This document shows positions 1 to 64,000 of a stretch of 64,000 nucleotides of DNA, one piece after another. How positions within the stretch are numbered: position 1 is the stretch's first letter; every line of letters starts with the position of its first letter. Source of the DNA: Zygnema cylindricum (lineage: Eukaryota > Streptophyta > Zygnematophyceae > Zygnematales > Zygnemataceae); assembly GCA_037447655.1 (NCBI GenBank), contig JBBHKE010002689.1, positions 155,642 through 219,641 of the forward strand, given 5' to 3'. A program made the translations under genes and the position numbers. The notes beneath the pieces were generated by a model. The model searched no databases and was not told where the DNA came from. It saw nothing but the letters and a program-made list of their open reading frames with translations.

Positions 1-431
1 TCTCTTAAAAAAAAAGTCGGCGGACGCCTTCCGCCCTCGAAATGTACCATGACCCACTTGCTGAAATTAATCCGTACCTTCAAATATTTTCCGTACTGAA
101 ATTGCGTCCTTTGCAATAAATGCGCCTGTCGCAAATAAAGTACACTTGTCCAAATACGATGCTCCGTACTCGCGGCGTACATAATCAACATTTCATATAT
201 TTCACATCGAATCGCTTCCCGATCCGCCGTCCATTTGCAAACGTATTCCAAGCCACTCAATAACTCCCTCACGTCCTTTTAATTCCAATCGTTCAATTAC
301 TCCCCACAATCCACAAATCCATTTGAACCTCTATTTGTACCACCACATTATTTCCAGTAATAATCTACGCACGAAACGTTGCGTGCGCACAAAATGTGGC
401 GTACGCACGAAACTAACATTTCAAAACAACA
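1..431 (-). repeat. LTR family D, copy D1 (truncated by window start)
   Basis: Matches by eye the right-hand parts of 47120-48279 and 59100-60126, including the AATCGCTTCCCGATCC palindrome remnant near 210 and the terminal TTTCAAAACAACA. The right end at 431 has the CA terminus of a minus-strand LTR. It sits directly against copia C coding sequence, so it was probably inserted there. The left part lies outside the window, so solo LTR versus 3' or 5' LTR cannot be decided. Confidence 0.7.
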
Positions 432-823
432 TGAAGTGGGAAGACTAATCAATTTTATGAATAGTACCAGGTCGGATTTGGCTGCAGCTGTAGGAGTGCT
501 GAATAGAAGTCTAAATGCTCCCACTAAGAGAGATTCGGAGGCAACTAAGAGAGTCCTTAGATAATTGTTAAGAACTAGGGATCTATGGTTGCATTTGGGT
601 GGAGGGAATACTAACATCACTACTTGGAGTGATGCCACTAATGGTGATGCTCCGATGAGGAGATGTACTTCTGGATATGTATTGTACGTGGGTGATGGAG
701 CTTGTTGCTAGAGTAGCAAATAGCAAAAGGTTATTGCTCAGTCCACCATGAAGGCTGATAATATGGCCTCTTGCTCTTCTGTAAAATAATTGATGTGGGT
801 CAAGTCTTTGCTTGGTGAGCTTG
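432..823 (+). pseudogene. copia C RT end/RNase H, first piece
   Basis: Translates as the end of a Ty1/copia reverse transcriptase and the first half of RNase H, with recognisable VGRLINFMNSTRSD, TTWSDATNGDAPMRRCTSG and AQSTMKAD blocks. Several stop codons interrupt it (for example after KRVLR near 562, and in place of Trp codons near 708-722). The frame breaks at 823 with LLGEL and resumes at 5165 with LG, so element B1 was inserted here; the 5-bp duplication GCTTG flanks B1. Non-functional. The 5' part of this element is outside the window or replaced by D1. Confidence 0.8.
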
Positions 824-2014
824 TGAAACTGTGAGACCTCCATTGGCCCTCAGAGTATGCAGATCCAAAGAAGCTAATCTAGATAGTGCCGACTCCAAAC
901 TTGATATAAACCCAAATGACTGACCCCTTGATAGTTAGAACCCCAATATAGATTCACCCCTGTGAAATAACACTTTCTGTGTGCTGAGTTCCACCACAGA
1001 ATGCAAAGTTAGAATATGAGATTTGGACACATTCACACACTTTGACTTTCCCTTAGAAATGCAGCCACCCTGGCAGACAAAACCTCTAACCAGCTACACC
1101 CCTGTGTATCCTGGACTTTCTAGAGTCTGTAGCAAAAAGAATCACTGAAAATGGTCGATTAAATTGATAGTTATGGCTGGCCAAAGTTTGCCATTTATAC
1201 AAGGTGCTCTCTAGAAGAGGCAGCTACTTACCCAAAATTTTCTAAGTCCTATTCCTTCTCTAAAACTCTATCTACTGAAGTACGGCACCAATCAAATTAG
1301 TGTGTCGTACAGAAAAGTATAGGTGCCGGTGTACTTTTTGTACGGCCATTGTACAACATGGCCAAAATGTCGACACGTGTCATAGCCGAATTTGTTACCG
1401 CAATCTCCGGAGTCGCTGCAATCCAACATTGTCGCGCCACGTGTCATATGACGTGGCGATGACTGAAAAACGCCAAAAGTTCATAATCCGTGATCGCGGT
1501 GCCTATCGTGGCCGTCCGATCAAACCGGATACAATTGTAGCCGTTGAAAATATACATGCGATATTTGTTTCGCGTTCGAAACAAATGCGCGGTATCCATT
1601 TCATAAAATACATTAAATCGTACTCCGTACTATATAAAACTGTATCTATGCATTACGTATCTATTTCCGTTAGACGAACTAGACTACGTGTACAAATATA
1701 AATATCTGTCAAACCTATTGTACTCTAGCACTGTATTTAGACTTATTGGTTAAAGCGAACGGCTAGTTTGACAGATGGCAAGTATTAGGATCAAATCCTG
1801 GGTCCGTCACTCCTTTTAGATAACTATATTAAGAATTGCCTTCCTGTCCACTTTGGACAGCCTAGGCAGCCATTGATCTAACTCCTCTTCATGTCTTTAG
1901 TGATTGCGACAAGTGTGGGGACTTGAGTGGAGAGTTAGAGGTAGGTTGTCAGTGTCCCCTTTTTGCCTTTTTATTTTACAATCTCTAGACCTAGAAAATA
2001 CTTTAATTTCAACA
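824..2014 (-). repeat. B1 3' LTR
   Basis: 1191 bp, begins TG and ends CA in plus orientation, very similar to 3976-5164 along its whole length. Contains the antisense tRNA-like module (1737-1810), the ACACGTGTCA-type ACGT motifs, the TATA-like region and the GACTC hairpin shared with the other LTRs of this clade. Confidence 0.88.
1737..1810 (+). other. tRNA-like module, antisense in B1 3' LTR
   Basis: Reads GGTTAAAGC (D-arm/A-box-like) and GGATCAAATCC (B-box-like), about 45 nt apart, followed by GGTCCGTCA. It is on the strand opposite to the element. No matching 5' acceptor strand is visible, so it is not a complete tRNA gene. Confidence 0.65.
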
Positions 2015-2032
2015 CTCTCCTTATTTTCCAGT

Positions 2033-2065
2033 CTACTTACTTTCAACTCCCATCAAAAACAATAA

Positions 2066-2116
<51 letters not shown>

Positions 2117-2623
2117 CCTTTCATTTTTCATTTTTCCTTCATGAAGCTTCAAGCGAATACTTTTATATTTAAGAAAGTGTATTAGATGACCAAAAATAAT
2201 TTCATCTTGTTGATCATACATTTTATTTTGCATGCCACTTTTCATAAATCCGATTAAAGATTTTATCCACCTTCTCCCCTTTTCATCCAACCAGAATCTA
2301 CTTTCCATTTTGCATTTCCAACAGTCTGCCCCATCCCCAACTTGCAACACATACCCGGATGATAACCCTTTTACAGGCACATCTTCACAAGCGACATCAC
2401 ACCAAGTAGTGATGTCAAATCCATCCACCCCCAAATATTCCCAAAAAACACTAGTCCCCACTAAGTTCCTCATAAGATCTACATCTTCCGTACTCATATT
2501 TTTATCCATGATAATTACCCCATTTTCTGAACTTCCCTCACTCTCTCCCATGGAATTTTTTCCACTATCACTTTCTATTTTAATTCCCAATAAATATATT
2601 TTCTCCCCTAAACCTTTAGTCAA
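2033..2623 (-). CDS. B1 second ORF, RT/RNase H patchwork remnant
   Basis: An open frame of 196 codons that aligns by eye in pieces with copia pol. KIYLLGIKIESDSGK corresponds to the RT segment KYILGIQMERDRGK, NLVGT to YLVGT, DITTWCDVACEDVPVKG to the RNase H start DITTWSDASYGDAPMRR, and GFMKSGMQNKMY to a later RNase H block. The segments between them are missing, and the YVDD motif and most RNase H acidic residues are absent, so enzymatic activity is not expected. The C-terminal part runs through a (TA)n tract and is probably not real protein. B2 has the homologous frame at 52868-53422, which suggests that the patchwork predates the spread of the family. Function unknown. Confidence 0.55.
2070..2113. 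repeat. (TA)n microsatellite
   Basis: About 44 bp of uninterrupted TA dinucleotides near the 3' end of the B1 internal region. It is not seen at the equivalent place in B2 (around 53400-53470), so it arose after the two copies separated. Confidence 0.95.
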
Positions 2624-2671
2624 ATATTTCTCTTGTCCCCTATCCTTTAAAACCCCCTCTAGAATTAATTA

Positions 2672-3975
2672 TCACCTTTCCTCGAAATCCGTTGAAGTCT
2701 CCCTTTCCGACCAGTTTTCTGTTTCCAAAATAGCTATGAAACTATCCTCAATATTTTGAACTCTCTCAAGTATCTCCTCTCTCTTTACTTCCCTTATACC
2801 TCCAAAAGCACACTTTTGCTTTCGTGGAATTTCTGTGTGCTTTTCTCTCTTCCCTATACTACTAATCCGGAGAAGCTCTAAAAAATCTTCATCCTCTTTC
2901 TCCTCTTCCCCTTCTTCCTCCTCATCCATATTCCAACTCCTAAGTTTTTCCAAACAAGGGCATTCCTCCATATTATGACCCGGTTCCCTACAAAAGAAGC
3001 AAACCCCCTTTTTCAAAGCTCCCCTTTCTTTTCCTCTCCCTCTTTTTCCACCAAAGTTCCGATAAGGTTTACCTTTGTCTTTCTTTCTCTCATCACGCTT
3101 CGGCTCGTCACCACCGTTCCTCTCATCACGCTTTCGCTCTTCACCACCGTTCCTCTCATCACGCTTCCGCCAATCACCACCAGTTGAAAATGCATTGACC
3201 CTGTCGCTTCCCCTACGAAGCTCCAAAGTGCTTTCCCTCACAAGAATTATCCCCATGGTAAAGCTCCAAGTCCATGAGGAGCCATCCTTTGCGTGCATAT
3301 GACAAATGATGTTTTCGTACTCATCTAGAAGTTTCATAAGTAGTGTATTAATCTTACTCTCCTCAGATTCTACATATCCCGCACTAGTAAGCTCAACATA
3401 TAACGCAACAATATCATTGCAAAACTCTATCATGCTACCGCCCTTTATAAACGTAGGCCTCTATTTCATGTTTTACTAATTGCTGCCTCTAAATAGTCTC
3501 ACTCTTATAAATTTTAATTAGTGCTTCCCATATCTCTGAAGACTTGGTTAGACTTAAAAGAGTGATAGCTATCGACTTAGACACATATCTAAGTATGAGA
3601 TGTTTTGCTATAGTGTTTTTATATTCCCATATTTTTTTGTCATTTTCTTCAGTTTTAATCCCTACATGTGGTACCATAGCTGAGAGCCTAGCTCCCCTCA
3701 CCATAGGTGTCCCTTTTTCCTTCTCCCCTATTTCCCCATCCACGGAAAGATTTTTCCCTTCACCTTCCGTTGCATCTGAAATCCGGTTGATATTTTGGGC
3801 AGCCTCAAATGAATCTCTATAGTAAGCTCCTCCAAAGCCAGGTGGTGGACATCTCACTTTTCCCGAAACAATTCCCCATAAGTGCTTCTCGAAAAGCAAT
3901 CCCGCCATTATAAACTCCCAATAAGTGAAGTCTGTTCCATCAAACATAGGCACCCTAGATGGTGGGCCCATAACT
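2672..3975 (-). pseudogene. B1 gag
   Basis: Copia gag-like protein. The N-terminus is MGPPSRVPMFD followed by FTYWEF and GIVSGKVRCPPPGFGG; a zinc knuckle CFFCREPGHNMEEC lies towards the C-terminus after an RDERNGG repeat tract, with an acidic E-rich stretch behind it. Compared with B2 the frame is broken by a nonsense codon after YKSETI (near 3489) and by one extra G near 3442. The expected start codon in the LTR end is ATC instead of ATG in the 5' LTR of this copy, so the original Met is lost. Gag would package element RNA. This copy is non-functional. Confidence 0.8.
3961..3975 (-). other. B1 primer-binding site (half-tRNA iMet type)
   Basis: On the minus strand AGTTATGGGCCCACC directly follows the LTR end. 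It is one base different from the GGTTATGGGCCCACC of elements A and B2, and is complementary to the anticodon arm of plant initiator tRNA-Met. Confidence 0.75.
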
Positions 3976-5164
3976 TGAAACTCTGAGACCTCGATTGGCC
4001 CTCAGAGTATGCATATCCAAAGAAGCTAATCTAGATAGTGCCGACTCCAAACTTGATATAAACCCAAATGACTAACCCCTTGACAGTCAGAACCCCAATA
4101 TAGATTCACCCTGTGAAATAACACTTTCTGTGTGCTCAGTTCCACCACAGAATGCAAAGTTAGAATATGAGATTTGGACACATTCACATACTTTGACTTT
4201 CCCTTAGAAATGCAGCCACCCTGGCAGACAAAACCTCTAACCCACTACACCCCTGTGTAGCCTGGACTTTCTTGAGTCTGCAGCAAAAAGAATCACTGAA
4301 AATGGTCGATTAAATTGATAGTTATGGCTGGCAAAGTTTGCCATTTATACAAGGTGCTCTTTGGGAGAGGCAGCTACTTACCCAAAATTTTCTAAGTCCT
4401 ATTCCCTCTCTAAAACTCTATCTACTGAAGTACGGCACCAATCAAATTAGTGTGTCGTACAGAAAAGTACAGGTGCCGGTGTACTTTCTGTACGGCCATT
4501 GTACAACATGGCCAAAATGTCGACACGTGTCATAGCCGGATTTGTTACCGCAATCTCCGGAGTCGCTGCAATCCAACATTGTCGCGCCACGTGTCACATG
4601 ACGTGGCGATGACTGAAAAACGCCAAAAGTACATAATCCGTGATCTTGGTGCCTATCGTGGCCGTCCGATCAAACCGGATACAATTGTAGCCGTTGAAAA
4701 TATACATGCGATATTTGTTTCGCGTTCGAAACAAATGCGCGGTATCCATTTCATACAATACATTAAATCGTACTCCGTACTATACAAAACTGTATCTATG
4801 CATTACGTATCTATTTCTGTTAGACGAACTAGACTACGTGTACAAATATAAATATCTGTCAAACCTATTGTACTTTAGCATTGTATTTAGACTTGTTGGT
4901 TAAAGCGAACGGCTAGTTTGACAGATGGCAGGTATCAGGATCAAATCCTGGATCCGTCACTCCTTTTAGATAACTCTATTAAGAATTGCCTTCTTGTTCA
5001 CTTTGGACAGCCTAGGCAGCCATTGATCTAACTCCTCTTCAAGTCTTCAGTGACTGCGACAAGTGTGGGGACTTGAGTGAAGAGTTAGAGGTAGGTTGTC
5101 AGTGTCCCCTTTTTGCCTTTTTATTTTCCAATCTCTAGACCTAAAAATTACTTAAATTTCAACA
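3976..5164 (-). repeat. B1 5' LTR
   Basis: 1189 bp LTR, TG...CA. The right end TTTCAACA (TGTTGAAA on the element strand) abuts the GCTTG target duplication. The antisense tRNA-like module is at 4887-4960. Confidence 0.88.
4887..4960 (+). other. tRNA-like module, antisense in B1 5' LTR
   Basis: Same module as 1737-1810: GGTTAAAGC, then GGATCAAATCC with a T-arm-like TCAGG/CCTGG pairing, then ATCCGTCA. Opposite strand to the element. Confidence 0.65.
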
Positions 5165-5444
5165 GCTTGGTCACCTTAAGAGTGGTGTGCAGAAATTATT
5201 TTGTGATAATCAAGCAACAATCGCTATTGTTGCCAATCCTAAACATCATTTTAAAGCTAAACACCTGGACATAAGACTTAGCTTTGTTAGAGAGAAGGTA
5301 GAAAACAAAATAATCAGTTTAGAGTATATACGAGATAGCGAGATGGTAGCAGACATGATGACCAAACCAATGCCTTCCCGAAGCTTATTTTCTGCTAAGA
5401 GAAGTGTGGTCTGAAATTAAAGAGTGACTAGAAAATAAGGGGAG
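5165..5444 (+). pseudogene. copia C RNase H, second piece
   Basis: Resumes the frame interrupted at 823. Shows FCDNQATIAIVANPKHHF, KHLDIRLSFVREKV and MVADMMTKPMPS, the usual C-terminus of copia RNase H, ending near 5414. The purine-rich GAAAATAAGGGGAG at 5430-5444 is the polypurine tract immediately before the C LTR. Confidence 0.85.
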
Positions 5445-5676
5445 TGTAGAAATTAATGGTTCTTTTAGTATTTTCTAGGTCTAAAATGAAATGTAGAAAA
5501 AAAGCCAAGGCAGTCTTCCTCTAACTCCTATTTTCAACTCTCACACTTGTTGCAGTCACTAAAAATGAAGAGGTAGCTATAGCCATGGCTGCTTGTGCTG
5601 TCTAGAGAGATACAAACAGTTGTTGTTGAAAAGAGGAAATTAATAGTTCACTTCTCTAATTTATTTATACTTTAAA
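5445..5676 (+). repeat. copia C 3' LTR, first piece
   Basis: Begins TGTAGAAATTAATGG right after the polypurine tract. Contains the clade's U3 block with CACACTTGTTGCAGTCACT and CCATGGCTGC. Cut at 5676 by element A; continues at 12119. Confidence 0.85.
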
Positions 5677-5765
5677 TGTTGAAATTTATAGATTTCTAGA
5701 GTATTTTCTAGGTTTAAATATGTTTTTATAAAAAGAAAAAGAAAAGGACGGACAGCCTGCCTCCA

Positions 5766-5820
5766 CCTCCGCTCTCTAGCCCCCATACTTGCTGTAGTCA
5801 CTAAAGGAAAGAGAGAGAGG
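5766..5820 (+). other. U3 hairpin block with conserved loop (A)
   Basis: A pyrimidine arm CCTCCGCTCTCT and a purine arm AGAGAGAGAGG bracket a loop containing CCCCATACTTGCTGTAGTCA, followed by ATCCATGGCTGCC. The loop core and CCATGGCTGCC recur in all sister LTR families while the arms differ and stay roughly complementary. Confidence 0.55.
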
Positions 5821-5882
5821 TTGATCCATGGCTGCCTTAGTTCAACAGACAGCTATTTTTAGTAGGTTACTAAAAATATACT

Positions 5883-5968
5883 TGACGGACCAGAGATTTG
5901 ATCCCGGTACCCGCGGTTCGTCAAATCGACCGGTAGCGGTCAGCTTTATCCTAATAGACTAGGACCAA
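5883..5968 (-). other. tRNA-like module, antisense in A 5' LTR
   Basis: On the minus strand: GGATAAAGCTGACCG (A-box-like) then CCGGGATCAAATCTCTGG (T-arm/B-box-like) then TCCGTCA. The B-box is slightly degenerate. Copy in the 3' LTR at 11273-11358. Confidence 0.6.
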
Positions 5969-6230
5969 TGCTAAGTGCTATGGTATGTGATAGATATATA
6001 TTTAGTTCGAAAGGATAAAGTTCATTTAACTAAAACTGTTTACGGCGTACATATATACAGTTTTATAAAGTACGTCGTACGACGCTAATTCAAAACGGAT
6101 ACCACGCATTTTATTTCTACATCGGAACAAATATCGCGCAAGTATTTATTCCGGCCAAGATTACGTTTCGCATATAATCCAACGGCGCACATCATCGCCG
6201 AAATCTCGGAGTGGTCACTTTGGCATTTAG

Positions 6231-6510
6231 TGACGTGGCATCACCTGGCGCCACGTGGGGAGACATCATTCGGTCGCGGGAATTCCGAGGAACGTACGGA
6301 TGAGTGGAAAGTATACACGCGTCCACTTATGGCCTTGTCGTACAGAGGCCGTACAGAAAGTACATCGGCAGCAATACTTTCTAGTACTATACAGTTTTGT
6401 GATTGGTTCGTACAGGCAGTAGATAGGAGCTGTGAGAGGGAATTAGGAAAAACTAGGACTTAGGAAAATTTAGGTAGATAGTCCTCTCTCTCAGAGAGTT
6501 TGTATAAATT
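6231..6510 (+). promoter_or_regulatory. A 5' LTR promoter
   Basis: Contains TGACGTGGCA and CCACGTGG (6251-6258, a G-box-type ACGT palindrome), several GTAC cores between 6292 and 6420, a CTCTCTCTCAGAGAG inverted repeat, and a TATA-like TATAAATT at 6503-6510. The transcription start is expected 25-35 bp downstream. Equivalent blocks occur in the sister LTRs. Binding of bZIP/bHLH factors (ACGT) and SBP factors (GTAC) is inference from the motifs. Confidence 0.6.
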
Positions 6511-6573
6511 GGCATCTTTGCCACCCTATAACTTATCGCCTGGTTGGCCGTTTTCAGTGATTCTTTTTTCTAC

Positions 6574-6589
6574 GGACTCAGGGGAGTCC
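6574..6589 (+). other. small hairpin downstream of the TATA box
   Basis: GGACTCAGGGGAGTCC forms a 6-bp stem with a 4-nt loop. It is preceded by the conserved CAGTGATTCTTTTTTCTAC. It recurs in A, B, C, M, N and A2 LTRs with paired substitutions in C. Confidence 0.6.
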
Positions 6590-6703
6590 ATGCTACACAG
6601 GGGTGCAGTCAAATTGTCAGTTTGCCTTCTTGGGCAGTAGTGGTTGTGGCTTAAAGTGGGTTAGTTAAATACTATCTAGAGGCTTCCTGTATTCTGTGGT
6701 CCA

Positions 6704-9700
6704 ATGGAGGACACAGAATTGCAGGTTATGGGCCCACCCTCTAGGGTGCCCACCTTCAATGGATGTGGGTTCATCTATTGGGAAGCCATGATGATGGGAG
6801 CTTTGTGTGAAAAACGATACTGGGGTATCGTCAGTGGACAAGTGAAACGTCCACCTTCAGGAACTCCACCAGGATTTGGGGGAGTAAGGTTTCCTGCAAC
6901 AACGGCTGCCTCGGCGGAGGAGGCAGATGATGGGGACAGCAGTGTGTCCGAAAAGGGGAAAGGGAAGGAGACACCCCTTACTCCTATTGCCACAGTATCG
7001 GGAGCGGCAATCGTGAAGACCGTGGAGAACGATACTCAAATGTGGGAGGATGTAAACATGGCTGCCAAAAACTTCATTCTGAGGCACCTCACTCAAGGTT
7101 TGGCCACTCCTCATCTTCACATTTACAAGGCCGAGGAGTTGTGGGTGAGTTTGGTGGAAATTTATAGAGCTGGAACTATTCAGGAGCTCCAGTTGGCTGA
7201 GCAAAAGCTATTGAGTTACACTTACAAAGGAGGAAAGATGTTAGATTACTGTAATGATCTTTCTTGTTTGCATACAGAAATGGAAAGTGCCGGGTGGATA
7301 GGTACAATGAAAATGAAAGTTAACACCCTTATCATGAAATTACCAGATGAGTTCGAAAACTTAGTGTACCGAGTACAGGGAATGCCTGATAGTTCATGGA
7401 AATGGAACACAGTAGTCGGGATGATACTTGTGCAGGAAAACACAATGGAGATTAGGAGAGGAGGAAAGAGCATTCAAGCTCTAGCAGTAGGAGGGGACCG
7501 ATGGGGAAAGGACCCGAAGAAACCTTATAGAGGGGAAAGAGATCTTTCAGGGGGACAAAGGCCCCCAAAGGGTCTTTGTCATTATTGCAAAAAGCCGGGG
7601 CACTTTATTGCAGATTATGTCAAGCTATCAGAGCTGAGGCTCCAAGAGAACCGTGGAGGGGGTTCTTCCGGAGGGAAGAAAAAGGCACTTGTGGTTACAA
7701 AGTTGTCAGGAGAAACCGAGGATGAGTCCTCTGAGGAGGATGGGGAGCTTCTTCTTGACGAGAGTTTGGAGGAGAAGGAGATTCCTCGGAGGCAGAAGTG
7801 TGCCCTTGGAGCCATCCGGGAAGCTCCACAGGAAGGATGGATCATCGACTCAGGTGCATCCATGCATATGTGTCGTGATAAAGAACTCTTCACTAAGTTA
7901 AGAAAGATTCCTACTGTAGAGATAGAGTATGGGGATGGGAGAGTGGTAACTACAGATCTAGTGGGATCAGTAGATCTGAAAGTCTTAGTGGAGGGTAAGA
8001 CTTCTATACTTACATTCTCAGATGTACTTTACATTCCACAGCTGAGTAAAAACCTTGTCTCTACGTCTGTGTTAGATGACAAAGAGTTTGATACCTTCAA
8101 AAGAAAGGGAGTCTTTACAGCTAAGTATGGGGATGAAGTTTACTTCACAGCAGATAAGGGTAGCCAAGGAATGTTTAGGCTTAACTTGAGTAATAAAAAG
8201 AAGAATGCTTTCTATGTTGGTGTTCCTGAGGTGATGATTTGGCATAAGCGGTTGGGGCATGTACATTTTGATAGGTTAAGGGAAATGAAAAAACTTGGGG
8301 TAGTAGATGGCATTGAGTTTGGGGATAATGAAATGATGGATGATTGTAGTGGTTGTGCTCAAGGTAAGGCTCACAGACTTCCCTTTCCCAATGCCGCCAC
8401 ATGTAGAGGTGAGAAAGTATTAGATTTAACCCACACAGATATTTGGGGGCCTGCAAAAGTACCTTCGGTTGCAGGAAAGAGGTTTATGATGACAATAACT
8501 GATGACTGGTCTAGATACTCTAGAGTCTACTTTCTGAAAACAAAGTCTGAAGCATCAACTTACTTCAAAGAATATAAAGCTTGGAGTGAGAAGTTGCATG
8601 AAACCCCCATTAAAAGGATAAGGAGTGATAATGGGGGGGAATATACCTCTAACGAGTTTGAGGAATATTTGAGAGATGAGGGAGTGCAGCACCAGAAAAC
8701 TGTACCATATAACCCAGAACAAAATGGGGTAGCTGAGAGGTTGAATAGAACACTAGGAGATAGTGCATGTAGTATGTTGGCAGACAAGAAAATAGGAAAG
8801 AGATTTTGGGCAGAGGCAATGAACTGTGCCAACTATATTAAAAATAGAGTCCTTACCTCAGCTGTAAAGGGAGTGACACCTTATGAGAGATGGGTTGGAA
8901 GGAAACCAGATATCTCACACCTTAAAGTATTTGGTAGCCAAGTTTACAGTCTTGACACGGATAGGAAAAACTGGAAACTAGATGCTAAGGGAAAACCTGG
9001 ATACTTTGTGGGATATGATGAGGATGTTAAGGGATATAGAGTCTATGACTTAGCAAAGAAAGATATCATTCTGGTCAAACACTTAGTTGTCATGGATGAA
9101 GGGAAGTCATTTGACCCCTTCAAATATACAAAGAAGATAAGGATCAGATTTGAGTCCGAAAGTGAGGAGAACTCAGTCGTTCCCGAAAAAGACATGAGTG
9201 AAACTGTGATTACAGATTCAGGGGAGATCGAAGATACAGGAGACTCACCGGAAACCTCACATACTCCTATGGACTTCGAGGAGATGGAAGAAGCGGGACA
9301 AGATACGGTTTTTATGGACAGGGGAGCCGATGAGACAGTGAGAAGAAATCCAAGACTTCCGTCCATTCCAGCTTCGGAGTTTGAGGGAGGAAGGAGGAGC
9401 AGCAAAAGGATACAGGAAAAACAAGCTGCCCATAAGGTAACTAAGCTATCTCACCCAGATGAGCCTCAGTCTTACTTAGAGGCAGTGAATAGTCCAGAGA
9501 AAGAAAGATGGATTAGAGCCATAAATGATGAGATGGCTTCTATCATGGAAGCAAATACTTGGGAACTAGCGGATTGCCCTCCAGACAGAAAACCTATTGG
9601 ATGTAAATGGGTATTTAAACTAAAACTGAACCCAGATAATACAATTGAGAGGTATAAGGCTCGATTGGTAGCAAAGGGGTTCACCCAAAAAGAGGGGATT

Positions 9701-11053
9701 GACTATGAGGAGACCTTTGCTCCTGTTGTTCGGTTCCCATCGGTAAGGATTCTCCTCAGTCTGGCCGCAGCGGAAGACATGGAAATTCACCAGATGGATA
9801 TTAAGACTGCTTTTCTTAATGGTGAGTTAGAGGAAGAAATTTTTATGAGGCAACCCGAGGGGTTTGTGGAAGAAGGAGAAGAGAGCAAAGTGTGCAGGCT
9901 CATAAAGTCCTTATATGGACTGAAACAGGCTCCCCGACGGTGGAATAAGAAACTAGATGAGTTTCTCACCGATCTGGGATACATCCGGATTAGCTCTGAC
10001 CATTCTATCTATATGTTTGAAGATGAGAATGGTGTCATTTTTATTGCAATTTATGTGGATGATCTGCTTGTGTTAAGTAAGTCTTTAGATAATATCAATA
10101 GGCTAAAGAAAGATCTTAGGGGCAGATTTGATATGAAGGATTTAGGGGAGGCAAAATATATTTTGGGGATCCAAATGGAGAGAGATAGAGGGAAAAAGAT
10201 TATGAGACTTACTCAGAAAGAAGCAATAGGTAATATGCTTGAGAAATTCCAGATGGAAAATGCTAACAGTTGTACCACTCCCATGGACTTGAAAAAAGTA
10301 AGTGATGGGAGTGTAGAAGGAGGAGTGATGATCTTAGACGATCAGATGAGTCTAGAGGAGAGAGAGTTCATGAAGTCTATTCCTTATAGACAGGTCGTAG
10401 GAAGCTTAATCTATTTTATGAACTGTACCAGGCCGGACATAGCGGCAGAAGTCGGAGTACTCAGTAGGAGTCTTAATGATCATAGGAAGAGAGATTGGGA
10501 GGCAGCCAAGAGAGTCATGAGATATCTGGTGGGAACTAGAGAGTTATTGTTGCATTTGGGAGGGGAGCATACTGATATCACCACTTGGAGTGACGCCAGT
10601 TATGGGGATGCACCTATGAGAAGATGCACTTCTGGATATGTTTTGTATGTGGGGGAAGGTGCTTGCTGTTGGAGCAGTAAGCAAGAAAAGGTGGTTGCTC
10701 AGTCTACTATGGAGGCTGAGTATATGGCGTCGTGTTCTGCTGTAAAAGAACTAATGTGGGTGAAATCATTGTTACAAGAACTGGGATTTATGAAGGAGGG
10801 AGTGCATGAAATCTTTTGCGATAACCAAGCTGCAATTGCAATTGCAGCCAATCCAAAACACCATTTCAAAGCAAAACATATGGACATAAGATTAAGTTTC
10901 GTAAGAGAAAAAGTTGAAAATAAAATTCTAAATCTTGTGTATAGACCTGATGAAGAAATGGTGGCTGACATGATGACCAAACCTGAGCCCTCTCCTAAAC
11001 TAAAATATTGTCAGGAAAAATGCGGGTTGAAAGAAAAATTAGAATTAGACTAG
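6704..11053 (+). CDS. copia gag-pol polyprotein (element A)
   Basis: One open frame of 1449 codons covering all functions of a Ty1/copia element. Gag comes first (residues about 1-290), then a zinc knuckle CHYCKKPGHFIADY near 291-305 whose last Cys is replaced by Tyr (A2 keeps CHFCKKLGHFIADC). Next are protease WIIDSGAS near 377, GAG-pre-integrase WHKRLGHVHF, integrase CSGCAQGK zinc residues and core D, D, E in HTDIWGP, RSDNGGEY and PEQNGVAER (about 575-680), RT with YVDDLLVL near 1116, and RNase H with TTWSDASYGD and FCDNQAAIAIAANP. The start ATG lies 20 nt before the LTR end, so the first seven residues (MEDTELQ) are LTR-encoded and the primer-binding site is translated as VMGPP. No frameshift separates gag from pol. 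Possibly active apart from the knuckle change. Confidence 0.95.
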   Translation: MEDTELQVMGPPSRVPTFNGCGFIYWEAMMMGALCEKRYWGIVSGQVKRPPSGTPPGFGGVRFPATTAASAEEADDGDSSVSEKGKGKETPLTPIATVSGAAIVKTVENDTQMWEDVNMAAKNFILRHLTQGLATPHLHIYKAEELWVSLVEIYRAGTIQELQLAEQKLLSYTYKGGKMLDYCNDLSCLHTEMESAGWIGTMKMKVNTLIMKLPDEFENLVYRVQGMPDSSWKWNTVVGMILVQENTMEIRRGGKSIQALAVGGDRWGKDPKKPYRGERDLSGGQRPPKGLCHYCKKPGHFIADYVKLSELRLQENRGGGSSGGKKKALVVTKLSGETEDESSEEDGELLLDESLEEKEIPRRQKCALGAIREAPQEGWIIDSGASMHMCRDKELFTKLRKIPTVEIEYGDGRVVTTDLVGSVDLKVLVEGKTSILTFSDVLYIPQLSKNLVSTSVLDDKEFDTFKRKGVFTAKYGDEVYFTADKGSQGMFRLNLSNKKKNAFYVGVPEVMIWHKRLGHVHFDRLREMKKLGVVDGIEFGDNEMMDDCSGCAQGKAHRLPFPNAATCRGEKVLDLTHTDIWGPAKVPSVAGKRFMMTITDDWSRYSRVYFLKTKSEASTYFKEYKAWSEKLHETPIKRIRSDNGGEYTSNEFEEYLRDEGVQHQKTVPYNPEQNGVAERLNRTLGDSACSMLADKKIGKRFWAEAMNCANYIKNRVLTSAVKGVTPYERWVGRKPDISHLKVFGSQVYSLDTDRKNWKLDAKGKPGYFVGYDEDVKGYRVYDLAKKDIILVKHLVVMDEGKSFDPFKYTKKIRIRFESESEENSVVPEKDMSETVITDSGEIEDTGDSPETSHTPMDFEEMEEAGQDTVFMDRGADETVRRNPRLPSIPASEFEGGRRSSKRIQEKQAAHKVTKLSHPDEPQSYLEAVNSPEKERWIRAINDEMASIMEANTWELADCPPDRKPIGCKWVFKLKLNPDNTIERYKARLVAKGFTQKEGIDYEETFAPVVRFPSVRILLSLAAAEDMEIHQMDIKTAFLNGELEEEIFMRQPEGFVEEGEESKVCRLIKSLYGLKQAPRRWNKKLDEFLTDLGYIRISSDHSIYMFEDENGVIFIAIYVDDLLVLSKSLDNINRLKKDLRGRFDMKDLGEAKYILGIQMERDRGKKIMRLTQKEAIGNMLEKFQMENANSCTTPMDLKKVSDGSVEGGVMILDDQMSLEEREFMKSIPYRQVVGSLIYFMNCTRPDIAAEVGVLSRSLNDHRKRDWEAAKRVMRYLVGTRELLLHLGGEHTDITTWSDASYGDAPMRRCTSGYVLYVGEGACCWSSKQEKVVAQSTMEAEYMASCSAVKELMWVKSLLQELGFMKEGVHEIFCDNQAAIAIAANPKHHFKAKHMDIRLSFVREKVENKILNLVYRPDEEMVADMMTKPEPSPKLKYCQEKCGLKEKLELD
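6724..6738 (+). other. A primer-binding site inside gag (half-tRNA iMet)
   Basis: GGTTATGGGCCCACC starts immediately after the LTR terminal CA. It is the exact complement of the anticodon stem-loop segment GGTGGGCCCATAACC of plant initiator tRNA-Met as I recall it. The usual plant site TGGTATCAGAG is not present here. Drosophila copia and yeast Ty5 are known to prime from a half tRNA at this same arm. Confidence 0.85.
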
Positions 11054-11066
11054 AAAATAAGGGGAG
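11054..11066 (+). other. A polypurine tract
   Basis: GAAAATAAGGGGAG-type tract directly upstream of the 3' LTR start, the expected plus-strand primer site. Confidence 0.85.
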
Positions 11067-12113
11067 TGTTGAAATTTATAGATTTATAGAGTATTTTCTA
11101 GGTTTAAATATGTTTTTATAAAAAGAAAAAGAAAAGGACGGACAGCCTGCCTCCACCTCCGCTCTCTAGCCCCCATACTTGCTGTAGTCACTGAAGGAAA
11201 GAGAGAGAGGTTGATCCATGGCTGCCTTAGTTCAACAGACAGCTATTTTTAGTAGGTTACTAAAAATATACTTGACGGACCAAATATTTGATCCCGGTAC
11301 CTGCGGTTCCTCAAATCGACCAGTAGCGGTCAGCTTTATCCTAATAGACTAGGACCAATGCTAAGTGCTATGGTATGTGATAGATATATATTTAGTTCGA
11401 AAGGATAAAGTTCATTTAACTAAAACTGTTTACGGCGTACATATATACAGTTTTATAAAGTACGTCGTACGACGCTAATTCAAAACGGATACCACGCATT
11501 TTATTTCTACATCGGAACAAATATCGCGCAAGTATTTATTCTGGCCAAGATTACGTTTCGCATATAATCCAACGGCGCACATCATCGCCGAAATCCCGGA
11601 GTGGTCACTTTGGCATTTAGTGACGTGGCATCACGTGGCGCCACGTGGGGAGACATCATTCGGTCGCGGGAATTTCGAGGAACGTACGGATGAGTGGAAA
11701 GTATACACGCGTCCACTTATGGCCTTGTCGTACAGAGGCCGTACAGAAAGTACATCGGCAGTAGTACTTTCTAGTACTATACAGTTTTGTGATTGGTTCG
11801 TACAGATAGTAGATAGGAGCTGTGAGAGGGAATTAGGAAAAACTAGGACTTAGGAAAATTTAGGTAGATAGTCCTCTCTCTCAGAGAGTTTGTATAAATT
11901 GGCATCTTTGCCACCCTATAACTTATCGCCTGGTTGGCCGTTTTCAGTGATTCTTTTTTCTACGGACTCAAGGGAGTCCAGGCTACATAGGGGTGCTGTC
12001 AAATTGTTAGTTTGCCTTCTTGGGCAGCAGTGGTTGTGGCTTAAAGTGGGTTAGTTAAATACTATCTAGAGGCTTCCTGTATTCTGTGGTCCAATGGAGG
12101 ACACAGAATTGCA
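11067..12113 (+). repeat. A 3' LTR
   Basis: 1047 bp, same length as the 5' LTR. Contains the tRNA-like module (minus strand, 11273-11358), ACGT motifs at 11622-11648, and hairpin GGACTCAAGGGAGTCC at 11964-11979, where the one change lies in the loop. Confidence 0.95.
11273..11358 (-). other. tRNA-like module, antisense in A 3' LTR
   Basis: Counterpart of 5883-5968 with a few substitutions, one of them in the T-arm-like segment (GGATCAAATATTTGG). Confidence 0.55.
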
Positions 12114-12118
12114 TTAAA

Positions 12119-12951
12119 TAGAGATAGTGAGGATCAAAGGCACGCCATGGCTGCCGCCATATTTAGAAAGTGGCAGATTTTGAAGTATATGATATTTTAC
12201 CAAAATGTTGTCTAATTGAAGTTTTAAACCTGCGACCTCTAGATTCTAAATAGCCGGGAGCCTTAACCATTAAGGCGTTACGAATAGTTACACGTGACAA
12301 TTTCAAAGATATATAAACATTACCGCAACGGCTAGTTAACACCAAACTAACGGAGAGGAACAATTCATGCACGTACGCAAATCTGAATCGTGTGAAATAT
12401 ATTTTGATCGTACTGTCAACAATGTAGCCGCCACTCGAAGTGAGCTTTTGGCGGCATTCGTAAATAACGTCACGCGGTGCCACGTGGCTCCGCATTATTT
12501 GATACCGGAAAAGATGGGAGTAGGAACCATGGCTCCCAATTTTAGAGGTGTTACCTTGTAGACTATGTCGTACAATAGACGTACAATAAGTACATCGCCC
12601 ATTGTACCTTCTTGTACTATATAGTGTTTCTATTGTACTAAGGTTTAGTAGTAGGTAGTCGTGAGTAGGCAGACCATGACTAAGTGATATTTAGGTACCT
12701 CTCTCTAAGAGAGTTTTTAAATATAAAGGTCAGTTTTGACCAGCCATAACCTATTGCTCAGGGGAGCAAATTAAGAGATTCTTTTTGCTAAAGACTCAAA
12801 GAAGTCTTGTCTTCATAAATGTGAAGGTGTTCATATTTTTTGACTTTGGGGGTGACACTTATTCTTGCTGAAACACAAAGGGGTCAGGGTTATCTTAGAG
12901 GCTTCGTGTGAGTTGCCTACTCTGAGGACCAATGGAGGTCTTTGAGTTGCA
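12119..12951 (+). repeat. copia C 3' LTR, second piece
   Basis: Continuation of 5445-5676 after element A; together about 1065 bp. Contains CCATGGCTGCC, an antisense tRNA-like module (12222-12292), ACGT and GTAC motifs, a hairpin AAGACTCAAAGAAGTCTT (12791-12808), and the terminal ATGGAGGTCTTTGAGTTGCA, which again places a gag-type start codon (MEVFEL) at the LTR end. Confidence 0.85.
12222..12292 (-). other. tRNA-like module, antisense in C LTR
   Basis: Minus strand reads AATGGTTAAGGCTCCCGG, then about 20 nt later CGCAGGTTTAAAACTTC. The D-arm-like part is good and the B-box is degenerate. Confidence 0.5.
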
Positions 12952-13343
12952 CTCCGTACAAAATATAAATTTGGGAGAGGAAACCGACTTAGTTATCATA
13001 TCTGCTACCATCTTTCCATCCGGTCTATATTCCAAACTAATTATTTTAGTATCAACTTTCTCTCTAACAAAGCTCAAACAATATCCATATGCTTTGCTTT
13101 AAAGTGATACTTAAGGTTTGCTGCAATTACAATCGTAGCTTGACTATCACAAAATATCCATTGTTTTTTTCCACGACCACTAGAGCAGGTGGAGCAGCAG
13201 CAGTAGTAGTAGAAGTAGACATAATTCACTCGGATAACCTTACCAAGAATCCTACCCAACAATTGTTTTCTACAGCTCATCAAATTCGACACAAATGTCC
13301 AAACTGCTTCAAACTACACCATAGTATAGAATTTTACAACGTC
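12952..13343 (-). pseudogene. copia O, RNase H fragment
   Basis: Minus-strand remnants FCDSQATIVIAANLKYHFKAKHMDI and REKVDTKIISLEYRPDGKMVADMITK identify the C-terminus of a copia RNase H (12957-13180). The rest, up to about 13343, includes a CAGCAGCAGTAGTAG-like triplet run and is not recognisable. The fragment lies against the end of the C LTR, so copia C was probably inserted in it. Confidence 0.7.
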
Positions 13344-14064
13344 TGAAAACTCTTAAAGTTTTAGGCATATTGATACAACATCCACCAAGATATGCGACTC
13401 AGAACTTTACCAAAAATTGTTCGCAAATTACAAAATCTAGAAGTCTGGATAAATCAAATGTACTAACTCCTAAGTCTTATGCTCGAAGTGAGTTTCTACT
13501 CGTACTTTTCCTATTACAGAGTGTTGTACCTTCGATACGAACGTTCTTGAGAGATACGTGCAAAATCCTAATTGCCACGAAGATCAAGTACTCTTAATCA
13601 TACTAAAGCTAATTCTGCCACTGTACAATCACTATTACTAAGAGGTCAATACAAATACTTGTCGCCGCCTTAATTACTATTGTCCAGATGAGTTGATCTA
13701 GACGTTGGGAATACACTTGCCAGCAAATAACTATGAATCTCTTCCATTGACTTGATTCAGATCAACCGTAGCTACGTTGTCTTCTTCCGAATCATATTCA
13801 ACATCACGGCAGTTTCGTCGCATCTTCGTAGTCCCGTACTGAATAACCGCAGCTGCTTTGACCCAATTGCCTTGCAGCTCCTTTGTCCCATTTGCGTCGC
13901 AGCTACTTTGTCTTGTTGAATGTGTGACAGGCATATGCGAATGTCGGTGCCATTCTGAAATACCTCTTTTGTACTTAAGTGACGACGCATGTCATTTGCG
14001 CTATATTTTACTCTTTGTGCCGTCACACTAATTTACTGAGACTTAAAGCTTTCCAAAATCAACA
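13344..14064 (-). repeat. copia H probable 3' LTR
   Basis: The right end is clear: CCAAAATCAACA at 14053-14064 (TGTTGATTTTGG on the element strand) next to the polypurine tract CTCCCTTTAA read in reverse. The left end is uncertain; TGAAAACTC at 13344 is the best candidate, giving about 721 bp. Rich in GCAGCTGC and GTCGCAGCT motifs. It lacks the tRNA-like module and the CCATGGCTGCC block. Confidence 0.5.
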
Positions 14065-17000
14065 CTCCCTTTAAGCTTTAGACTCAGTGTATTAGCTCAG
14101 ATGTGATGTTAGGAAGTGCAGCTGCGTTGGTGTACTAGCGTAGTATGGCAGCAAAGCAACGCCACAAATTTACCTAGTTCCACTGCATCCCAATGTAGGA
14201 TTTAGCACAGTATGGCAGCATATCAACGCAACAACTCAGCTAGCCACTTAGTCCACTGCAATCCTACAATACTGCAGCTTAGGACCAAGAAGAGCTTTAG
14301 TGAGCATATCTGCAATCATTTTTGCATTGGTAGAAAGCATAATTTAATTACCTGGGAAAATACTTTTTCTCTTACAAAGTGTAATCTTACATCCATGTGC
14401 TTACTCTTGAAGTGGTGACTCGTGCTAGAGGCAATGGCAATGGCAGCCTGGTTATAACACTAGATCACTTGTGGACCAACTTGCATGTATATCAATTCTT
14501 GCAATATGGATTTCACCAATAAAAGTTCATTGAGGGCCGAGCTTGCTGCCATGTAATCTGACTCCGTTATCGATTGTGCCGTAACCTTTTGAAGTTTGTT
14601 GCTCTAGCAACAAGTCCCTTTCCTAATCACGAATCCCGTGGTGGATTTCTGGCTTGGCATGTCGCCATAGCTATCATCACTCTATGTTTGGAGCCTCACT
14701 TCTCCTTCGCCTAGTGTGAGTTTGAGGTTTTTGGTTCCTCCCAAATATCTTAAGACTCTCTTTGCTGCATCACGATCAGATTTTATGTGATTTCCTAGAC
14801 TAGTGTTCAGTACCCCAACTGCTGCTACAATATCACGACGGGTATAATTCATAAAATATATTAAAATTCCCACTATTTGTCCGTAAGGTATTAGTGTCAT
14901 AGGATCATCCTCCCTTGACTGTAAATACTCACTAACAATAACACCCGGTTCTGTCTCTTGTCCCTCTAATTTTTGTCGAAACTCCATTAGAGTTACACAC
15001 CCTTTTGCCCCCCACATTCCATACTCATCTAACATGTTTCCAATAGCCTCCTTTTAAGTCAATTTTATTAATCTCTTATTTATATCCCTTTCTACCTGAA
15101 CACCCTTAATATATTTCGCCTCACTGAGGTCTTTCATCTCAAACCGTGAATTTAAATCAGTTTTGATATTGTTAATTTCAGCCATTGATTTGCTAATTAG
15201 TAGAAGATCATCTACATACACTGCAATATACACTATCCCATCCTCACCCTTTAGAATGTAAACAAAATGATCAGAGCTTATTGTTTGAAATCTAGGCTGG
15301 TTAAGAATTCGTCAAGCTTCAGATTCCATTGTATAGGGGCCTGTTTTAGACCGTACAAAGATTTTAATAATTTGCATACTAAGTGTTTTTTTCTTGGCTC
15401 TGCATACATTTCAGGCCGCTCCATGTAAATAGTCTCTTCTAGCTCTTCATGGAAGAAAGCCGTTTTTACATCCATCTGATGTATTTCCATATCTTCTATA
15501 GCAGCTACAGACAGCAAGATCTTAACTGTCGCAAATCTTACAACCAGAGAAAAAGTTTCTTCAAAGTCAATTCTTTCTTTTTGATTAAACCCCTTTGCCA
15601 CAAGCCTAGCTGTATATCGTTCAATGGTGTTATCGGGATTTAACTTTACCTTGAATACCCATTTGTTGCCGGTCACTTTTTGATCCGGAGGAAGATCCAC
15701 AAGCTCCCATGTCTGAGCTTCCATGATCGACTTGATTTCGTCGTTGGCTGCCTTGATCTAGTGATGTCGTTCTAGTGATGAGAAGACCTCCCGAATATTC
15801 AGAGGCTCCCATGAGGCCGCTGAGTAGGCAAAGTGGGAGTTTGCTTGCAGGTGGCTACTAGATCGTCTTCCCCTCGAAAATTATAAGGCTTAAATCGTCG
15901 GATCCCTTGGATTTCTCTTTTGTCCCTGTGTAGAATTCGTAGGATTCGAAATCTAGTTATGTGGCTGAAACTCAACTTGTTGACAAACTTGGTTAGTTGC
16001 GGACACCAGTGTCACCACCAGAGGTTTGTTCATCTGTGTGACAATCTCTTGTTTGCAGTCTAAAATGACATACTCATATACTTTTTTGCTGCTTTTGTTG
16101 CGCTGTAAGTTTAAATAAATATATCGAGTTAAGCTCATCTTTTACAATAATATTCAGTGCTACAATTATTTTCTGTTTCTCAAATACAAAGACTGTATAC
16201 CCTTTGGAGTGATCATCATACCCCAACAAAATACCCGGTAGTCCTTTGTGTTCCATTTTCCATCTGTCTTTAGATGTATTTAAAATAAAGCATTTGCTAC
16301 GAAAGACTTTGAAATGACTAACATCAGATTTTCTACCTGTCCAGACCTCGTAAGGAGTAGTCTTTATCGATCTTGACACTATGCTATTCTTTGTATAAAC
16401 AACACAATTCAATGCTTCAGCCCAGAATTTTGAATCCACGTCCTTATCTGCAAGCATGGACCTAGAGATCTTTGTAATAATGCTATTTAGTCTATTTGAA
16501 ACCCCATTTTGTTTCGGTGAATATGAACGGTGAGTTGATGACTAATACTTTCTTTAAGTAGGAATTTTTCAAACTCTTTTGAAGTATATTTGTCGCCGTT
16601 GTCCGATCTGAGTTCCAGAATTGGCAGATCTTGGAGTTTCTCCACCCATGCTTTGTAGTGTTGGAAGTGGGTGAAGAATTCACTCTTGTCCTTCACGAAG
16701 TAGACTTTAGTAAACCTCATAAAATCATCTGTATACATAACCATATATTTCACCCCCCCTTGCAGATAGTACCTTTGCAAGGCCAAAAACATCAAAATAA
16801 ATTAGCTGCAAAATTTTACCATATATTTCACCCCCTCGGCAAATAGTACCTTTGCAAGGCCGAAAACATCAAAATGAATTAGTTGCAAAAGTTTAGTGGA
16901 CCGGTGTTCAGATTTTTCAGGAAACGGTAATCTGTGTATTTTTCCTAGTGCACAACCATCACACGTTTTAGCCAACTGATCTGAAAGAGCGACTCCTTCA

Positions 17001-17517
17001 AATTTACTTGCATGTACTATTTTTTTCAAACTGTCATAGTTCACATGGCGTAACCTCTTATGCCACAGCTCATCTTAAGATAATGCACCGAAATATAAAA
17101 CATCATTTTCTTTATTTTGGGCATATCCATTCGATACATTTTGTTGGCATCTCTAGTGCATGTGATTGCAATCTTTCCATTCTTGCTAACACCTTGCCGA
17201 CTATTTTTCAAATTGACCCCAAACCCTTTACTTTCTACCAAAGAAGTTGAAAACAAAATTTTATTCAAATCCGGGACAAAAAGAACATTGTGAAGAGTTC
17301 TCTCAATTGCCTTTCCTTCTATATCAACTAGCAAAGAAACATCACCTATAGCCCATGTTAGTACACTCATACCACCGGCATTGTAGATATTTTTCTCGGG
17401 TGTGGATTTCAAATTTTTGAAAACTGCCTTGTTTCACCACATGTGTGCCGACCCACCTGTATCTATAATCCATCTAGTGTCTTTTGTACCCTCTATTGCT
17501 GCCGCCATAGCGAATAA
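14065..17517 (-). pseudogene. copia H pol (protease to RNase H)
   Basis: Minus-strand copia polyprotein broken into many frames. From the 5' end (right): protease WIIDTGGSAHMW near 17440-17470, LHNVLFVPDLNK, integrase zinc CDGCALGKIHRLPFP (16925-16965), ELRSDNGDKYTS (16590s), FWAEALNCVVYTKN (16400s), RT KWVFKVKLNPDNTIERYTARLVAKGF (15590-15670) and SLYGLKQAPIQWN, RT end YGQIVGILIYFMNYTR (14840-14890), and RNase H HHFKSKHMDVRLHFVREKV near 14350-14420. Stops and frameshifts throughout. The gag and 5' LTR are missing; LTR I was inserted at the protease N-terminus after CALFAMAAA. About 14065-14260 is non-coding. Confidence 0.85.
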
Positions 17518-17811
17518 TGCAATTTTGTGTCCTCCATTGGACTACAGAATACAAGAAGCCTCTAGATAGTATTTAACTAACCCACTTTAAGCCACGACCA
17601 CTGCTGCCCAAGAAGGCAAACTGACAATTTGACTGCACCCCTATGTAGCTTTGACTCCCCTGAGTCCGTAGCAAAAAGAATCACTAAAAACGGCCAACCA
17701 GCCGATAAGTTATGAGGCACCAAAAATGCCATTTTGTACAAACTCTCAAAGGGAGAGGTGACTACCTACCAAAATTTTCTAAGTCCTGATTCCTTCTAAT
17801 AACTTCTATCT
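17518..17811 (-). repeat. A-type LTR I, cut by assembly gap
   Basis: Starts TGCAATTTTGTGTCCTCCATT, the reverse complement of an A-type LTR end including the ATGGAGGACACA start-codon block, and contains TTGACTCCCCTGAGTCC, the small hairpin region. Runs into the N gap after AACTTCTATCT, where sister LTRs continue for another 700 bp. Confidence 0.85.
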
Positions 17812-17821
17812 NNNNNNNNNN
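17812..17821. other. 10-N assembly gap
   Basis: Ten Ns. The LTR to its left is truncated exactly here and does not continue on the right, so the join probably hides collapsed or missing repeat sequence. Confidence 1.
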
Positions 17822-18124
17822 GATAGATCTCCGAAGGATATAAGACATTAGGTTATCTCCTGTGCTTTAAAGTTTCCCACAGAGGAAGGGAAAGGGGAAA
17901 AGCCTGTGTGATGACAGGGGTAGTAGACGGAGGAGGCGACTCCATCGGCAACGACGTCCTTTGGAATGAGGAGGTTTAGAACCACCTCAAGGTCTACCAC
18001 CTGCAAAGTGATCAGGTGATGGCTATGGGATCATAGTAAAAAGTGTGTTTCGAGGTTAGTAGTACCGAAGGGTTATCTACTTGGGTATAGGTAACTTCCA
18101 CCCGTGGTATCTCCCACCCGGGTA
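17822..18124. other. unassigned sequence between gap and A2 LTR end
   Basis: About 300 bp with no recognisable coding sequence and no match by eye to the other LTRs, although it directly precedes the last 68 bp of an A-type 5' LTR. It may be a diverged LTR, a small insertion, or a misjoin product. Confidence 0.4.
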
Positions 18125-18447
18125 AGTGGGTTAGTGAAAAGTATCTAGAGGCTTCCTGTATTCTGTGGTCCAATAGATGACACATAAATTCAGGTTATGG
18201 GCCCACCCTCTATGGTGCCCACCTTCAATGGATATGGGTTCATCTATTGGGAAGCCATGATGATTGGAGCTTTGTGTGAAAAATGATACTAGGGTATCGG
18301 TAGTGGACTAGTGAAACGTCCACCATCTGGAACTCCACCAAGATTTGGAGGAGTAAGGTTTCCTGCAGCAACGGCTACCTCAGCGGAGGAGGCAGATGAT
18401 GGGGACAGTAGTGTGTCCGAAAAGGGGAAAGGGAAGGAGACACCCTT

Positions 18448-19444
18448 TGAAATTTCGTGTCCTCTATTGGATTACAGAATATAGGAAGCCTCTAGATAGT
18501 TACTAACTAACCCACTTTGAATGGCAACCACTGCTACCCAAGCAGAAAAGCAGATAATCTGACTGCACCCCTGTGCAGCCTGGACTCCCTTGAGTCTGTA
18601 GGAAAAAGAATCTCTGAAAACGCCAAACCAGACGATAAGTTATGAGGCAGTAAAAATGCCAATTTGTACAAACTCTCAAAGGGAGAGGTGACTACCTACC
18701 AAATTTTCTAAGTCGTGATACCCTCTAATAACTTCTATCTACTGAAGTACGGACCAATCAGATTACTGTACCGTACCAAAAAGTACTATTGCCGGTGTAC
18801 CTTTTGTACGGCCTATATACGACAAGGCTATTAAGCGGACGCGTGTCCACTTTTCACTCGTCCGTACGTTCCTCGGAATTCTCGCGACCGAATGTCATCT
18901 CTCCACGTGGCTCTAGGTCACGCCACGTCACAAACCGCCAAAGTGACCTTTTCGGGATCTCGGCAAAGACGTATGCCGTTGGATATAACCGACATTAAAT
19001 CTCGTCCGTCGAAACAAATGACAGATTCATTTGTTTCGTGCGGTATTCAGTCCGCACTGAATTAAACCTGTTCTATGATGTTACAATTACATTGCTGTTA
19101 ATCGGTTTAGGGAACAAAACATACAATAAATATTAATCATACCCTATATACTCTAGCGAACATCTACGACAGACTGGTTAGAGCGGACGGCTACACCACG
19201 CTCTACCAGTCGGGGGTTCGAAACCTGCTGGACTCAACCTTTTTGTAGAGTGTGACTTAAGGTCACTTTCTAACCCTGTCTATGGAGCTGAGGCAGCCAT
19301 GGCTCCATCACTCTCTCTCTCCTTCAGTAACTACGACAAGTATGGGGGTAAAAGAGAAGAGATGAAGACAAGCTGTCTGCATGCTTTCTTTTTCCGCTAA
19401 TATATTAAAACTTAGAAAATACCCTAAAGCTATTTATTTCAACA
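18448..19444 (-). repeat. solo LTR J (A-related)
   Basis: 997 bp, TG...CA, inserted in A2 gag. Flanks CCCTT (18443-18447) and CCCCT (19445-19449) are a one-mismatch target duplication, and the gag text continues across it. The LTR-end start codon is lost (ATAGAGG). Confidence 0.88.
19167..19239 (+). other. tRNA-like module with extended hairpin, antisense in J
   Basis: GACTGGT-T-AGAGCG pairs perfectly with CGCTCT-ACCAGTC around a 13-nt loop, followed directly by GGGGGTTCGAAACC, a canonical B-box. This is the best-preserved copy of the module. It still lacks a matching acceptor stem. Confidence 0.7.
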
Positions 19445-22400
19445 CCCCTCACTCATATTGCCACAGTACTTGGAGCGGCGACCGTGAAGACCGCGGAGAA
19501 CGATTCTCAAATGTGGGAGGATGTAAACATGGCTGCCAAGATCTTCATTCTGAGGCACCTCACTCAAGCTTTGTCCACCCCTCATCTTCACATTTACAAG
19601 GCTGAGGAGTTGTGGGTGAGTTTGGTGGAGATTTATAGAGGTGGAACTATTCAGGAGCTCCAGTTGGCTGAGCAAAAGAAAATGAGTTACACTTACAAAG
19701 GAGGAAAGATGTTAGATTACCGTAATGATCTTTCTTGTTTGTATATGGAGATGGAAAGTGCCGGGTGGACAGGTATTATGAAAATGAAAGTTAACACCCT
19801 TATCATGAATATCCAGATGAGTACGAGAACATAGTGTACCGAGTACAGGAAATGCTTGATAGTCCATGGAAATGGAGCACAGTGGTCAGGATGATACTTG
19901 TGCAGGAAAACACAATGGAGATTTGGAGAGGAGGAAAGAGCATTCAAGGTCTAGTAGAAGGAGGGGACCGATGGGGGAAGGATCCGAAAAAACCGTACAA
20001 AGGGGAAAGAGATCATTCTGGAGGACCGAGGCCCCCAAAGGGTCTTTGTCATTTTTGCAAAAAGCTGGGACACTTCATCGCAGATTGTGTCAAGCTGTCG
20101 GAGCTGAGGCTCTAAGAGAACCGTGGAGGGGGTTCTTTCAGAGGGAACAAAAAGGCACTTGTGGTTACAAAAGTGACAGGAGAAACCGAGGATGAGTCTT
20201 CTGAGGAGGATGGGGAGCTTCTTCTTGACGAGAGTCTGGAGGAGAAGGAGATCCCTCGGAGATAGATGTGTGCCCTTGGAGCAATTCGGGAAGCTGCACA
20301 GGAAGGATGGATCATCGACTCAGGAGCATCCATGCATGTGTGTCGTGATAAGGAACTCTTCACTAAGCTAAGAAAGATCCCTACTGAAGAGATAGAGTAT
20401 GGGGATGGGAGAGTGGTTACTACAGATCTAGTGGGGTCAGTAGATCTGAAAGTCTTAGTGGAGGGTAAGACTTCTATACTTACATTCCCAGATGTGCGCT
20501 ACATTCCTCAGCTGAGTAAAAATCTTGTCTCTACGTTTGTGTTAGATGAAAAAGAGTTTGATACCTTCACTAGAAAAGGAGTCTTTACAGCTAAGTATGG
20601 GGATGAAGTTTACTTCACGGCAGATAAGGGTAGCCAAGGAATGTTTAGGCTTAACCTGAGTAATGAAAAGAAGATTGCTTACTATGTTGGTGTTCCTAAG
20701 TTGATGATTTGGCATAAGCGGTTAGGGCATGTGCATTTTGATAGGTTGAGGGAAATGAAAAAGCTTGGGGTAGTAGAAGGCATTCAGTTTGGGGATAATG
20801 AAATGATGGATGATTAGAGTGGCTGTGCTCAAGATAAGGCTCACAGACTTCCCTTTCCCAAAGACGCCATATATAGAGGTGAGAAAATACTAGATTTGGT
20901 CGACAATAACTGATGGCTGGTCTAGATACTCTAGAGTCTACTTTCTAAAAACAAAGTCTGAAGCATCAACTTACTTCAAAGAATATAAAGCCTAGAGTGA
21001 GAAGTTGCATGAAACCCCCATTAAGAGAATAAGGAGTGATAATGGGGGGGAATATACCTCTAACCAGTTTGAGGAATATTTGAGAGATGAGAGAGTGCAG
21101 CACCAGAAAACCGTACCATATAACCCGAAACAAATGGGGTAGCTGAGAGGTTCAATCGAACACTAGAAAATAGTGCATGCAGTATGTTGGGAGACAAGAA
21201 AATAGGAAAAAGATTTTGGGCAGAATCAATGAACTATGCCAACTGCATTAAGAATAGAGTCCTTACCTCAGCTGTAAAGGGAGTGACACCTTATGAGAGA
21301 TGGGTTGGAAGGTAACCATATATCTCGCACCTTAAAGTATTCGGTAGCCAAGTTTACAGCCTTGACACTGATAGGAAAAACTGGAAACTAGATGCTAAAA
21401 GAAAACCTGGATACTTTGTGGGATATGATGAGGATGTCAAGGGATATAGAGTCTATAACTTAGCAAATAAAGATATCATTCTGGTCAAACACCTAGTTGT
21501 CATGGATGAAGGAAAGTCATTTGACCCTTTCAAATATAGAATGAAGATAAGAATCAGATTTGAGTCCGAAAGTGAGGAGAACTCAGTCGTTCCCGAAAAA
21601 GACATGAATGAAAGCGTGATTGCAGATTCAGGGGAGATGTGAGATACAGCAGAGTAACCGGAAATCTCACACTCTTATGGACTTCGAGGAGATAGAAGAA
21701 GTGGGACCAGAACCGGCTCCCATGGACAGGGGAGCCAATGAGACAGTGAGGCGAAATCGAAGACTTCCATCCATTCCAGCTTCAGAGTTTGAAGGAGGAA
21801 GAAAGAGCAGCAAAAGGATACAAGAAAAACATGCCGCTCATAAGGTAACTAAACTATCTCACCCAGATAAGCCTCAGTCTTACTCGAAAGCAGTGTATAG
21901 TTCTGAGAAAGAAAGGTGGATTATAGCCATAAATGATGAGATGGCCTCCATCATGGAAGCAAAAACTTGGGAACTAGCGGATTGTCCTCCAAACAGAAAA
22001 CCTATTGGGTGTAAATTGGTATTTAAACTAAAACCGAACCCAGATAAAACCATTGAGAGATATAATGCTCTATTGGTAGCGAAAGGGTTTACCCAAAAGG
22101 AGGGGATTGACTATGAGGAGACATTTGCTCCTGTTGTTCGGTTCCCATCAGTAAGGATTCTCCTCAGTCTGGCAGCAGCTGAAGACATGGAAATACATCA
22201 GATGGACATTAAGACAGTTTTCCTCAATGGTGAGATAGAGGAAGAAATTTTCATGAGACAACCCGAGGGGTTCTTAGAAGAAGGAGAAGAGAGCAAAGTC
22301 TACAAGCTCATAAAGTCCTTATATGGACTAAAGCAGGCTCCTCGACAGTGGAATAAGAAACTAGATGAGTTTCTCACCAGTCTGGGATATATCCGGATCA

Positions 22401-23459
22401 GCTCAGACCATTCTATCTATATGTTTGAAGATGAGAATGCTGTCATTTTTATTGCAATTTATGTGGATGATCTGCTTTTGTTGAGTAAGTGTTTGGAGAA
22501 GATCAATAGGCTAAAGAAAGATTTTAGGGGCAGATTTGATATGAAGGATTTAGGTGAGGCAAAATATATTTCGAGGATCCAAATGGAGAGAGATAGGGGG
22601 AAAAGGATTATCAGACTTACTCAGAAAGAAGCAATAGGTAATATGCTTGAAAAAATCCTGATGGAAAAGGCTAACAGTTGTACCACTCCCATGGACTTGA
22701 AAAAAGTAAGTGATGGGAGTGTAGAAGGAAGAATGATGATTTTAGATGATCAGATGAGTCCAGAGGAGAGAGAGTTTATGACGTCTATTCCTTATAGACA
22801 GGTCGTAAGAAGTTTGATCTACTTATGAACTGTACCAGACCGAACATAGCGGCAGCAGTAGGAGTCTTAATGATCCTAGGAAGAGAGATTGGGAGGCAGC
22901 CAAGAGAGTGATGAGATATCTTGTAGGAACCAGAGAGTTATGGTTACATTTAGGAGGTGAGCACACTGATATTACTACTTGGAGTGATGCCTGTTATGGG
23001 GATGCACCTATGAGAATATGCACTTTCGGGTATGTGTTGTATGTGGGGGAAGGTGATTGTTGTTGGAGCAGTAAGCAACATAAGGTGGTTGCTCAGTCTA
23101 CTATGAAGGCTGAGTATATGGCCTCTTGTTCGGCTGTGAATGAGTTGATGTGGGTCAAATTCTTATTGCAACAATTGGGGTATATGAAGGAGGGAGAACA
23201 TGAAGTTTTTTGTGATAATCAAGATGCCATTGCCATTGCAGCCAATCCATAACACCATTTCAAGGCTAAGCATATGGACATAACATTGAGCTTCGTGAGG
23301 GAAAAAGTTGAAAACAAAAATGTAAATCTTGTGTATAAATTCGATAAAGAAATGGTGGCTGACATGATGACCAAACCTGTGCCCTCTCCAAAGTTTAAAT
23401 ATTGTCGGGAAAAATGTGGATTAAAAGAAAAGTCAAATTAGACTAGAAAATAAAGGGAG

Positions 23460-24453
23460 TGTTGAAATAAGTAGTTTTTGGTATTTTCTAGTTTTAAAAT
23501 ATTAGCGGAAACAGATAAAAAAAATGCAGACAGCCTGCCTCCATCTCCTCTCTCTTGCCCCCATACTTGTTCTAGTCACTGAATGAGAGAGAGATCGATA
23601 GAGCCATGGCTGCCTCAGCTCCATAAGAAGGACTAAAGAGTGACTTAAGTCACTATTAACAAAAGGTTGAGTCCGGGAGGACTCGAACCCCCGATCGGTA
23701 GAGCGCAGCGTAGCCGTTAGCTCTAACCAGTCTGTCGGAGAAGTCCGTTACGAGATATAGGGTTTAATAAGTATATAAACTATTGTATAATACTGAAACC
23801 ATTTAACTGAAATATGGATGAATGAACATAGAACTTGTTAAGGTTTAGTGCGGACATCATTTCGCACATGGATCGGGCATTTGTTTTGACGGTCGACATT
23901 TAATATCAGATTTAATCCGACGGCGCATATCATCGTCGAGATCGCAGAATGGTCACTTTGGCTTTTATGGACGTGGCATGACCTGGCGCCGCGTGGAAGG
24001 ATGACATTCGGTCGCGGGAATTCCGGAGAACATACGAACAAGTGGAAAAGTGACAAGCGTCCACTCAGTAGCCTTGTCGTACACCGGCCGTACAAAAATG
24101 ACATTGACTGAAGTACCTTTTTGTACTTTACAGTTATATGATTCGTTCGTACTTCAGTAGATAGGGGGTGTGAGAGAGGTTTAGGACTTAGGAAAATTTG
24201 GTAGGTAGTCACCTCTCTTTAAGAGAGCTTTGTATAAATTGGCATTTTTTGCCGGCTCATAACTTATCGGCTGGTTGGCCGTTTTCAGTGATTCTTTTTC
24301 CTACGGACTCAGGGGAGTCCACGCGGCACAGGGGTGCAGTCAAACTGTCAGTTTTCCTTCTTGGGCAGTATTGGTTGTGGCTTGAGGTGGGTTAGTGAAA
24401 ACTATCTAGAGGCTTTCTGTATTCTGTGGTCCAATGGAGGACACAGAATTTCA
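23460..24453 (+). repeat. A2 3' LTR
   Basis: 994 bp from TGTTGAAATAAG to CACAGAATTTCA. Contains the U3 block (CCCCATACTTGTTCTAGTCACT, CCATGGCTGCC), the antisense tRNA-like module (23666-23739), TATA-like GTATAAATTGG near 24231, and GGACTCAGGGGAGTCC near 24305. Confidence 0.9.
23666..23739 (-). other. tRNA-like module, antisense in A2 3' LTR
   Basis: Minus strand: GACTGGTTAGAGC, then GCTCTACCGATC, then GGGGGTTCGAGTCCTCC (perfect B-box, 5-bp T-stem with one G-T pair), then CGGACTCA. The hairpin pairs as in J with wobble changes. Confidence 0.7.
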
Positions 24454-25340
24454 ATGCCCTTATCCTCCAACAGTAAGTCCAATACGTGGGCAACGCAGAT
24501 CGAAGGGTATTTACTCACGAGCACTGAGTCTACAACCTTGTTCACAGGGGCAGAATCTGTCACAACTTGCACCACATTCTCGACCCCTACTGCAAAAACT
24601 CCCTTCTCTAACACCTTACAAACGTAATCAGGATCCTTAATTTGCCCACTAGTGTCTTTCGTCGTGAGATTCATGTCACCCTTGGGGGTGATAACTAGAA
24701 TGTTAAGGAGAGGCGTGTCATCAACTGATGTCCATCCATCTGATGTGATCGAGGCACCGGTGGATTCTATTGTCTCGATGTAGCTCGCCGAGTCTTGTTT
24801 TACCGTTGCCTTCGTTTCAGCCAAGAAACGAGTTCTCATAGCATTTCGGTGAGGCAACTTGTAAGAATCCCTTATCGCCCTGGTCTTCTTCACAGTTGCC
24901 TTAAAATAGGGGTCATCTAATAGTCGGAACGGCAAGTCGTTGGCAAAGAAAGCCTTGGCCTATGATACATCTACCTCTGTCTTGTTATACCTATGAAATT
25001 ATTTCTTTATTATTGTTTGAACACCTTGTACCTTACTGCTCTGACTAGATCTACCAAGACACTCTGTGAGATCATCCAAATCAGATATGACACGTTTTTG
25101 AGAGCCATGAGAAGTTCTCTCAGTTTCCGATGCAATAAACTCCTCTTTCACTTCGTCCGAAAGTAAATGGCAAGCTCTAATTCCTCCACTCTTCACATTC
25201 CCAAGTAGGTGGTTTCTAAGCCTAGTTGCCTAACCATTGTATTCATAGTTGCAGTAGATACAGATACATATTCAGTTGTTTCCAAGTAGCCCCCCATTTG
25301 GAGCCTTAACATGCTCCCACTCTATTCCGCGAGTTCTAAG
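24454..25340 (-). pseudogene. BED-finger hAT transposase, N-terminal part
   Basis: Minus strand. A BED zinc finger is readable at about 25180-25330: IEWEHVK, CIYCNYEYNG, RLRNHLLGNV, GIRAC, with two in-frame stops. Then follow a linker, FDDPYFKA-like LLDDPYFKATVK (about 24900), and a DUF659-type block: SITSDGWTS, PLLNILVITPKGD, DTSGQIKD, VVQVVTDSAPV, YPSICVAHVLDLLLEDKGI. The text stops at the A2 LTR boundary (24453), so A2 interrupted it; the catalytic C-terminal part and the dimerisation domain are not found on the other side. Relic of a plant-type hAT transposon. Confidence 0.85.
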
Positions 25341-28300
25341 CATGGATGCTTATGGTGAGGTCCACAAAAGCGTCGAATGCGGTTCCAATGGTACCTTTAC
25401 TGGCCGCTTCTATTCCATCTTCAATGGCAGCTTCCTGTCCAAAAAGACTCTTTCTGAACAAATTCAAACTTCGGCCGCACAAATGGTGCAACGCCTCTTT
25501 TTTTTAAATTCCGTACATTTTTCAGAGACAGATCCAAAAAAATAACTTTGTAGAAGTCGAAAAATAATCTTAAACATCACAAACATTAACTGTTGTTTGA
25601 AACTCACCTGAAGTCCAAATTATGTCACAACAATTACTGTTATTAGGCTATTATTTGCCAAACCTATACATCCACTCTAAATACTTTGCATCTGTAAAAC
25701 AATGTTATTTGCCCTTTGTAAACATCCACATTAAATACTGTGCACTTGCCATACAATGGTTTATTTGATTTTAATTTATGATTTGCTCTTTACCGAAAGT
25801 GAAAAATTCAGAACGATGCTTCACCAATAATTTATTTCAGTTTGGTATTGTATTAAATATTGTTGCCGCAATTTTGTTACCGTAAACGTTCGCCGGCCGT
25901 GTGAATTGACAATTTTATTATGACGGTCGACGTTTGCAAACACGGCAAAAGTTTAAGCAGTTGAAACAATATTTTGAAAGTAAAAGTTGTCCAACCAATT
26001 GACCGTCAAATTTAGACTCAACGGTACTTTATTTGTACCATAGTGTACTTCAAACCTACAATTTTTGACATACTAACGTAAGTGACTGTGCGTAACCAAA
26101 ACAGTCATTGCCATGATCAATCCCCATTTTTTATTATCAAAACAACGATGGTTAAGACCATCCATGTACAAAACTTCATTGATATGGAATATTATTTACT
26201 ACCATTAAAGGCGACCATTGGAAAACCCAAAAGTACGGAAAAAAAACTACAAAATTTAAGTAACACTAAGTGCAAGACGTTAAAAGCAAGAAAAACAAAA
26301 TAATAAAACTAAACTATGAGATCACTACGTTATATACGAACTCAAAAGAACAACAAGGGTCCTCGCCCAAAACCTATAAAAAGAAGAAAAAGGGAAATGG
26401 ACTTTGACTCTGACTTACGGATTTTGTCAACGTGATTTTAAGCACTTAGACGTACAATGAGTCTTGTATGCTAGTTCTAATTATGTTGTTTAATGGGCGC
26501 TTAGAAAATAAAGTGCTCATTTACCTCTATAAATAAAGTCCAATGTTTTGCATGTACTTTTCGTTGTCATCATGTGAACCCTTATCATTAGGTACCTCAA
26601 CTTGGTTAAGCTTAAGTTTTGCATTCAAAACAAAAGTAAAAGTAAGCAATAGATTCCACCACCAAGTCTTAGAGAGCAACAATAGTTTAAGTTTCAATCA
26701 ACAATATTACATTTAGACGCGCACGGCGAGTGATCCCTTGTAAACCAAAGAGTTGTAATATGTCTAATAACAACAAATTGAAGGATATTTGGAAGAGATC
26801 TTAGGGCTAGCGAACAAATTACGCTGGATGCAAATTGCGACAATGTAAGATTTCGTGGACAAATATCAAATTATTGTGTTGACATAGGAATTGAAATGTA
26901 GTATACATTTCCATCAAAAGGTTAAGGTGGTGATGTATGTTATTCTGATGGGAACGATGTTTTTTCAATTTGAAATAAAAAAAGGCCAATTGTTATTAGT
27001 CTTTTCAACCAAATTTTGCCCCAACGCAAAAGCTAATCAAGATGAAGTGTGGTTGGCTGGTAAATAGTTGTGACCATTTGTAACGCTCGAAAAGGTTTAA
27101 CGACTCTTATTTTGGCAAGTTACGCAGTTGTTGTTTACGGTTGTTAAAGCGATTGTAACTTTTTATAATGAGTTTAGCCATGTCGTTTGAGTTTTTCTTT
27201 ACCATCACCATTGGGTCATCGCAACCAACCATGGAGCTACCATAACATTGAAAAACGGTTAATTATTGTATAATTATTTAAGTAGGAGACTACGTAGTGA
27301 GCTAAGTAACAACCATGGCAACAAAAAAAAACTCATTTTTGTATAGCCTACATGAATCACTTATATTTATCGAACATCTACTTTAAAGATAAACATATGA
27401 AGTTTGGGTGACAAATAAACAACACTTAAGGATTCGGTACTTATGGTTGTTCACGAGTTGGAGGCTATCTTGTCGGGCTCTTTTTGTCCTCCTTTAAACT
27501 TCGTCGTTCCCTCGCTTCGATTTTTTGTTTTGAAAATATAAGGCTGGAAAAACAACCATTAAAAACGATAAGGTTCCTACAAAGAAAAGGGAGTTTTGTT
27601 GATACGACGAGACAATAAGCATAATTCGTATAGCGATGTAGTACGAAAGCAAAGATTCTACAAAGAAATTGATCAATTTAAAAAATCTTTGACGTTTTTC
27701 ATTGTATTGTTTTTAAATTACGTGGTACCACTCAAATAAACACGTGTATGTGGAAGTTTGTTTTTCGACACTTTTGAAGGCACCTAATTTTAAACATTGC
27801 AACCAATAATGATGTTTGTAAAATACGAGAACCTCCTTATAGAACCCCACATTTTGTCTTATTGACATTATTTCAGGTATCACGTCAAAATAATGTAAAA
27901 CACCATTACTAATTTTTACACTTAACACCAAACTATGTGTCGACTTTGTATCATGTACTTTGAGTTTGCACAAACACTAATTTAAATGTGAATGCTATAA
28001 TTTGACAAATCTGATGGTTATTGTACTTGTAGTTTTATAAATTGTATCAAATGTACAAACTTGAAGTATATTTTAACAACGTTTTGGGTTATTTTACGGT
28101 TTTTAGGTTTAAGTTATGTTTTATTCATTATCGTGAAAGTTTACTCGTGATGTTTGCGCTATTTCCAACGGCAAACAATAATTCAAATTTAAGTATAACG
28201 CGAATTGTACTTCTATTTATATAAATAAGGTGCCACCTAGACCTTTTGTAAGTATAATTTGTTGTAGTATATAACGTTAATTTGTATGAATAGAATAGGA

Positions 28301-28977
28301 AGTGGCTAACACTTTTTAAGAATTTCCCAAATTAGAGTAAATGCGATTGCAGTGTTAAGAACACCGATTTCTAATTTTGAGCCGAAAAAGATCACCCTTA
28401 TATTAGTGTTACTAATGATGATGGGCAGTGAGATACTTTCCACGTTTCTCACTATTTTAAACGCTTAACACGAGTGTAGTATACGTTTTTTTTTTTTTCA
28501 CATTGGGCGCATGCACTGGCGATTTAGTTTTTGCATAGTTCTCAAACCCCCAACGTCATTTTGGTCTTTGCAAAACTATTTGCCTACGTCGCCTCTCTTT
28601 ATCATTCTCCCAGTCTCTCTCTCACTCACCTTTCCCAAAACGAAACAAGAGAACATTGCTAGAAGAAGTAAGATCTTTGATTTTGGCTATTTTCCTTTGG
28701 AATTTGGTGTAGGTCGAGAGAAAAGACAAAAAACTGAAACAAAAAAAGCTACAATTCACATATAAGAATGACGCCGAGAATGTTATAAAAACCGCACGTC
28801 TACAACTGTCACATAATTGCGTAGCGTCTACAAAGTACAAACATCTGGGCGTTAAGTGACGACTGTTGTTTTCGGACATTGGAACACCCGTAAAACGCGT
28901 ACGAGAATCTTGACTACAAGACAAATTTCGCCCGCTTTACGGTTGCAGCGGTCATGCACCTAACTCTTAACTGTGAG
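25341..28977. other. AT-rich region without recognisable genes
   Basis: About 3.6 kb. Only short frames with no family resemblance on either strand. A TC-rich stretch at 28590-28640 resembles a plant 5' UTR, but no coding exon follows. I see no LTR or repeat of the types found elsewhere in the window. Confidence 0.5.
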
Positions 28978-29330
28978 GTGGGCTGGACATGGCACAAAAT
29001 GCGTACGGATGGATAGGGATAGAATCTTTTCCTTTGGTCCGGAGATACTCAAACTTCTCGGACACAATGGACAAATTATAGGTGAAAAAGTTTTGAAGAA
29101 TTTCTCACGCGAAAAAACGTCAGCTGGCATAGAAACGCATAGAAAAACGGAGGACAAGCTGATGAAAACTTTAAAATACAAAACATGATTGAAATGAAAA
29201 ATCTCAAAAAAGTTGCAAGATGAGTACGCAAAGTAGTACGGACCAGCCTGCGTACAGCCTACAAAATTTCAGGCTACGTAGACGACGTACGGAAATGCTA
29301 CAGTACAGTACAGTACTGAAGTTCGCTAAT
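28978..29330 (+). repeat. upstream duplication, copy 1
   Basis: Shares with 29877-30290 the blocks ATGGCACAAAAT.CGTACGGA, GATAGAATCTTTTCCTT, CATAGAAACGCATAGAAA and later CTACAAAAT.T.AGGCTACGT. Direct orientation, strongly diverged. Includes a cluster of about eight GTAC cores in 29222-29395. Confidence 0.6.
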
Positions 29331-29876
29331 CCCCTTAACAAACCCTACGCCTCTACGGGTCTTCCGACATTTTGTCCTACGGAGTACGGACCGATCCCTA
29401 AAATATCTCACTTGTATTTTATGCATAGTTCAAACTTCAAATTAGGCGTTTTTATGGTAGGCCTTTGCTCGGCTCCATTATCGTAAGTTGTGTTATGGGC
29501 TTTTCATGTGATCTTCTTAAATCGCTATTTTGATCAGCGACCGTCCGATCGTCCGAATCTGACGGAGAAAATAAATTTTTTTGGTCCGAATGTTTTAATT
29601 GGTCTGAATAGGTCCGAATACAATATGGGTCTAAAGGTCATATTGTATGTTTTGCATACAGTAGGCATATTGTATGGGCCTACTTTCACCTACTTTTGAA
29701 CTATGATTTTATGTACAGTTTGTACGACGTGACTGTTGACTACGTAGCGTGTCACACATACATCTGTCAATTCTGTGCACCTCTTTCGAAAGAATGTCCG
29801 TGTCACGACATTTCATCCAGCGTGCTCTTTCACCCTGGGTTTGAATTTTAAATTGGTACTGGATTACTGGGTTGTG
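29331..29876. other. spacer between upstream duplicates
   Basis: No coding sequence recognised. Contains short local repeats of GGTCCGAAT and TATTGTATG around 29580-29670. Confidence 0.4.
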
Positions 29877-30290
29877 GTCTCAAAATGGCACAAAATACGT
29901 ACGGACAGATAGGATAGAATCTTTTCCTTGCCTGGAAAAGTGGAGAGTCTCCAACTTGGTCGGAAACTCGGATACGATGGACAGGATTTTAGGTGAAACT
30001 GTTTAGAAGAATCTATCAACTGCCATAGAAACGCATAGAAATTGGACAAACTGAAAAAGTAAGGCACATTTCAGGCTGATGGGGAATTACTGTACTACCA
30101 TAATCCCTTGAAAATATACGGTCGTCTGACACGTGGCCAATAAAAACAAAAAGGAAATCATTTTCACGATAAAAAGTAGCAGTGTCCAAAACGACGATCG
30201 GACGGCAAAATTGGAACGCCAGCCTCTACAAAATGTTAGGCTACGTGGACGAAGGTACGGCTGTACGAAACTCCTAAACCTGTAACGAAG
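29877..30290 (+). repeat. upstream duplication, copy 2
   Basis: Second copy of the block, ending about 130 bp before the start codon of the nucleoside-phosphorylase-like gene, so it covers the likely promoter. CCAATAAT at 30315 is a possible CCAAT box. No clear TATA box. Confidence 0.6.
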
Positions 30291-30416
30291 TCTGCGCCGG
30301 GCAGTGCGCAGTATCCAATAATGATGCTCTAGGACCATTTGTTGTCCCGGCCTCACGCTTCACTCCTCCAGACTGACGCTGCCTCTCACTCGCCGCACGC
30401 ACGCTCGCCGACACTC

Positions 30417-33400
30417 ATGGCGCAGCTAGGGTCCGCCATTGTTCTGGCAGTCGCGCTTCTCCATGTTTCGTCCCTCCTTCCAGCGGAGGGACAGCGCCGA
30501 CGTGTCCTGACGCAGGTCACTCCGGGTTGCGGCGATTTCGGCGGCAAGACCCACGTGGCGCTCCTGGTGGCCGACCCGGGCACCTTCTCGGGCAGCGCGG
30601 AGGAGCGCTATTTGCTGGCGAATCTGAAGAACCAGTCAGTGGGTTCTCCAAGGACCGTTTGCGGCGGCCGCCGCGTGGGCGTCATCATGGGCCAGCGAGT
30701 CCTTCTGGTCACCACAGGTGCGCGCAGAGCCGTACGATCACCCGCCGCAGATCAAGGTACATAAGCGTCGCACGAAATCTGAACCGTCCTTTATCTTTGG
30801 CCCGCGCTGTACTGCAGGCATCGGGCCAATCACGGCAGCGCTATGCGTGCGCGAGCTTCTGGAATGCCGTCCGTACATTTCGGAAATGGTGTACATGGGG
30901 ACGTCCGGTTGGTCGACGCAGATCGGCGGAGTGCTCAACGGCGACGGTACGGTCAACCCCAGCACCAAGGTACACCACGAAAGCGTCCAAAACTTAGCTC
31001 TCTCTGTCTGAGAACTTTTGCTCTGCATGGTTTCGGAATCTGTTTACGAAATTTCAAATTCCAAACGACGCAGCAGTGCAGCGGCTACCCGAATGTCGAC
31101 GTACTCCCGCAAGATACATTCGGACCCACAGCCAGCTTTCTGTACGGACAGTGCCTCTTCACGCAGGCGGTAGGGGACGCCGTGCCGGTTTCCCGGGGGG
31201 ATTAGGGAAGTCTGGAATTTGGTAGAGTTTTTGGTTTGGGTGTTTTTGTATGTGGGATGGAGCAAGAAGGGAGGAGTTTTAGAAATGAATATAAGGGATG
31301 AAATTGTCAGTTGAGGAGGGTTGAAGTGTAATAAGTGTTGATTGTTTTTGAGATCACGTGGTTGACTTGGAGTTGGAGTGAATGAAGATAGTTTTGGCAT
31401 TTGTAGACTTTTTGATGGTTTATTATTTGTTTGTTATTTTGTTTCGCAAAATGTTGTTCTATTTCCTTTGTAAACGTATCCATGTTCATTAGATCAGTTG
31501 TATGGAGAGACCTATCTTTTGTAAAAATTTTGTAGAGCGCTATGCGTCAAATTACTTGGATATGTTTTTTTGACATATCCAAAAATGCATACTTTAAGGT
31601 TGTACTTCTTGGAAAAGTAGTTTAATTTGATGTTCCTATTTGCGAATGAAGACTTGTCCACGTCCCCATTTCATTTTCTACTTGATCCCAAACCCATTCT
31701 TATCGACCATTCCTATTATCACACTCCCATAATCTCCACAATCCAGTTACTTGGCATAGTGACAAACTGAACCTTTCCAAATGTTTCTTACTTTTTTTCC
31801 TAATCCCCCAAACAGTTTCCTGTAAACTCAACAATCCTACATTTGATGTATTACACACGTGTAAAATCGGGAAACCATGATATCCTCTCAAAATCGTCCT
31901 AAGTTTTCCTTTCTATTCTATTTTTTTCCCTCACTCTCCAAATTCCACTTTTTCTCTCCTACTTGTCGGAATTCTCTATTCGATCATTGGTCATTGTTAG
32001 TCATTGCTATTTTAACTTTTTTATCATTGTCTTCTTGACTATTTTACTACAATAAAGCTATATTTCCACAAATTCCAAGACCCAACTTTCCTAGAACCCG
32101 TCTAGACAATACCCATAACAATCGAACAAAGGAACCGTGATTAGGATAGATAAGTGCTTGGCTACGAGAACACGGTGACAAAGTGGTGACGTGTTTGAGT
32201 GTTTTTCTTTGGCTGTGGTCGGGCGAGCAGGTGAAGGCGAGCGTAAAGCTGACGAAGGAGATCGTGGAAGTCGGTCGGAGCCAGCTGGCGTACCTCCAGC
32301 GGCCGGCCCGTCCCGCCAAAGTGTTGTCCCTGGAGAGTCAGTACTTCGGGAATCTGAGCGCCGGCACCGGCGTCAAGTACGACTACCAGAACCCGCAGCA
32401 GGCCACGGGAGTGTACGACCACAAGACGTGTTCGGAGGTACGCTACAGTACAGTACCGACCGGTATCACACCATTCCGTCGGATGTTCCATGAGTAGCCC
32501 ACTTCCGTATTCAGTACTCAGTATTCACAGTTGGAACTCTTCGGATGTGTATTCTTCCGGCAGCGAGTCGTGGTCGCCAGTCTGAATTTCGGTAATGTGT
32601 CCCGTGAAGATGGTGGGTCCAGTCCAGTTAGAAGCGTTCGTCGCACCTTCTGACGCGCGCGCTGTCCCGCAGCTGCGCAGTTACGGAATAACGGACGCTA
32701 AACCGTAAATCGCTATTAGGGTTAACAATTTTTTCGCCACTTAAAACATCTCTTCTCCGTACACACTTGTCCGATTTTCACATAAAGACCGCCAATCGCA
32801 AAGTGAAAATCTTGGATTTCAATCGCAACCGTCAGATCCATAATTCGACCATTGTGTACGGAGAAAAGAGGCAAAAAAAAAAAGTAACACTCGTTGTACA
32901 GTACGGCAGCTGGCGGATTACGGGGTTTGAAACTGACGATAACCGTACATCGTTATCGCACGCTTGACGAGATTGCAGGGGTTGGCCACAATCTGCATTT
33001 CTGGCGTCGTGGACCTTTCCAGATATGCCGCTTCTCGTTTCCGAATGTATTCTGAAATAACGTGCATTTAATTCGTACTTTGTCGTACGATATGGTGATA
33101 ATTACGTAAACGGAATCGTTAAGGGATCCGCGATTGAAGTAAGGGTTTCATCAGGTGACGGCAAAATTTGTTTTTGTCATTTTGAATTAGTTTACAGCTC
33201 TCTGTTGCAGTGGTTAGCGGACAGCTGTCGGTCGAGAAGGAAGTGCTGTGCTCCTGGTTCGAGCCCTACAGATGGCATTCTTTTCTTGTAAAAGGTAAAT
33301 CGCCATTGTAGCGAAGAGCCCTTAAGTGAAAAGTTAACGGAGCACTTTTCCTTCTCAAACAAAAAATTCAACCGATGGAATTCTAAATTCTGTTATTCGA

Positions 33401-36081
33401 TCCATTATTACATACGACAAGCTTAACGAAGGGCCGTTCCTTCCAATGGCGATACACTCTATGTTTCGCAGCATAGAAGGCATTTCTTGGTAGCATTATT
33501 GAGATTCTGCGCTTAAGGGTATTTCGCTGTTGAAATTAACAGCCCTCCGTTCCCGCAAAAAGTTAACATTTTTGAGCACGTTTGCCCACGAACAAAAAAG
33601 CTGACCTCAGAAAACTTCTCCGTTCGGGAGTAGAAAAGTGACAAACCAGTTTGCGCCAACAAAAACTGAGCACGTGTAACGCCTCAAAAATGTTGATAAT
33701 GTATTTGACCTTGTTACATCGCACGATCCCGAGAAAGAAAAAAACACCTGAACATAAAAATAAAAAACAAGAAAGCAAAGATTATGTAACAGATACTTAA
33801 TAGCCATTCAAGAATATTGACTGATACTGTTTGGATACTTTTCGTGATTGATTTTCTCGTGTACACATTCGTGAAACGTTTGAACGTTTGTTTGAGTAAC
33901 GTAACGCTGTACAGCCTAGGCATGCGCACGCGGTACGGTTACTTCTTGAATGGAGAATTCAGTTTTCTTCTCAAGAGTATATGCAGATGCATGAGATGAG
34001 CATTAACCTAAAGACGACGTCAACTATAATATTGGCGCTCGTTATAAACCTCTGCCTAGTGAATGCTGCTTTGTTGGTGAATCAAGTGTAGATGATTTAC
34101 CAATCTTGATATGAAATATAAAGAGTTAGTGATTGAGGACATATATAGTAAGAGGTTCCGATTGTTGGTGTGGAATAGATCCCATGATGGATTCATTAGG
34201 GCTTTCCAATGTATCATAGACCTAATAATGCATGCTTGTCCTCACAGTGGAGTGTCAAACAACATTATAGATCTAAACTGAAAAAAATAAAGCAATTCCC
34301 CTTAGGGATGTCATGGACATGGCGAAACAACTTTATATATTGTGGCTTTAATCATGTCTAGCATTACAAAAGTTGTCTTAACCATACCCCAATGTCTAGA
34401 CTAATGCTTTTTATAACAATTGCCATTGCTATTATTACCCAAACATATCTAGTCTCGTGGTGCAGATTGACGCACAATTTTTCTATTCCGGAGTTCCATG
34501 GGACATGAGTGCTCGAGAGTTCACTGCTTCTTTGCTGAACGAAGTTTGGGAAGGAACCAGGAACTTCACTCAAAAGAATGTCATTGCTGTGTCGGCCATG
34601 GAGGCCATTGGGATGTCCTTCGCCATTCAGCAGTAAGTTCCATCATGTCCATTTATTTCATAGGACCAAAATTGCGAATTTGCATGTGTGAAGTACATTG
34701 TGAATCCTGGCTAGCGTTAAGAAATAATTAGTGTAACTTTTTAAGTTCTGATAATTACATTTCATGGAATGATGAGGACGATTGTGGACCACAAAATTAA
34801 TTATGATAAGATAAAGCATTTGGTATCTTCAGTATTTGTGTTCAGAGGGCGGAACACAATGGGACTGAATTAGTGTTATTAATGCAAATAGCGATTCACG
34901 GTGCAGCTGTGGAAGAGGATAATGTTTGACTGAATGTGTCAGATTTTTATGGCAGGCCACTCTTTCTCACTCCTTTGCAAGAAACAGGCTTTGTAATTTT
35001 AAGATGTGTGTAACATTGAGGCTTCCAAGTTTTTGGCGGGAATGCGAGTCAGTACTGAGCCGTGACTACGCTGCTAACATTTGCCTGATTACCAGTTCCA
35101 TGCAACAAGTTCCACGTGATCAGGAAAATTCTAAAGTAAAGGCGAACCAAGTGGATTTTAGTAGATGTTCGATTACCATTGAAACTATACAATTTGGTGG
35201 CATGTGGCGATTGGTTGCCTGCAGGTACAACATGTTCGCCAAAAAAAGGATTCCGTACACTGTGATTCGTGGGAACTCTGACTGGCTCCACTTTCCGGTC
35301 ACCAAACTGAAAGATGGCACATGGCGACAGGTGGCAGTGGAGCAAGATTTTGCCACAGGATATGCTTATGCCATCGCTTCCTATTCAAGTACAGTACACG
35401 AATGCCGTTAAAGAATTTAAACCCTTTGATTGCAAATGCTTAAAACGTAATACAAACTGCAGTCGACTTATGACCAATGCTCCAGGACAGAGAATTTAAC
35501 GCACTGCTTTTACGATTTATTCGGCATTCCTGAAATGCAGTGGAATATTCTGATTTGCCGATGCACTCGGCAGAGGATAATTTCATTCAAGGAAATTGCC
35601 CTAACGTTGAGGGGCAGATCGTACTGTTTTAGTGGAAATCGTACGTAAATTTGATAAGAAAACTGTACGAATCGTATGATTTTCCTTTCAAAACGAGGGT
35701 AAGGCTCAATAGTGTAATTACCGTACCAGGCAGAGTTCGAAGTTTTCGTCAAACTCGCGCACTTTAACCTCATTGGACGATAACGTTTGAAAGCATTTGG
35801 CTTTATGTATGATGATGTCACGCCTCTTTTCTGTTTTTCTTTTTGCTGCGTCGATTGCAATAAGCGTCCGATTTTCCTTTTGCTATTTTAGCGGGATTAA
35901 AAATCGCGAGTTCCCGCGGGGATTTCCTTTCTTTAAATTTGTAAGTAATGCGGTGCTACGTGTTTTTTTGGCAGGTGTGGTGCTGACGTGGCTGCAAAGC
36001 CGCTGTACGGCCCAGGTGCTGAGCGGCGCTCTGCAGGGCCCTGCCAGCACGGTCTGCAAGTTCACGCTGGACTACAACTGA
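30417..36081 (+). CDS. secreted nucleoside-phosphorylase-like protein (7 exons)
   Basis: Exons 30417-30717, 30818-30969, 31074-31169 (31077 also possible), 32231-32437, 34466-34632, 35225-35388 and 35975-36081 join in phase with GT-AG introns to give about 397 residues. The N-terminus MAQLGSAIVLAVALLHVSSL is a signal peptide, and three N-glycosylation sequons (NQS, NLS, NFT) fit a secretory route. Residues 98-115 (TTGIGPITAALCVRELL) match the glycine-rich phosphate/nucleoside loop of the PNP/UDP phosphorylase superfamily, and VYMGTSGWS follows. SAMEAIG (Glu near 298) and RGNSD (Asp near 327) match the ribose- and base-binding positions. Plant relatives include bark storage proteins and vegetative nucleosidases, but this sequence differs clearly from those I know, so substrate is open. 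It is flanked by transposons and has no gene neighbour here. Confidence 0.85.
33189..33275 (+). other. tRNA-like sequence in intron 4 (possible SINE head)
   Basis: TTGCAGTGGTTAGCGGACAGC followed about 45 nt later by GGTTCGAGCCC (33256-33266), a perfect B-box. Resembles the modules in the LTRs but sits in the gene's intron on the sense strand, with no LTR around it. No convincing tail or target duplication seen. Confidence 0.45.
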
Positions 36082-36387
36082 CCGTACGGAAACTGACGAA
36101 CGTTGGGCGGCAAAAATTGTTTAGTGCCTTCACTGAACCATACTAAACCGTACAGGTTTTGTAAGTGCCGTACAGGAAAAAGTTATTTCGACAAGGAAAA
36201 GTCCTGTGACGGGACACGTATATGTATTTATTATATATCCGCAGTTTTTTCTGGACGTGTGGCCCGTACAAGATTGAGGATTCGACGGTTTTTGACAACA
36301 AAGGCTTTTTTGCCACGATTTGTGTTAGCGGAAGTGAAACCTAGGGTTGTAATCTAACTCTTTTTTGAAGCCATGCAAAATTCGGTT
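36082..36387. other. 3' flank of the gene up to copia K
   Basis: No further coding exon. Should contain the 3' UTR and polyadenylation region. No AATAAA seen with confidence. Confidence 0.5.
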
Positions 36388-36841
36388 TGTTGAAATACAC
36401 TTAAAGCGTTCTACACTACTTGTGGTTCTCTACACTACTTTTAGAGTCCTATTTGCTACGCTATAAGTCTAAGTACTTTGGTTTAGCGTTCTGTACTTTA
36501 TTTAGTGGAATGTACATACCTTTATTAGAATTGATGATTATTGCGTAGGAATCCTTTTACCCTTAGAATCCTTTTACAGTTACTAGTTGTACCTTCCTAA
36601 GTTACGCTCTAGATTAGATGTACCTTTTAGAGCCTTTTAGGCTACCCCTTACTTCGTCTTACTATAAAACTCTCTTGTGTCGTCATGTAAAATTACTTAA
36701 AAACATAAAAGACACTCAATTGTTTCCTTGTTTGCCGTTACTCCTTTCCTGTCTTCTCTATTTTGGCCTTTTCTTCTATTTTCAGCCCATCTTGATATTT
36801 TGTCATATTAGTCTTTTCGGCCTTTCATGGCCTCTCATTCA
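36388..36841 (+). repeat. K 5' LTR
   Basis: 454 bp from TGTTGAAATACAC to CTCATTCA. TATA-like CTATAAAAC near 36662. Lacks the tRNA-like module, the U3 hairpin block and the GACTC hairpin of the A/B/C clade, so K belongs to another lineage. An ATG at 36828 near the LTR end opens MASHS, again placing a start codon in the LTR. Confidence 0.8.
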
Positions 36842-37419
36842 ATAGGTTATGGGCCTAGCCCTTTGTCTGTCTCAACTCTGTGCCGAAATTTCAAGGCGAA
36901 AATTTCTATGACTGGAAGTTCCAAATCCAGCATTTGTTTTCTTTCGAAAAAAATTGGGACACATTAATGGCACTGTCATGTTGCCTGTCTTTCCTGACGC
37001 CACTGCTGCCACTTTTGTTGCCGCTCAGACAGCTGTCACTTCATGGGTTAAAAAAGATTATGGCGCCCTGTCTCGTCTTGTCCTTTCCTTGGACGACCAG
37101 ATTGCGAATCGGATTCACGATGCAATAACCTTTCATGAGGCGTGGCAGATTCTGTGTCGCGCCGACGAAACCGACACTTGGCCACATCGTTTGGCGCTAC
37201 ATCGACAGTTCAACAGTGCTGAAAAAGATAAATCTGAATCTATGCTTGTCTTTATTCAACGAATTGAATTATTGGCTGGACGACTTAAATGTATTAATTA
37301 CACTGTCACTCATGAAGATCTCATAAGTACTTATTTGGGTGGATTACCTCTCTCGTTTCACTCTTTTGCAAGTACGGGAAGACCTAATGCGTCCACGGCA
37401 GAGGTCGCAAAAGTCCAAA
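36828..37419 (+). pseudogene. K gag, N-terminal part
   Basis: MASHSIGYGPSPLS begins in the LTR and runs through the primer-binding site; a one-base frameshift near 36877 leads to PKFQGENFYDWKFQIQ, the typical copia gag start. A further frameshift near 36960 leads to a long gag frame (VTSWVKKDYGALSRLVLSL, LHRQFNSAEK, YLGGLPLSF). The frame is cut at 37419 by a hAT insertion. Non-functional. Confidence 0.8.
36845..36855 (+). other. K primer-binding site (half-tRNA iMet)
   Basis: GGTTATGGGCC, 3 nt after the LTR CA, 11 nt complementary to the initiator tRNA-Met anticodon arm. Shows that the half-tRNA type of priming is shared beyond the A/B/C clade. Confidence 0.7.
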
Positions 37420-37599
37420 TTTTGCATAACCGAAACCAACTGTTTTTTTTTTACAAAATCTGATTAACCGACGCCCGACCGAGTTATGTCACGCTCCAAA
37501 ATTGTTAACCGTTAAACGACCGGTGTTTACGAAAATAAAATTTAACCGAAACTCGATTTCTCACGACTAACCGTGCCCGCCCGTAACCAAAAAAGTACA

Positions 37600-37880
37600 A
37601 AATTATTAATGTACGACGTATGAATAAGCCAATAATTACGATTTGTCGCGTTCCTTAAGATTTGCGAAATGAATAGTGTTACTACCGTGTCAGATTTGCG
37701 ACGCTTTGTCACGATCCCTAAGATTTGCGAAATGAATAGTGTACTACCTTGTCAGATTTGCGACGCTTTGTCGCGTTCCCTAAGATTTGCGCAATGAATA
37801 GCGTTAATACAGTACCGTGTCAGATTTGCGACGCTAATCATGATGTCACGTACTTCCACGATACCAAAGAGTACAAAGTA
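37600..37880. repeat. tandem repeat, about 63-bp unit, three copies
   Basis: Units contain AAGATTTGCGAAATGAATAG and GTCAGATTTGCGACGCT. A single related block recurs in the same orientation at 42003-42163 near the other end of the hAT element. Confidence 0.85.
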
Positions 37881-37899
37881 TTATGATGTTTTCACTACG

Positions 37900-38740
37900 T
37901 TGTTTGTTAAAACGCATTCTATCAAAACGTACAGTTTCACGTCATTATGATGTTTGCACTACGCGGTTTGTGAGAACGCAGTTACATCATAACGGCATGT
38001 ATTAAATCATTTTTTGTATTTTTTTCGTTAATACGGTACAGTTTTGTACGTTAGCCACACTATTTAAAACCGCACTATACTACACCGCAAATCGTAATTA
38101 GAGTAATGAAAAATTAGAGTACAAAAACTATAAAAAAAAAATTGAGTAAATAACGCTAATTTATGTGATAGATCTTTTTCAACTATGAAGTTTACTCTAA
38201 TTTATTTAAGTACTCTAATTTGGCACGCTAATATCCTCTACTGTAAATAAGGTATTCGTACAAAATTTGGCAAAACGTACGGTTTATCGTCACTATGACG
38301 TTTGCTCTACGCGGTTTGTTAAAACGCAGTTACATGATAACGGCCTGTATTAAATCATTATTTGTACTTTTTTACTTGATAAAGTACAATTTTGCACGAT
38401 CTAACACCGTCCGTACTCCACAATATTTAAAACAAACCTATAATAAAATTAAAACGCTAATTAAACTTTACCTTAAATAGAATAATGAAAAAATTTGAAT
38501 CATATACTCTATTTCATGTGATAGAGTCGAAATTTTGAGCGACCGAATTATAGTAATTTACTCTAATTACGATTCGCAGTGTAGAGTTGTTAACGCTGAT
38601 TCAAATAGTACCTTGAATAATGTAAAGAAAAATTTAGAGTTGTTTACTCTTTTTAATGTTTTTGGGTCAAAATTCGTGGTGACGGAATTAGCGTTAATAA
38701 CGCTAATTACGATTCACGGTGTAGTGTAAATGGAAAATTA
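37900..38740. repeat. tandem duplication, about 345-bp unit
   Basis: Blocks such as TTTGTTAAAACGCAGTTACAT and ACGGCCTGTATTAAATCATT appear near 37960 and again near 38310, each followed by an AT-rich stretch of repeated GAGTA/ACTCTAATT motifs. Confidence 0.7.
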
Positions 38741-39487
38741 TGATTAATAATACTATTTAATGCAAGGAGACGTGGCAGATTATAGTCCACGTATTTAAAT
38801 AATGTTGTTAACTATATTTTGTGATTTTCGGCTATAAGTAGTAGCGACTTATTAATACTAATAACAATGAGTGGTGTACTGGTACGTCTCCCTTTGCAAA
38901 AAAGCATATCGTGTACCTCTTCTTTTACTATTTTGTCTTGTTGCAATCTCCCTTTACGAATAATTTTTTTCCTCGACAGTCACCTCCTTCAAGAGATTTG
39001 TTCCTAATTTTGCGTGTAACTCTTAGTTTAATGCTTAAACCCTTATATTAATGTATATTCTCTCGCAAATCTATTTTTTTCGCTACAATTTTTCGGACGG
39101 TTTTTCTTTCGACTACGATACTATGTTATGAATTATGCAAAAAAGGTAAAGTTTTAATTCTGTATGTTAAAAAAAAATCATAGTTTTCACATAGAAAATC
39201 AATTGACAAAAAACACATTGTGATGAGCAAAAAAAACAAAAAATATTTTGTAGTATAAAATATAGAAATAAACAAATAACAACCTCGTTCTATTTTCGAC
39301 TCTATTGTACAAATTCTCAACCTCAAACTTAAAAAAACACAAAAATCTATAAATCTAAATTTGGTATTCATACGACGCTTTGTTAATTTGATACAAATAA
39401 GCATTCCAGTTTAAAAAAAAAAGCAAAATAACACTTGAAAAATTGTGAAGTACAACAAAAATTTAAAAGGAAAAAAAAACAATATAA

Positions 39488-41757
39488 CTAATACAAAAAA
39501 ATAACAATAATTAGAAAACAAAACAAAATAAAAAAATATGCATTTAAAAGATCTCGGTTAGATCTAACACACAAAAGATCACTAACAATTAAAGCCGCTA
39601 GTGAGCTCCTCTTCTTTGTTATCGTGTTCCCGGCATCCGAAAAATTGTATTTAGACATTGAGCTAGAAGCCAGAATAGCTAGAATAGATATAACAACACC
39701 GGCTAGAATAGGAAATCCTCCATCTTTCGCACGTACATTTGATTTTTTTTTCAACCATTCAAGTATGTTAAAGTTCAATCTTTCGTCGTTGGTTAGTTTT
39801 AAATACAAATAACGTTTCATTTCGTCGTTAACGAGCATTTTTTTGTCGGTGGTTATAAGAACCTCATTTTCGTCATCGCTCTCACCAAAAAAATTGTGGA
39901 AACCATCTTTACTTTGCAATGTTTTTCGTTTTTTTGTGATACTTTGAGGACTACCGAAATCAACGTCATCACCGAGGTCACTTGCGAGTTCTCGAAGTTT
40001 GACCCTTGCGCTTTAAATTTCGGTTTTCGATACCCCAATTATTTCAAGCTTTTGTTTTTGTCGGGGATCTAAAAGAGCCGCGACAATATGATACTCATGA
40101 AGGCCCCACTTCGGTAGTACAAATTTCACAAATAGTTGTTTCAATTTTTGCAAGTTTAGGGTATCGGCGGGGCATTCTTTTTCACCGTCATTGTAAGATG
40201 TTTTTCTTATCTTACAATGGTTATGGAGAGACAATGGTTCAAACAAAACCAAATGTAAAGTTGGTTCTTTGATTTTTTCCAACTTTAGGGTCACTTCTTG
40301 AAACCATTCCAAAAATCGTATAAGTTCGGTAAGGTGAGTCTTATCGATACAAGCAAAAAGTATCAATTTATTTTTTGCTTGAGCGATTGGTCCTACCTCA
40401 TTGAATGCATCGTAAATACTCCTAAGCATTCGGAGCAAAGAATTCCACCGTGTTGCGTTTTCTTGTTTTAAAGTGTTTTTCAAAAGATTTTGTAAATTAC
40501 TATGTTTGAAAAACGTGACCAATGATTTACACGCGTCAATTAGATCAAAAAAATCAGGAACTTCCACATCGTATTTGCCTTTTTTGGAAGTTCCGCTCTT
40601 ATTCAAGATCGTTGTCACAATTGTTGCAATTTTATGGTCCGCGCAAGTTAACCAAGTAAACATACTTGGTAGACCTTCAGTCGCACACATGTTAGAGCCA
40701 CTATCAGTCACGACAACTCAAAGATCAAAATTGAAAATTGGACATTTCAAAATTGGTGAAACAATTTTTTGAAAGTCGTTAAAACATTTTCCGCACTATG
40801 TTTTTCTTCCGGAAAATGATCGACTTTAAGCGTATGTGCATGAAGTTTAAATTCTTTGTCAATAAAATGAGCGGTTACTGACATGAATGAGGTTCTTTTT
40901 ATTGTCTCGGTTCAGAGATCTGTCGTGAATGCAACAATAATATTGTTATCAATATTTTCTCTAAGTTTTGGGATGATCAAACTACGAATATCTTTCGCAG
41001 AAGATATAATGTAGTTTTTTACAGTATTGATGGACGGGAGTAGCTGGTCGATGTCAAAATTTGTGTTGGACGAAACACCAACGTCAAACAATGCTTGACA
41101 AAATGCTTCAAAACCTGGGGAAAAAAACAAAAAAACCAATAAGAAAATATCATACAATTTCTAACCATGATTAATAAAGAAGGTTTCTACCGAAATGATT
41201 TTTTTTTATGGAAAAATAAATAAAAGGCAACATCATGACAAACTAAGCTCAAATATATAAATTTATAAACAAAATAAACTATAATGACATATACACTAAA
41301 GCCATCTTAAACAGAATTTAAAATAAATCATACCTGAACCGTCGCCTATCGAAAATGGTCGAAGGTCCTCACAACACATCAACGCCACCATTTTAGCAAT
41401 TTTTTTTCGGTCACTCATTTTTGCCTCCGTTTTTGAAAGAAACTTGCTAAGAAGTCCTTTTGAATTATCCATGTCGGCCAAATCTAAACATGTTCGAGTA
41501 TTGATTGTTGAAGTACCGTTTGCTGACTTGTATTGATAAACTATGAAACATGTACTACAAGCCACAAAACCTGCCCCCTTTACCATGTATTTGTTTGATG
41601 TTTTAACTTCATAGACATGATCAATTTTTTTTTTCCAACAATTTGAAATGGCCTTGCTTTCTTTCACTAGGTAATACAGAGCAATTTCACCATTTTTTGA
41701 TTTTCGAAGTTCGTTTTGGATTGTAGTTTTAAGGGAAGCGAGGATGTTTTTCTCCAT
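39488..41757 (-). pseudogene. hAT transposase with one intron
   Basis: Minus strand. Exon 1 (41757-41334) has a BED-like CSTC pair and LMCCEDLRPFSIGDGSG. A GT-AG intron (41333-41115, 219 bp, pyrimidine-rich acceptor) joins it in phase to GFEAFCQALFDVG. Then follow AFTTDL and a TGA where a Trp is expected (40912), VVTDSGSNMCATE, ENATRWNSLLRML, FVLPKWGLHEYHIVAALLDPR, and the C-terminal dimerisation domain (GGFPILAGVVISILAILASSSMSKYNFSDAG) near 39600-39720. Frameshifts near 40735 and 39990. Recently active family judging from the preserved splice sites, but this copy is dead. Confidence 0.88.
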
Positions 41758-42002
41758 TTTAGTGTATGACTAAGTTTTGTTTGAATTGTGATAGAGTTTC
41801 TCTAACTTAAATAGCAATTCAATTTATCGATTTATTGTTTGATACATATGAGTACGCTAACAATTAGGACTAGTCGTGGGAAATTGACGCAATAGTTTGA
41901 TTTTCATTGATTTATTAACCAATTATTACTACATGCAGCATGACATTGACATAATAGTATAATATATTTGTGGAAACACGGTATAAAATGCATAATTAGC
42001 AC

Positions 42003-42163
42003 TTTGCAATAATGTGCGACGTATGAATAAGCCAATAATTACGATTTGTCGCGTTCCCTAAGATTTGCGAAATGAATAGCGTTACTACAGTACCGTGTCA
42101 GATTTGCGACGCTAATCATGATGTCACGTACTTCCACGATACTGAAGAGTACAAAGTACAAGA
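42003..42163. repeat. right-hand copy of the hAT subterminal repeat
   Basis: Same text as the end of the 37600-37880 array (ATAAGCCAATAATTACGATT through ATGTCACGTACTTCCACGAT), in direct orientation, so it is not part of an inverted terminus. Confidence 0.85.
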
Positions 42164-42365
42164 ATGTTGGATAAAAGGGACAGTACAAAACCTTCATTTT
42201 TTTTGGTTTTTTGGTTGACCGACCGTAACCGACTTTTTTTTTCTGGTGAGTCAACCGACCGTAACCACCCGACCCCGAAAATTTGGCAACCGAATCCGTT
42301 CCGGATCCGGCGCGGGCGGTTGGTTAACGGCCCGTCACGGTTTCGGTTGACCGTTTGCAACATCT

Positions 42366-43001
42366 GGTCCACGATCACTTTGTCAAATCTCACTAATTAT
42401 TTGTTACACGAAGAGACGCGCTTAAATCTTAACAAACCTTTCGTTTCTAATGATGGTTCGGCGTTTATTATCTCTTACCCTAAGAAACCTCCAATGATTG
42501 CAGGATCTCAATTTTTTTGAAAATATTGCAAAGAACGTGACCACCTCATCGACGCGTGCCTTGCAATGGCTAGGAAACGAGAAAAGGACCGTACAGCTGG
42601 GGGACCGCGAGGACTTCCTACACCAAATTGAATTCCGAAGTCCTTGTCGTATCCCCACGCCTACCCACCGCCACCTGGTCATGCGGCGCACGCGACGGTC
42701 GACTTCAATTTGCCGTACGGCCCATTGCCACCGTGGTATATAACTCTTTTTTACTACCCTCCTTCAAATATGCCGGTTTCACTTGGATGTTTTTCCCACA
42801 TCCTACAAAAGTATTGGGTCTGCGTTACCTGCAATTGTACCTTTCCCAAATATGCCTCCCCCACTTCCTTCCGTGGACTAATGGTACGCTTTTTCGTATT
42901 CAGGTAATCCTTCTGATTGGCTAATTGACTCAGGCGCTTCTCATCACATGTGTTGTCAACGTGACTTAATGATTAATAGGGTTCCCTTTGCCATTCTTCT
43001 A
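42366..43001 (+). pseudogene. K gag end and protease
   Basis: LVHDHFVKSH and then a zinc knuckle YCKERDHLIDAC (near 42520-42560), a proline/tyrosine-rich linker, and the protease start GNPSDWLIDSGASHHM (42905-42955). Several frame changes. Cut at 43001 by LTR M. Confidence 0.8.
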
Positions 43002-44030
43002 TGCAATTCTGTGTCCTCCATTGGACTACAGAATATAGGAAGCCCCTAGATAGTTTTTAATTGACCCACTTTAAGCCACAACCACTGCTGCCCAAGTAAT
43101 CACGTTGACAATCTGTATGCACCCCTGTGCAGCCTGGACTCCTCTGAGTCCGTAGGAAAAAGAATCTCAACGCTCAACCAGGCGATAAGTTATGAGGTTA
43201 GTAAAAATGCCAATTTGTACAAACTCTCAAAGGGAGAGGTGACTACCTACCAAAATTTTCTAAGTCTTGATTCCCTCTAATAACTTCTATCTACTGAAGT
43301 ACGGACCAATCACATTACTGTTCCGTACCAAAAAGTACTACTGCCGGTGTACCTTTTGTACGGCCTATGTACGACAAGGCTATTAAGCGGACGCGTGTCT
43401 GCTTTTAACTTGTCCGTACATTCCTCGGAATTCCTATGACCGAATGTCATCTCTCCACGTGGCTCCAGGTCATGACACGTCACAAAACGCCAAGGTGACC
43501 ACTCCGGGATTTCAGTGATGATGTGTGCCGTCAGATTCGCAATGAGACGCAATCGTAGCCGTTAGAAATACTTGCGCGATATTTGTTTCGTTGACAAAAA
43601 CATGCGTGGTATTCGTTTTGAAATGATGTCGTACTTCGTACTTTAATAAAATTGTATCTATGCACGACGTATCCAGTTTTATTCAAATGAATTTGTTCCT
43701 TTCTAAATGTATATATATCTATCACATAGTATAGCACTTAGCATTGGTCCTAGTCTAATAGTATAGAGCTGACCGCTGTCCGTCAGTCTGACGACCGGTA
43801 GGTACCGGGATCGAATCCCGGGTCCGTCATATATATTTCTAGAGTCACCTACTAAAAATAACTGCCTGCTGGACTAGGGCAACCATGGATCAACCACCCT
43901 GTATATCCTTTAGTGACTACAACAAGTATGGGGGCTAGAGAGAGGAGGTGGAGGCAGACTGTCTGTCCTTTTCTTTTTATACTAACATATTTCACCTAGA
44001 AAATACTCTAGAAATCTATCAATTTCAACA
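43002..44030 (-). repeat. solo LTR M (A-type)
   Basis: 1029 bp, TG...CA, flanked by TTCTA and CTCTA (4 of 5). Retains the ATGGAGGACACAGAATTGCA end, the hairpin GGACTCCTCTGAGTCC (43136-43151), the U3 block and the tRNA-like module. Confidence 0.9.
43745..43829 (+). other. tRNA-like module, antisense in M
   Basis: TAGTATAGAGCTGACCG, then CCGGGATCGAATCCCGG (perfect 5-bp T-stem and B-box), then GTCCGTCA. The 5' side does not pair with the acceptor-like GTCCGTC. Confidence 0.7.
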
Positions 44031-44554
44031 CTCTACGCTTCTATTTGGGTAATAATATGATTCTAGCCTCCACTCTCGTTGGACAGGTGCAAATTTATTC
44101 CGGTTCACACGCCTCTCGTCCAATCATCTTTGACAAAGTTTATTTCGTACCTGACCTCAAGAAGAATATTTTTCGCCTAGTTGGGCTTTGCGCCATGGGA
44201 CTTTTGTTGTCATCACTGAATCCAACGTTCAATTCTTTTCCTCCACTAAAGATCTCATTGGTAATGGCATTAGAATGGGCAATTTATATCTTTTATTTAT
44301 TATTTATAGTATTGCTCATGCTTCATTAGCTCATTTTCCATCTTCTTCCTCTTTTTTGACATGGCATCTTCGATACGACCATTTTAATGGTGCTACTCTA
44401 GCTTCTTTTGGAAAAGGGCTTGTAAATGGCATTGATAATTTTACTGAAAACAAGTTTGACTTTTGTCATGGTTGTATTCTTCGAAAATGCCTCGTTTACC
44501 TTTTCCATTTTCTTCTTCTCGCTATTTGGCTCCGGTGATCTCATTCATAGTGAT
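44031..44554 (+). pseudogene. K protease end / GAG-pre-integrase
   Basis: FDKVYFVPDLKKNI, then after a frame change WHLRYDHFNGATLASFGKGLVNGI and CHGCILRKC, the copia GAG-pre-integrase zinc region, ending at IHSDV just before LTR L. Confidence 0.85.
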
Positions 44555-45281
44555 GTATGAAATTGTGAGACCTCGATGAGTCCTCAGAGAGAATAGCTTA
44601 CACGAAGTTTCTAATATAACCTTGACACCTTGGAGTTTGAGCAAGTATATCTGCCACCCTGACAGAAAACAACCCTAACCAGCTTCACCCTTGTGATGGC
44701 AAGGCTCCTCTGAGTCGATAGCAAAAAGAATGGCTTAATTTGCTCCCTTGAGCCCTAAATTATCAATGGTCAAAGTTGACCTTTTGTACAGGAGCTCTCC
44801 GAGAGAGAGGCGGCTAGATTAATTTTTTCTAAGTCCTAGATCCCTCTCTAAACCCTCTACTACTGAAGTACGAACCAATCAGATGACTGTACAGTACAGA
44901 AAGGTACACGTGCCAGAGTACTTTTTGTACGACTCCTGTACAACATGACCATATAGGTGACGCCTATCACATGCGGACTTGCAGTGAAGCTTTGCGGAGA
45001 TTCCGCAAATCAATGAGATGTCGCCACGTGTCATTCGGTGTGGTGATGACCGAAAACCGCCAAAACGACCATTTTGGAAAGTCCGCTTACGCCGTGGCCA
45101 TCCGATCGAAATCGACTTTTAATACCGAGCGTCTAAACAAATGTTCGTACTATTTGTTTCGTACTCTATATAAGTACATTAGGTTCTATGCACTAGCAGT
45201 TCGTTTCATTAGTTAAATGGAAATTACTACGTCTACATCTTTAAGTAATTATCGAACCCTAAACTTTTCTAGCTTTACACA
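44555..45281 (-). repeat. degraded LTR L (B/C-like) with flanking deletion
   Basis: Begins TGTATGAAATTGTGAGACCTCGATGAG, related to B and C LTR ends with the start codon lost, and contains the GTAC/ACGT promoter region and GGCTCCTCTGAGTC. The 3' half is short and the U3 block is missing. No target duplication found, and about 300 bp of K integrase between HSDV and RHKCEV is absent, so a deletion accompanied or followed insertion. Confidence 0.6.
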
Positions 45282-45605
45282 TTTTTTTTTTTGCGTCATA
45301 AGTGCGAGGTTTTTACCATTTCCAACATTTCAAGGCGCTTGTAGAAAATCACTTGTCGTTTTGCATCAAAACAATCAGCACGGATAATGGGGGGGAATTT
45401 GTTTCCAATTAGTTTTTACTAACACATACAATTATTCATCACAAAACATCTCCTCATTCTCCCCAGCAAAATGGTGATGTCGAATGTCTCAATTTCACTC
45501 TCATTGACATGTCTTGATCTCTTCTCCATATTGCCTCCTCAACTTTTCATTTTTGGGCGGAAGCCTTATTAACTTCCTCTTATATTCGTAATCGCTCTCC
45601 TACCT
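45282..45605 (+). pseudogene. K integrase core piece
   Basis: RHKCEVFTI, FQHFKALVENHLSF, TDNGGEFVSN (second catalytic Asp), PHSPQQNGDVECLN (catalytic Glu region changed from VAER to DVEC), FHFWAEALLTSSYIRNRSPT. Stops present. Interrupted at TACCT by chromovirus G and resumed at 58386. Confidence 0.85.
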
Positions 45606-46049
45606 TCTAAAATGAGTAACCTAGACACCACGTCTACGATGCACAACGAAATATTCCCAAAGATTCACTCGTAGCAATAGTAAGGTTACACACTTTATAC
45701 AAGGAAAAGCTGGGGCTTTATCAATCAGGAAGAGATTTCAAGATTGTCCGCTTGCTGTCTGAAGTCTACTTCTAAAAAGAGTATCTCTTCACTAAATCTA
45801 CTCACTATTTAAACTAGCTACTTGCCAGTTAATCCGGTACTACAGCTGGTCAACTATGTACACGTGGACACACTTCATTAATTGCATCTTATCCACACAA
45901 GGTTCTAGAACTATACAGTAAACTCTACATTTTGCTACGTTGCTATGCTGCTAAGTTGCGTTGCTATGCTGCGCTAGTCTGATATCGCAGCTGCGCTGTT
46001 TTGAAATCGCAACTACCGCAGCTTCTCCACTCTGCTCCCATTCTGTAAC
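45606..46049 (-). repeat. G 3' LTR
   Basis: Near-identical to 57934-58385 except for a 9-bp difference and substitutions; its first two bases on the element strand are altered. AAAAGGG on the element strand immediately before it is the polypurine tract. Rich in GCTATGCTGC / GCAGCTGCG motifs. Confidence 0.88.
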
Positions 46050-46101
46050 CCTTTTACAGTGCCTCACACTAAGAATTTAGCGTCCCGCTGAATGCTGTTC
46101 A

Positions 46102-47119
46102 TTAAAGAAATTCTATTTGTCGCAGTATTTCGTCCATCTCGCTGTAATAATCTTGGAACTCTTGATGGAGCGCATCGAACCTCCGGAGGAGTTGTTGGTG
46201 GTCATCTTGCAGGTCATCCATGTAGCTTTGTAAGTCTCCGCATCTCGTTTCCATGAGACTGGTGCGATGGTCGACTGCTATCAGCCGGCGCCTGGTGATT
46301 CGCCACCTCAAATGTTCGTCTCTTTCCTCGGGAGCGCTCTTCGGTGCTACCTTTTCTGATCGAGGCAGTTTTGGTAGCGCTTCAACCGGAATTGGACTCG
46401 GGGAAGCTGGAGTCGTTCCCGCTAATTCCTCCTCTTCTTCCTCCGCCTCGGCTTCCCACCGCGGTACATTCCTCAATTTGAAGGAAACGTGTTTTTTGGC
46501 AGCTTGGGCCCTCTGCAACGCGTTCTTTCGGGCCAATTTTAGTGCGCGTACCTCGGGTGTGACTTTAGCCCATGAAATGATATCGTGGAGGCGAATATCC
46601 CATGGGTGGTTTTTTTGAAGCAACCTTGGAAAGTCCACCCGGTATAGGTAGTAGTCCTCGACCACCTCTACAAACGGCAAAACGTGAGGGTTCAACTAGA
46701 CGTAACCCTTATGATTATTCCCCAGGTACTTTGTACGCATAACATTCCACGCAGGGTGAGAAGGTACGCCGGATAGAATGTTGAGTGGTTCCCCGGGTTT
46801 CCCAGTACGCCACTCTGTTGGCCACTTTGCAGGGTCATAGTAGAATCGTTTCACAAAGCTGAAGGTTAGGTCGAGGTTTTAGGAGTCTATGGGTAGAGGA
46901 AATAGATAGTCGGGGATTTCTTCTTCCCTATCACTTTCTTCCTCCCTTTCCCTTTCTTCCCGTCGGAGGACAAATACGTCATCCTTGCTAGGATACTGCT
47001 CCTCCGCCTTCTTCTGGGAGCTCTCGGAAGTATACTCATCGGCGGTACTCTCCTTTTCAAGATCTCTTTTCACTTCCAAATCAGAGGCATGGTTCTCTTC
47101 TGGTGGAGGTGTCGGTTCT
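46102..47119 (-). pseudogene. G extra 3' ORF, C-terminal part
   Basis: One frame runs from 47119 to 46102 with two nonsense codons (near 46878 and 46697). It reads an acidic, E/R-rich segment (REEREREEESDREEEIPDYL), then FVKRFYYDPAKWPTEWR, HPAWNVMRTKYLG, DYYLYRVDFPRLLQ, a basic region RALKLARKNALQRAQAAKK, and a C-terminal coiled-coil-like stretch (LRRFDALHQEFQDYYSEMDE). It continues rightward beyond solo LTR D2. I do not recognise the family; it is not RT, integrase or an obvious envelope (no membrane segment). It lies in the sense direction between pol and the 3' LTR. Confidence 0.6.
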
Positions 47120-48279
47120 TGTTGTCCACAGCCATTTCTAGCCATGGATTCACCCTAGGAAGCACCACAGACTACCCTAAGAACAACGTACTTTGGATAC
47201 ACACGGAATTCAACAAAATTAACAAAACAAGCTGAAACTACATTTACAAATATTATCTAGGATATAAAATGACCTCAAAAAGTTTCAGACAAAAATAATA
47301 AATAGATTGATCACATCATCTAGTCAAAGTTGTAGAAAAACAGTTTGCCCTAACTTTGATCAAACAGACTAACTTCACAATGAAGTAAAACACAGACCAG
47401 GCACACAATAGACTTGAAAATCTGTGACAATATTAAAAATATAAATAGGAACACACATGCAAAATTTCAGATAATTCCGCTTGCATATCTGAGAGTAATC
47501 CTCAGATAAAATTACCAAAAATAACCATGAAAATTTTTTGGTCCAAAAAGTTCCTATGTCCTAAAATGACGAAGTCCTACAAATATATACAAGAGCTTAC
47601 TGCTGAATGTACGGAGGCATATCAGACGTACGCTATCTTCCAGCTACCTCTATTAATGCCGGTATACCCGAATACTTCAAGGTATGTCAAAGTGAGTAAA
47701 TCTACACTAATAATTAATTCACAAAAAGACACATCAATGTTCAACCAAATATTTACATCGACGCTTCCGTAAAATCCGCGTACTGAGTATCAACTTGATT
47801 AGTCACTTGAGGACGAAACCACGTCATGAACCGACATCACATACGTACGGTCCACTTGATACCACATTATCAAAATACAATCCTTTGGAAATATCGGTGG
47901 ACGCCGTCCGCCCTCCAAATGTACCACGTATCACTTGCCGAAATTAAACCGTACCGAACTTGCGTCCTTTGCAATAAATACGCCTCTCGCAAATAAAGTA
48001 CACTTGTCCAAATAAGACGCTTCGTATCGGCGACGTAGATATTCAACATTTCATAAATTTCACATTGGATCGCTTCGCGATCCGCCATCCATTTGTAAAC
48101 GTATTCGAGCCACTCAATTAATCTCTTTAATTTCAATCGTACAATTACTCCCCCAATCCACAAATCCATTCGAACCTCCATTTGTACCACCACAACATTT
48201 CCGGTAATAATCTACGCACGAACCGTCGCGTGCTCACAAAATGTGGTGTAAGTACGAAACTAACATTTAAAAAACAACA
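47120..48279 (-). repeat. solo LTR D2
   Basis: 1160 bp, TGTTGTCC...AACAACA, flanked by GTTCT (47115-47119) and GTTCC (48280-48284). Contains the perfect hairpin GGATCGCTTCGCGATCC near 48065-48082. An ATG 26 nt from its element-strand 3' end (47145) opens MARNGCGQQ, which runs by chance or design into the flanking G frame. Confidence 0.8.
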
Positions 48280-48699
48280 GTTCCCGCTCTGGTTCTTCGG
48301 CATCTCAGAGCTCGTGATCCTCTTCCTCCTCACGCTCACCTTCTCAGAGTGGGAAATACTTTGGGTCTTGCGAATTTTCTGATCCTTCCCCTCCCGTGCT
48401 TCCACTTGTGTCCTTCTTGCCAAAAGCCGCTTCTACCTTTTCCCCTTTCTCCGTCACTGTTATACTCTGGTCCGCTTTTACCATGGCTTCGGCTTGGACC
48501 CGAAGTCTGTCCCGATAAGCATATCCTCATTTCCCTTCCGCACTAGTCTCCTCCTTTTTGGTGGTGAAGAGGATGATGACGACATGGACGCTATTGTAGT
48601 GGAGAGTTCCGGTAAATTGATAAGTGCAGGTAGGCAGTTTGTATGAAGCGAGAGGTTCTCAAGAGTGCTACTATTTGGTTTGATATTAGGGCTGATGGC
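48280..48699 (-). pseudogene. G extra 3' ORF, N-terminal part
   Basis: Minus strand MSSSSSSPPKRRRLVRKGNED, then after a frame change RDRLRVQAEAMVKADQSITV, VEAAFGKKDTSGS and an E-rich run EGEREEEEDHEL; the last bases join EEPERE to PTPPPEEN at 47119 once D2 and one duplication are removed. Contains a basic KRRRLVRK patch that could be a nuclear localisation signal. Start uncertain; MMKLPKPPT at 48732 is another candidate. Confidence 0.45.
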
Positions 48700-48732
48700 G
48701 GCTTTAGTGGGGGGTTTTGGAAGTTTCATCAT

Positions 48733-49061
48733 CGAAACTTTTCATGCGTCGCAATGTTTGAGGGTATCGCAGAGTTCAAAACTTCGCCGATTTCGAGACT
48801 GCGACGATATCACAGGTTCAACGTCGCCAACGTTGCGATTCACAATTTCGCTGTTGCGATCCTCTGTCAGCGCAGCCGCGATGCTGCGATACTCTGACAA
48901 CGTAGCTACTATTCTGCGATACCGTGGTTGCGCGTCGATAGCGCTGCGGACTTTCGTCAGCGCTGTTGCCTTTCGTTGTTCAAACCCAAGATGACTGCGA
49001 CGGTTGCGACATTGCGATTCGTTTTTCGTAGGCGTCCGTTCTGGCTGCCCCTTCGCTTAAG
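48733..49061. repeat. TTGCGA/GCTGCGA-rich tract
   Basis: Between the chromodomain and the extra ORF. Dense in TGCGAT, GTCGCA and CAGCGC motifs without a strict period; similar short motifs occur in the G, D and H LTRs. Confidence 0.4.
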
Positions 49062-50295
49062 CTAAGTGTCCGCACTTTGCTGAAATCGGCGCTGTAATTT
49101 TGGGGTGTGAAGATCATTTTCATCAATCGAAGAATTGTCTTCAGCATTGTAACCTTTCCATCGAACCAAGTACTGAGTTGTATGCGACCTCCCTTGTCGT
49201 AATTCGCGGGAGTGGAGGATCTCTTCTGCCTCATATTCATCCAGGGTATTTTGAACATGGGGAAGAGGTGTATTGCGAAGCCGATTTGGGAACATTGAAT
49301 CGGGATTTCGGAATGGCTTAAGAAGGGACATATGAAAGACATCATGTATTTTCCATTCCGGTAGAATGTCTAGTTTATACGCAACCGCATTGACCTTGGA
49401 GAGTATGGTAAATGGTCTCGTAAATCTCGCTGCCAACTTGTAGAGAGTGCATGGGGGATGGAGAGGTTTGCCATATTCAGTCTTACTCTGTCCCCAACAT
49501 GAAAGTTAATGTCCTATCTATGAGTGTTGGCTGTAGATTTTTGAGGACTCTTTGCTTGTTGCAGGACGGTCGCCGGTTTTTCTAAATTGGTACGCAACGT
49601 TTTCGTAAAGTCCACTGCGGCAGGTGTGCTACAGTCGGTTGCAATCAGATTTTGGGGAAGGGTTGACTGTCGGTTTTTGAGAAAGAAGAGTGTAGCATTC
49701 GTGGAAGAATGAACTGCACTGTTGTATGCAACTTCAATCGCCGTAAGATGTTTCGCCCAATCTGTCAGGTGTACCGACACGTACGCTTGCGGAGCTTCCT
49801 CTAATGTCCTGTTCATTCTCTCCGTTTGTCTATCAGTTTGAGGGTGATAGGCGGTGGACATAGCCAATTGTGTCCCGCAGATAGCAAACAAATTCCTCCA
49901 GAAGTGGCTAACGAATTTGCGGTCGCGGTCACTGAAAATCTTTTTAAGAAGGCCGTGGTGACATAATATCTCACGGAAGAAGAGATCCGCGACATCTCAA
50001 GCCGTAGCCGTGGTTTTTGTGGGGAGGAAATGAGCCATCTTCGTAAGATACTCAACGACAACATAAATGGGGTCGTAGCCATCCGATGTTACTAGAACAA
50101 CGACGATAAAATCCATCGAGATTGCTTCCAAAGGGACGGATGGTGTAGGGAGGGGTTGCAAGAGTCCTTGACGACTGTGGATCCGTTTATTCACGCGAAG
50201 AGTCACAGTTTTGGACATACTCCGCAACATCTTTTGTCATGTTTGGCCAATAGTACACTTCAGCAATTCGTGCAATAATTTTGTCTCCCCAAAAG
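49062..50295 (-). pseudogene. G integrase (main part) and chromodomain
   Basis: Continues the integrase interrupted by B2: FWGDKIIARIAEVYYWPNMTKDV, PLEAISMDFIVVVLVTSDGYDPIYVVVEYLTKMAHF (first Asp), HHGLLKKIFSDRDRKF, MSTAYHPQTDRQTERMNRTLE (Glu) and LSRVNAVAYKLDLP-like IHDVFHMSLLKPF. The C-terminus has a chromodomain, EYEAEEILHSRELRQGRSHTTQYLVRWKGY (about 49110-49230), which in chromoviruses directs integration to heterochromatin. Several frames, so inactive. Confidence 0.9.
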
Positions 50296-50371
50296 TGTTG
50301 GAATTCAAGTATTTTATAGGTCTAGAGATTGCAAAATAAAAAGCAAAATAGTAGATATTGACAGCCTGCCT

Positions 50372-50432
50372 CTAACTCCTCACTCAAGTCCCCACACTTG
50401 TCGCAGTCACTGAAGACTAGAGGAGGAGTTAG
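50372..50432 (+). other. U3 hairpin block with conserved loop (B2)
   Basis: Perfect 10-bp stem, 41-nt loop. The stem sequence differs from that of A while the loop core and the following CCATGGCTGCC are conserved. Confidence 0.6.
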
Positions 50433-50502
50433 CCATGGCTGCCTGTGCTGTCTAGAGAGAGACAGGCAGTTGTTTTATAAGGTTTTCTCTAAAAGGGAGT
50501 TT

Positions 50503-50580
50503 TGACAGAGCCAGGATTTGGTCCTGGTACCTGCCATTCGTCACACCCGCAACAGCCGGTAACCTTATCCAGATAGTCTA
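50503..50580 (-). other. tRNA-like module, antisense in B2 5' LTR
   Basis: Minus strand: GGATAAGGTTACCGGCTG, then CCAGGACCAAATCCTGG (T-arm-like, perfect stem), then CTCTGTCA. Confidence 0.6.
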
Positions 50581-51470
50581 AATTATATGATAGAGTATAC
50601 GGGGTATGTTATTAATATAAACAGCTACAATAAGACTAATTCATTTAACTAGAACTATATGCATACTGCATAGAAACAGTTGTGTAAAGTACGACGTACG
50701 GTACGGATACGAAATAAATACCGCGCAGTTTGTTTGACGCCGGAAAGAATACCGCGCAAGTATTTATGACGTCCACGATTGAAATCCAAATTTGATCGGA
50801 CAGCCGCGAAGGATGCCGAGATCGTGGAGTACGATTTTGGCGGTTTGCCATCACCGCCACATTGAGTGACACGTGGCAACACTACATTAGATTGCGGCAA
50901 CTCCGGGGATTACGAAAACGAATCCGGATATGACACGTGTCAACATTTTGGCCATGTCGTACTATGGCCGTACATAAAGTACACCGGCACCTGTACTTTT
51001 CTGTTACGACACAGTGTTTTAATTGGTGCCGTACTTCAGTAGATAGAGTTTTAGAGGGAGATAGGACTTCGAAAATTTTTGCAGATAGGACCCTCTCTCT
51101 AAGAGAGCACCTTGTATAAATGGCTAACTTTGGGCAACCATAACTATCAATTTACTTGACCATTTTCAGTGATTTTTTTTGCTGCAGACTTAGGGGAGTC
51201 CAGGCTACACAGGGGTGTAGCCGGTCAGAGTTTTTGTCTGCCAGGGTGGCTACATTTCTAAGGGAAAGTCAAAGTGGGTGAATGTGTCTTAATCTCATAT
51301 TCTAACTTTGCATTCTGTGGTAGAACTGAGCACACAGAAAGTGTTATTTCACAGGGGTGAATCTATAATGGGGTTCTGACTGTCAAGGGGTCAGTCACTT
51401 GGGTTTATATCAACTTGGAGTCGGCACTATCTAGATTAGCTTCTTTTGGATCTGCATACTCTGAGGGCCA

Positions 51471-52802
51471 ATGGAGGTCTCAGAGTTTCAGGTTATGGGC
51501 CCACCATCTAGGATGCCTATGTTCGATGGAAAAGACTTCACTTATTGGGAGTTTACAATGGCGGGATTGCTTTTCGAGAAGCACTTATGGGGAATTGTTT
51601 CAGGACAAGTGAGATGTCCGCCACCTGGCTTTGGAGGAGCTTACTATGGAGATTCATCTGAGGCTGCCCAGAATATCAACCGGAGTTCAGATGCAACGGA
51701 AGGTGAAGGGAAAAATCTTTCCGTGGATGGGGAAATAGGGGAGAAGGAAAAAGGGACACCTATGGTGAGGGGAGCTAGGCTCTCAGCTATGGTACCACAT
51801 GTAGGGATTAAAACTGAAGAAAATGACAAAAAAATATGGGAATACAAAAACACTATAGCAAAACATCTCATACTTAGATAAGTGTCTAAGTCGATAGCTA
51901 TCAGTATTTTAAGTCTAACCAAGTCTTCACAGATATGGGAAGCACTAATTCTGATTTATAAGAGTAAGACTATTCAGAGGCAGCAATTAGTAAAACAGGA
52001 AATAGAGGCCTACGTTTATAAAGGCGGTAGCATGATAGAGTTTTGCAATGATATTGCTGCGTTATATGTTGAGCTTACTAGTGCGAAATATGTAGAATTT
52101 GAGGAGAGTAAGATTAATACACTACTTATGAAACTCCCTGATGAGTACGAAAACATCATTTGTCGTATGCAAGCAATGGATGGCTCCTCATGGACTTGGA
52201 GCTTTACCATGGGGATAATTCTTGTGAGGGAAAGCACTTTGGAGCTTCGTAGGGGAAGGGACAGGGTCAATGCATTTTCAGCTGGTGGTGATTGGCGGAA
52301 GCGTGATGAGAGGAATGGTGGTGACGAGCGGAAGCGTGATGAGAGGAACGGTGGTGACGAGCGGAAGCGCGATGAGAGAAAGAAAGACAAAGGTAAACCT
52401 TATCGGCACTTTGGTGGAAAGAGAGGGAGAGGAAAAGAAAGGGGAGCTTTGAAAAAGGGGGTTTGCTTCTTTTGTAGGGAACCGGGTCATTATATGGAGG
52501 AATGCCCTTGTTTGGAAAAACTTAGAAGTTGGAATGTGGATGAGGAGGAAGAAGGGGAAGAGGAGAAAGAGGATGAAGATTTTTTTGAGCTTCTCCGGAT
52601 TAGTAGTACGAAGAAGAGAGAAAAACACACAGTAATTGCACGAAGGCAACAGTGTGCTTTTGAAGGTATAAGGGAAGTAAAGAGAGAGGAGGTACTTGAG
52701 GATGTCGAGGAGTGTAGAGTGTATGACTTAGAAATGAGAAAGTCAGTTCTAGGATCCATAAGTGAAAACGGGAAAGATAAAATTAATCAGGATAATTTTT
52801 AG
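51471..52802 (+). pseudogene. B2 gag
   Basis: MEVSEFQVMGPPSRMPMFDGKDFTYWEF starts in the LTR; one nonsense codon (TAA at 51879-51881, Tyr in B1) interrupts an otherwise open gag of about 440 codons. Domains: copia gag N-terminal region, MIEFCNDIAALYVEL and INTLLMKLPDEYENI, an RDERNGGDERK repeat tract (about 52300-52390), zinc knuckle CFFCREPGHYMEEC (52467-52508), and an acidic tail. With a single stop this is nearly intact gag. Confidence 0.85.
51491..51505 (+). other. B2 primer-binding site (half-tRNA iMet)
   Basis: GGTTATGGGCCCACC immediately after the LTR, identical to element A, and in the gag frame as VMGPP. Confidence 0.85.
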
Positions 52803-52867
52803 ATAATAGGGAAACAGATAAGTGGTCGGAAAGGGAGACTTCAACGGATTCCGAGGAAAGGGGAGAA

Positions 52868-53422
52868 GTGAAACTCGAAGAGGTTTTAAAGGATAGGGGA
52901 GAAGAGAAATATTTGATTAAAGGTTTAGGGGAGAATAAATATTTATTGGGAATTAAATTAGAAAGTAATAGTGGAAAGAATTCCATGGGAGAGAGTGAGG
53001 GAAGTTCAAAAAATGGGGTAATAATCATGGATAAAAATATGAGTACGAAAGATGTAGATCTTATGAGGAACTTAGTGGGGACTAGTGTTTTTTGGGAATA
53101 TTTGGGGGTGGATGGATTTGACATCACTACTTGGTGTGATGTCACTTGTGAAGATGTGCCTGTAAAAGGGTTAGCACTTGGATGTATGTTGCAGATTGGA
53201 GATGGGGCTGGCTGTTTGGATCGCAAGAGGGAAATCGGTTTGTGTGTGGATAAAAGAGTGATGAAGTGTAAAAAATCTTTGCTTGGATTTATGAAAAGTG
53301 GGATGCTAAATAAAATGTGTAATGCAATTATCATTTCAGTTCATTTAATGCACTGTGTTAAATACTTAAGTTTTATGAAAGGAAAAGGAAAAAGGAAAAA
53401 GAAAAGGAAAAAGGGGAGGTGA
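52868..53422 (+). CDS. B2 second ORF, RT/RNase H patchwork
   Basis: Open frame of 184 codons homologous to B1 2033-2623: NKYLLGIKLESNSGK, VIIMDKNMSTKDVDLMRNLVGT, DITTWCDVTCEDVPVKG and GFMKSGMLNKM. A long basic tail (KGKGKRKKKRKKGR) comes from a purine tract near the polypurine site. Lacks RT and RNase H catalytic residues. Whether it is translated is unknown. Confidence 0.5.
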   Translation: MKLEEVLKDRGEEKYLIKGLGENKYLLGIKLESNSGKNSMGESEGSSKNGVIIMDKNMSTKDVDLMRNLVGTSVFWEYLGVDGFDITTWCDVTCEDVPVKGLALGCMLQIGDGAGCLDRKREIGLCVDKRVMKCKKSLLGFMKSGMLNKMCNAIIISVHLMHCVKYLSFMKGKGKRKKKRKKGR

Positions 53423-53479
53423 TGTTTGTTTACTTGTTTGTGGAAGTTGAAAGAAAAATAGACTAGAAAATAAGGGGAG

Positions 53480-54674
53480 TGTTGGAATTCAAGTATTTTC
53501 TAGGTCTAGAGATTGCCAAAAAAAAAAGCAAAATAGTAGATATTGACAGCCTGCCTCTAACTCCTCACTCAAGTCCCCACACTTGTCGCAGTCACTGAAG
53601 ACTAGAGGAGGAGTTAGCCATGGCTGCCTGTGCTATCTAGAGAGAGACAGGTAGTTGTTTTATAAGGTTTTCTCTAAAAGGGAGTTTTGACGGAGCCAGG
53701 ATTTGGTCCTGGTACTTGCCATTCGTCACACCTGCAACAACCGGTAACCTTATCCAGATAGTCTAAATTATATGATAGAGTATACGGGGTATGTTATTAA
53801 TATAAACAGCTACAATAAGACTAATTCATTTAACTAGAACTATATGCATACTGCATAGAAACAGTTGTGTAAAGTACGACGTACGGTACGGATACGAAAT
53901 AAATACCGCGCAGTTTGTTTGACGCCGGAAAGAATACCGCGCAAGTATTTATGACGTCCACGATTGAAATCCAAATTTGATCGGACAGCCGCGAAGGATG
54001 CCGAGATCGTGGAGTATGATTTTGGCGGTTTGCCATCACCGCCACATTGAGTGACACGTGGCAACACTACATTAGATTGCGGCAACTCCGGGGATTACGA
54101 AAACGAATCCGGATATGACACGTGTCAACATTTTGGCCATGTCGTACTATGGCCGTACATAAAGTACACCGGCACCTGTACTTTTCTGTTACGACACAGT
54201 GTTTTAATTGGTGCTGTACTTCAGTAGATAGAGTTTTAGAGGGAGATAGGACTTCGATAAATTTTGGATAGGCACTGCCTCTCCCAGAGAGCACCCTGTA
54301 TAAATGGCAAACTTTGGGCAGCCATAACTATCAATTTACTTGACCATTTTCAGTGATTCTTTTTGCTGCGGACTCAGGGGAGTCCAAGCTACACAGGGGT
54401 GTAGTCGGTCAGAGTTTTTGTCTGCCAGGGTGGCTGCATTTCTAAGGGAAAGTCAAAGTGGGTGAATGTGTCCAAATCTCATATTCTAACTTTGCATTCT
54501 GTGGTAGAACTGAGCACACAGAAAGTGTTATTTCACAGGGGTGAATCTATATTGGGGTTCTGACTGTCAAGGGGTCAGTCACTTGGGTTTATATCAACTT
54601 GGAGTCGGCACTATCTAGATTAGCTTCTTTTGGATTTGCATACTCTGAGGGCCAACGGAGGTCTCACAGTTTCA
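53480..54674 (+). repeat. B2 3' LTR
   Basis: Preceded by polypurine AAAATAAGGGGAG. Contains tRNA-like module 53687-53765 (minus strand) and hairpin GGACTCAGGGGAGTCC at 54370-54385. Confidence 0.92.
53687..53765 (-). other. tRNA-like module, antisense in B2 3' LTR
   Basis: Counterpart of 50503-50580 with a few substitutions; T-arm-like CCAGGACCAAATCCTGG intact. Confidence 0.6.
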
Positions 54675-57600
54675 AGAAGTCTCCGCTGAGGCATTCGTCG
54701 TGGCTTAGTTGAAGGATAGTATGTCGTAACTCTTGATTTGTTGAAATATACAATCGGGTTGTCTTACTCGGTTTGTACCGCTGCATGCCGTTGGCAGTTT
54801 GAACCAATATTTTTCCTTTGACGAGTTTTGCAATTGTGTCGTCGTCTAAGTATGCCGCCTTAATTCGGTCTAGCCACCTTTCGTCCACTTGCACCGTACT
54901 CGTGACAGTGTTGACTTTTTGGTCGTAAAGTTTGTCGGCTGCGATACTATCTGCTTTCACCGATTCATCCCTGAATTACTGTAATAGTTGCGATAGATCT
55001 GACGCGGTCAGCGCATCAACACCTGATCTCCTTGACAACGCATCGACATGATTTTTTTTACCGGGTTTGTATTCGATGGTTAACTTTCGTCCGAAAATTT
55101 GTAAGAATGTCATCCATCTAGCCTGTTTCTTGGATAACTTCGGTAGTGTTTGCAGATACTGTAACGCATTGTGGTTAGTAATCACCGTGATCGGCTCCCC
55201 TTGATCGTAACACTTCCAAACTTCCAACGCATTAATGATGGCTATCGTTTTCTTCTCGTGAGTTGCCCAATTAAGTTCCGCCACCTTAAGTTTACGACTT
55301 ACATAGGCGATGGGTTGTAGACCTCTTCCGTGATCTTGCATAAGGATTGCTCCAATAGCCGTATCACTCACGTCAGTGATTATTGTCCAAGGTAACTCCG
55401 GATTGGGAACCGCTAACACAGGGGCTGTAACCAACCGCTCTTTTAGCATGTTAAAGGCAGCCTCTTCTACTGTCTTCCACTCATAAGCCACGTCATTTTT
55501 GAGCAAATCCGTGAGTGGTGTGGCGATTTTTGCGAATCCCTCCACGAACCGTCGGTAGTAGGAGCATAACCCAAGGAAGCTCCTCAACTCCGTGATATTC
55601 TGCGGTTGTGGCCACTCCTTGGCTGCCTTAGTTTTGCTGGGATCTACCGCGATTCCATTCCGACTGACCACATGGCCCAAAAACGCCATCTCTTCCTTCA
55701 AAAACTCACATTTACTCATTTTGGCGTACAACTTATTCTCCCTTAGGATTAGTATCACAGTTTTCAGGTGATTGACATGGTCCTCTAGTGTTTCACTATA
55801 CACTAGGATGTCGTCCAAGAACACTATTACGAATGCGTCCAGATAATGCCGAAGATAGAATTCATCAAATACATAAAGGTAGCGGGGGCATTAGTCAATC
55901 CAAACGACATGACTAGGAATTAAAAATGACAAGACGCGACTGTATCGTGTCCTCAACGCAGTTTTCTCCACATCCTCCTCCGCAACCCGAAACTGGTGGT
56001 ATCCACTACGCAGGTCTATCTTAGAGAAATACCTAACACCCTTGAGTCTGTCTAATAATTCATTGATCTTGGGAAGGGGGGTATGCGTTTTTGATGGTTA
56101 ATTTATTTAGCGCTCGGTAGTCCACACACATACGAAAACCTTCATCTTTCTTGGACACAAAAAGAACGGGGACTCCATAAGGTGACTTGCTCGGTTCAAT
56201 GGCTCCGGCCTCGACCAACTCCGAAAGTTGTTTTTTAAGTTCATCTAACTTGGTATAACTCATCTTATACATCCTGTTGGTCGGGGGCACTGCCCCCGAG
56301 ACAAGTTCTATTTTGTGGTGTACGTCGCGTTTCGGAGGTAAACCTTCCAGGAGTTTCGGGGGAAAAACATCAGGATATTCTTCGAGAAGTTTTGTCACGA
56401 CTTCCTAAGCCTTAATGGAAGTCTTTCTTGCATCGTCACCTCTTTGGGAGTCGAAGTCGGGATCCTTTGTTGTCCACTCCTTCGGGACCTCCTCCATGGG
56501 TTGTACGACCGCCATTCCAATTGTTTCCCCTTTCTTGAGTGCCCTGTTAAGCTGTAAAGCCGAAAGCAAGCGTCCCTCTTCCAGACCTTTACCAGCCACT
56601 CCGATGTTTACCTCATACTCTTTTTTGTCTTTCCTGACCCTTATATACCTTCTTCCTCCAATCAATGATTGAATTCCACTTTTGAAGCCACGGCTTCCCC
56701 GAGATTACCTCATGATCCCCGAGCGGTAATACACGGAGTGTCTCATACCAATGAGAGTTCACCAAACTATTCGCATTCGAGGTGTGCAATGAGTGATCCC
56801 TATAGAGGTGCCATCGGCTAATTGGACCGATTGCTAATCTGGAACAACTATGAGAGGCAACTTCAACTTCTTCACCCTCTTCTCGTTGATGAAATTTCCC
56901 AACACTCCAGAGTGAACCATGAAGCTAGTTACGCTACCCCCAATCTTTCCTTGAAAAACGAAGGGGTCTCCACCTTTTCCAACTAATCTCATGACATTGA
57001 GTTTGCCTTTTCTGGAGTCTTTTCTCCTTGGGCATTCTCTAGCCATATGGTCAGGGGAACCACACTGGAAGCATAATCCATTTTGCCTCCTCTTCTGGAG
57101 CTCCTCGGGGGACAAGTCATTGGTCTTCTTCCTACTGGTCTTCTTCTTTCTTTTAATTCGTTGACCGAAGGTCCTCTCCTTATTGCTCCCGACTCATGGG
57201 GTCGACCATCATCCTTCAAACCTTCGTTCTACTCGATCCAAAATGGTATGACCTAGGGAGGTGAAGTCAATTGAATTGTGCGTTCCATAAATTGGACCGA
57301 GAAAGGCTACGAGACGTTGTTTCCGGTGAGCCATGCCACATCTTGTCGGATTGAAGCCTTGAGCTAAACATATCGTCAGCGGCTTCGTCCTCAGATCGTT
57401 GGAATCGAACCTTGCCTCTAAGAATCGTTGCGTGTATCTCAATACGGAGTGCCTTGTCTCAGCGCAAAAATTCCTATCTTGCGTTGCGTGTTCACGAGTT
57501 GCCGGAGTCACGAAGAGAACGGACAAACAAGGTCCAATTAGCGGGTACCTCGCCGTCTTTCACCATTGCCCTCCACCCCGCTCCTGCTTCCCCCTTCAGT

Positions 57601-57933
57601 AAACCTCCTGCATAGTTAATCTTATCGCGATCGGACAGGCTGGGGAAATTCTCCAGATAGTTCACAACCGAAAAAAACCACGCATCGAGATTCTTGGGTT
57701 TGGGAAGGTCGTACTCATCGGGCAATCTCAACTTTGGTCTCCTCAAATCTCTCACTGTGCTTTCGTGTGCTCGTTCACCAAGACGATTTTCCAAAGTTGC
57801 GACGGTGTCACTCAAGTGAGCGTTCTACAATTTGACGTTCTCCAATTCCCATAGGACTCGCTCCAACATATCAGTTGTGGAGACACCGTGACCTTCCAAA
57901 CTGTCGAGTCACGAGGAATGGCTCCGATACCGA
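54675..57933 (-). pseudogene. G gag, protease, RT, RNase H and integrase start
   Basis: From the right: primer-binding site CGGTATCGGAGC at 57922-57933 (two changes from the initiator-Met 3'-end site TGGTATCAGAGC); gag LRLPDEYDLPKPKNLDAWF (57740s) through zinc knuckle CFQCGSPDHMARECP (57030-57080); protease FMVHSGVLGNFI, where the catalytic Asp of DSG is His; [31 protein letters not shown] (56130-56190) and [16 protein letters not shown] (55780-55824); RNase H tether [20 protein letters not shown] and [15 protein letters not shown]; integrase HDECLSGDF at the B2 junction. Many frames; not functional. Confidence 0.9.
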
Positions 57934-58385
57934 TGTAAAATGAGTAACCTAGACACCACGTCTAAGATGTATAGCAGAATATTCCCAAAGATTCACTCGT
58001 AGCAACAGTAAAGCTACACAGTGTATACAACAAAAAACTGGGGCTTTATCAATCAGGAAGAGAATACAAGATTGCCTGCTCGCTGTCTGAAGTCTACTCC
58101 CAAAACGAGTGTCTATTTACTAAATCTACTCAATATTTAAACTAGCTACTTGCCGGTTAATGCGGTACTACAGCTGGTCAACTATGTACACTTGGACACA
58201 CTTTATTAATTGCATCCTTTCCACACTAGGTTCTAGAACTATACAATGCACTCTACATTTTGCTACGTTACTATGCTGCTAAGTTGCGTTGCTATGCTGC
58301 TATAATGCGCTAGTCTGACATCGCAGCTGCGCTGCTTTGACATCGCAACTACCGCAACTTTTCCACTCTGCTCCCATTCTGTACA
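57934..58385 (-). repeat. G 5' LTR
   Basis: 452 bp, TGTAAAATGAG...TTCTGTACA in plus orientation. Matches 45606-46049. Confidence 0.9.
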
Positions 58386-59099
58386 TACCTCTTCTATTTT
58401 TAACTAAACTCCTTTTGAAGCGTGGCATGGGACAAAACTGGATGTCTCTCATTTTTGCATTTTTTGGTGCGAATCATACTTCAAAATCCTTCCCCCTTCC
58501 AATAGTAAATTAGGTCCTTGAGCTATGCGAGGATTTTTTTTGGGATATTCCCCGAATTCGAAAGCATATCGTATTTGGTGCCCCTCTTCTAACCGCATTG
58601 TCACCACTCGTGATGTTTTTTTTCATGAGATTCCCCTTATATGTACCGTTGTACCCGAATTCCTCATCACTCGTTTACCTAGTTTATTCCCTCCTTACGA
58701 AACTCTCCCCTCTAATTCTATTACCACCTTGCTAATGCCCCCTTTAACCCCATCGAAAATACGCCCCCTTTAAACCTTCACATTTTCCCTATTTCTACAG
58801 TTTTTCCTCTTTCCACAGATTTTGTCTCTTCATCCAATTCCGGCGAAGAATTTTCCCTAGTACGCTCCACGATTTCCGGCGCTTCACCTCTCACTATACG
58901 ACTTGTTGCTGATGACGCGATGAACCTGGCCCTGACAAATATTCATATCGTTGTACGACCTGTTGTTGATGACGCGACTGTCTTGGACGGGACAAATTTT
59001 CCTGTCTCTGGTGACGCTTCGGTTCTTCTATCGACAAATGCCACGTCCTTTAGAGGTTACGTCGCCGGCATGTGCTTATCCTAATTCAGTCATAACTAC
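58386..59099 (+). pseudogene. K integrase C-terminal part
   Basis: Resumes after G with TPFEAWHGTKLDVSHFCIFWC, then MRGFFLGYSPNSKAYRIWCPSSNRIVTTRDVFFHE, the conserved copia integrase tail. Stops in the first 130 bp. The remaining 300 bp encode a serine/proline-rich linker to RT and are cut by D3 at 59099. Confidence 0.85.
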
Positions 59100-60126
59100 T
59101 GTTGTCCATAGCCTATTTCGGCCATGGATTACTCTCAGAAGCACCACAGACTACCCCTCAAACAGCTGTGTTTCAGACAGCACAGATTACTCCACAATAA
59201 ATAAAATACCCTCAAACTGCACCAATAGGCAGTATACTATAGAAAATGTAAGCTACCAAAGTTAAAGCCAAATTCATCGAGGAATCTAGAAGATATAAGG
59301 TCGAGAGTTTCATAAAAACAGTTGACAGCTTCACAAACTAACCACTTAGACCTCACACAAAATATTACAGAGATAACAGAATAGAATAAAACTATATTAG
59401 AGAGAACACTGAACAGAATGAAACTTCACACTCAAATATATTCTATAACATAGAATAACTCCACAAAGTTTCAAATGAAAGCACCAAACAGAGTGATCAC
59501 ACCAACAGGTCAAAGATACAGAAAACAGTTTGCCATTGCTTTGATAATACTTGACTGCGATACATAAAATAATCTAAGTCCTGCAAGTTATACTCAAAGA
59601 GTTCACTACCGAATGTATGGAGGTATACCAGCCATATTGTTTCTACTCTAATAAACTAATTAGCCCAAAAGGACAAACCTCTGTTGTACATAATATTTAC
59701 ACCGACATCTCCGCAATCTTCGTATGTCAGAAACCAAGCTTCCGCTAAGCAACTACTAAGATACCGAAAAATCATCATTACTCGGAATCTATTCTATTCA
59801 TATTACCCGCTGCTGCGTCAAGTGCGCTGTCACTACGGATCATGTAAAGATAACCGCAGCTGCGTTGAGTTAACTGCGTCGCAGCTCCGCCGTACCGGCG
59901 ACGCCTATTTTAACATTTCGTTTATTACACATCGGATCGCTTCGCGATCTGCCGTCCATTTGTCAATGCTTGTTCACTCCACTTAATGAGTCATTTACGT
60001 CACTTTAAATATATCTGTACGTTTGCTCCCCCAATCTGTGAAACAATTCAAACCTCTATATTAAATCCATTAAGTAATTATGTTCGAACTGTCTCGTACG
60101 CACGAAACTGACTTTTCAAAACAACA
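59100..60126 (-). repeat. solo LTR D3
   Basis: 1027 bp, TGTTGTCC...AAACAACA; flanks ACTAC and ATTAC (4 of 5). GGATCGCTTCGCGATCT hairpin near 59934. On the element strand its end carries ATGGCCGAAATAGG, a start codon (MAEIGYGQQ) equivalent to that in D2. Confidence 0.82.
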
Positions 60127-61122
60127 ATTACGCCGTTAACCCCACTTGCCGAAAAACTTGTCGTACGTCAAAGTACGAGCCTTTCACAACCGAGGTAGAA
60201 AATTCTCAAAAATCTTGTTCACGCCAACCTGGCGACGTCAAAGATCTACCCACATTAAATGTCGCATTCAAGCGCCTTGATGCTGGCATGTGGAGGCTTG
60301 CTGCTATGCAAGAGTAAGACGCATTGATGACAAACAATGCTTGGACGCTTTGTACTCTTTCACCAAACCATCGTGCGATTAGTTTCAAGTGGGTCTTCAA
60401 GATTAAACGATTGGCAGATCGTACTATCGACCGTTACAAGACACGACTCATTGCAAAAGGCTACTTACAGACAGAGGGCATTGACTACAATGAGACTTTT
60501 GCACCTGTCGCAAAACTTGACTCCATCCGTACAATTTTGTCCATCGCAGCTTTTCATGATTGGGAATTACAACAACTCGACGTCAAAACTACTTTTCTTC
60601 ATGGTAGTCTTGCAAAAGATATATTTATGGAACAACCACCTGGTTACACTATTTTTGAACCGAAACCCTTGTTTGTCATTTACGTAAGTCTATTTATGGT
60701 CTTAAACAAACACCTAGAGTTTGGCATCAAACCGTTGTCGCAATATTAATCAAAGAAGGATTTAGGGAAATCAGTGCAGATCATGGGATTTATATTAGAG
60801 GTACAGGTGACCAATTAATCATCATTATTATTTACGTAGATGATTGAATTCTCACAGGTTGTAGTAAGTCCTCTATTCATCAAGTCAAAGGCATCCTCTC
60901 ATCCTATTGGCTTATGACCGATTTAGGCGATCTTGACTATTGCTTAGGCATCACTATTTTACGTCAAAGGTCTGTACGCATTTCGCAAATGAGTCAAGAG
61001 CACTACATTTTTGATCTTCTTGAGCATTTTGACTTGTGCGATTGCAATTCAGTGCCTACTCCTTTTGATCCCAATACCACTCTCACCAAAGTGTCCTCGA
61101 TGGGAATGCCCAAGGAGATAAA
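60127..61122 (+). pseudogene. K reverse transcriptase
   Basis: AISFKWVFKIKRLADRTIDRYKTRLIAKGY, IDYNETFAPVAKLDSIRTILSIAA, QQLDVKTTFLHGSLAKDIFMEQPPGY, then after a frameshift near 60685 SLYGLKQTPRVWH, IIIIYVDD followed at once by a stop, TDLGDLDYCLGI and NSVPTPFDPN. Ends in the A3 insertion at KEIN. Confidence 0.9.
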
Positions 61123-62114
61123 TGCAATTCTGTGTCTTCCATTAGACTACACAATTCAAGAAGCCTCTAGATAGTTGTTAACTAACCCACATCCAATGGC
61201 AACCACTACTAAAGCAAACAAGTTGACAATCTGACTACACTCGTGTGCAGCTTGGACTCCTCTGAGTCCGTAGGAAAAAGAATCTCTAAAAACGCCCAAC
61301 CAGGCAATAAGTTATGGGGTGGCAAAGATGCCAATTTTATACAAACTCTCAAAGAGAGAGAGGACTATCTACCAGATTTTTCTAAGTCCTAGTTCCCTCT
61401 CACAACCCCTCTTTACTGACTGTACGAACGAATCATATCACTGTACAGTACAAGAAAGTACTACCACCAATATACTTTCTATACGGCCTCTGTACGACAA
61501 GGCCATTAAGCGGACGCGTGTCCACTTTTCACTCGTCCGTATGTTCATCGTAATTCCCACGACCAAATGTTATTTCTCCACGTGGCGCCAGGTCATGCCA
61601 TGTCACAAAACGCCAAAGTGACAATTCCGGGATCTCGGTGATGATGTCTGCCGTTGGATAAAAGTAGGCATTCAATCTTGACCGTCGAAACAAATGTGTG
61701 ATTCATTTGTTTCGTGCGGTATTATGTTCGCAGTGTATATAGCTAGTTCTATGTCTTTTCATTTGTATTTCTGTTAATCGGTTTGAAGATCGTAACATAG
61801 TTTAAATATTAATCATACCCTATATACTTTAACGAACTTCTACGACAGACCGGTTAGAGTTGACGGCTACGCCTCGTACTGCCGATCGGGTGTTCGAGTC
61901 CTGCCGAACTCAACCTTTTGTTAAGAGTGACATAAATCACTCTTCAGTTCTGCTTATTAGACTGAGGCAACCATGGATTTCTTTCTCTCTCTCTCTCTCC
62001 TCCAGTGACTACAACAAGTATAGGGGATAGAGAGGAAAGGTGAAAGCAGACTGCCTGCTCTTTTATTTTATTTTAGACCTAGAAAATATCCTATAAATCT
62101 AGCGATTTTCAACA
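61123..62114 (-). repeat. A3 3' LTR (N)
   Basis: 992 bp, TG...CA. GGACTCCTCTGAGTCC near 61255, GTAC/ACGT promoter region, tRNA-like module and U3 block with purine/pyrimidine arms around GACTACAACAAGTATAGGGG (reverse of the conserved loop). Confidence 0.92.
61845..61914 (+). other. tRNA-like module, antisense in A3 3' LTR
   Basis: GACCGGTTAGAGTTGACGGC, then GCCGATCGGGTGTTCGAGTCC. The B-box keeps GTTCGAGTCC; the hairpin is weaker than in J. Confidence 0.6.
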
Positions 62115-62139
62115 CTCCCCTTGTTTTCTAGTCTAATTT

Positions 62140-64000
62140 TCACTTTTCTATTAGTCCACATTTTTCTCTGCAATATTTTAATTTGGGAGAGGGCACATGT
62201 TTTGTCATCATATCAGCCACCATTTCTTCATCAGATCTATACACAAGATTTGCCATTTTTTTATCAACTTTCTCCCTCACAAAGCTCAATATTATGTCCA
62301 TATGTTTAGCTTTGAAATGATGTTTTGGATTGGCTACAATAGCAATGACAGCCTGATTATCACAAAAAACTTCATGCACTCCCTCTGTCATTTACCCCAG
62401 TTCTTGCAACAAGGACTTGACCCACATTAATTCTTTCACAACAGAACAAGAGGCCATATACTCAACCTCCCTAGTAGACTGAGCAATCACCTTTTGTTGC
62501 TTACTGCTCTAACAGCAAGCACCTTCCCCCACATACAATACTTATCCAGAAGTGCATCTTCTTATAGGTGCACCTCCATAACTGGCAGCACTCCAAGTAG
62601 TGACATTATTGTGCTCCCCTCCCAAATGCAACCATAACACTCTGGTTCCCACTAGATATCTCATGACTCTCTTGGCTGCCTCCCAATCTCTCTTCCTAGG
62701 AACGTTAAGACTCATAATGAGGACTCCTACCGCTGCCGCTATGTCTGGCCTTGTACAGTTCATAAAGTAGATCAAACTTCCTACGTCCTGTCTATAAGGA
62801 ATAGACTTCAAAAATTCTCTCTCCTCTAGACTCATCTGACCATCTAAGATTATCACAACTCTTTCTACACTCCCATCACTTACTTTCTTCAAGTCTATGG
62901 GAGTGGTACAACTGTTTGCTTTCTCCATCTGGAATTTTTGAAGCATATTTCTTATTGTTTCGTTCTGAGTGAGTCTTATGATCCTTTTCCCCCTATCTCT
63001 TTCCATTTGAGTTCCCAAAATATATCTTGCCTCCCCTAAATCCTTCATGTCAAATCTGCTTCTAAGATATTTCTTCAACTTATCGATGTTTTCCAAAGAC
63101 TTACTTAAAACGAGCAGATCATCCACATAGATTGCAATAAAGATCACACCATCCTCATCTTCAAACATATAGATAGAATGGTTAGAACTGATACGGATAT
63201 ATCCCAGACCAATAAGAAACTCATCTAGTTTCTTATTCCACTGTCGGAGAGTCTGCTTAAGTCCATATAAGGACTTTATGAGCCTGCAGACTTTGCTCTC
63301 TTCCCCATTCTCCACAAACCCCTCCGGTTGCCTCATGAAGATTTCTTCCTCTAACTCACCATTGAGGAAGGCGGTCTTAATGTCCATCTGATGTATCTCC
63401 ATGTTTCCCAATGCTACTGGACTGAGGAGAATCCTTACTTATGGGAACTGAACAACTCAAGCAAACGTCTCCTCATAGTCAATCCCCTCCTTTTGGGTGA
63501 ACCCATTTGCTACCAAAGGAGTCTTATATCTTTCAATCGTATTATTTGGGTTCAGTATTAGTTTAAATACCCATTTACAGCCAATAGGTTTCCTGTCTAG
63601 AGGACATTCTGCTAGCTCCCAAGTATTTGCTTCTATGATGGAAGCCATCTCATCATTTAAGGCTCTAATCCATATGTCCTTTTCTGAGCAGTTCACTGCC
63701 TCCAAGTATGACTGAGGCTCATCAGGATGGGATAGCTTAGTTACCTTACGAGCAGCTTGTTTCTCTTCTATCGTTTTCCTGCTCCTTCCTCCCTCAAACT
63801 TTGAAGCTAAAATAGAGGGATGTCTTTGGTTTCTCCTTACTATCTCATGGTCTCCCCTATAAATGGAAGTAGGGTTCGGTTCTTCCACTTCTGTCTCCTC
63901 GAAGTCCATAGGAATATGTGAGGTATTCGGTTGCTCTCTTATCTTGGATCTCCCCTGAATTTGAAATCATTATCTCACCAATATCTCTTTCGAGAAAGAC
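62140..64000 (-). pseudogene. A3 pol fragment (RT and RNase H)
   Basis: RT N-terminal region with KWVFKLILNPNNTIERYKTPLVANGF and IDYEETFA (63457-63640), a stop, then MDIKTAFLNGELEEEIFMRQPEGF, SLYGLKQTLRQWN, IYVDDLLVLSKS and RNase H TTWSAASYGGAPIRRCTSG in one frame (62542-63411); RNase H end FCDNQAVIAIVANPKHHF at 62140-62391. A stop after CTSG and a disrupted RNase H middle show decay, and the SDAS motif is SAAS. Upstream parts are beyond the window. Confidence 0.9.

Follow-up and report, generated by a model that had tools for sequence, protein, structure and literature searches.

The window, a 64,000-nucleotide stretch of Zygnema cylindricum DNA (contig JBBHKE010002689.1, positions 155,642 to 219,641), contains element A (5677-12113), which has the features of a Ty1/copia retrotransposon: RVT_2, a copia-type gag, an integrase (rve), TG...CA LTR ends, a primer binding site (PBS), and a PPT. 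The PBS presumably belongs to plant-type initiator tRNA-Met, and weak matches in protein searches include green algae. Further LTRs (A2, A3, B1, B2, C, J, and M) are found in the window; the carrier LTRs are approximately 1-1.2 kb long, and one carrier family (A) is coding. The initial annotation described in the U3 of these LTRs a module made of a D-loop/A-box-like stretch and a B-box/T-arm-like stretch, and both stretches are present at every site that it listed. The likeness of the modules to tRNA was scored in bits with a profile HMM built from 22 plant tRNAs, with which both strands of the 64-kb window were scanned. The features are as follows, in window coordinates.

6680..11053, plus strand: the one open reading frame in element A, 1457 codons from stop to stop, with gag-like, integrase, and RVT_2 domains
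6724..6738, plus strand: PBS of element A, complementary to the initiator tRNA-Met anticodon arm
5866..6170, no strand: U3 tract of LTR A, exchanged between families with the module included (about LTR positions 190-490, borders approximate, placed by a drop in identity)
5883..5968, minus strand: module, 5' LTR of element A (LTR 5677-6723, element on plus), 4.1 bits, T5 run just past the module
5873..5876, minus strand: terminator-like T4 (part of the T5 run), antisense, 5' LTR of element A
11273..11358, minus strand: module, 3' LTR of element A (LTR 11067-12113), 3.6 bits
11263..11266, minus strand: terminator-like T4, 3' LTR of element A
12222..12292, minus strand: module, LTR C (LTR 12114-12957 plus 5442-5676, on plus, split by element A), 17.5 bits
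12202..12205, minus strand: terminator-like T4, LTR C
19167..19239, plus strand: module, LTR J (LTR 18448-19448, on minus), 14.3 bits
19240..19243, plus strand: terminator-like T4 (part of a T5 run), LTR J
23666..23739, minus strand: module, 3' LTR of A2 (LTR 23456-24453, element on plus), 13.5 bits
23661..23664, minus strand: terminator-like T4, 3' LTR of A2
43745..43829, plus strand: module, LTR M (LTR 43002-44030, on minus), 21.4 bits, followed by TTTC, no T4
61845..61914, plus strand: module, LTR of A3 (LTR 61123-62118, element on minus), 10.1 bits
61916..61919, plus strand: terminator-like T4, LTR of A3
1737..1810, plus strand: module, LTR B1a (LTR 824-2014, element on minus), read in the sequence, no profile match of its own
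1814..1817, plus strand: terminator-like T4, LTR B1a
4887..4960, plus strand: module, LTR B1b (LTR 3976-5164), 5.4 bits, 12.2 bits with the Rfam tRNA model (cutoff of 29 not reached)
4964..4967, plus strand: terminator-like T4, LTR B1b
50503..50580, minus strand: module, LTR B2a (LTR 50296-51490, element on plus), no profile match of its own
50491..50494, minus strand: terminator-like T4, LTR B2a
53687..53765, minus strand: module, LTR B2b (LTR 53480-54674), no profile match of its own
53676..53679, minus strand: terminator-like T4, LTR B2b

At all of these sites the module lies on the strand opposite to its LTR, as the initial annotation stated. Its statement that the modules occupy a similar place in U3 holds for the other window LTRs, in which they lie at LTR positions of approximately 196-276, but not for LTR C, in which the module is found at approximately 321-387. 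The module of window C is farther from the LTR start because of an extra stretch inside its U3; this stretch is absent from four of the eight genome copies of C inspected, in which the module lies approximately 200-260 from the LTR start. LTR C, which stayed unaligned with the other LTRs in the first window-wide comparison, belongs to their lineage as a diverged member (d 0.72-0.82 from the others), interrupted by element A, with its module at the homologous site. Element A is inserted approximately 90 bases past the T-run of LTR C, and insertion targeting near the module was considered on this single case.

The six best matches of the tRNA profile in the 64 kb are the modules of M, C, J, A2, A3, and B1b (21.4, 17.5, 14.3, 13.5, 10.1, and 5.4 bits), and all six are antisense to their LTR; for comparison, real tRNAs withheld from the profile score 17-47 bits. 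The top score among 2,200 dinucleotide-shuffled LTRs is 9.1 bits, which five modules (C, J, A2, A3, and M) exceed. The possibility, raised with the initial annotation, that the likeness is no better than in shuffled LTRs is therefore rejected for these five, with A and B being weaker: the two modules of element A are equalled by two and four of 200 shuffles, respectively, the 22-tRNA profile finds no match at the modules of B1a, B2a, and B2b, and no A or B copy taken singly reaches significance by this profile. The T-arm of B2a aligns to initiator tRNA-Met with a score of 40, the best of 200 shuffles reaching 31. ARAGORN at default settings calls no tRNA gene at the window modules, Rfam gives no match at curated cutoff in the window, tRNA and 5S included, and no acceptor-stem pairing was seen by eye in the modules inspected. 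These results bear out the earlier view that the canonical acceptor stem is absent, and an ordinary tRNA gene is rejected, as both a cloverleaf with acceptor stem and a standard tRNA score are missing. From its sequence, we read the module as a tRNA-derived, Pol III-type unit that is not a tRNA gene.

The order of a type-2 Pol III unit, namely A box, B box, and T4 terminator, is present, the A box being the weakest part. Four or more consecutive T residues lie 14-19 nt past the B box, the distance found in tRNA genes, in 10 of the 11 window LTRs, where chance would place such a run with a frequency of 0.03-0.09 per LTR. The wider genome was sampled with 30 A, 30 C, 20 J, 20 B, and 20 M-like copies, copies within a family not being independent. 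The T-run is kept in 114 of these 120 copies (A 30/30, C 26/30, J 20/20, B 19/20, and M-like 19/20), as counted from alignments for A, C, J, and B and by eye for the M-like copies; a crude count (19/29 C and 11/21 J), whose anchor motif also matched elsewhere, is superseded. With that crude anchor, a TATA was seen at the expected spot in only 13/29 C and 4/21 J sequences. The B box agrees with the consensus at 7-9 of 9 positions in 91 of the 96 countable A, C, J, and B copies (four C copies with gaps at the B box excluded); nine C copies and ten J copies agree at every position.

The module was found in all sampled copies of the five families. Its best profile match is antisense in 96 of 100 A, C, J, and B copies, the remaining four having no match and none lying on the other strand, and in 20/20 M copies; the random orientation in other genomic copies that would have spoken against the initial annotation is thus not seen, 116 of 120 copies matching on one strand. 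C copies reach up to 30.1 bits and B copies at most 8.9 bits. The M-like copies have a median of 12.3 bits (n = 20), so that the 21.4 bits of window M are not typical of the family and their reading as a sign of selection is withdrawn. Family A, coding and the youngest sampled, has recently amplified (LTR copies 98-100% identical), and its module is weakened, with 7/9 B-box positions in 28/30 copies and at most 9.0 bits. No relatives were found in viral contigs.

Outside the module the LTR families are diverged yet homologous (50-84% identity). Given this homology, the shared position and orientation do not count as independent observations; of the earlier proposal that both look selected or inherited, inheritance from an old insertion stands, and selection as an independent argument is rejected, since LTR homology already accounts for both. 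Identity between A/M and J/A2/A3 is approximately 0.4-0.6 inside the U3 tract, as against approximately 0.7-0.9 outside, which shows that the U3 tract around the module was passed between families by exchange. The modules of A and A2 are 0.52 identical, their LTR flanks 0.76.

Chance similarity in A/T-rich LTRs is scarcely credible as the source of the module. B-box and A-box patterns across the whole window show no excess over chance, and a consensus count of the two boxes, in which the module is the top antisense site in seven of ten LTRs and is not picked in A3p, B2a, and B2b, scores barely above shuffles; however, the profile scores against 2,200 shuffles, the matches on one strand only in 116/120 copies (not independent within a family), and the T-run at the expected distance all argue against it. 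Repeated capture, in which template switching would have copied tRNAs packaged as primers or near the reverse transcriptase into U3 more than once, is unlikely. The low A-A2 module identity relative to the flanks would fit, as would the closest tRNA, which differs by family (tRNA-Cys for C copies, initiator Met for B, and Asn/Lys/Ile for J); yet this ranking comes from 22 tRNAs with scores only a few points apart, strand and homologous site are the same in all families, and the low A-J identity spans a tract of approximately 300 bases far past the module, pointing to U3 recombination. An origin from initiator tRNA-Met, whose 3' half is matched by B2a and whose anticodon arm fits the primer site, was rejected, as C and J are closer to other tRNAs.

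It is doubtful, though it deserves serious weight, that one ancient tRNA gene or tRNA-SINE landed antisense in an ancestral U3 and has been carried without function, the likeness being a residue of decay. Module conservation between clades is not above the LTR average (0.52 vs 0.57), the T-arm of the 30 C copies ranks with their most variable parts (pi 0.23 vs 0.115 overall), the B box is weakened in the youngest family, and acceptor pairing was not seen in the modules inspected. Conservation and the variable C T-arm do not support strong purifying selection over the whole module, and selection on it is no more than plausible. A functionless remnant is harder to reconcile with the T4 retained across five families, with 9-of-9 B boxes in C and J copies despite the divergence of C, and with a neutral-decay simulation of the 22 tRNAs, which, on the assumptions of a single capture, lineages evolving independently, and an absence of indels, makes joint retention unlikely: a fraction of 0.044 reaches 17.5 bits at 0.4 substitutions per site, and with d 0.35 in each lineage, 19.4 bits are retained by 6% and 14.3 bits by 15%. 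An antisense RNA that would meet the U3 part of the genomic RNA 3' end, regulating it or feeding small-RNA silencing, is very improbable as the module's role. The 3' LTR copy lies within retrotransposon genomic RNA, and orientation and T-run fit, but no special sequence conservation is seen and most modules have ordinary folding energies, J and M alone lying below z = -2. In the T-stem, whose rows were aligned into register by hand, 85.5% of cells are paired (equalled by 8/500 shuffles); the covariation score is equalled by 4/500 shuffles and scarcely drops when the partner is shifted by one column, and 89/500 shuffles reach the observed count of pairs in which both members have changed. Folding energies do not support a conserved RNA fold, and the T-stem test backs the T-stem only, and weakly.

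The closest known systems are the Helenus TRIMs (TRIMp3; Kojima 2024), described as short non-coding elements of 311-1263 bp with a tRNA-like sequence, including A and B boxes, within the LTR, probably without a functional tRNA, the fungal ones being tied to Copia (PMC10886601). tRNA-derived SINEs (SINE2) have been proposed as the source of their modules, and their autonomous partners have been argued to need Pol II and probably not to have long LTR sequence in common with Helenus (PMC10886601). The initial annotation knew of no such arrangement; tRNA-like sequences in LTRs are in fact known from Helenus, those elements being short and non-coding (PMC10886601). Helenus and the present elements share an A/B-box tRNA-derived sequence in the LTR and LTR-retrotransposon movement, whereas the carriers here have long LTRs, an antisense module, and a coding family that is not Helenus, because element A has a 1457-codon reading frame holding RVT_2 and rve. 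Judged against the main text of the Helenus paper, from which the words 'antisense' and 'opposite' are absent (PMC10886601), the combination of a coding Copia, long LTRs, and an antisense module is new. Cassandra, a TRIM with 5S rRNA in its LTRs (PMC10886601), likewise has a Pol III gene-derived module within the LTR, but the modules here are tRNA-like, and the window has no Rfam 5S match at cutoff.

A Helenus-type TRIM resides in the same genome (loci L101-L112 and L054), with a sense tRNA-like sequence in an LTR of approximately 229 nt, followed by a T-run (CTCACTTTT), and with the PBS TGGTATCGGAGC in most copies inspected. Loci L101-L112 show the Helenus features of a short LTR with tRNA-like sequence, PBS, PPT, and a 5-bp target duplication, the last identified by eye in just two loci, L106 and L107. 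The TRIM resembles the Copia modules in its LTR tRNA-like sequence and T-run, and differs in being sense and accepted by ARAGORN at default settings (21 calls, 12 loci), unlike the antisense Copia modules. As a candidate source of the modules, its tRNA-like sequence scores 42 with two J copies (best single tRNA 41 and 40) and 34 with window J (vs 37). In tRNA-derived SINEs (SINE2), A and B boxes are kept and the tRNA fold is lost, as in the modules here, which differ in their T-run at tRNA-gene distance.

The explanation that we favour, with modest confidence, is that the module is a remnant of an antisense tRNA gene (or tRNA-derived element) in U3, inherited with the LTRs, whose Pol III grammar has been retained and helps the element. 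A tRNA gene or tRNA-derived element would have come to lie in antisense in the U3 of a Copia LTR ancestral to these families, and would have been handed down with the LTRs, partly via recombination swapping U3 tracts between families. The type-2 grammar (D-loop/A-box region, B box, and T4-T5 run 14-19 nt beyond) would have lasted, and the tRNA itself would have been lost, with neither an acceptor stem nor a consistent anticodon arm left and a resemblance that varies by family. TFIIIC and Pol III may bind the module and make an antisense RNA of approximately 70-100 nt, in the direction away from the presumed LTR Pol II promoter, and the benefit may lie mainly in factor binding, which would keep chromatin open or set up a boundary next to the promoter, and not in RNA shape. 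More tentatively, it is possible that the module is a working antisense Pol III unit in the U3 of a coding Copia, back to back with the presumed Pol II promoter, an exchangeable cassette that would be kept since TFIIIC/TBP assembly on it would hold the LTR in an open or insulated state.

Long Copia families, including family A, which is coding and has recently amplified, thus bear an antisense tRNA-derived Pol III-type unit beside sense Helenus-type TRIMs in the same genome. If the unit works, there would be a link between Pol III factors and LTR promoter control, and the five families A, B, C, J, and M would form a natural allele series for its effect on silencing and transcription; if true, this would be a transposon supplying its own tDNA-type boundary.

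Several Ty1/copia elements are present in the window (the assembly around it comprises 353 Mb), and the LTRs A, A2, A3, J, M, B1 and B2, all of which carry an antisense tRNA-like module in U3, can be aligned along their whole length, with an extra 150 columns at the 3' end of B.

Copia LTRs and primer sites in the window (primer sites read from the stretch adjoining the 5' LTR)
5677-6723 and 11067-12113, LTRs of element A
23456-24453, LTR A2
61123-62118, LTR A3
18448-19448, LTR J
43002-44030, LTR M
824-2014 and 3976-5164, LTRs of element B1
50296-51490 and 53480-54674, LTRs of element B2
6724-6738, primer site of A
3961-3975, primer site of B1
51491-51505, primer site of B2

A single frame of 1,457 codons in element A encodes copia-type gag, integrase and RVT_2 domains, and the element's LTR has at least 40 full-length genome matches, 98–100% identical among the matches listed. 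The primer sites of A, B1 and B2 are complementary to the anticodon arm of plant-type initiator tRNA-Met, as in half-tRNA priming. Long LTRs flank an interior of ~2 kb in the B elements (824-5164 and 50296-54674). A gag-type frame occurs in B2, no Pfam match was obtained for the B1 frames searched, and RVT_2 was not found in the B1 and B2 frames searched; the B elements are probably non-autonomous.

A further LTR, C, was discovered with a profile built from the ten LTRs above, and is interrupted by element A, which is flanked by 5-base target duplications. Both halves of C were matched by all 29 genome copies searched; the left-half match is only 53–59 bases long in five of the eight copies inspected, four of which are without the inner stretch found in the window's C. 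The CCATGG motif region is doubled in U3 of this LTR (5442-5676, 12114-12200), the two regions lying ~120 bases apart with element A inserted between them, and the extra stretch is missing from several genome copies.

The window also contains gene pieces with introns that resemble a phosphorylase-type protein (~30400-32500), whose best matches are one record (62%) and, at 30%, a record from a green alga that contains PF01048, the query containing a hand-made join. Frames at 24402-24959 and 40013-41769 resemble, by eye, broken hAT-type transposases, the only one searched (40016-40717) giving no Pfam match. A Gypsy-like RVT_1/RNase H fragment of reverse transcriptase lies at 54976-55890, and a run of N at ~17812-17821, probably an assembly gap, adjoins an LTR fragment to the left of element A2.

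Neither A-box nor B-box patterns by themselves are commoner than expected in the window, and the excess is small when the combined A+B consensus is counted across the LTRs, the module being chosen in 7 of 10. When both window strands were searched with a profile built from 22 plant tRNAs, the top six matches were the modules of M, C, J, A2, A3 and B1b, all antisense. The likeness to tRNA proposed in the initial annotation is borne out against 2,200 shuffled LTRs (maximum 9.1 bits) for M (21.4 bits), C (17.5), J (14.3), A2 (13.5) and A3 (10.1), and is not significant for the A, B1a and B2 modules taken singly. ARAGORN made no tRNA call in the window at normal settings and four at thresholds down to 85%, the A2 module among them; Rfam gave no match in the window at its cutoff, and no 5' acceptor strand matching the module's 3' end was seen on reading. 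As initially annotated, the modules are not ordinary tRNA genes.

Read in the antisense direction in 11 LTRs of the window, the module follows a TATA motif, located 45–51 bases before the D-loop GG in nine of them (a raw count) and at 29–31 bases instead in J and A3. The D-loop/A-box region comes next, with the B box 38–48 bases on, and at least four T in a row occur 14–19 bases past the B box in 10 of the 11 (M has TTTC). By chance, such a T-run would fall in a 12-base interval at this spacing with a probability of 0.03–0.09 per LTR. According to PMC11700998, T-runs occur in 67–73% and TATA motifs in 22–32% of flowering-plant tRNA genes. Pairing in the module's T-stem is kept despite changes on both sides in three of five pairs, with rows registered by hand and a covariation score that is nearly equal when the partner is slid by one column. 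The Pol III-type unit of LTR A (LTR positions ~197-292) is directed away from TATA motifs at 319-388, which would serve Pol II; the motif at 319 could serve both directions.

Across the genome, 30 A, 30 C, 20 J, 20 B and 20 M-like copies were taken from the 40 best matches per search, a selected rather than random sample; among the A and C copies is the LTR of the window itself, and members of the same family do not count as independent. The module site is present in every A, C, J and B copy (30/30, 30/30, 20/20 and 20/20), with median profile scores of 9.0, 19.8, 15.8 and 7.3 bits, respectively. The shared antisense orientation that had been noticed in the window extends to these copies: the best profile match is antisense in 96 of 100, absent in four, and never on the opposite strand. 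A T-run follows the module in 30/30 A, 26/30 C, 20/20 J and 19/20 B copies. The M-like copies all match in antisense (20/20, median 12.3 bits), and 19 of 20 have the T-run, as counted by eye.

The identity between A/M and J/A2/A3 is ~0.7–0.9 outside LTR positions ~190-490 and falls to 0.4–0.6 inside, where identity between A/M and B holds at 0.5–0.7. For A and A2, identity is 0.52 in the module and 0.76 in the flanks; for A and B1b, it is 0.71 and 0.63. This drop, together with the contrast between module and flanks, indicates that a U3 tract including the module was replaced in one group, and either version of the tract contains an antisense tRNA-like module.

5866-6170 and the corresponding parts of LTRs J, A2 and A3, U3 tract of ~300 bases exchanged between LTR families that are closely related elsewhere, from the identity profile along the LTRs

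A different tRNA-like LTR element occurs in the same genome.

L054:614-1131 (minus strand) and L101-L112, Helenus-type TRIM, a short non-coding LTR element

It consists of two LTRs of ~229 nt and an internal part of 57 bases, together with a purine-rich tract, and its LTR has at least 63 genome matches (in the best 40 candidates), many paired ~286 nt apart. Within the LTR lies a sense-oriented sequence resembling tRNA-Glu(CTC) that ARAGORN accepts (21 calls in 12 loci), and the primer-binding site, TGGTATCGGAGC, is of the 3'-end type, as opposed to the anticodon-arm type of the Copia elements. The Copia modules differ from this TRIM in carrier, LTR length and strand. Helenus elements are described in PMC10886601 as TRIMs of 311–1263 bp with a tRNA-like sequence within the LTR, from fungi, animals and one plant, and the same paper mentions that "not a few" Repbase LTRs are similar to part of a tRNA. 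No description of autonomous LTR elements with a tRNA-like unit in antisense was recognised by title or abstract opening in mostly non-subscription literature, which is weak evidence of absence.

Whether the module is maintained by selection or is a relict was weighed on several observations. The tRNA likeness, seldom left by simulated neutral decay at such distances, persists between lineages at a divergence (d) of 0.72–0.82, and the T-run is near-universal among copies; both count for selection, as does the low diversity of the T-run in J copies (pi 0.036 vs 0.090 overall), yet 14% of equally long stretches are as low. Against selection, conservation of the module between clades (C left out) is not above the LTR mean, the T-arm is among the most variable stretches in 30 C copies (pi 0.23 vs 0.115 for the LTR part studied), the B box of J copies is slightly over mean variability (0.116), and that of family A has 7/9 consensus positions. 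In the 30 C copies (region corresponding to 12117-12500), one of the stretches that vary least is the TATA-like one preceding the module (pi 0.046). Judged from sequence, the module would appear likelier to have a promoter function than to lack one.
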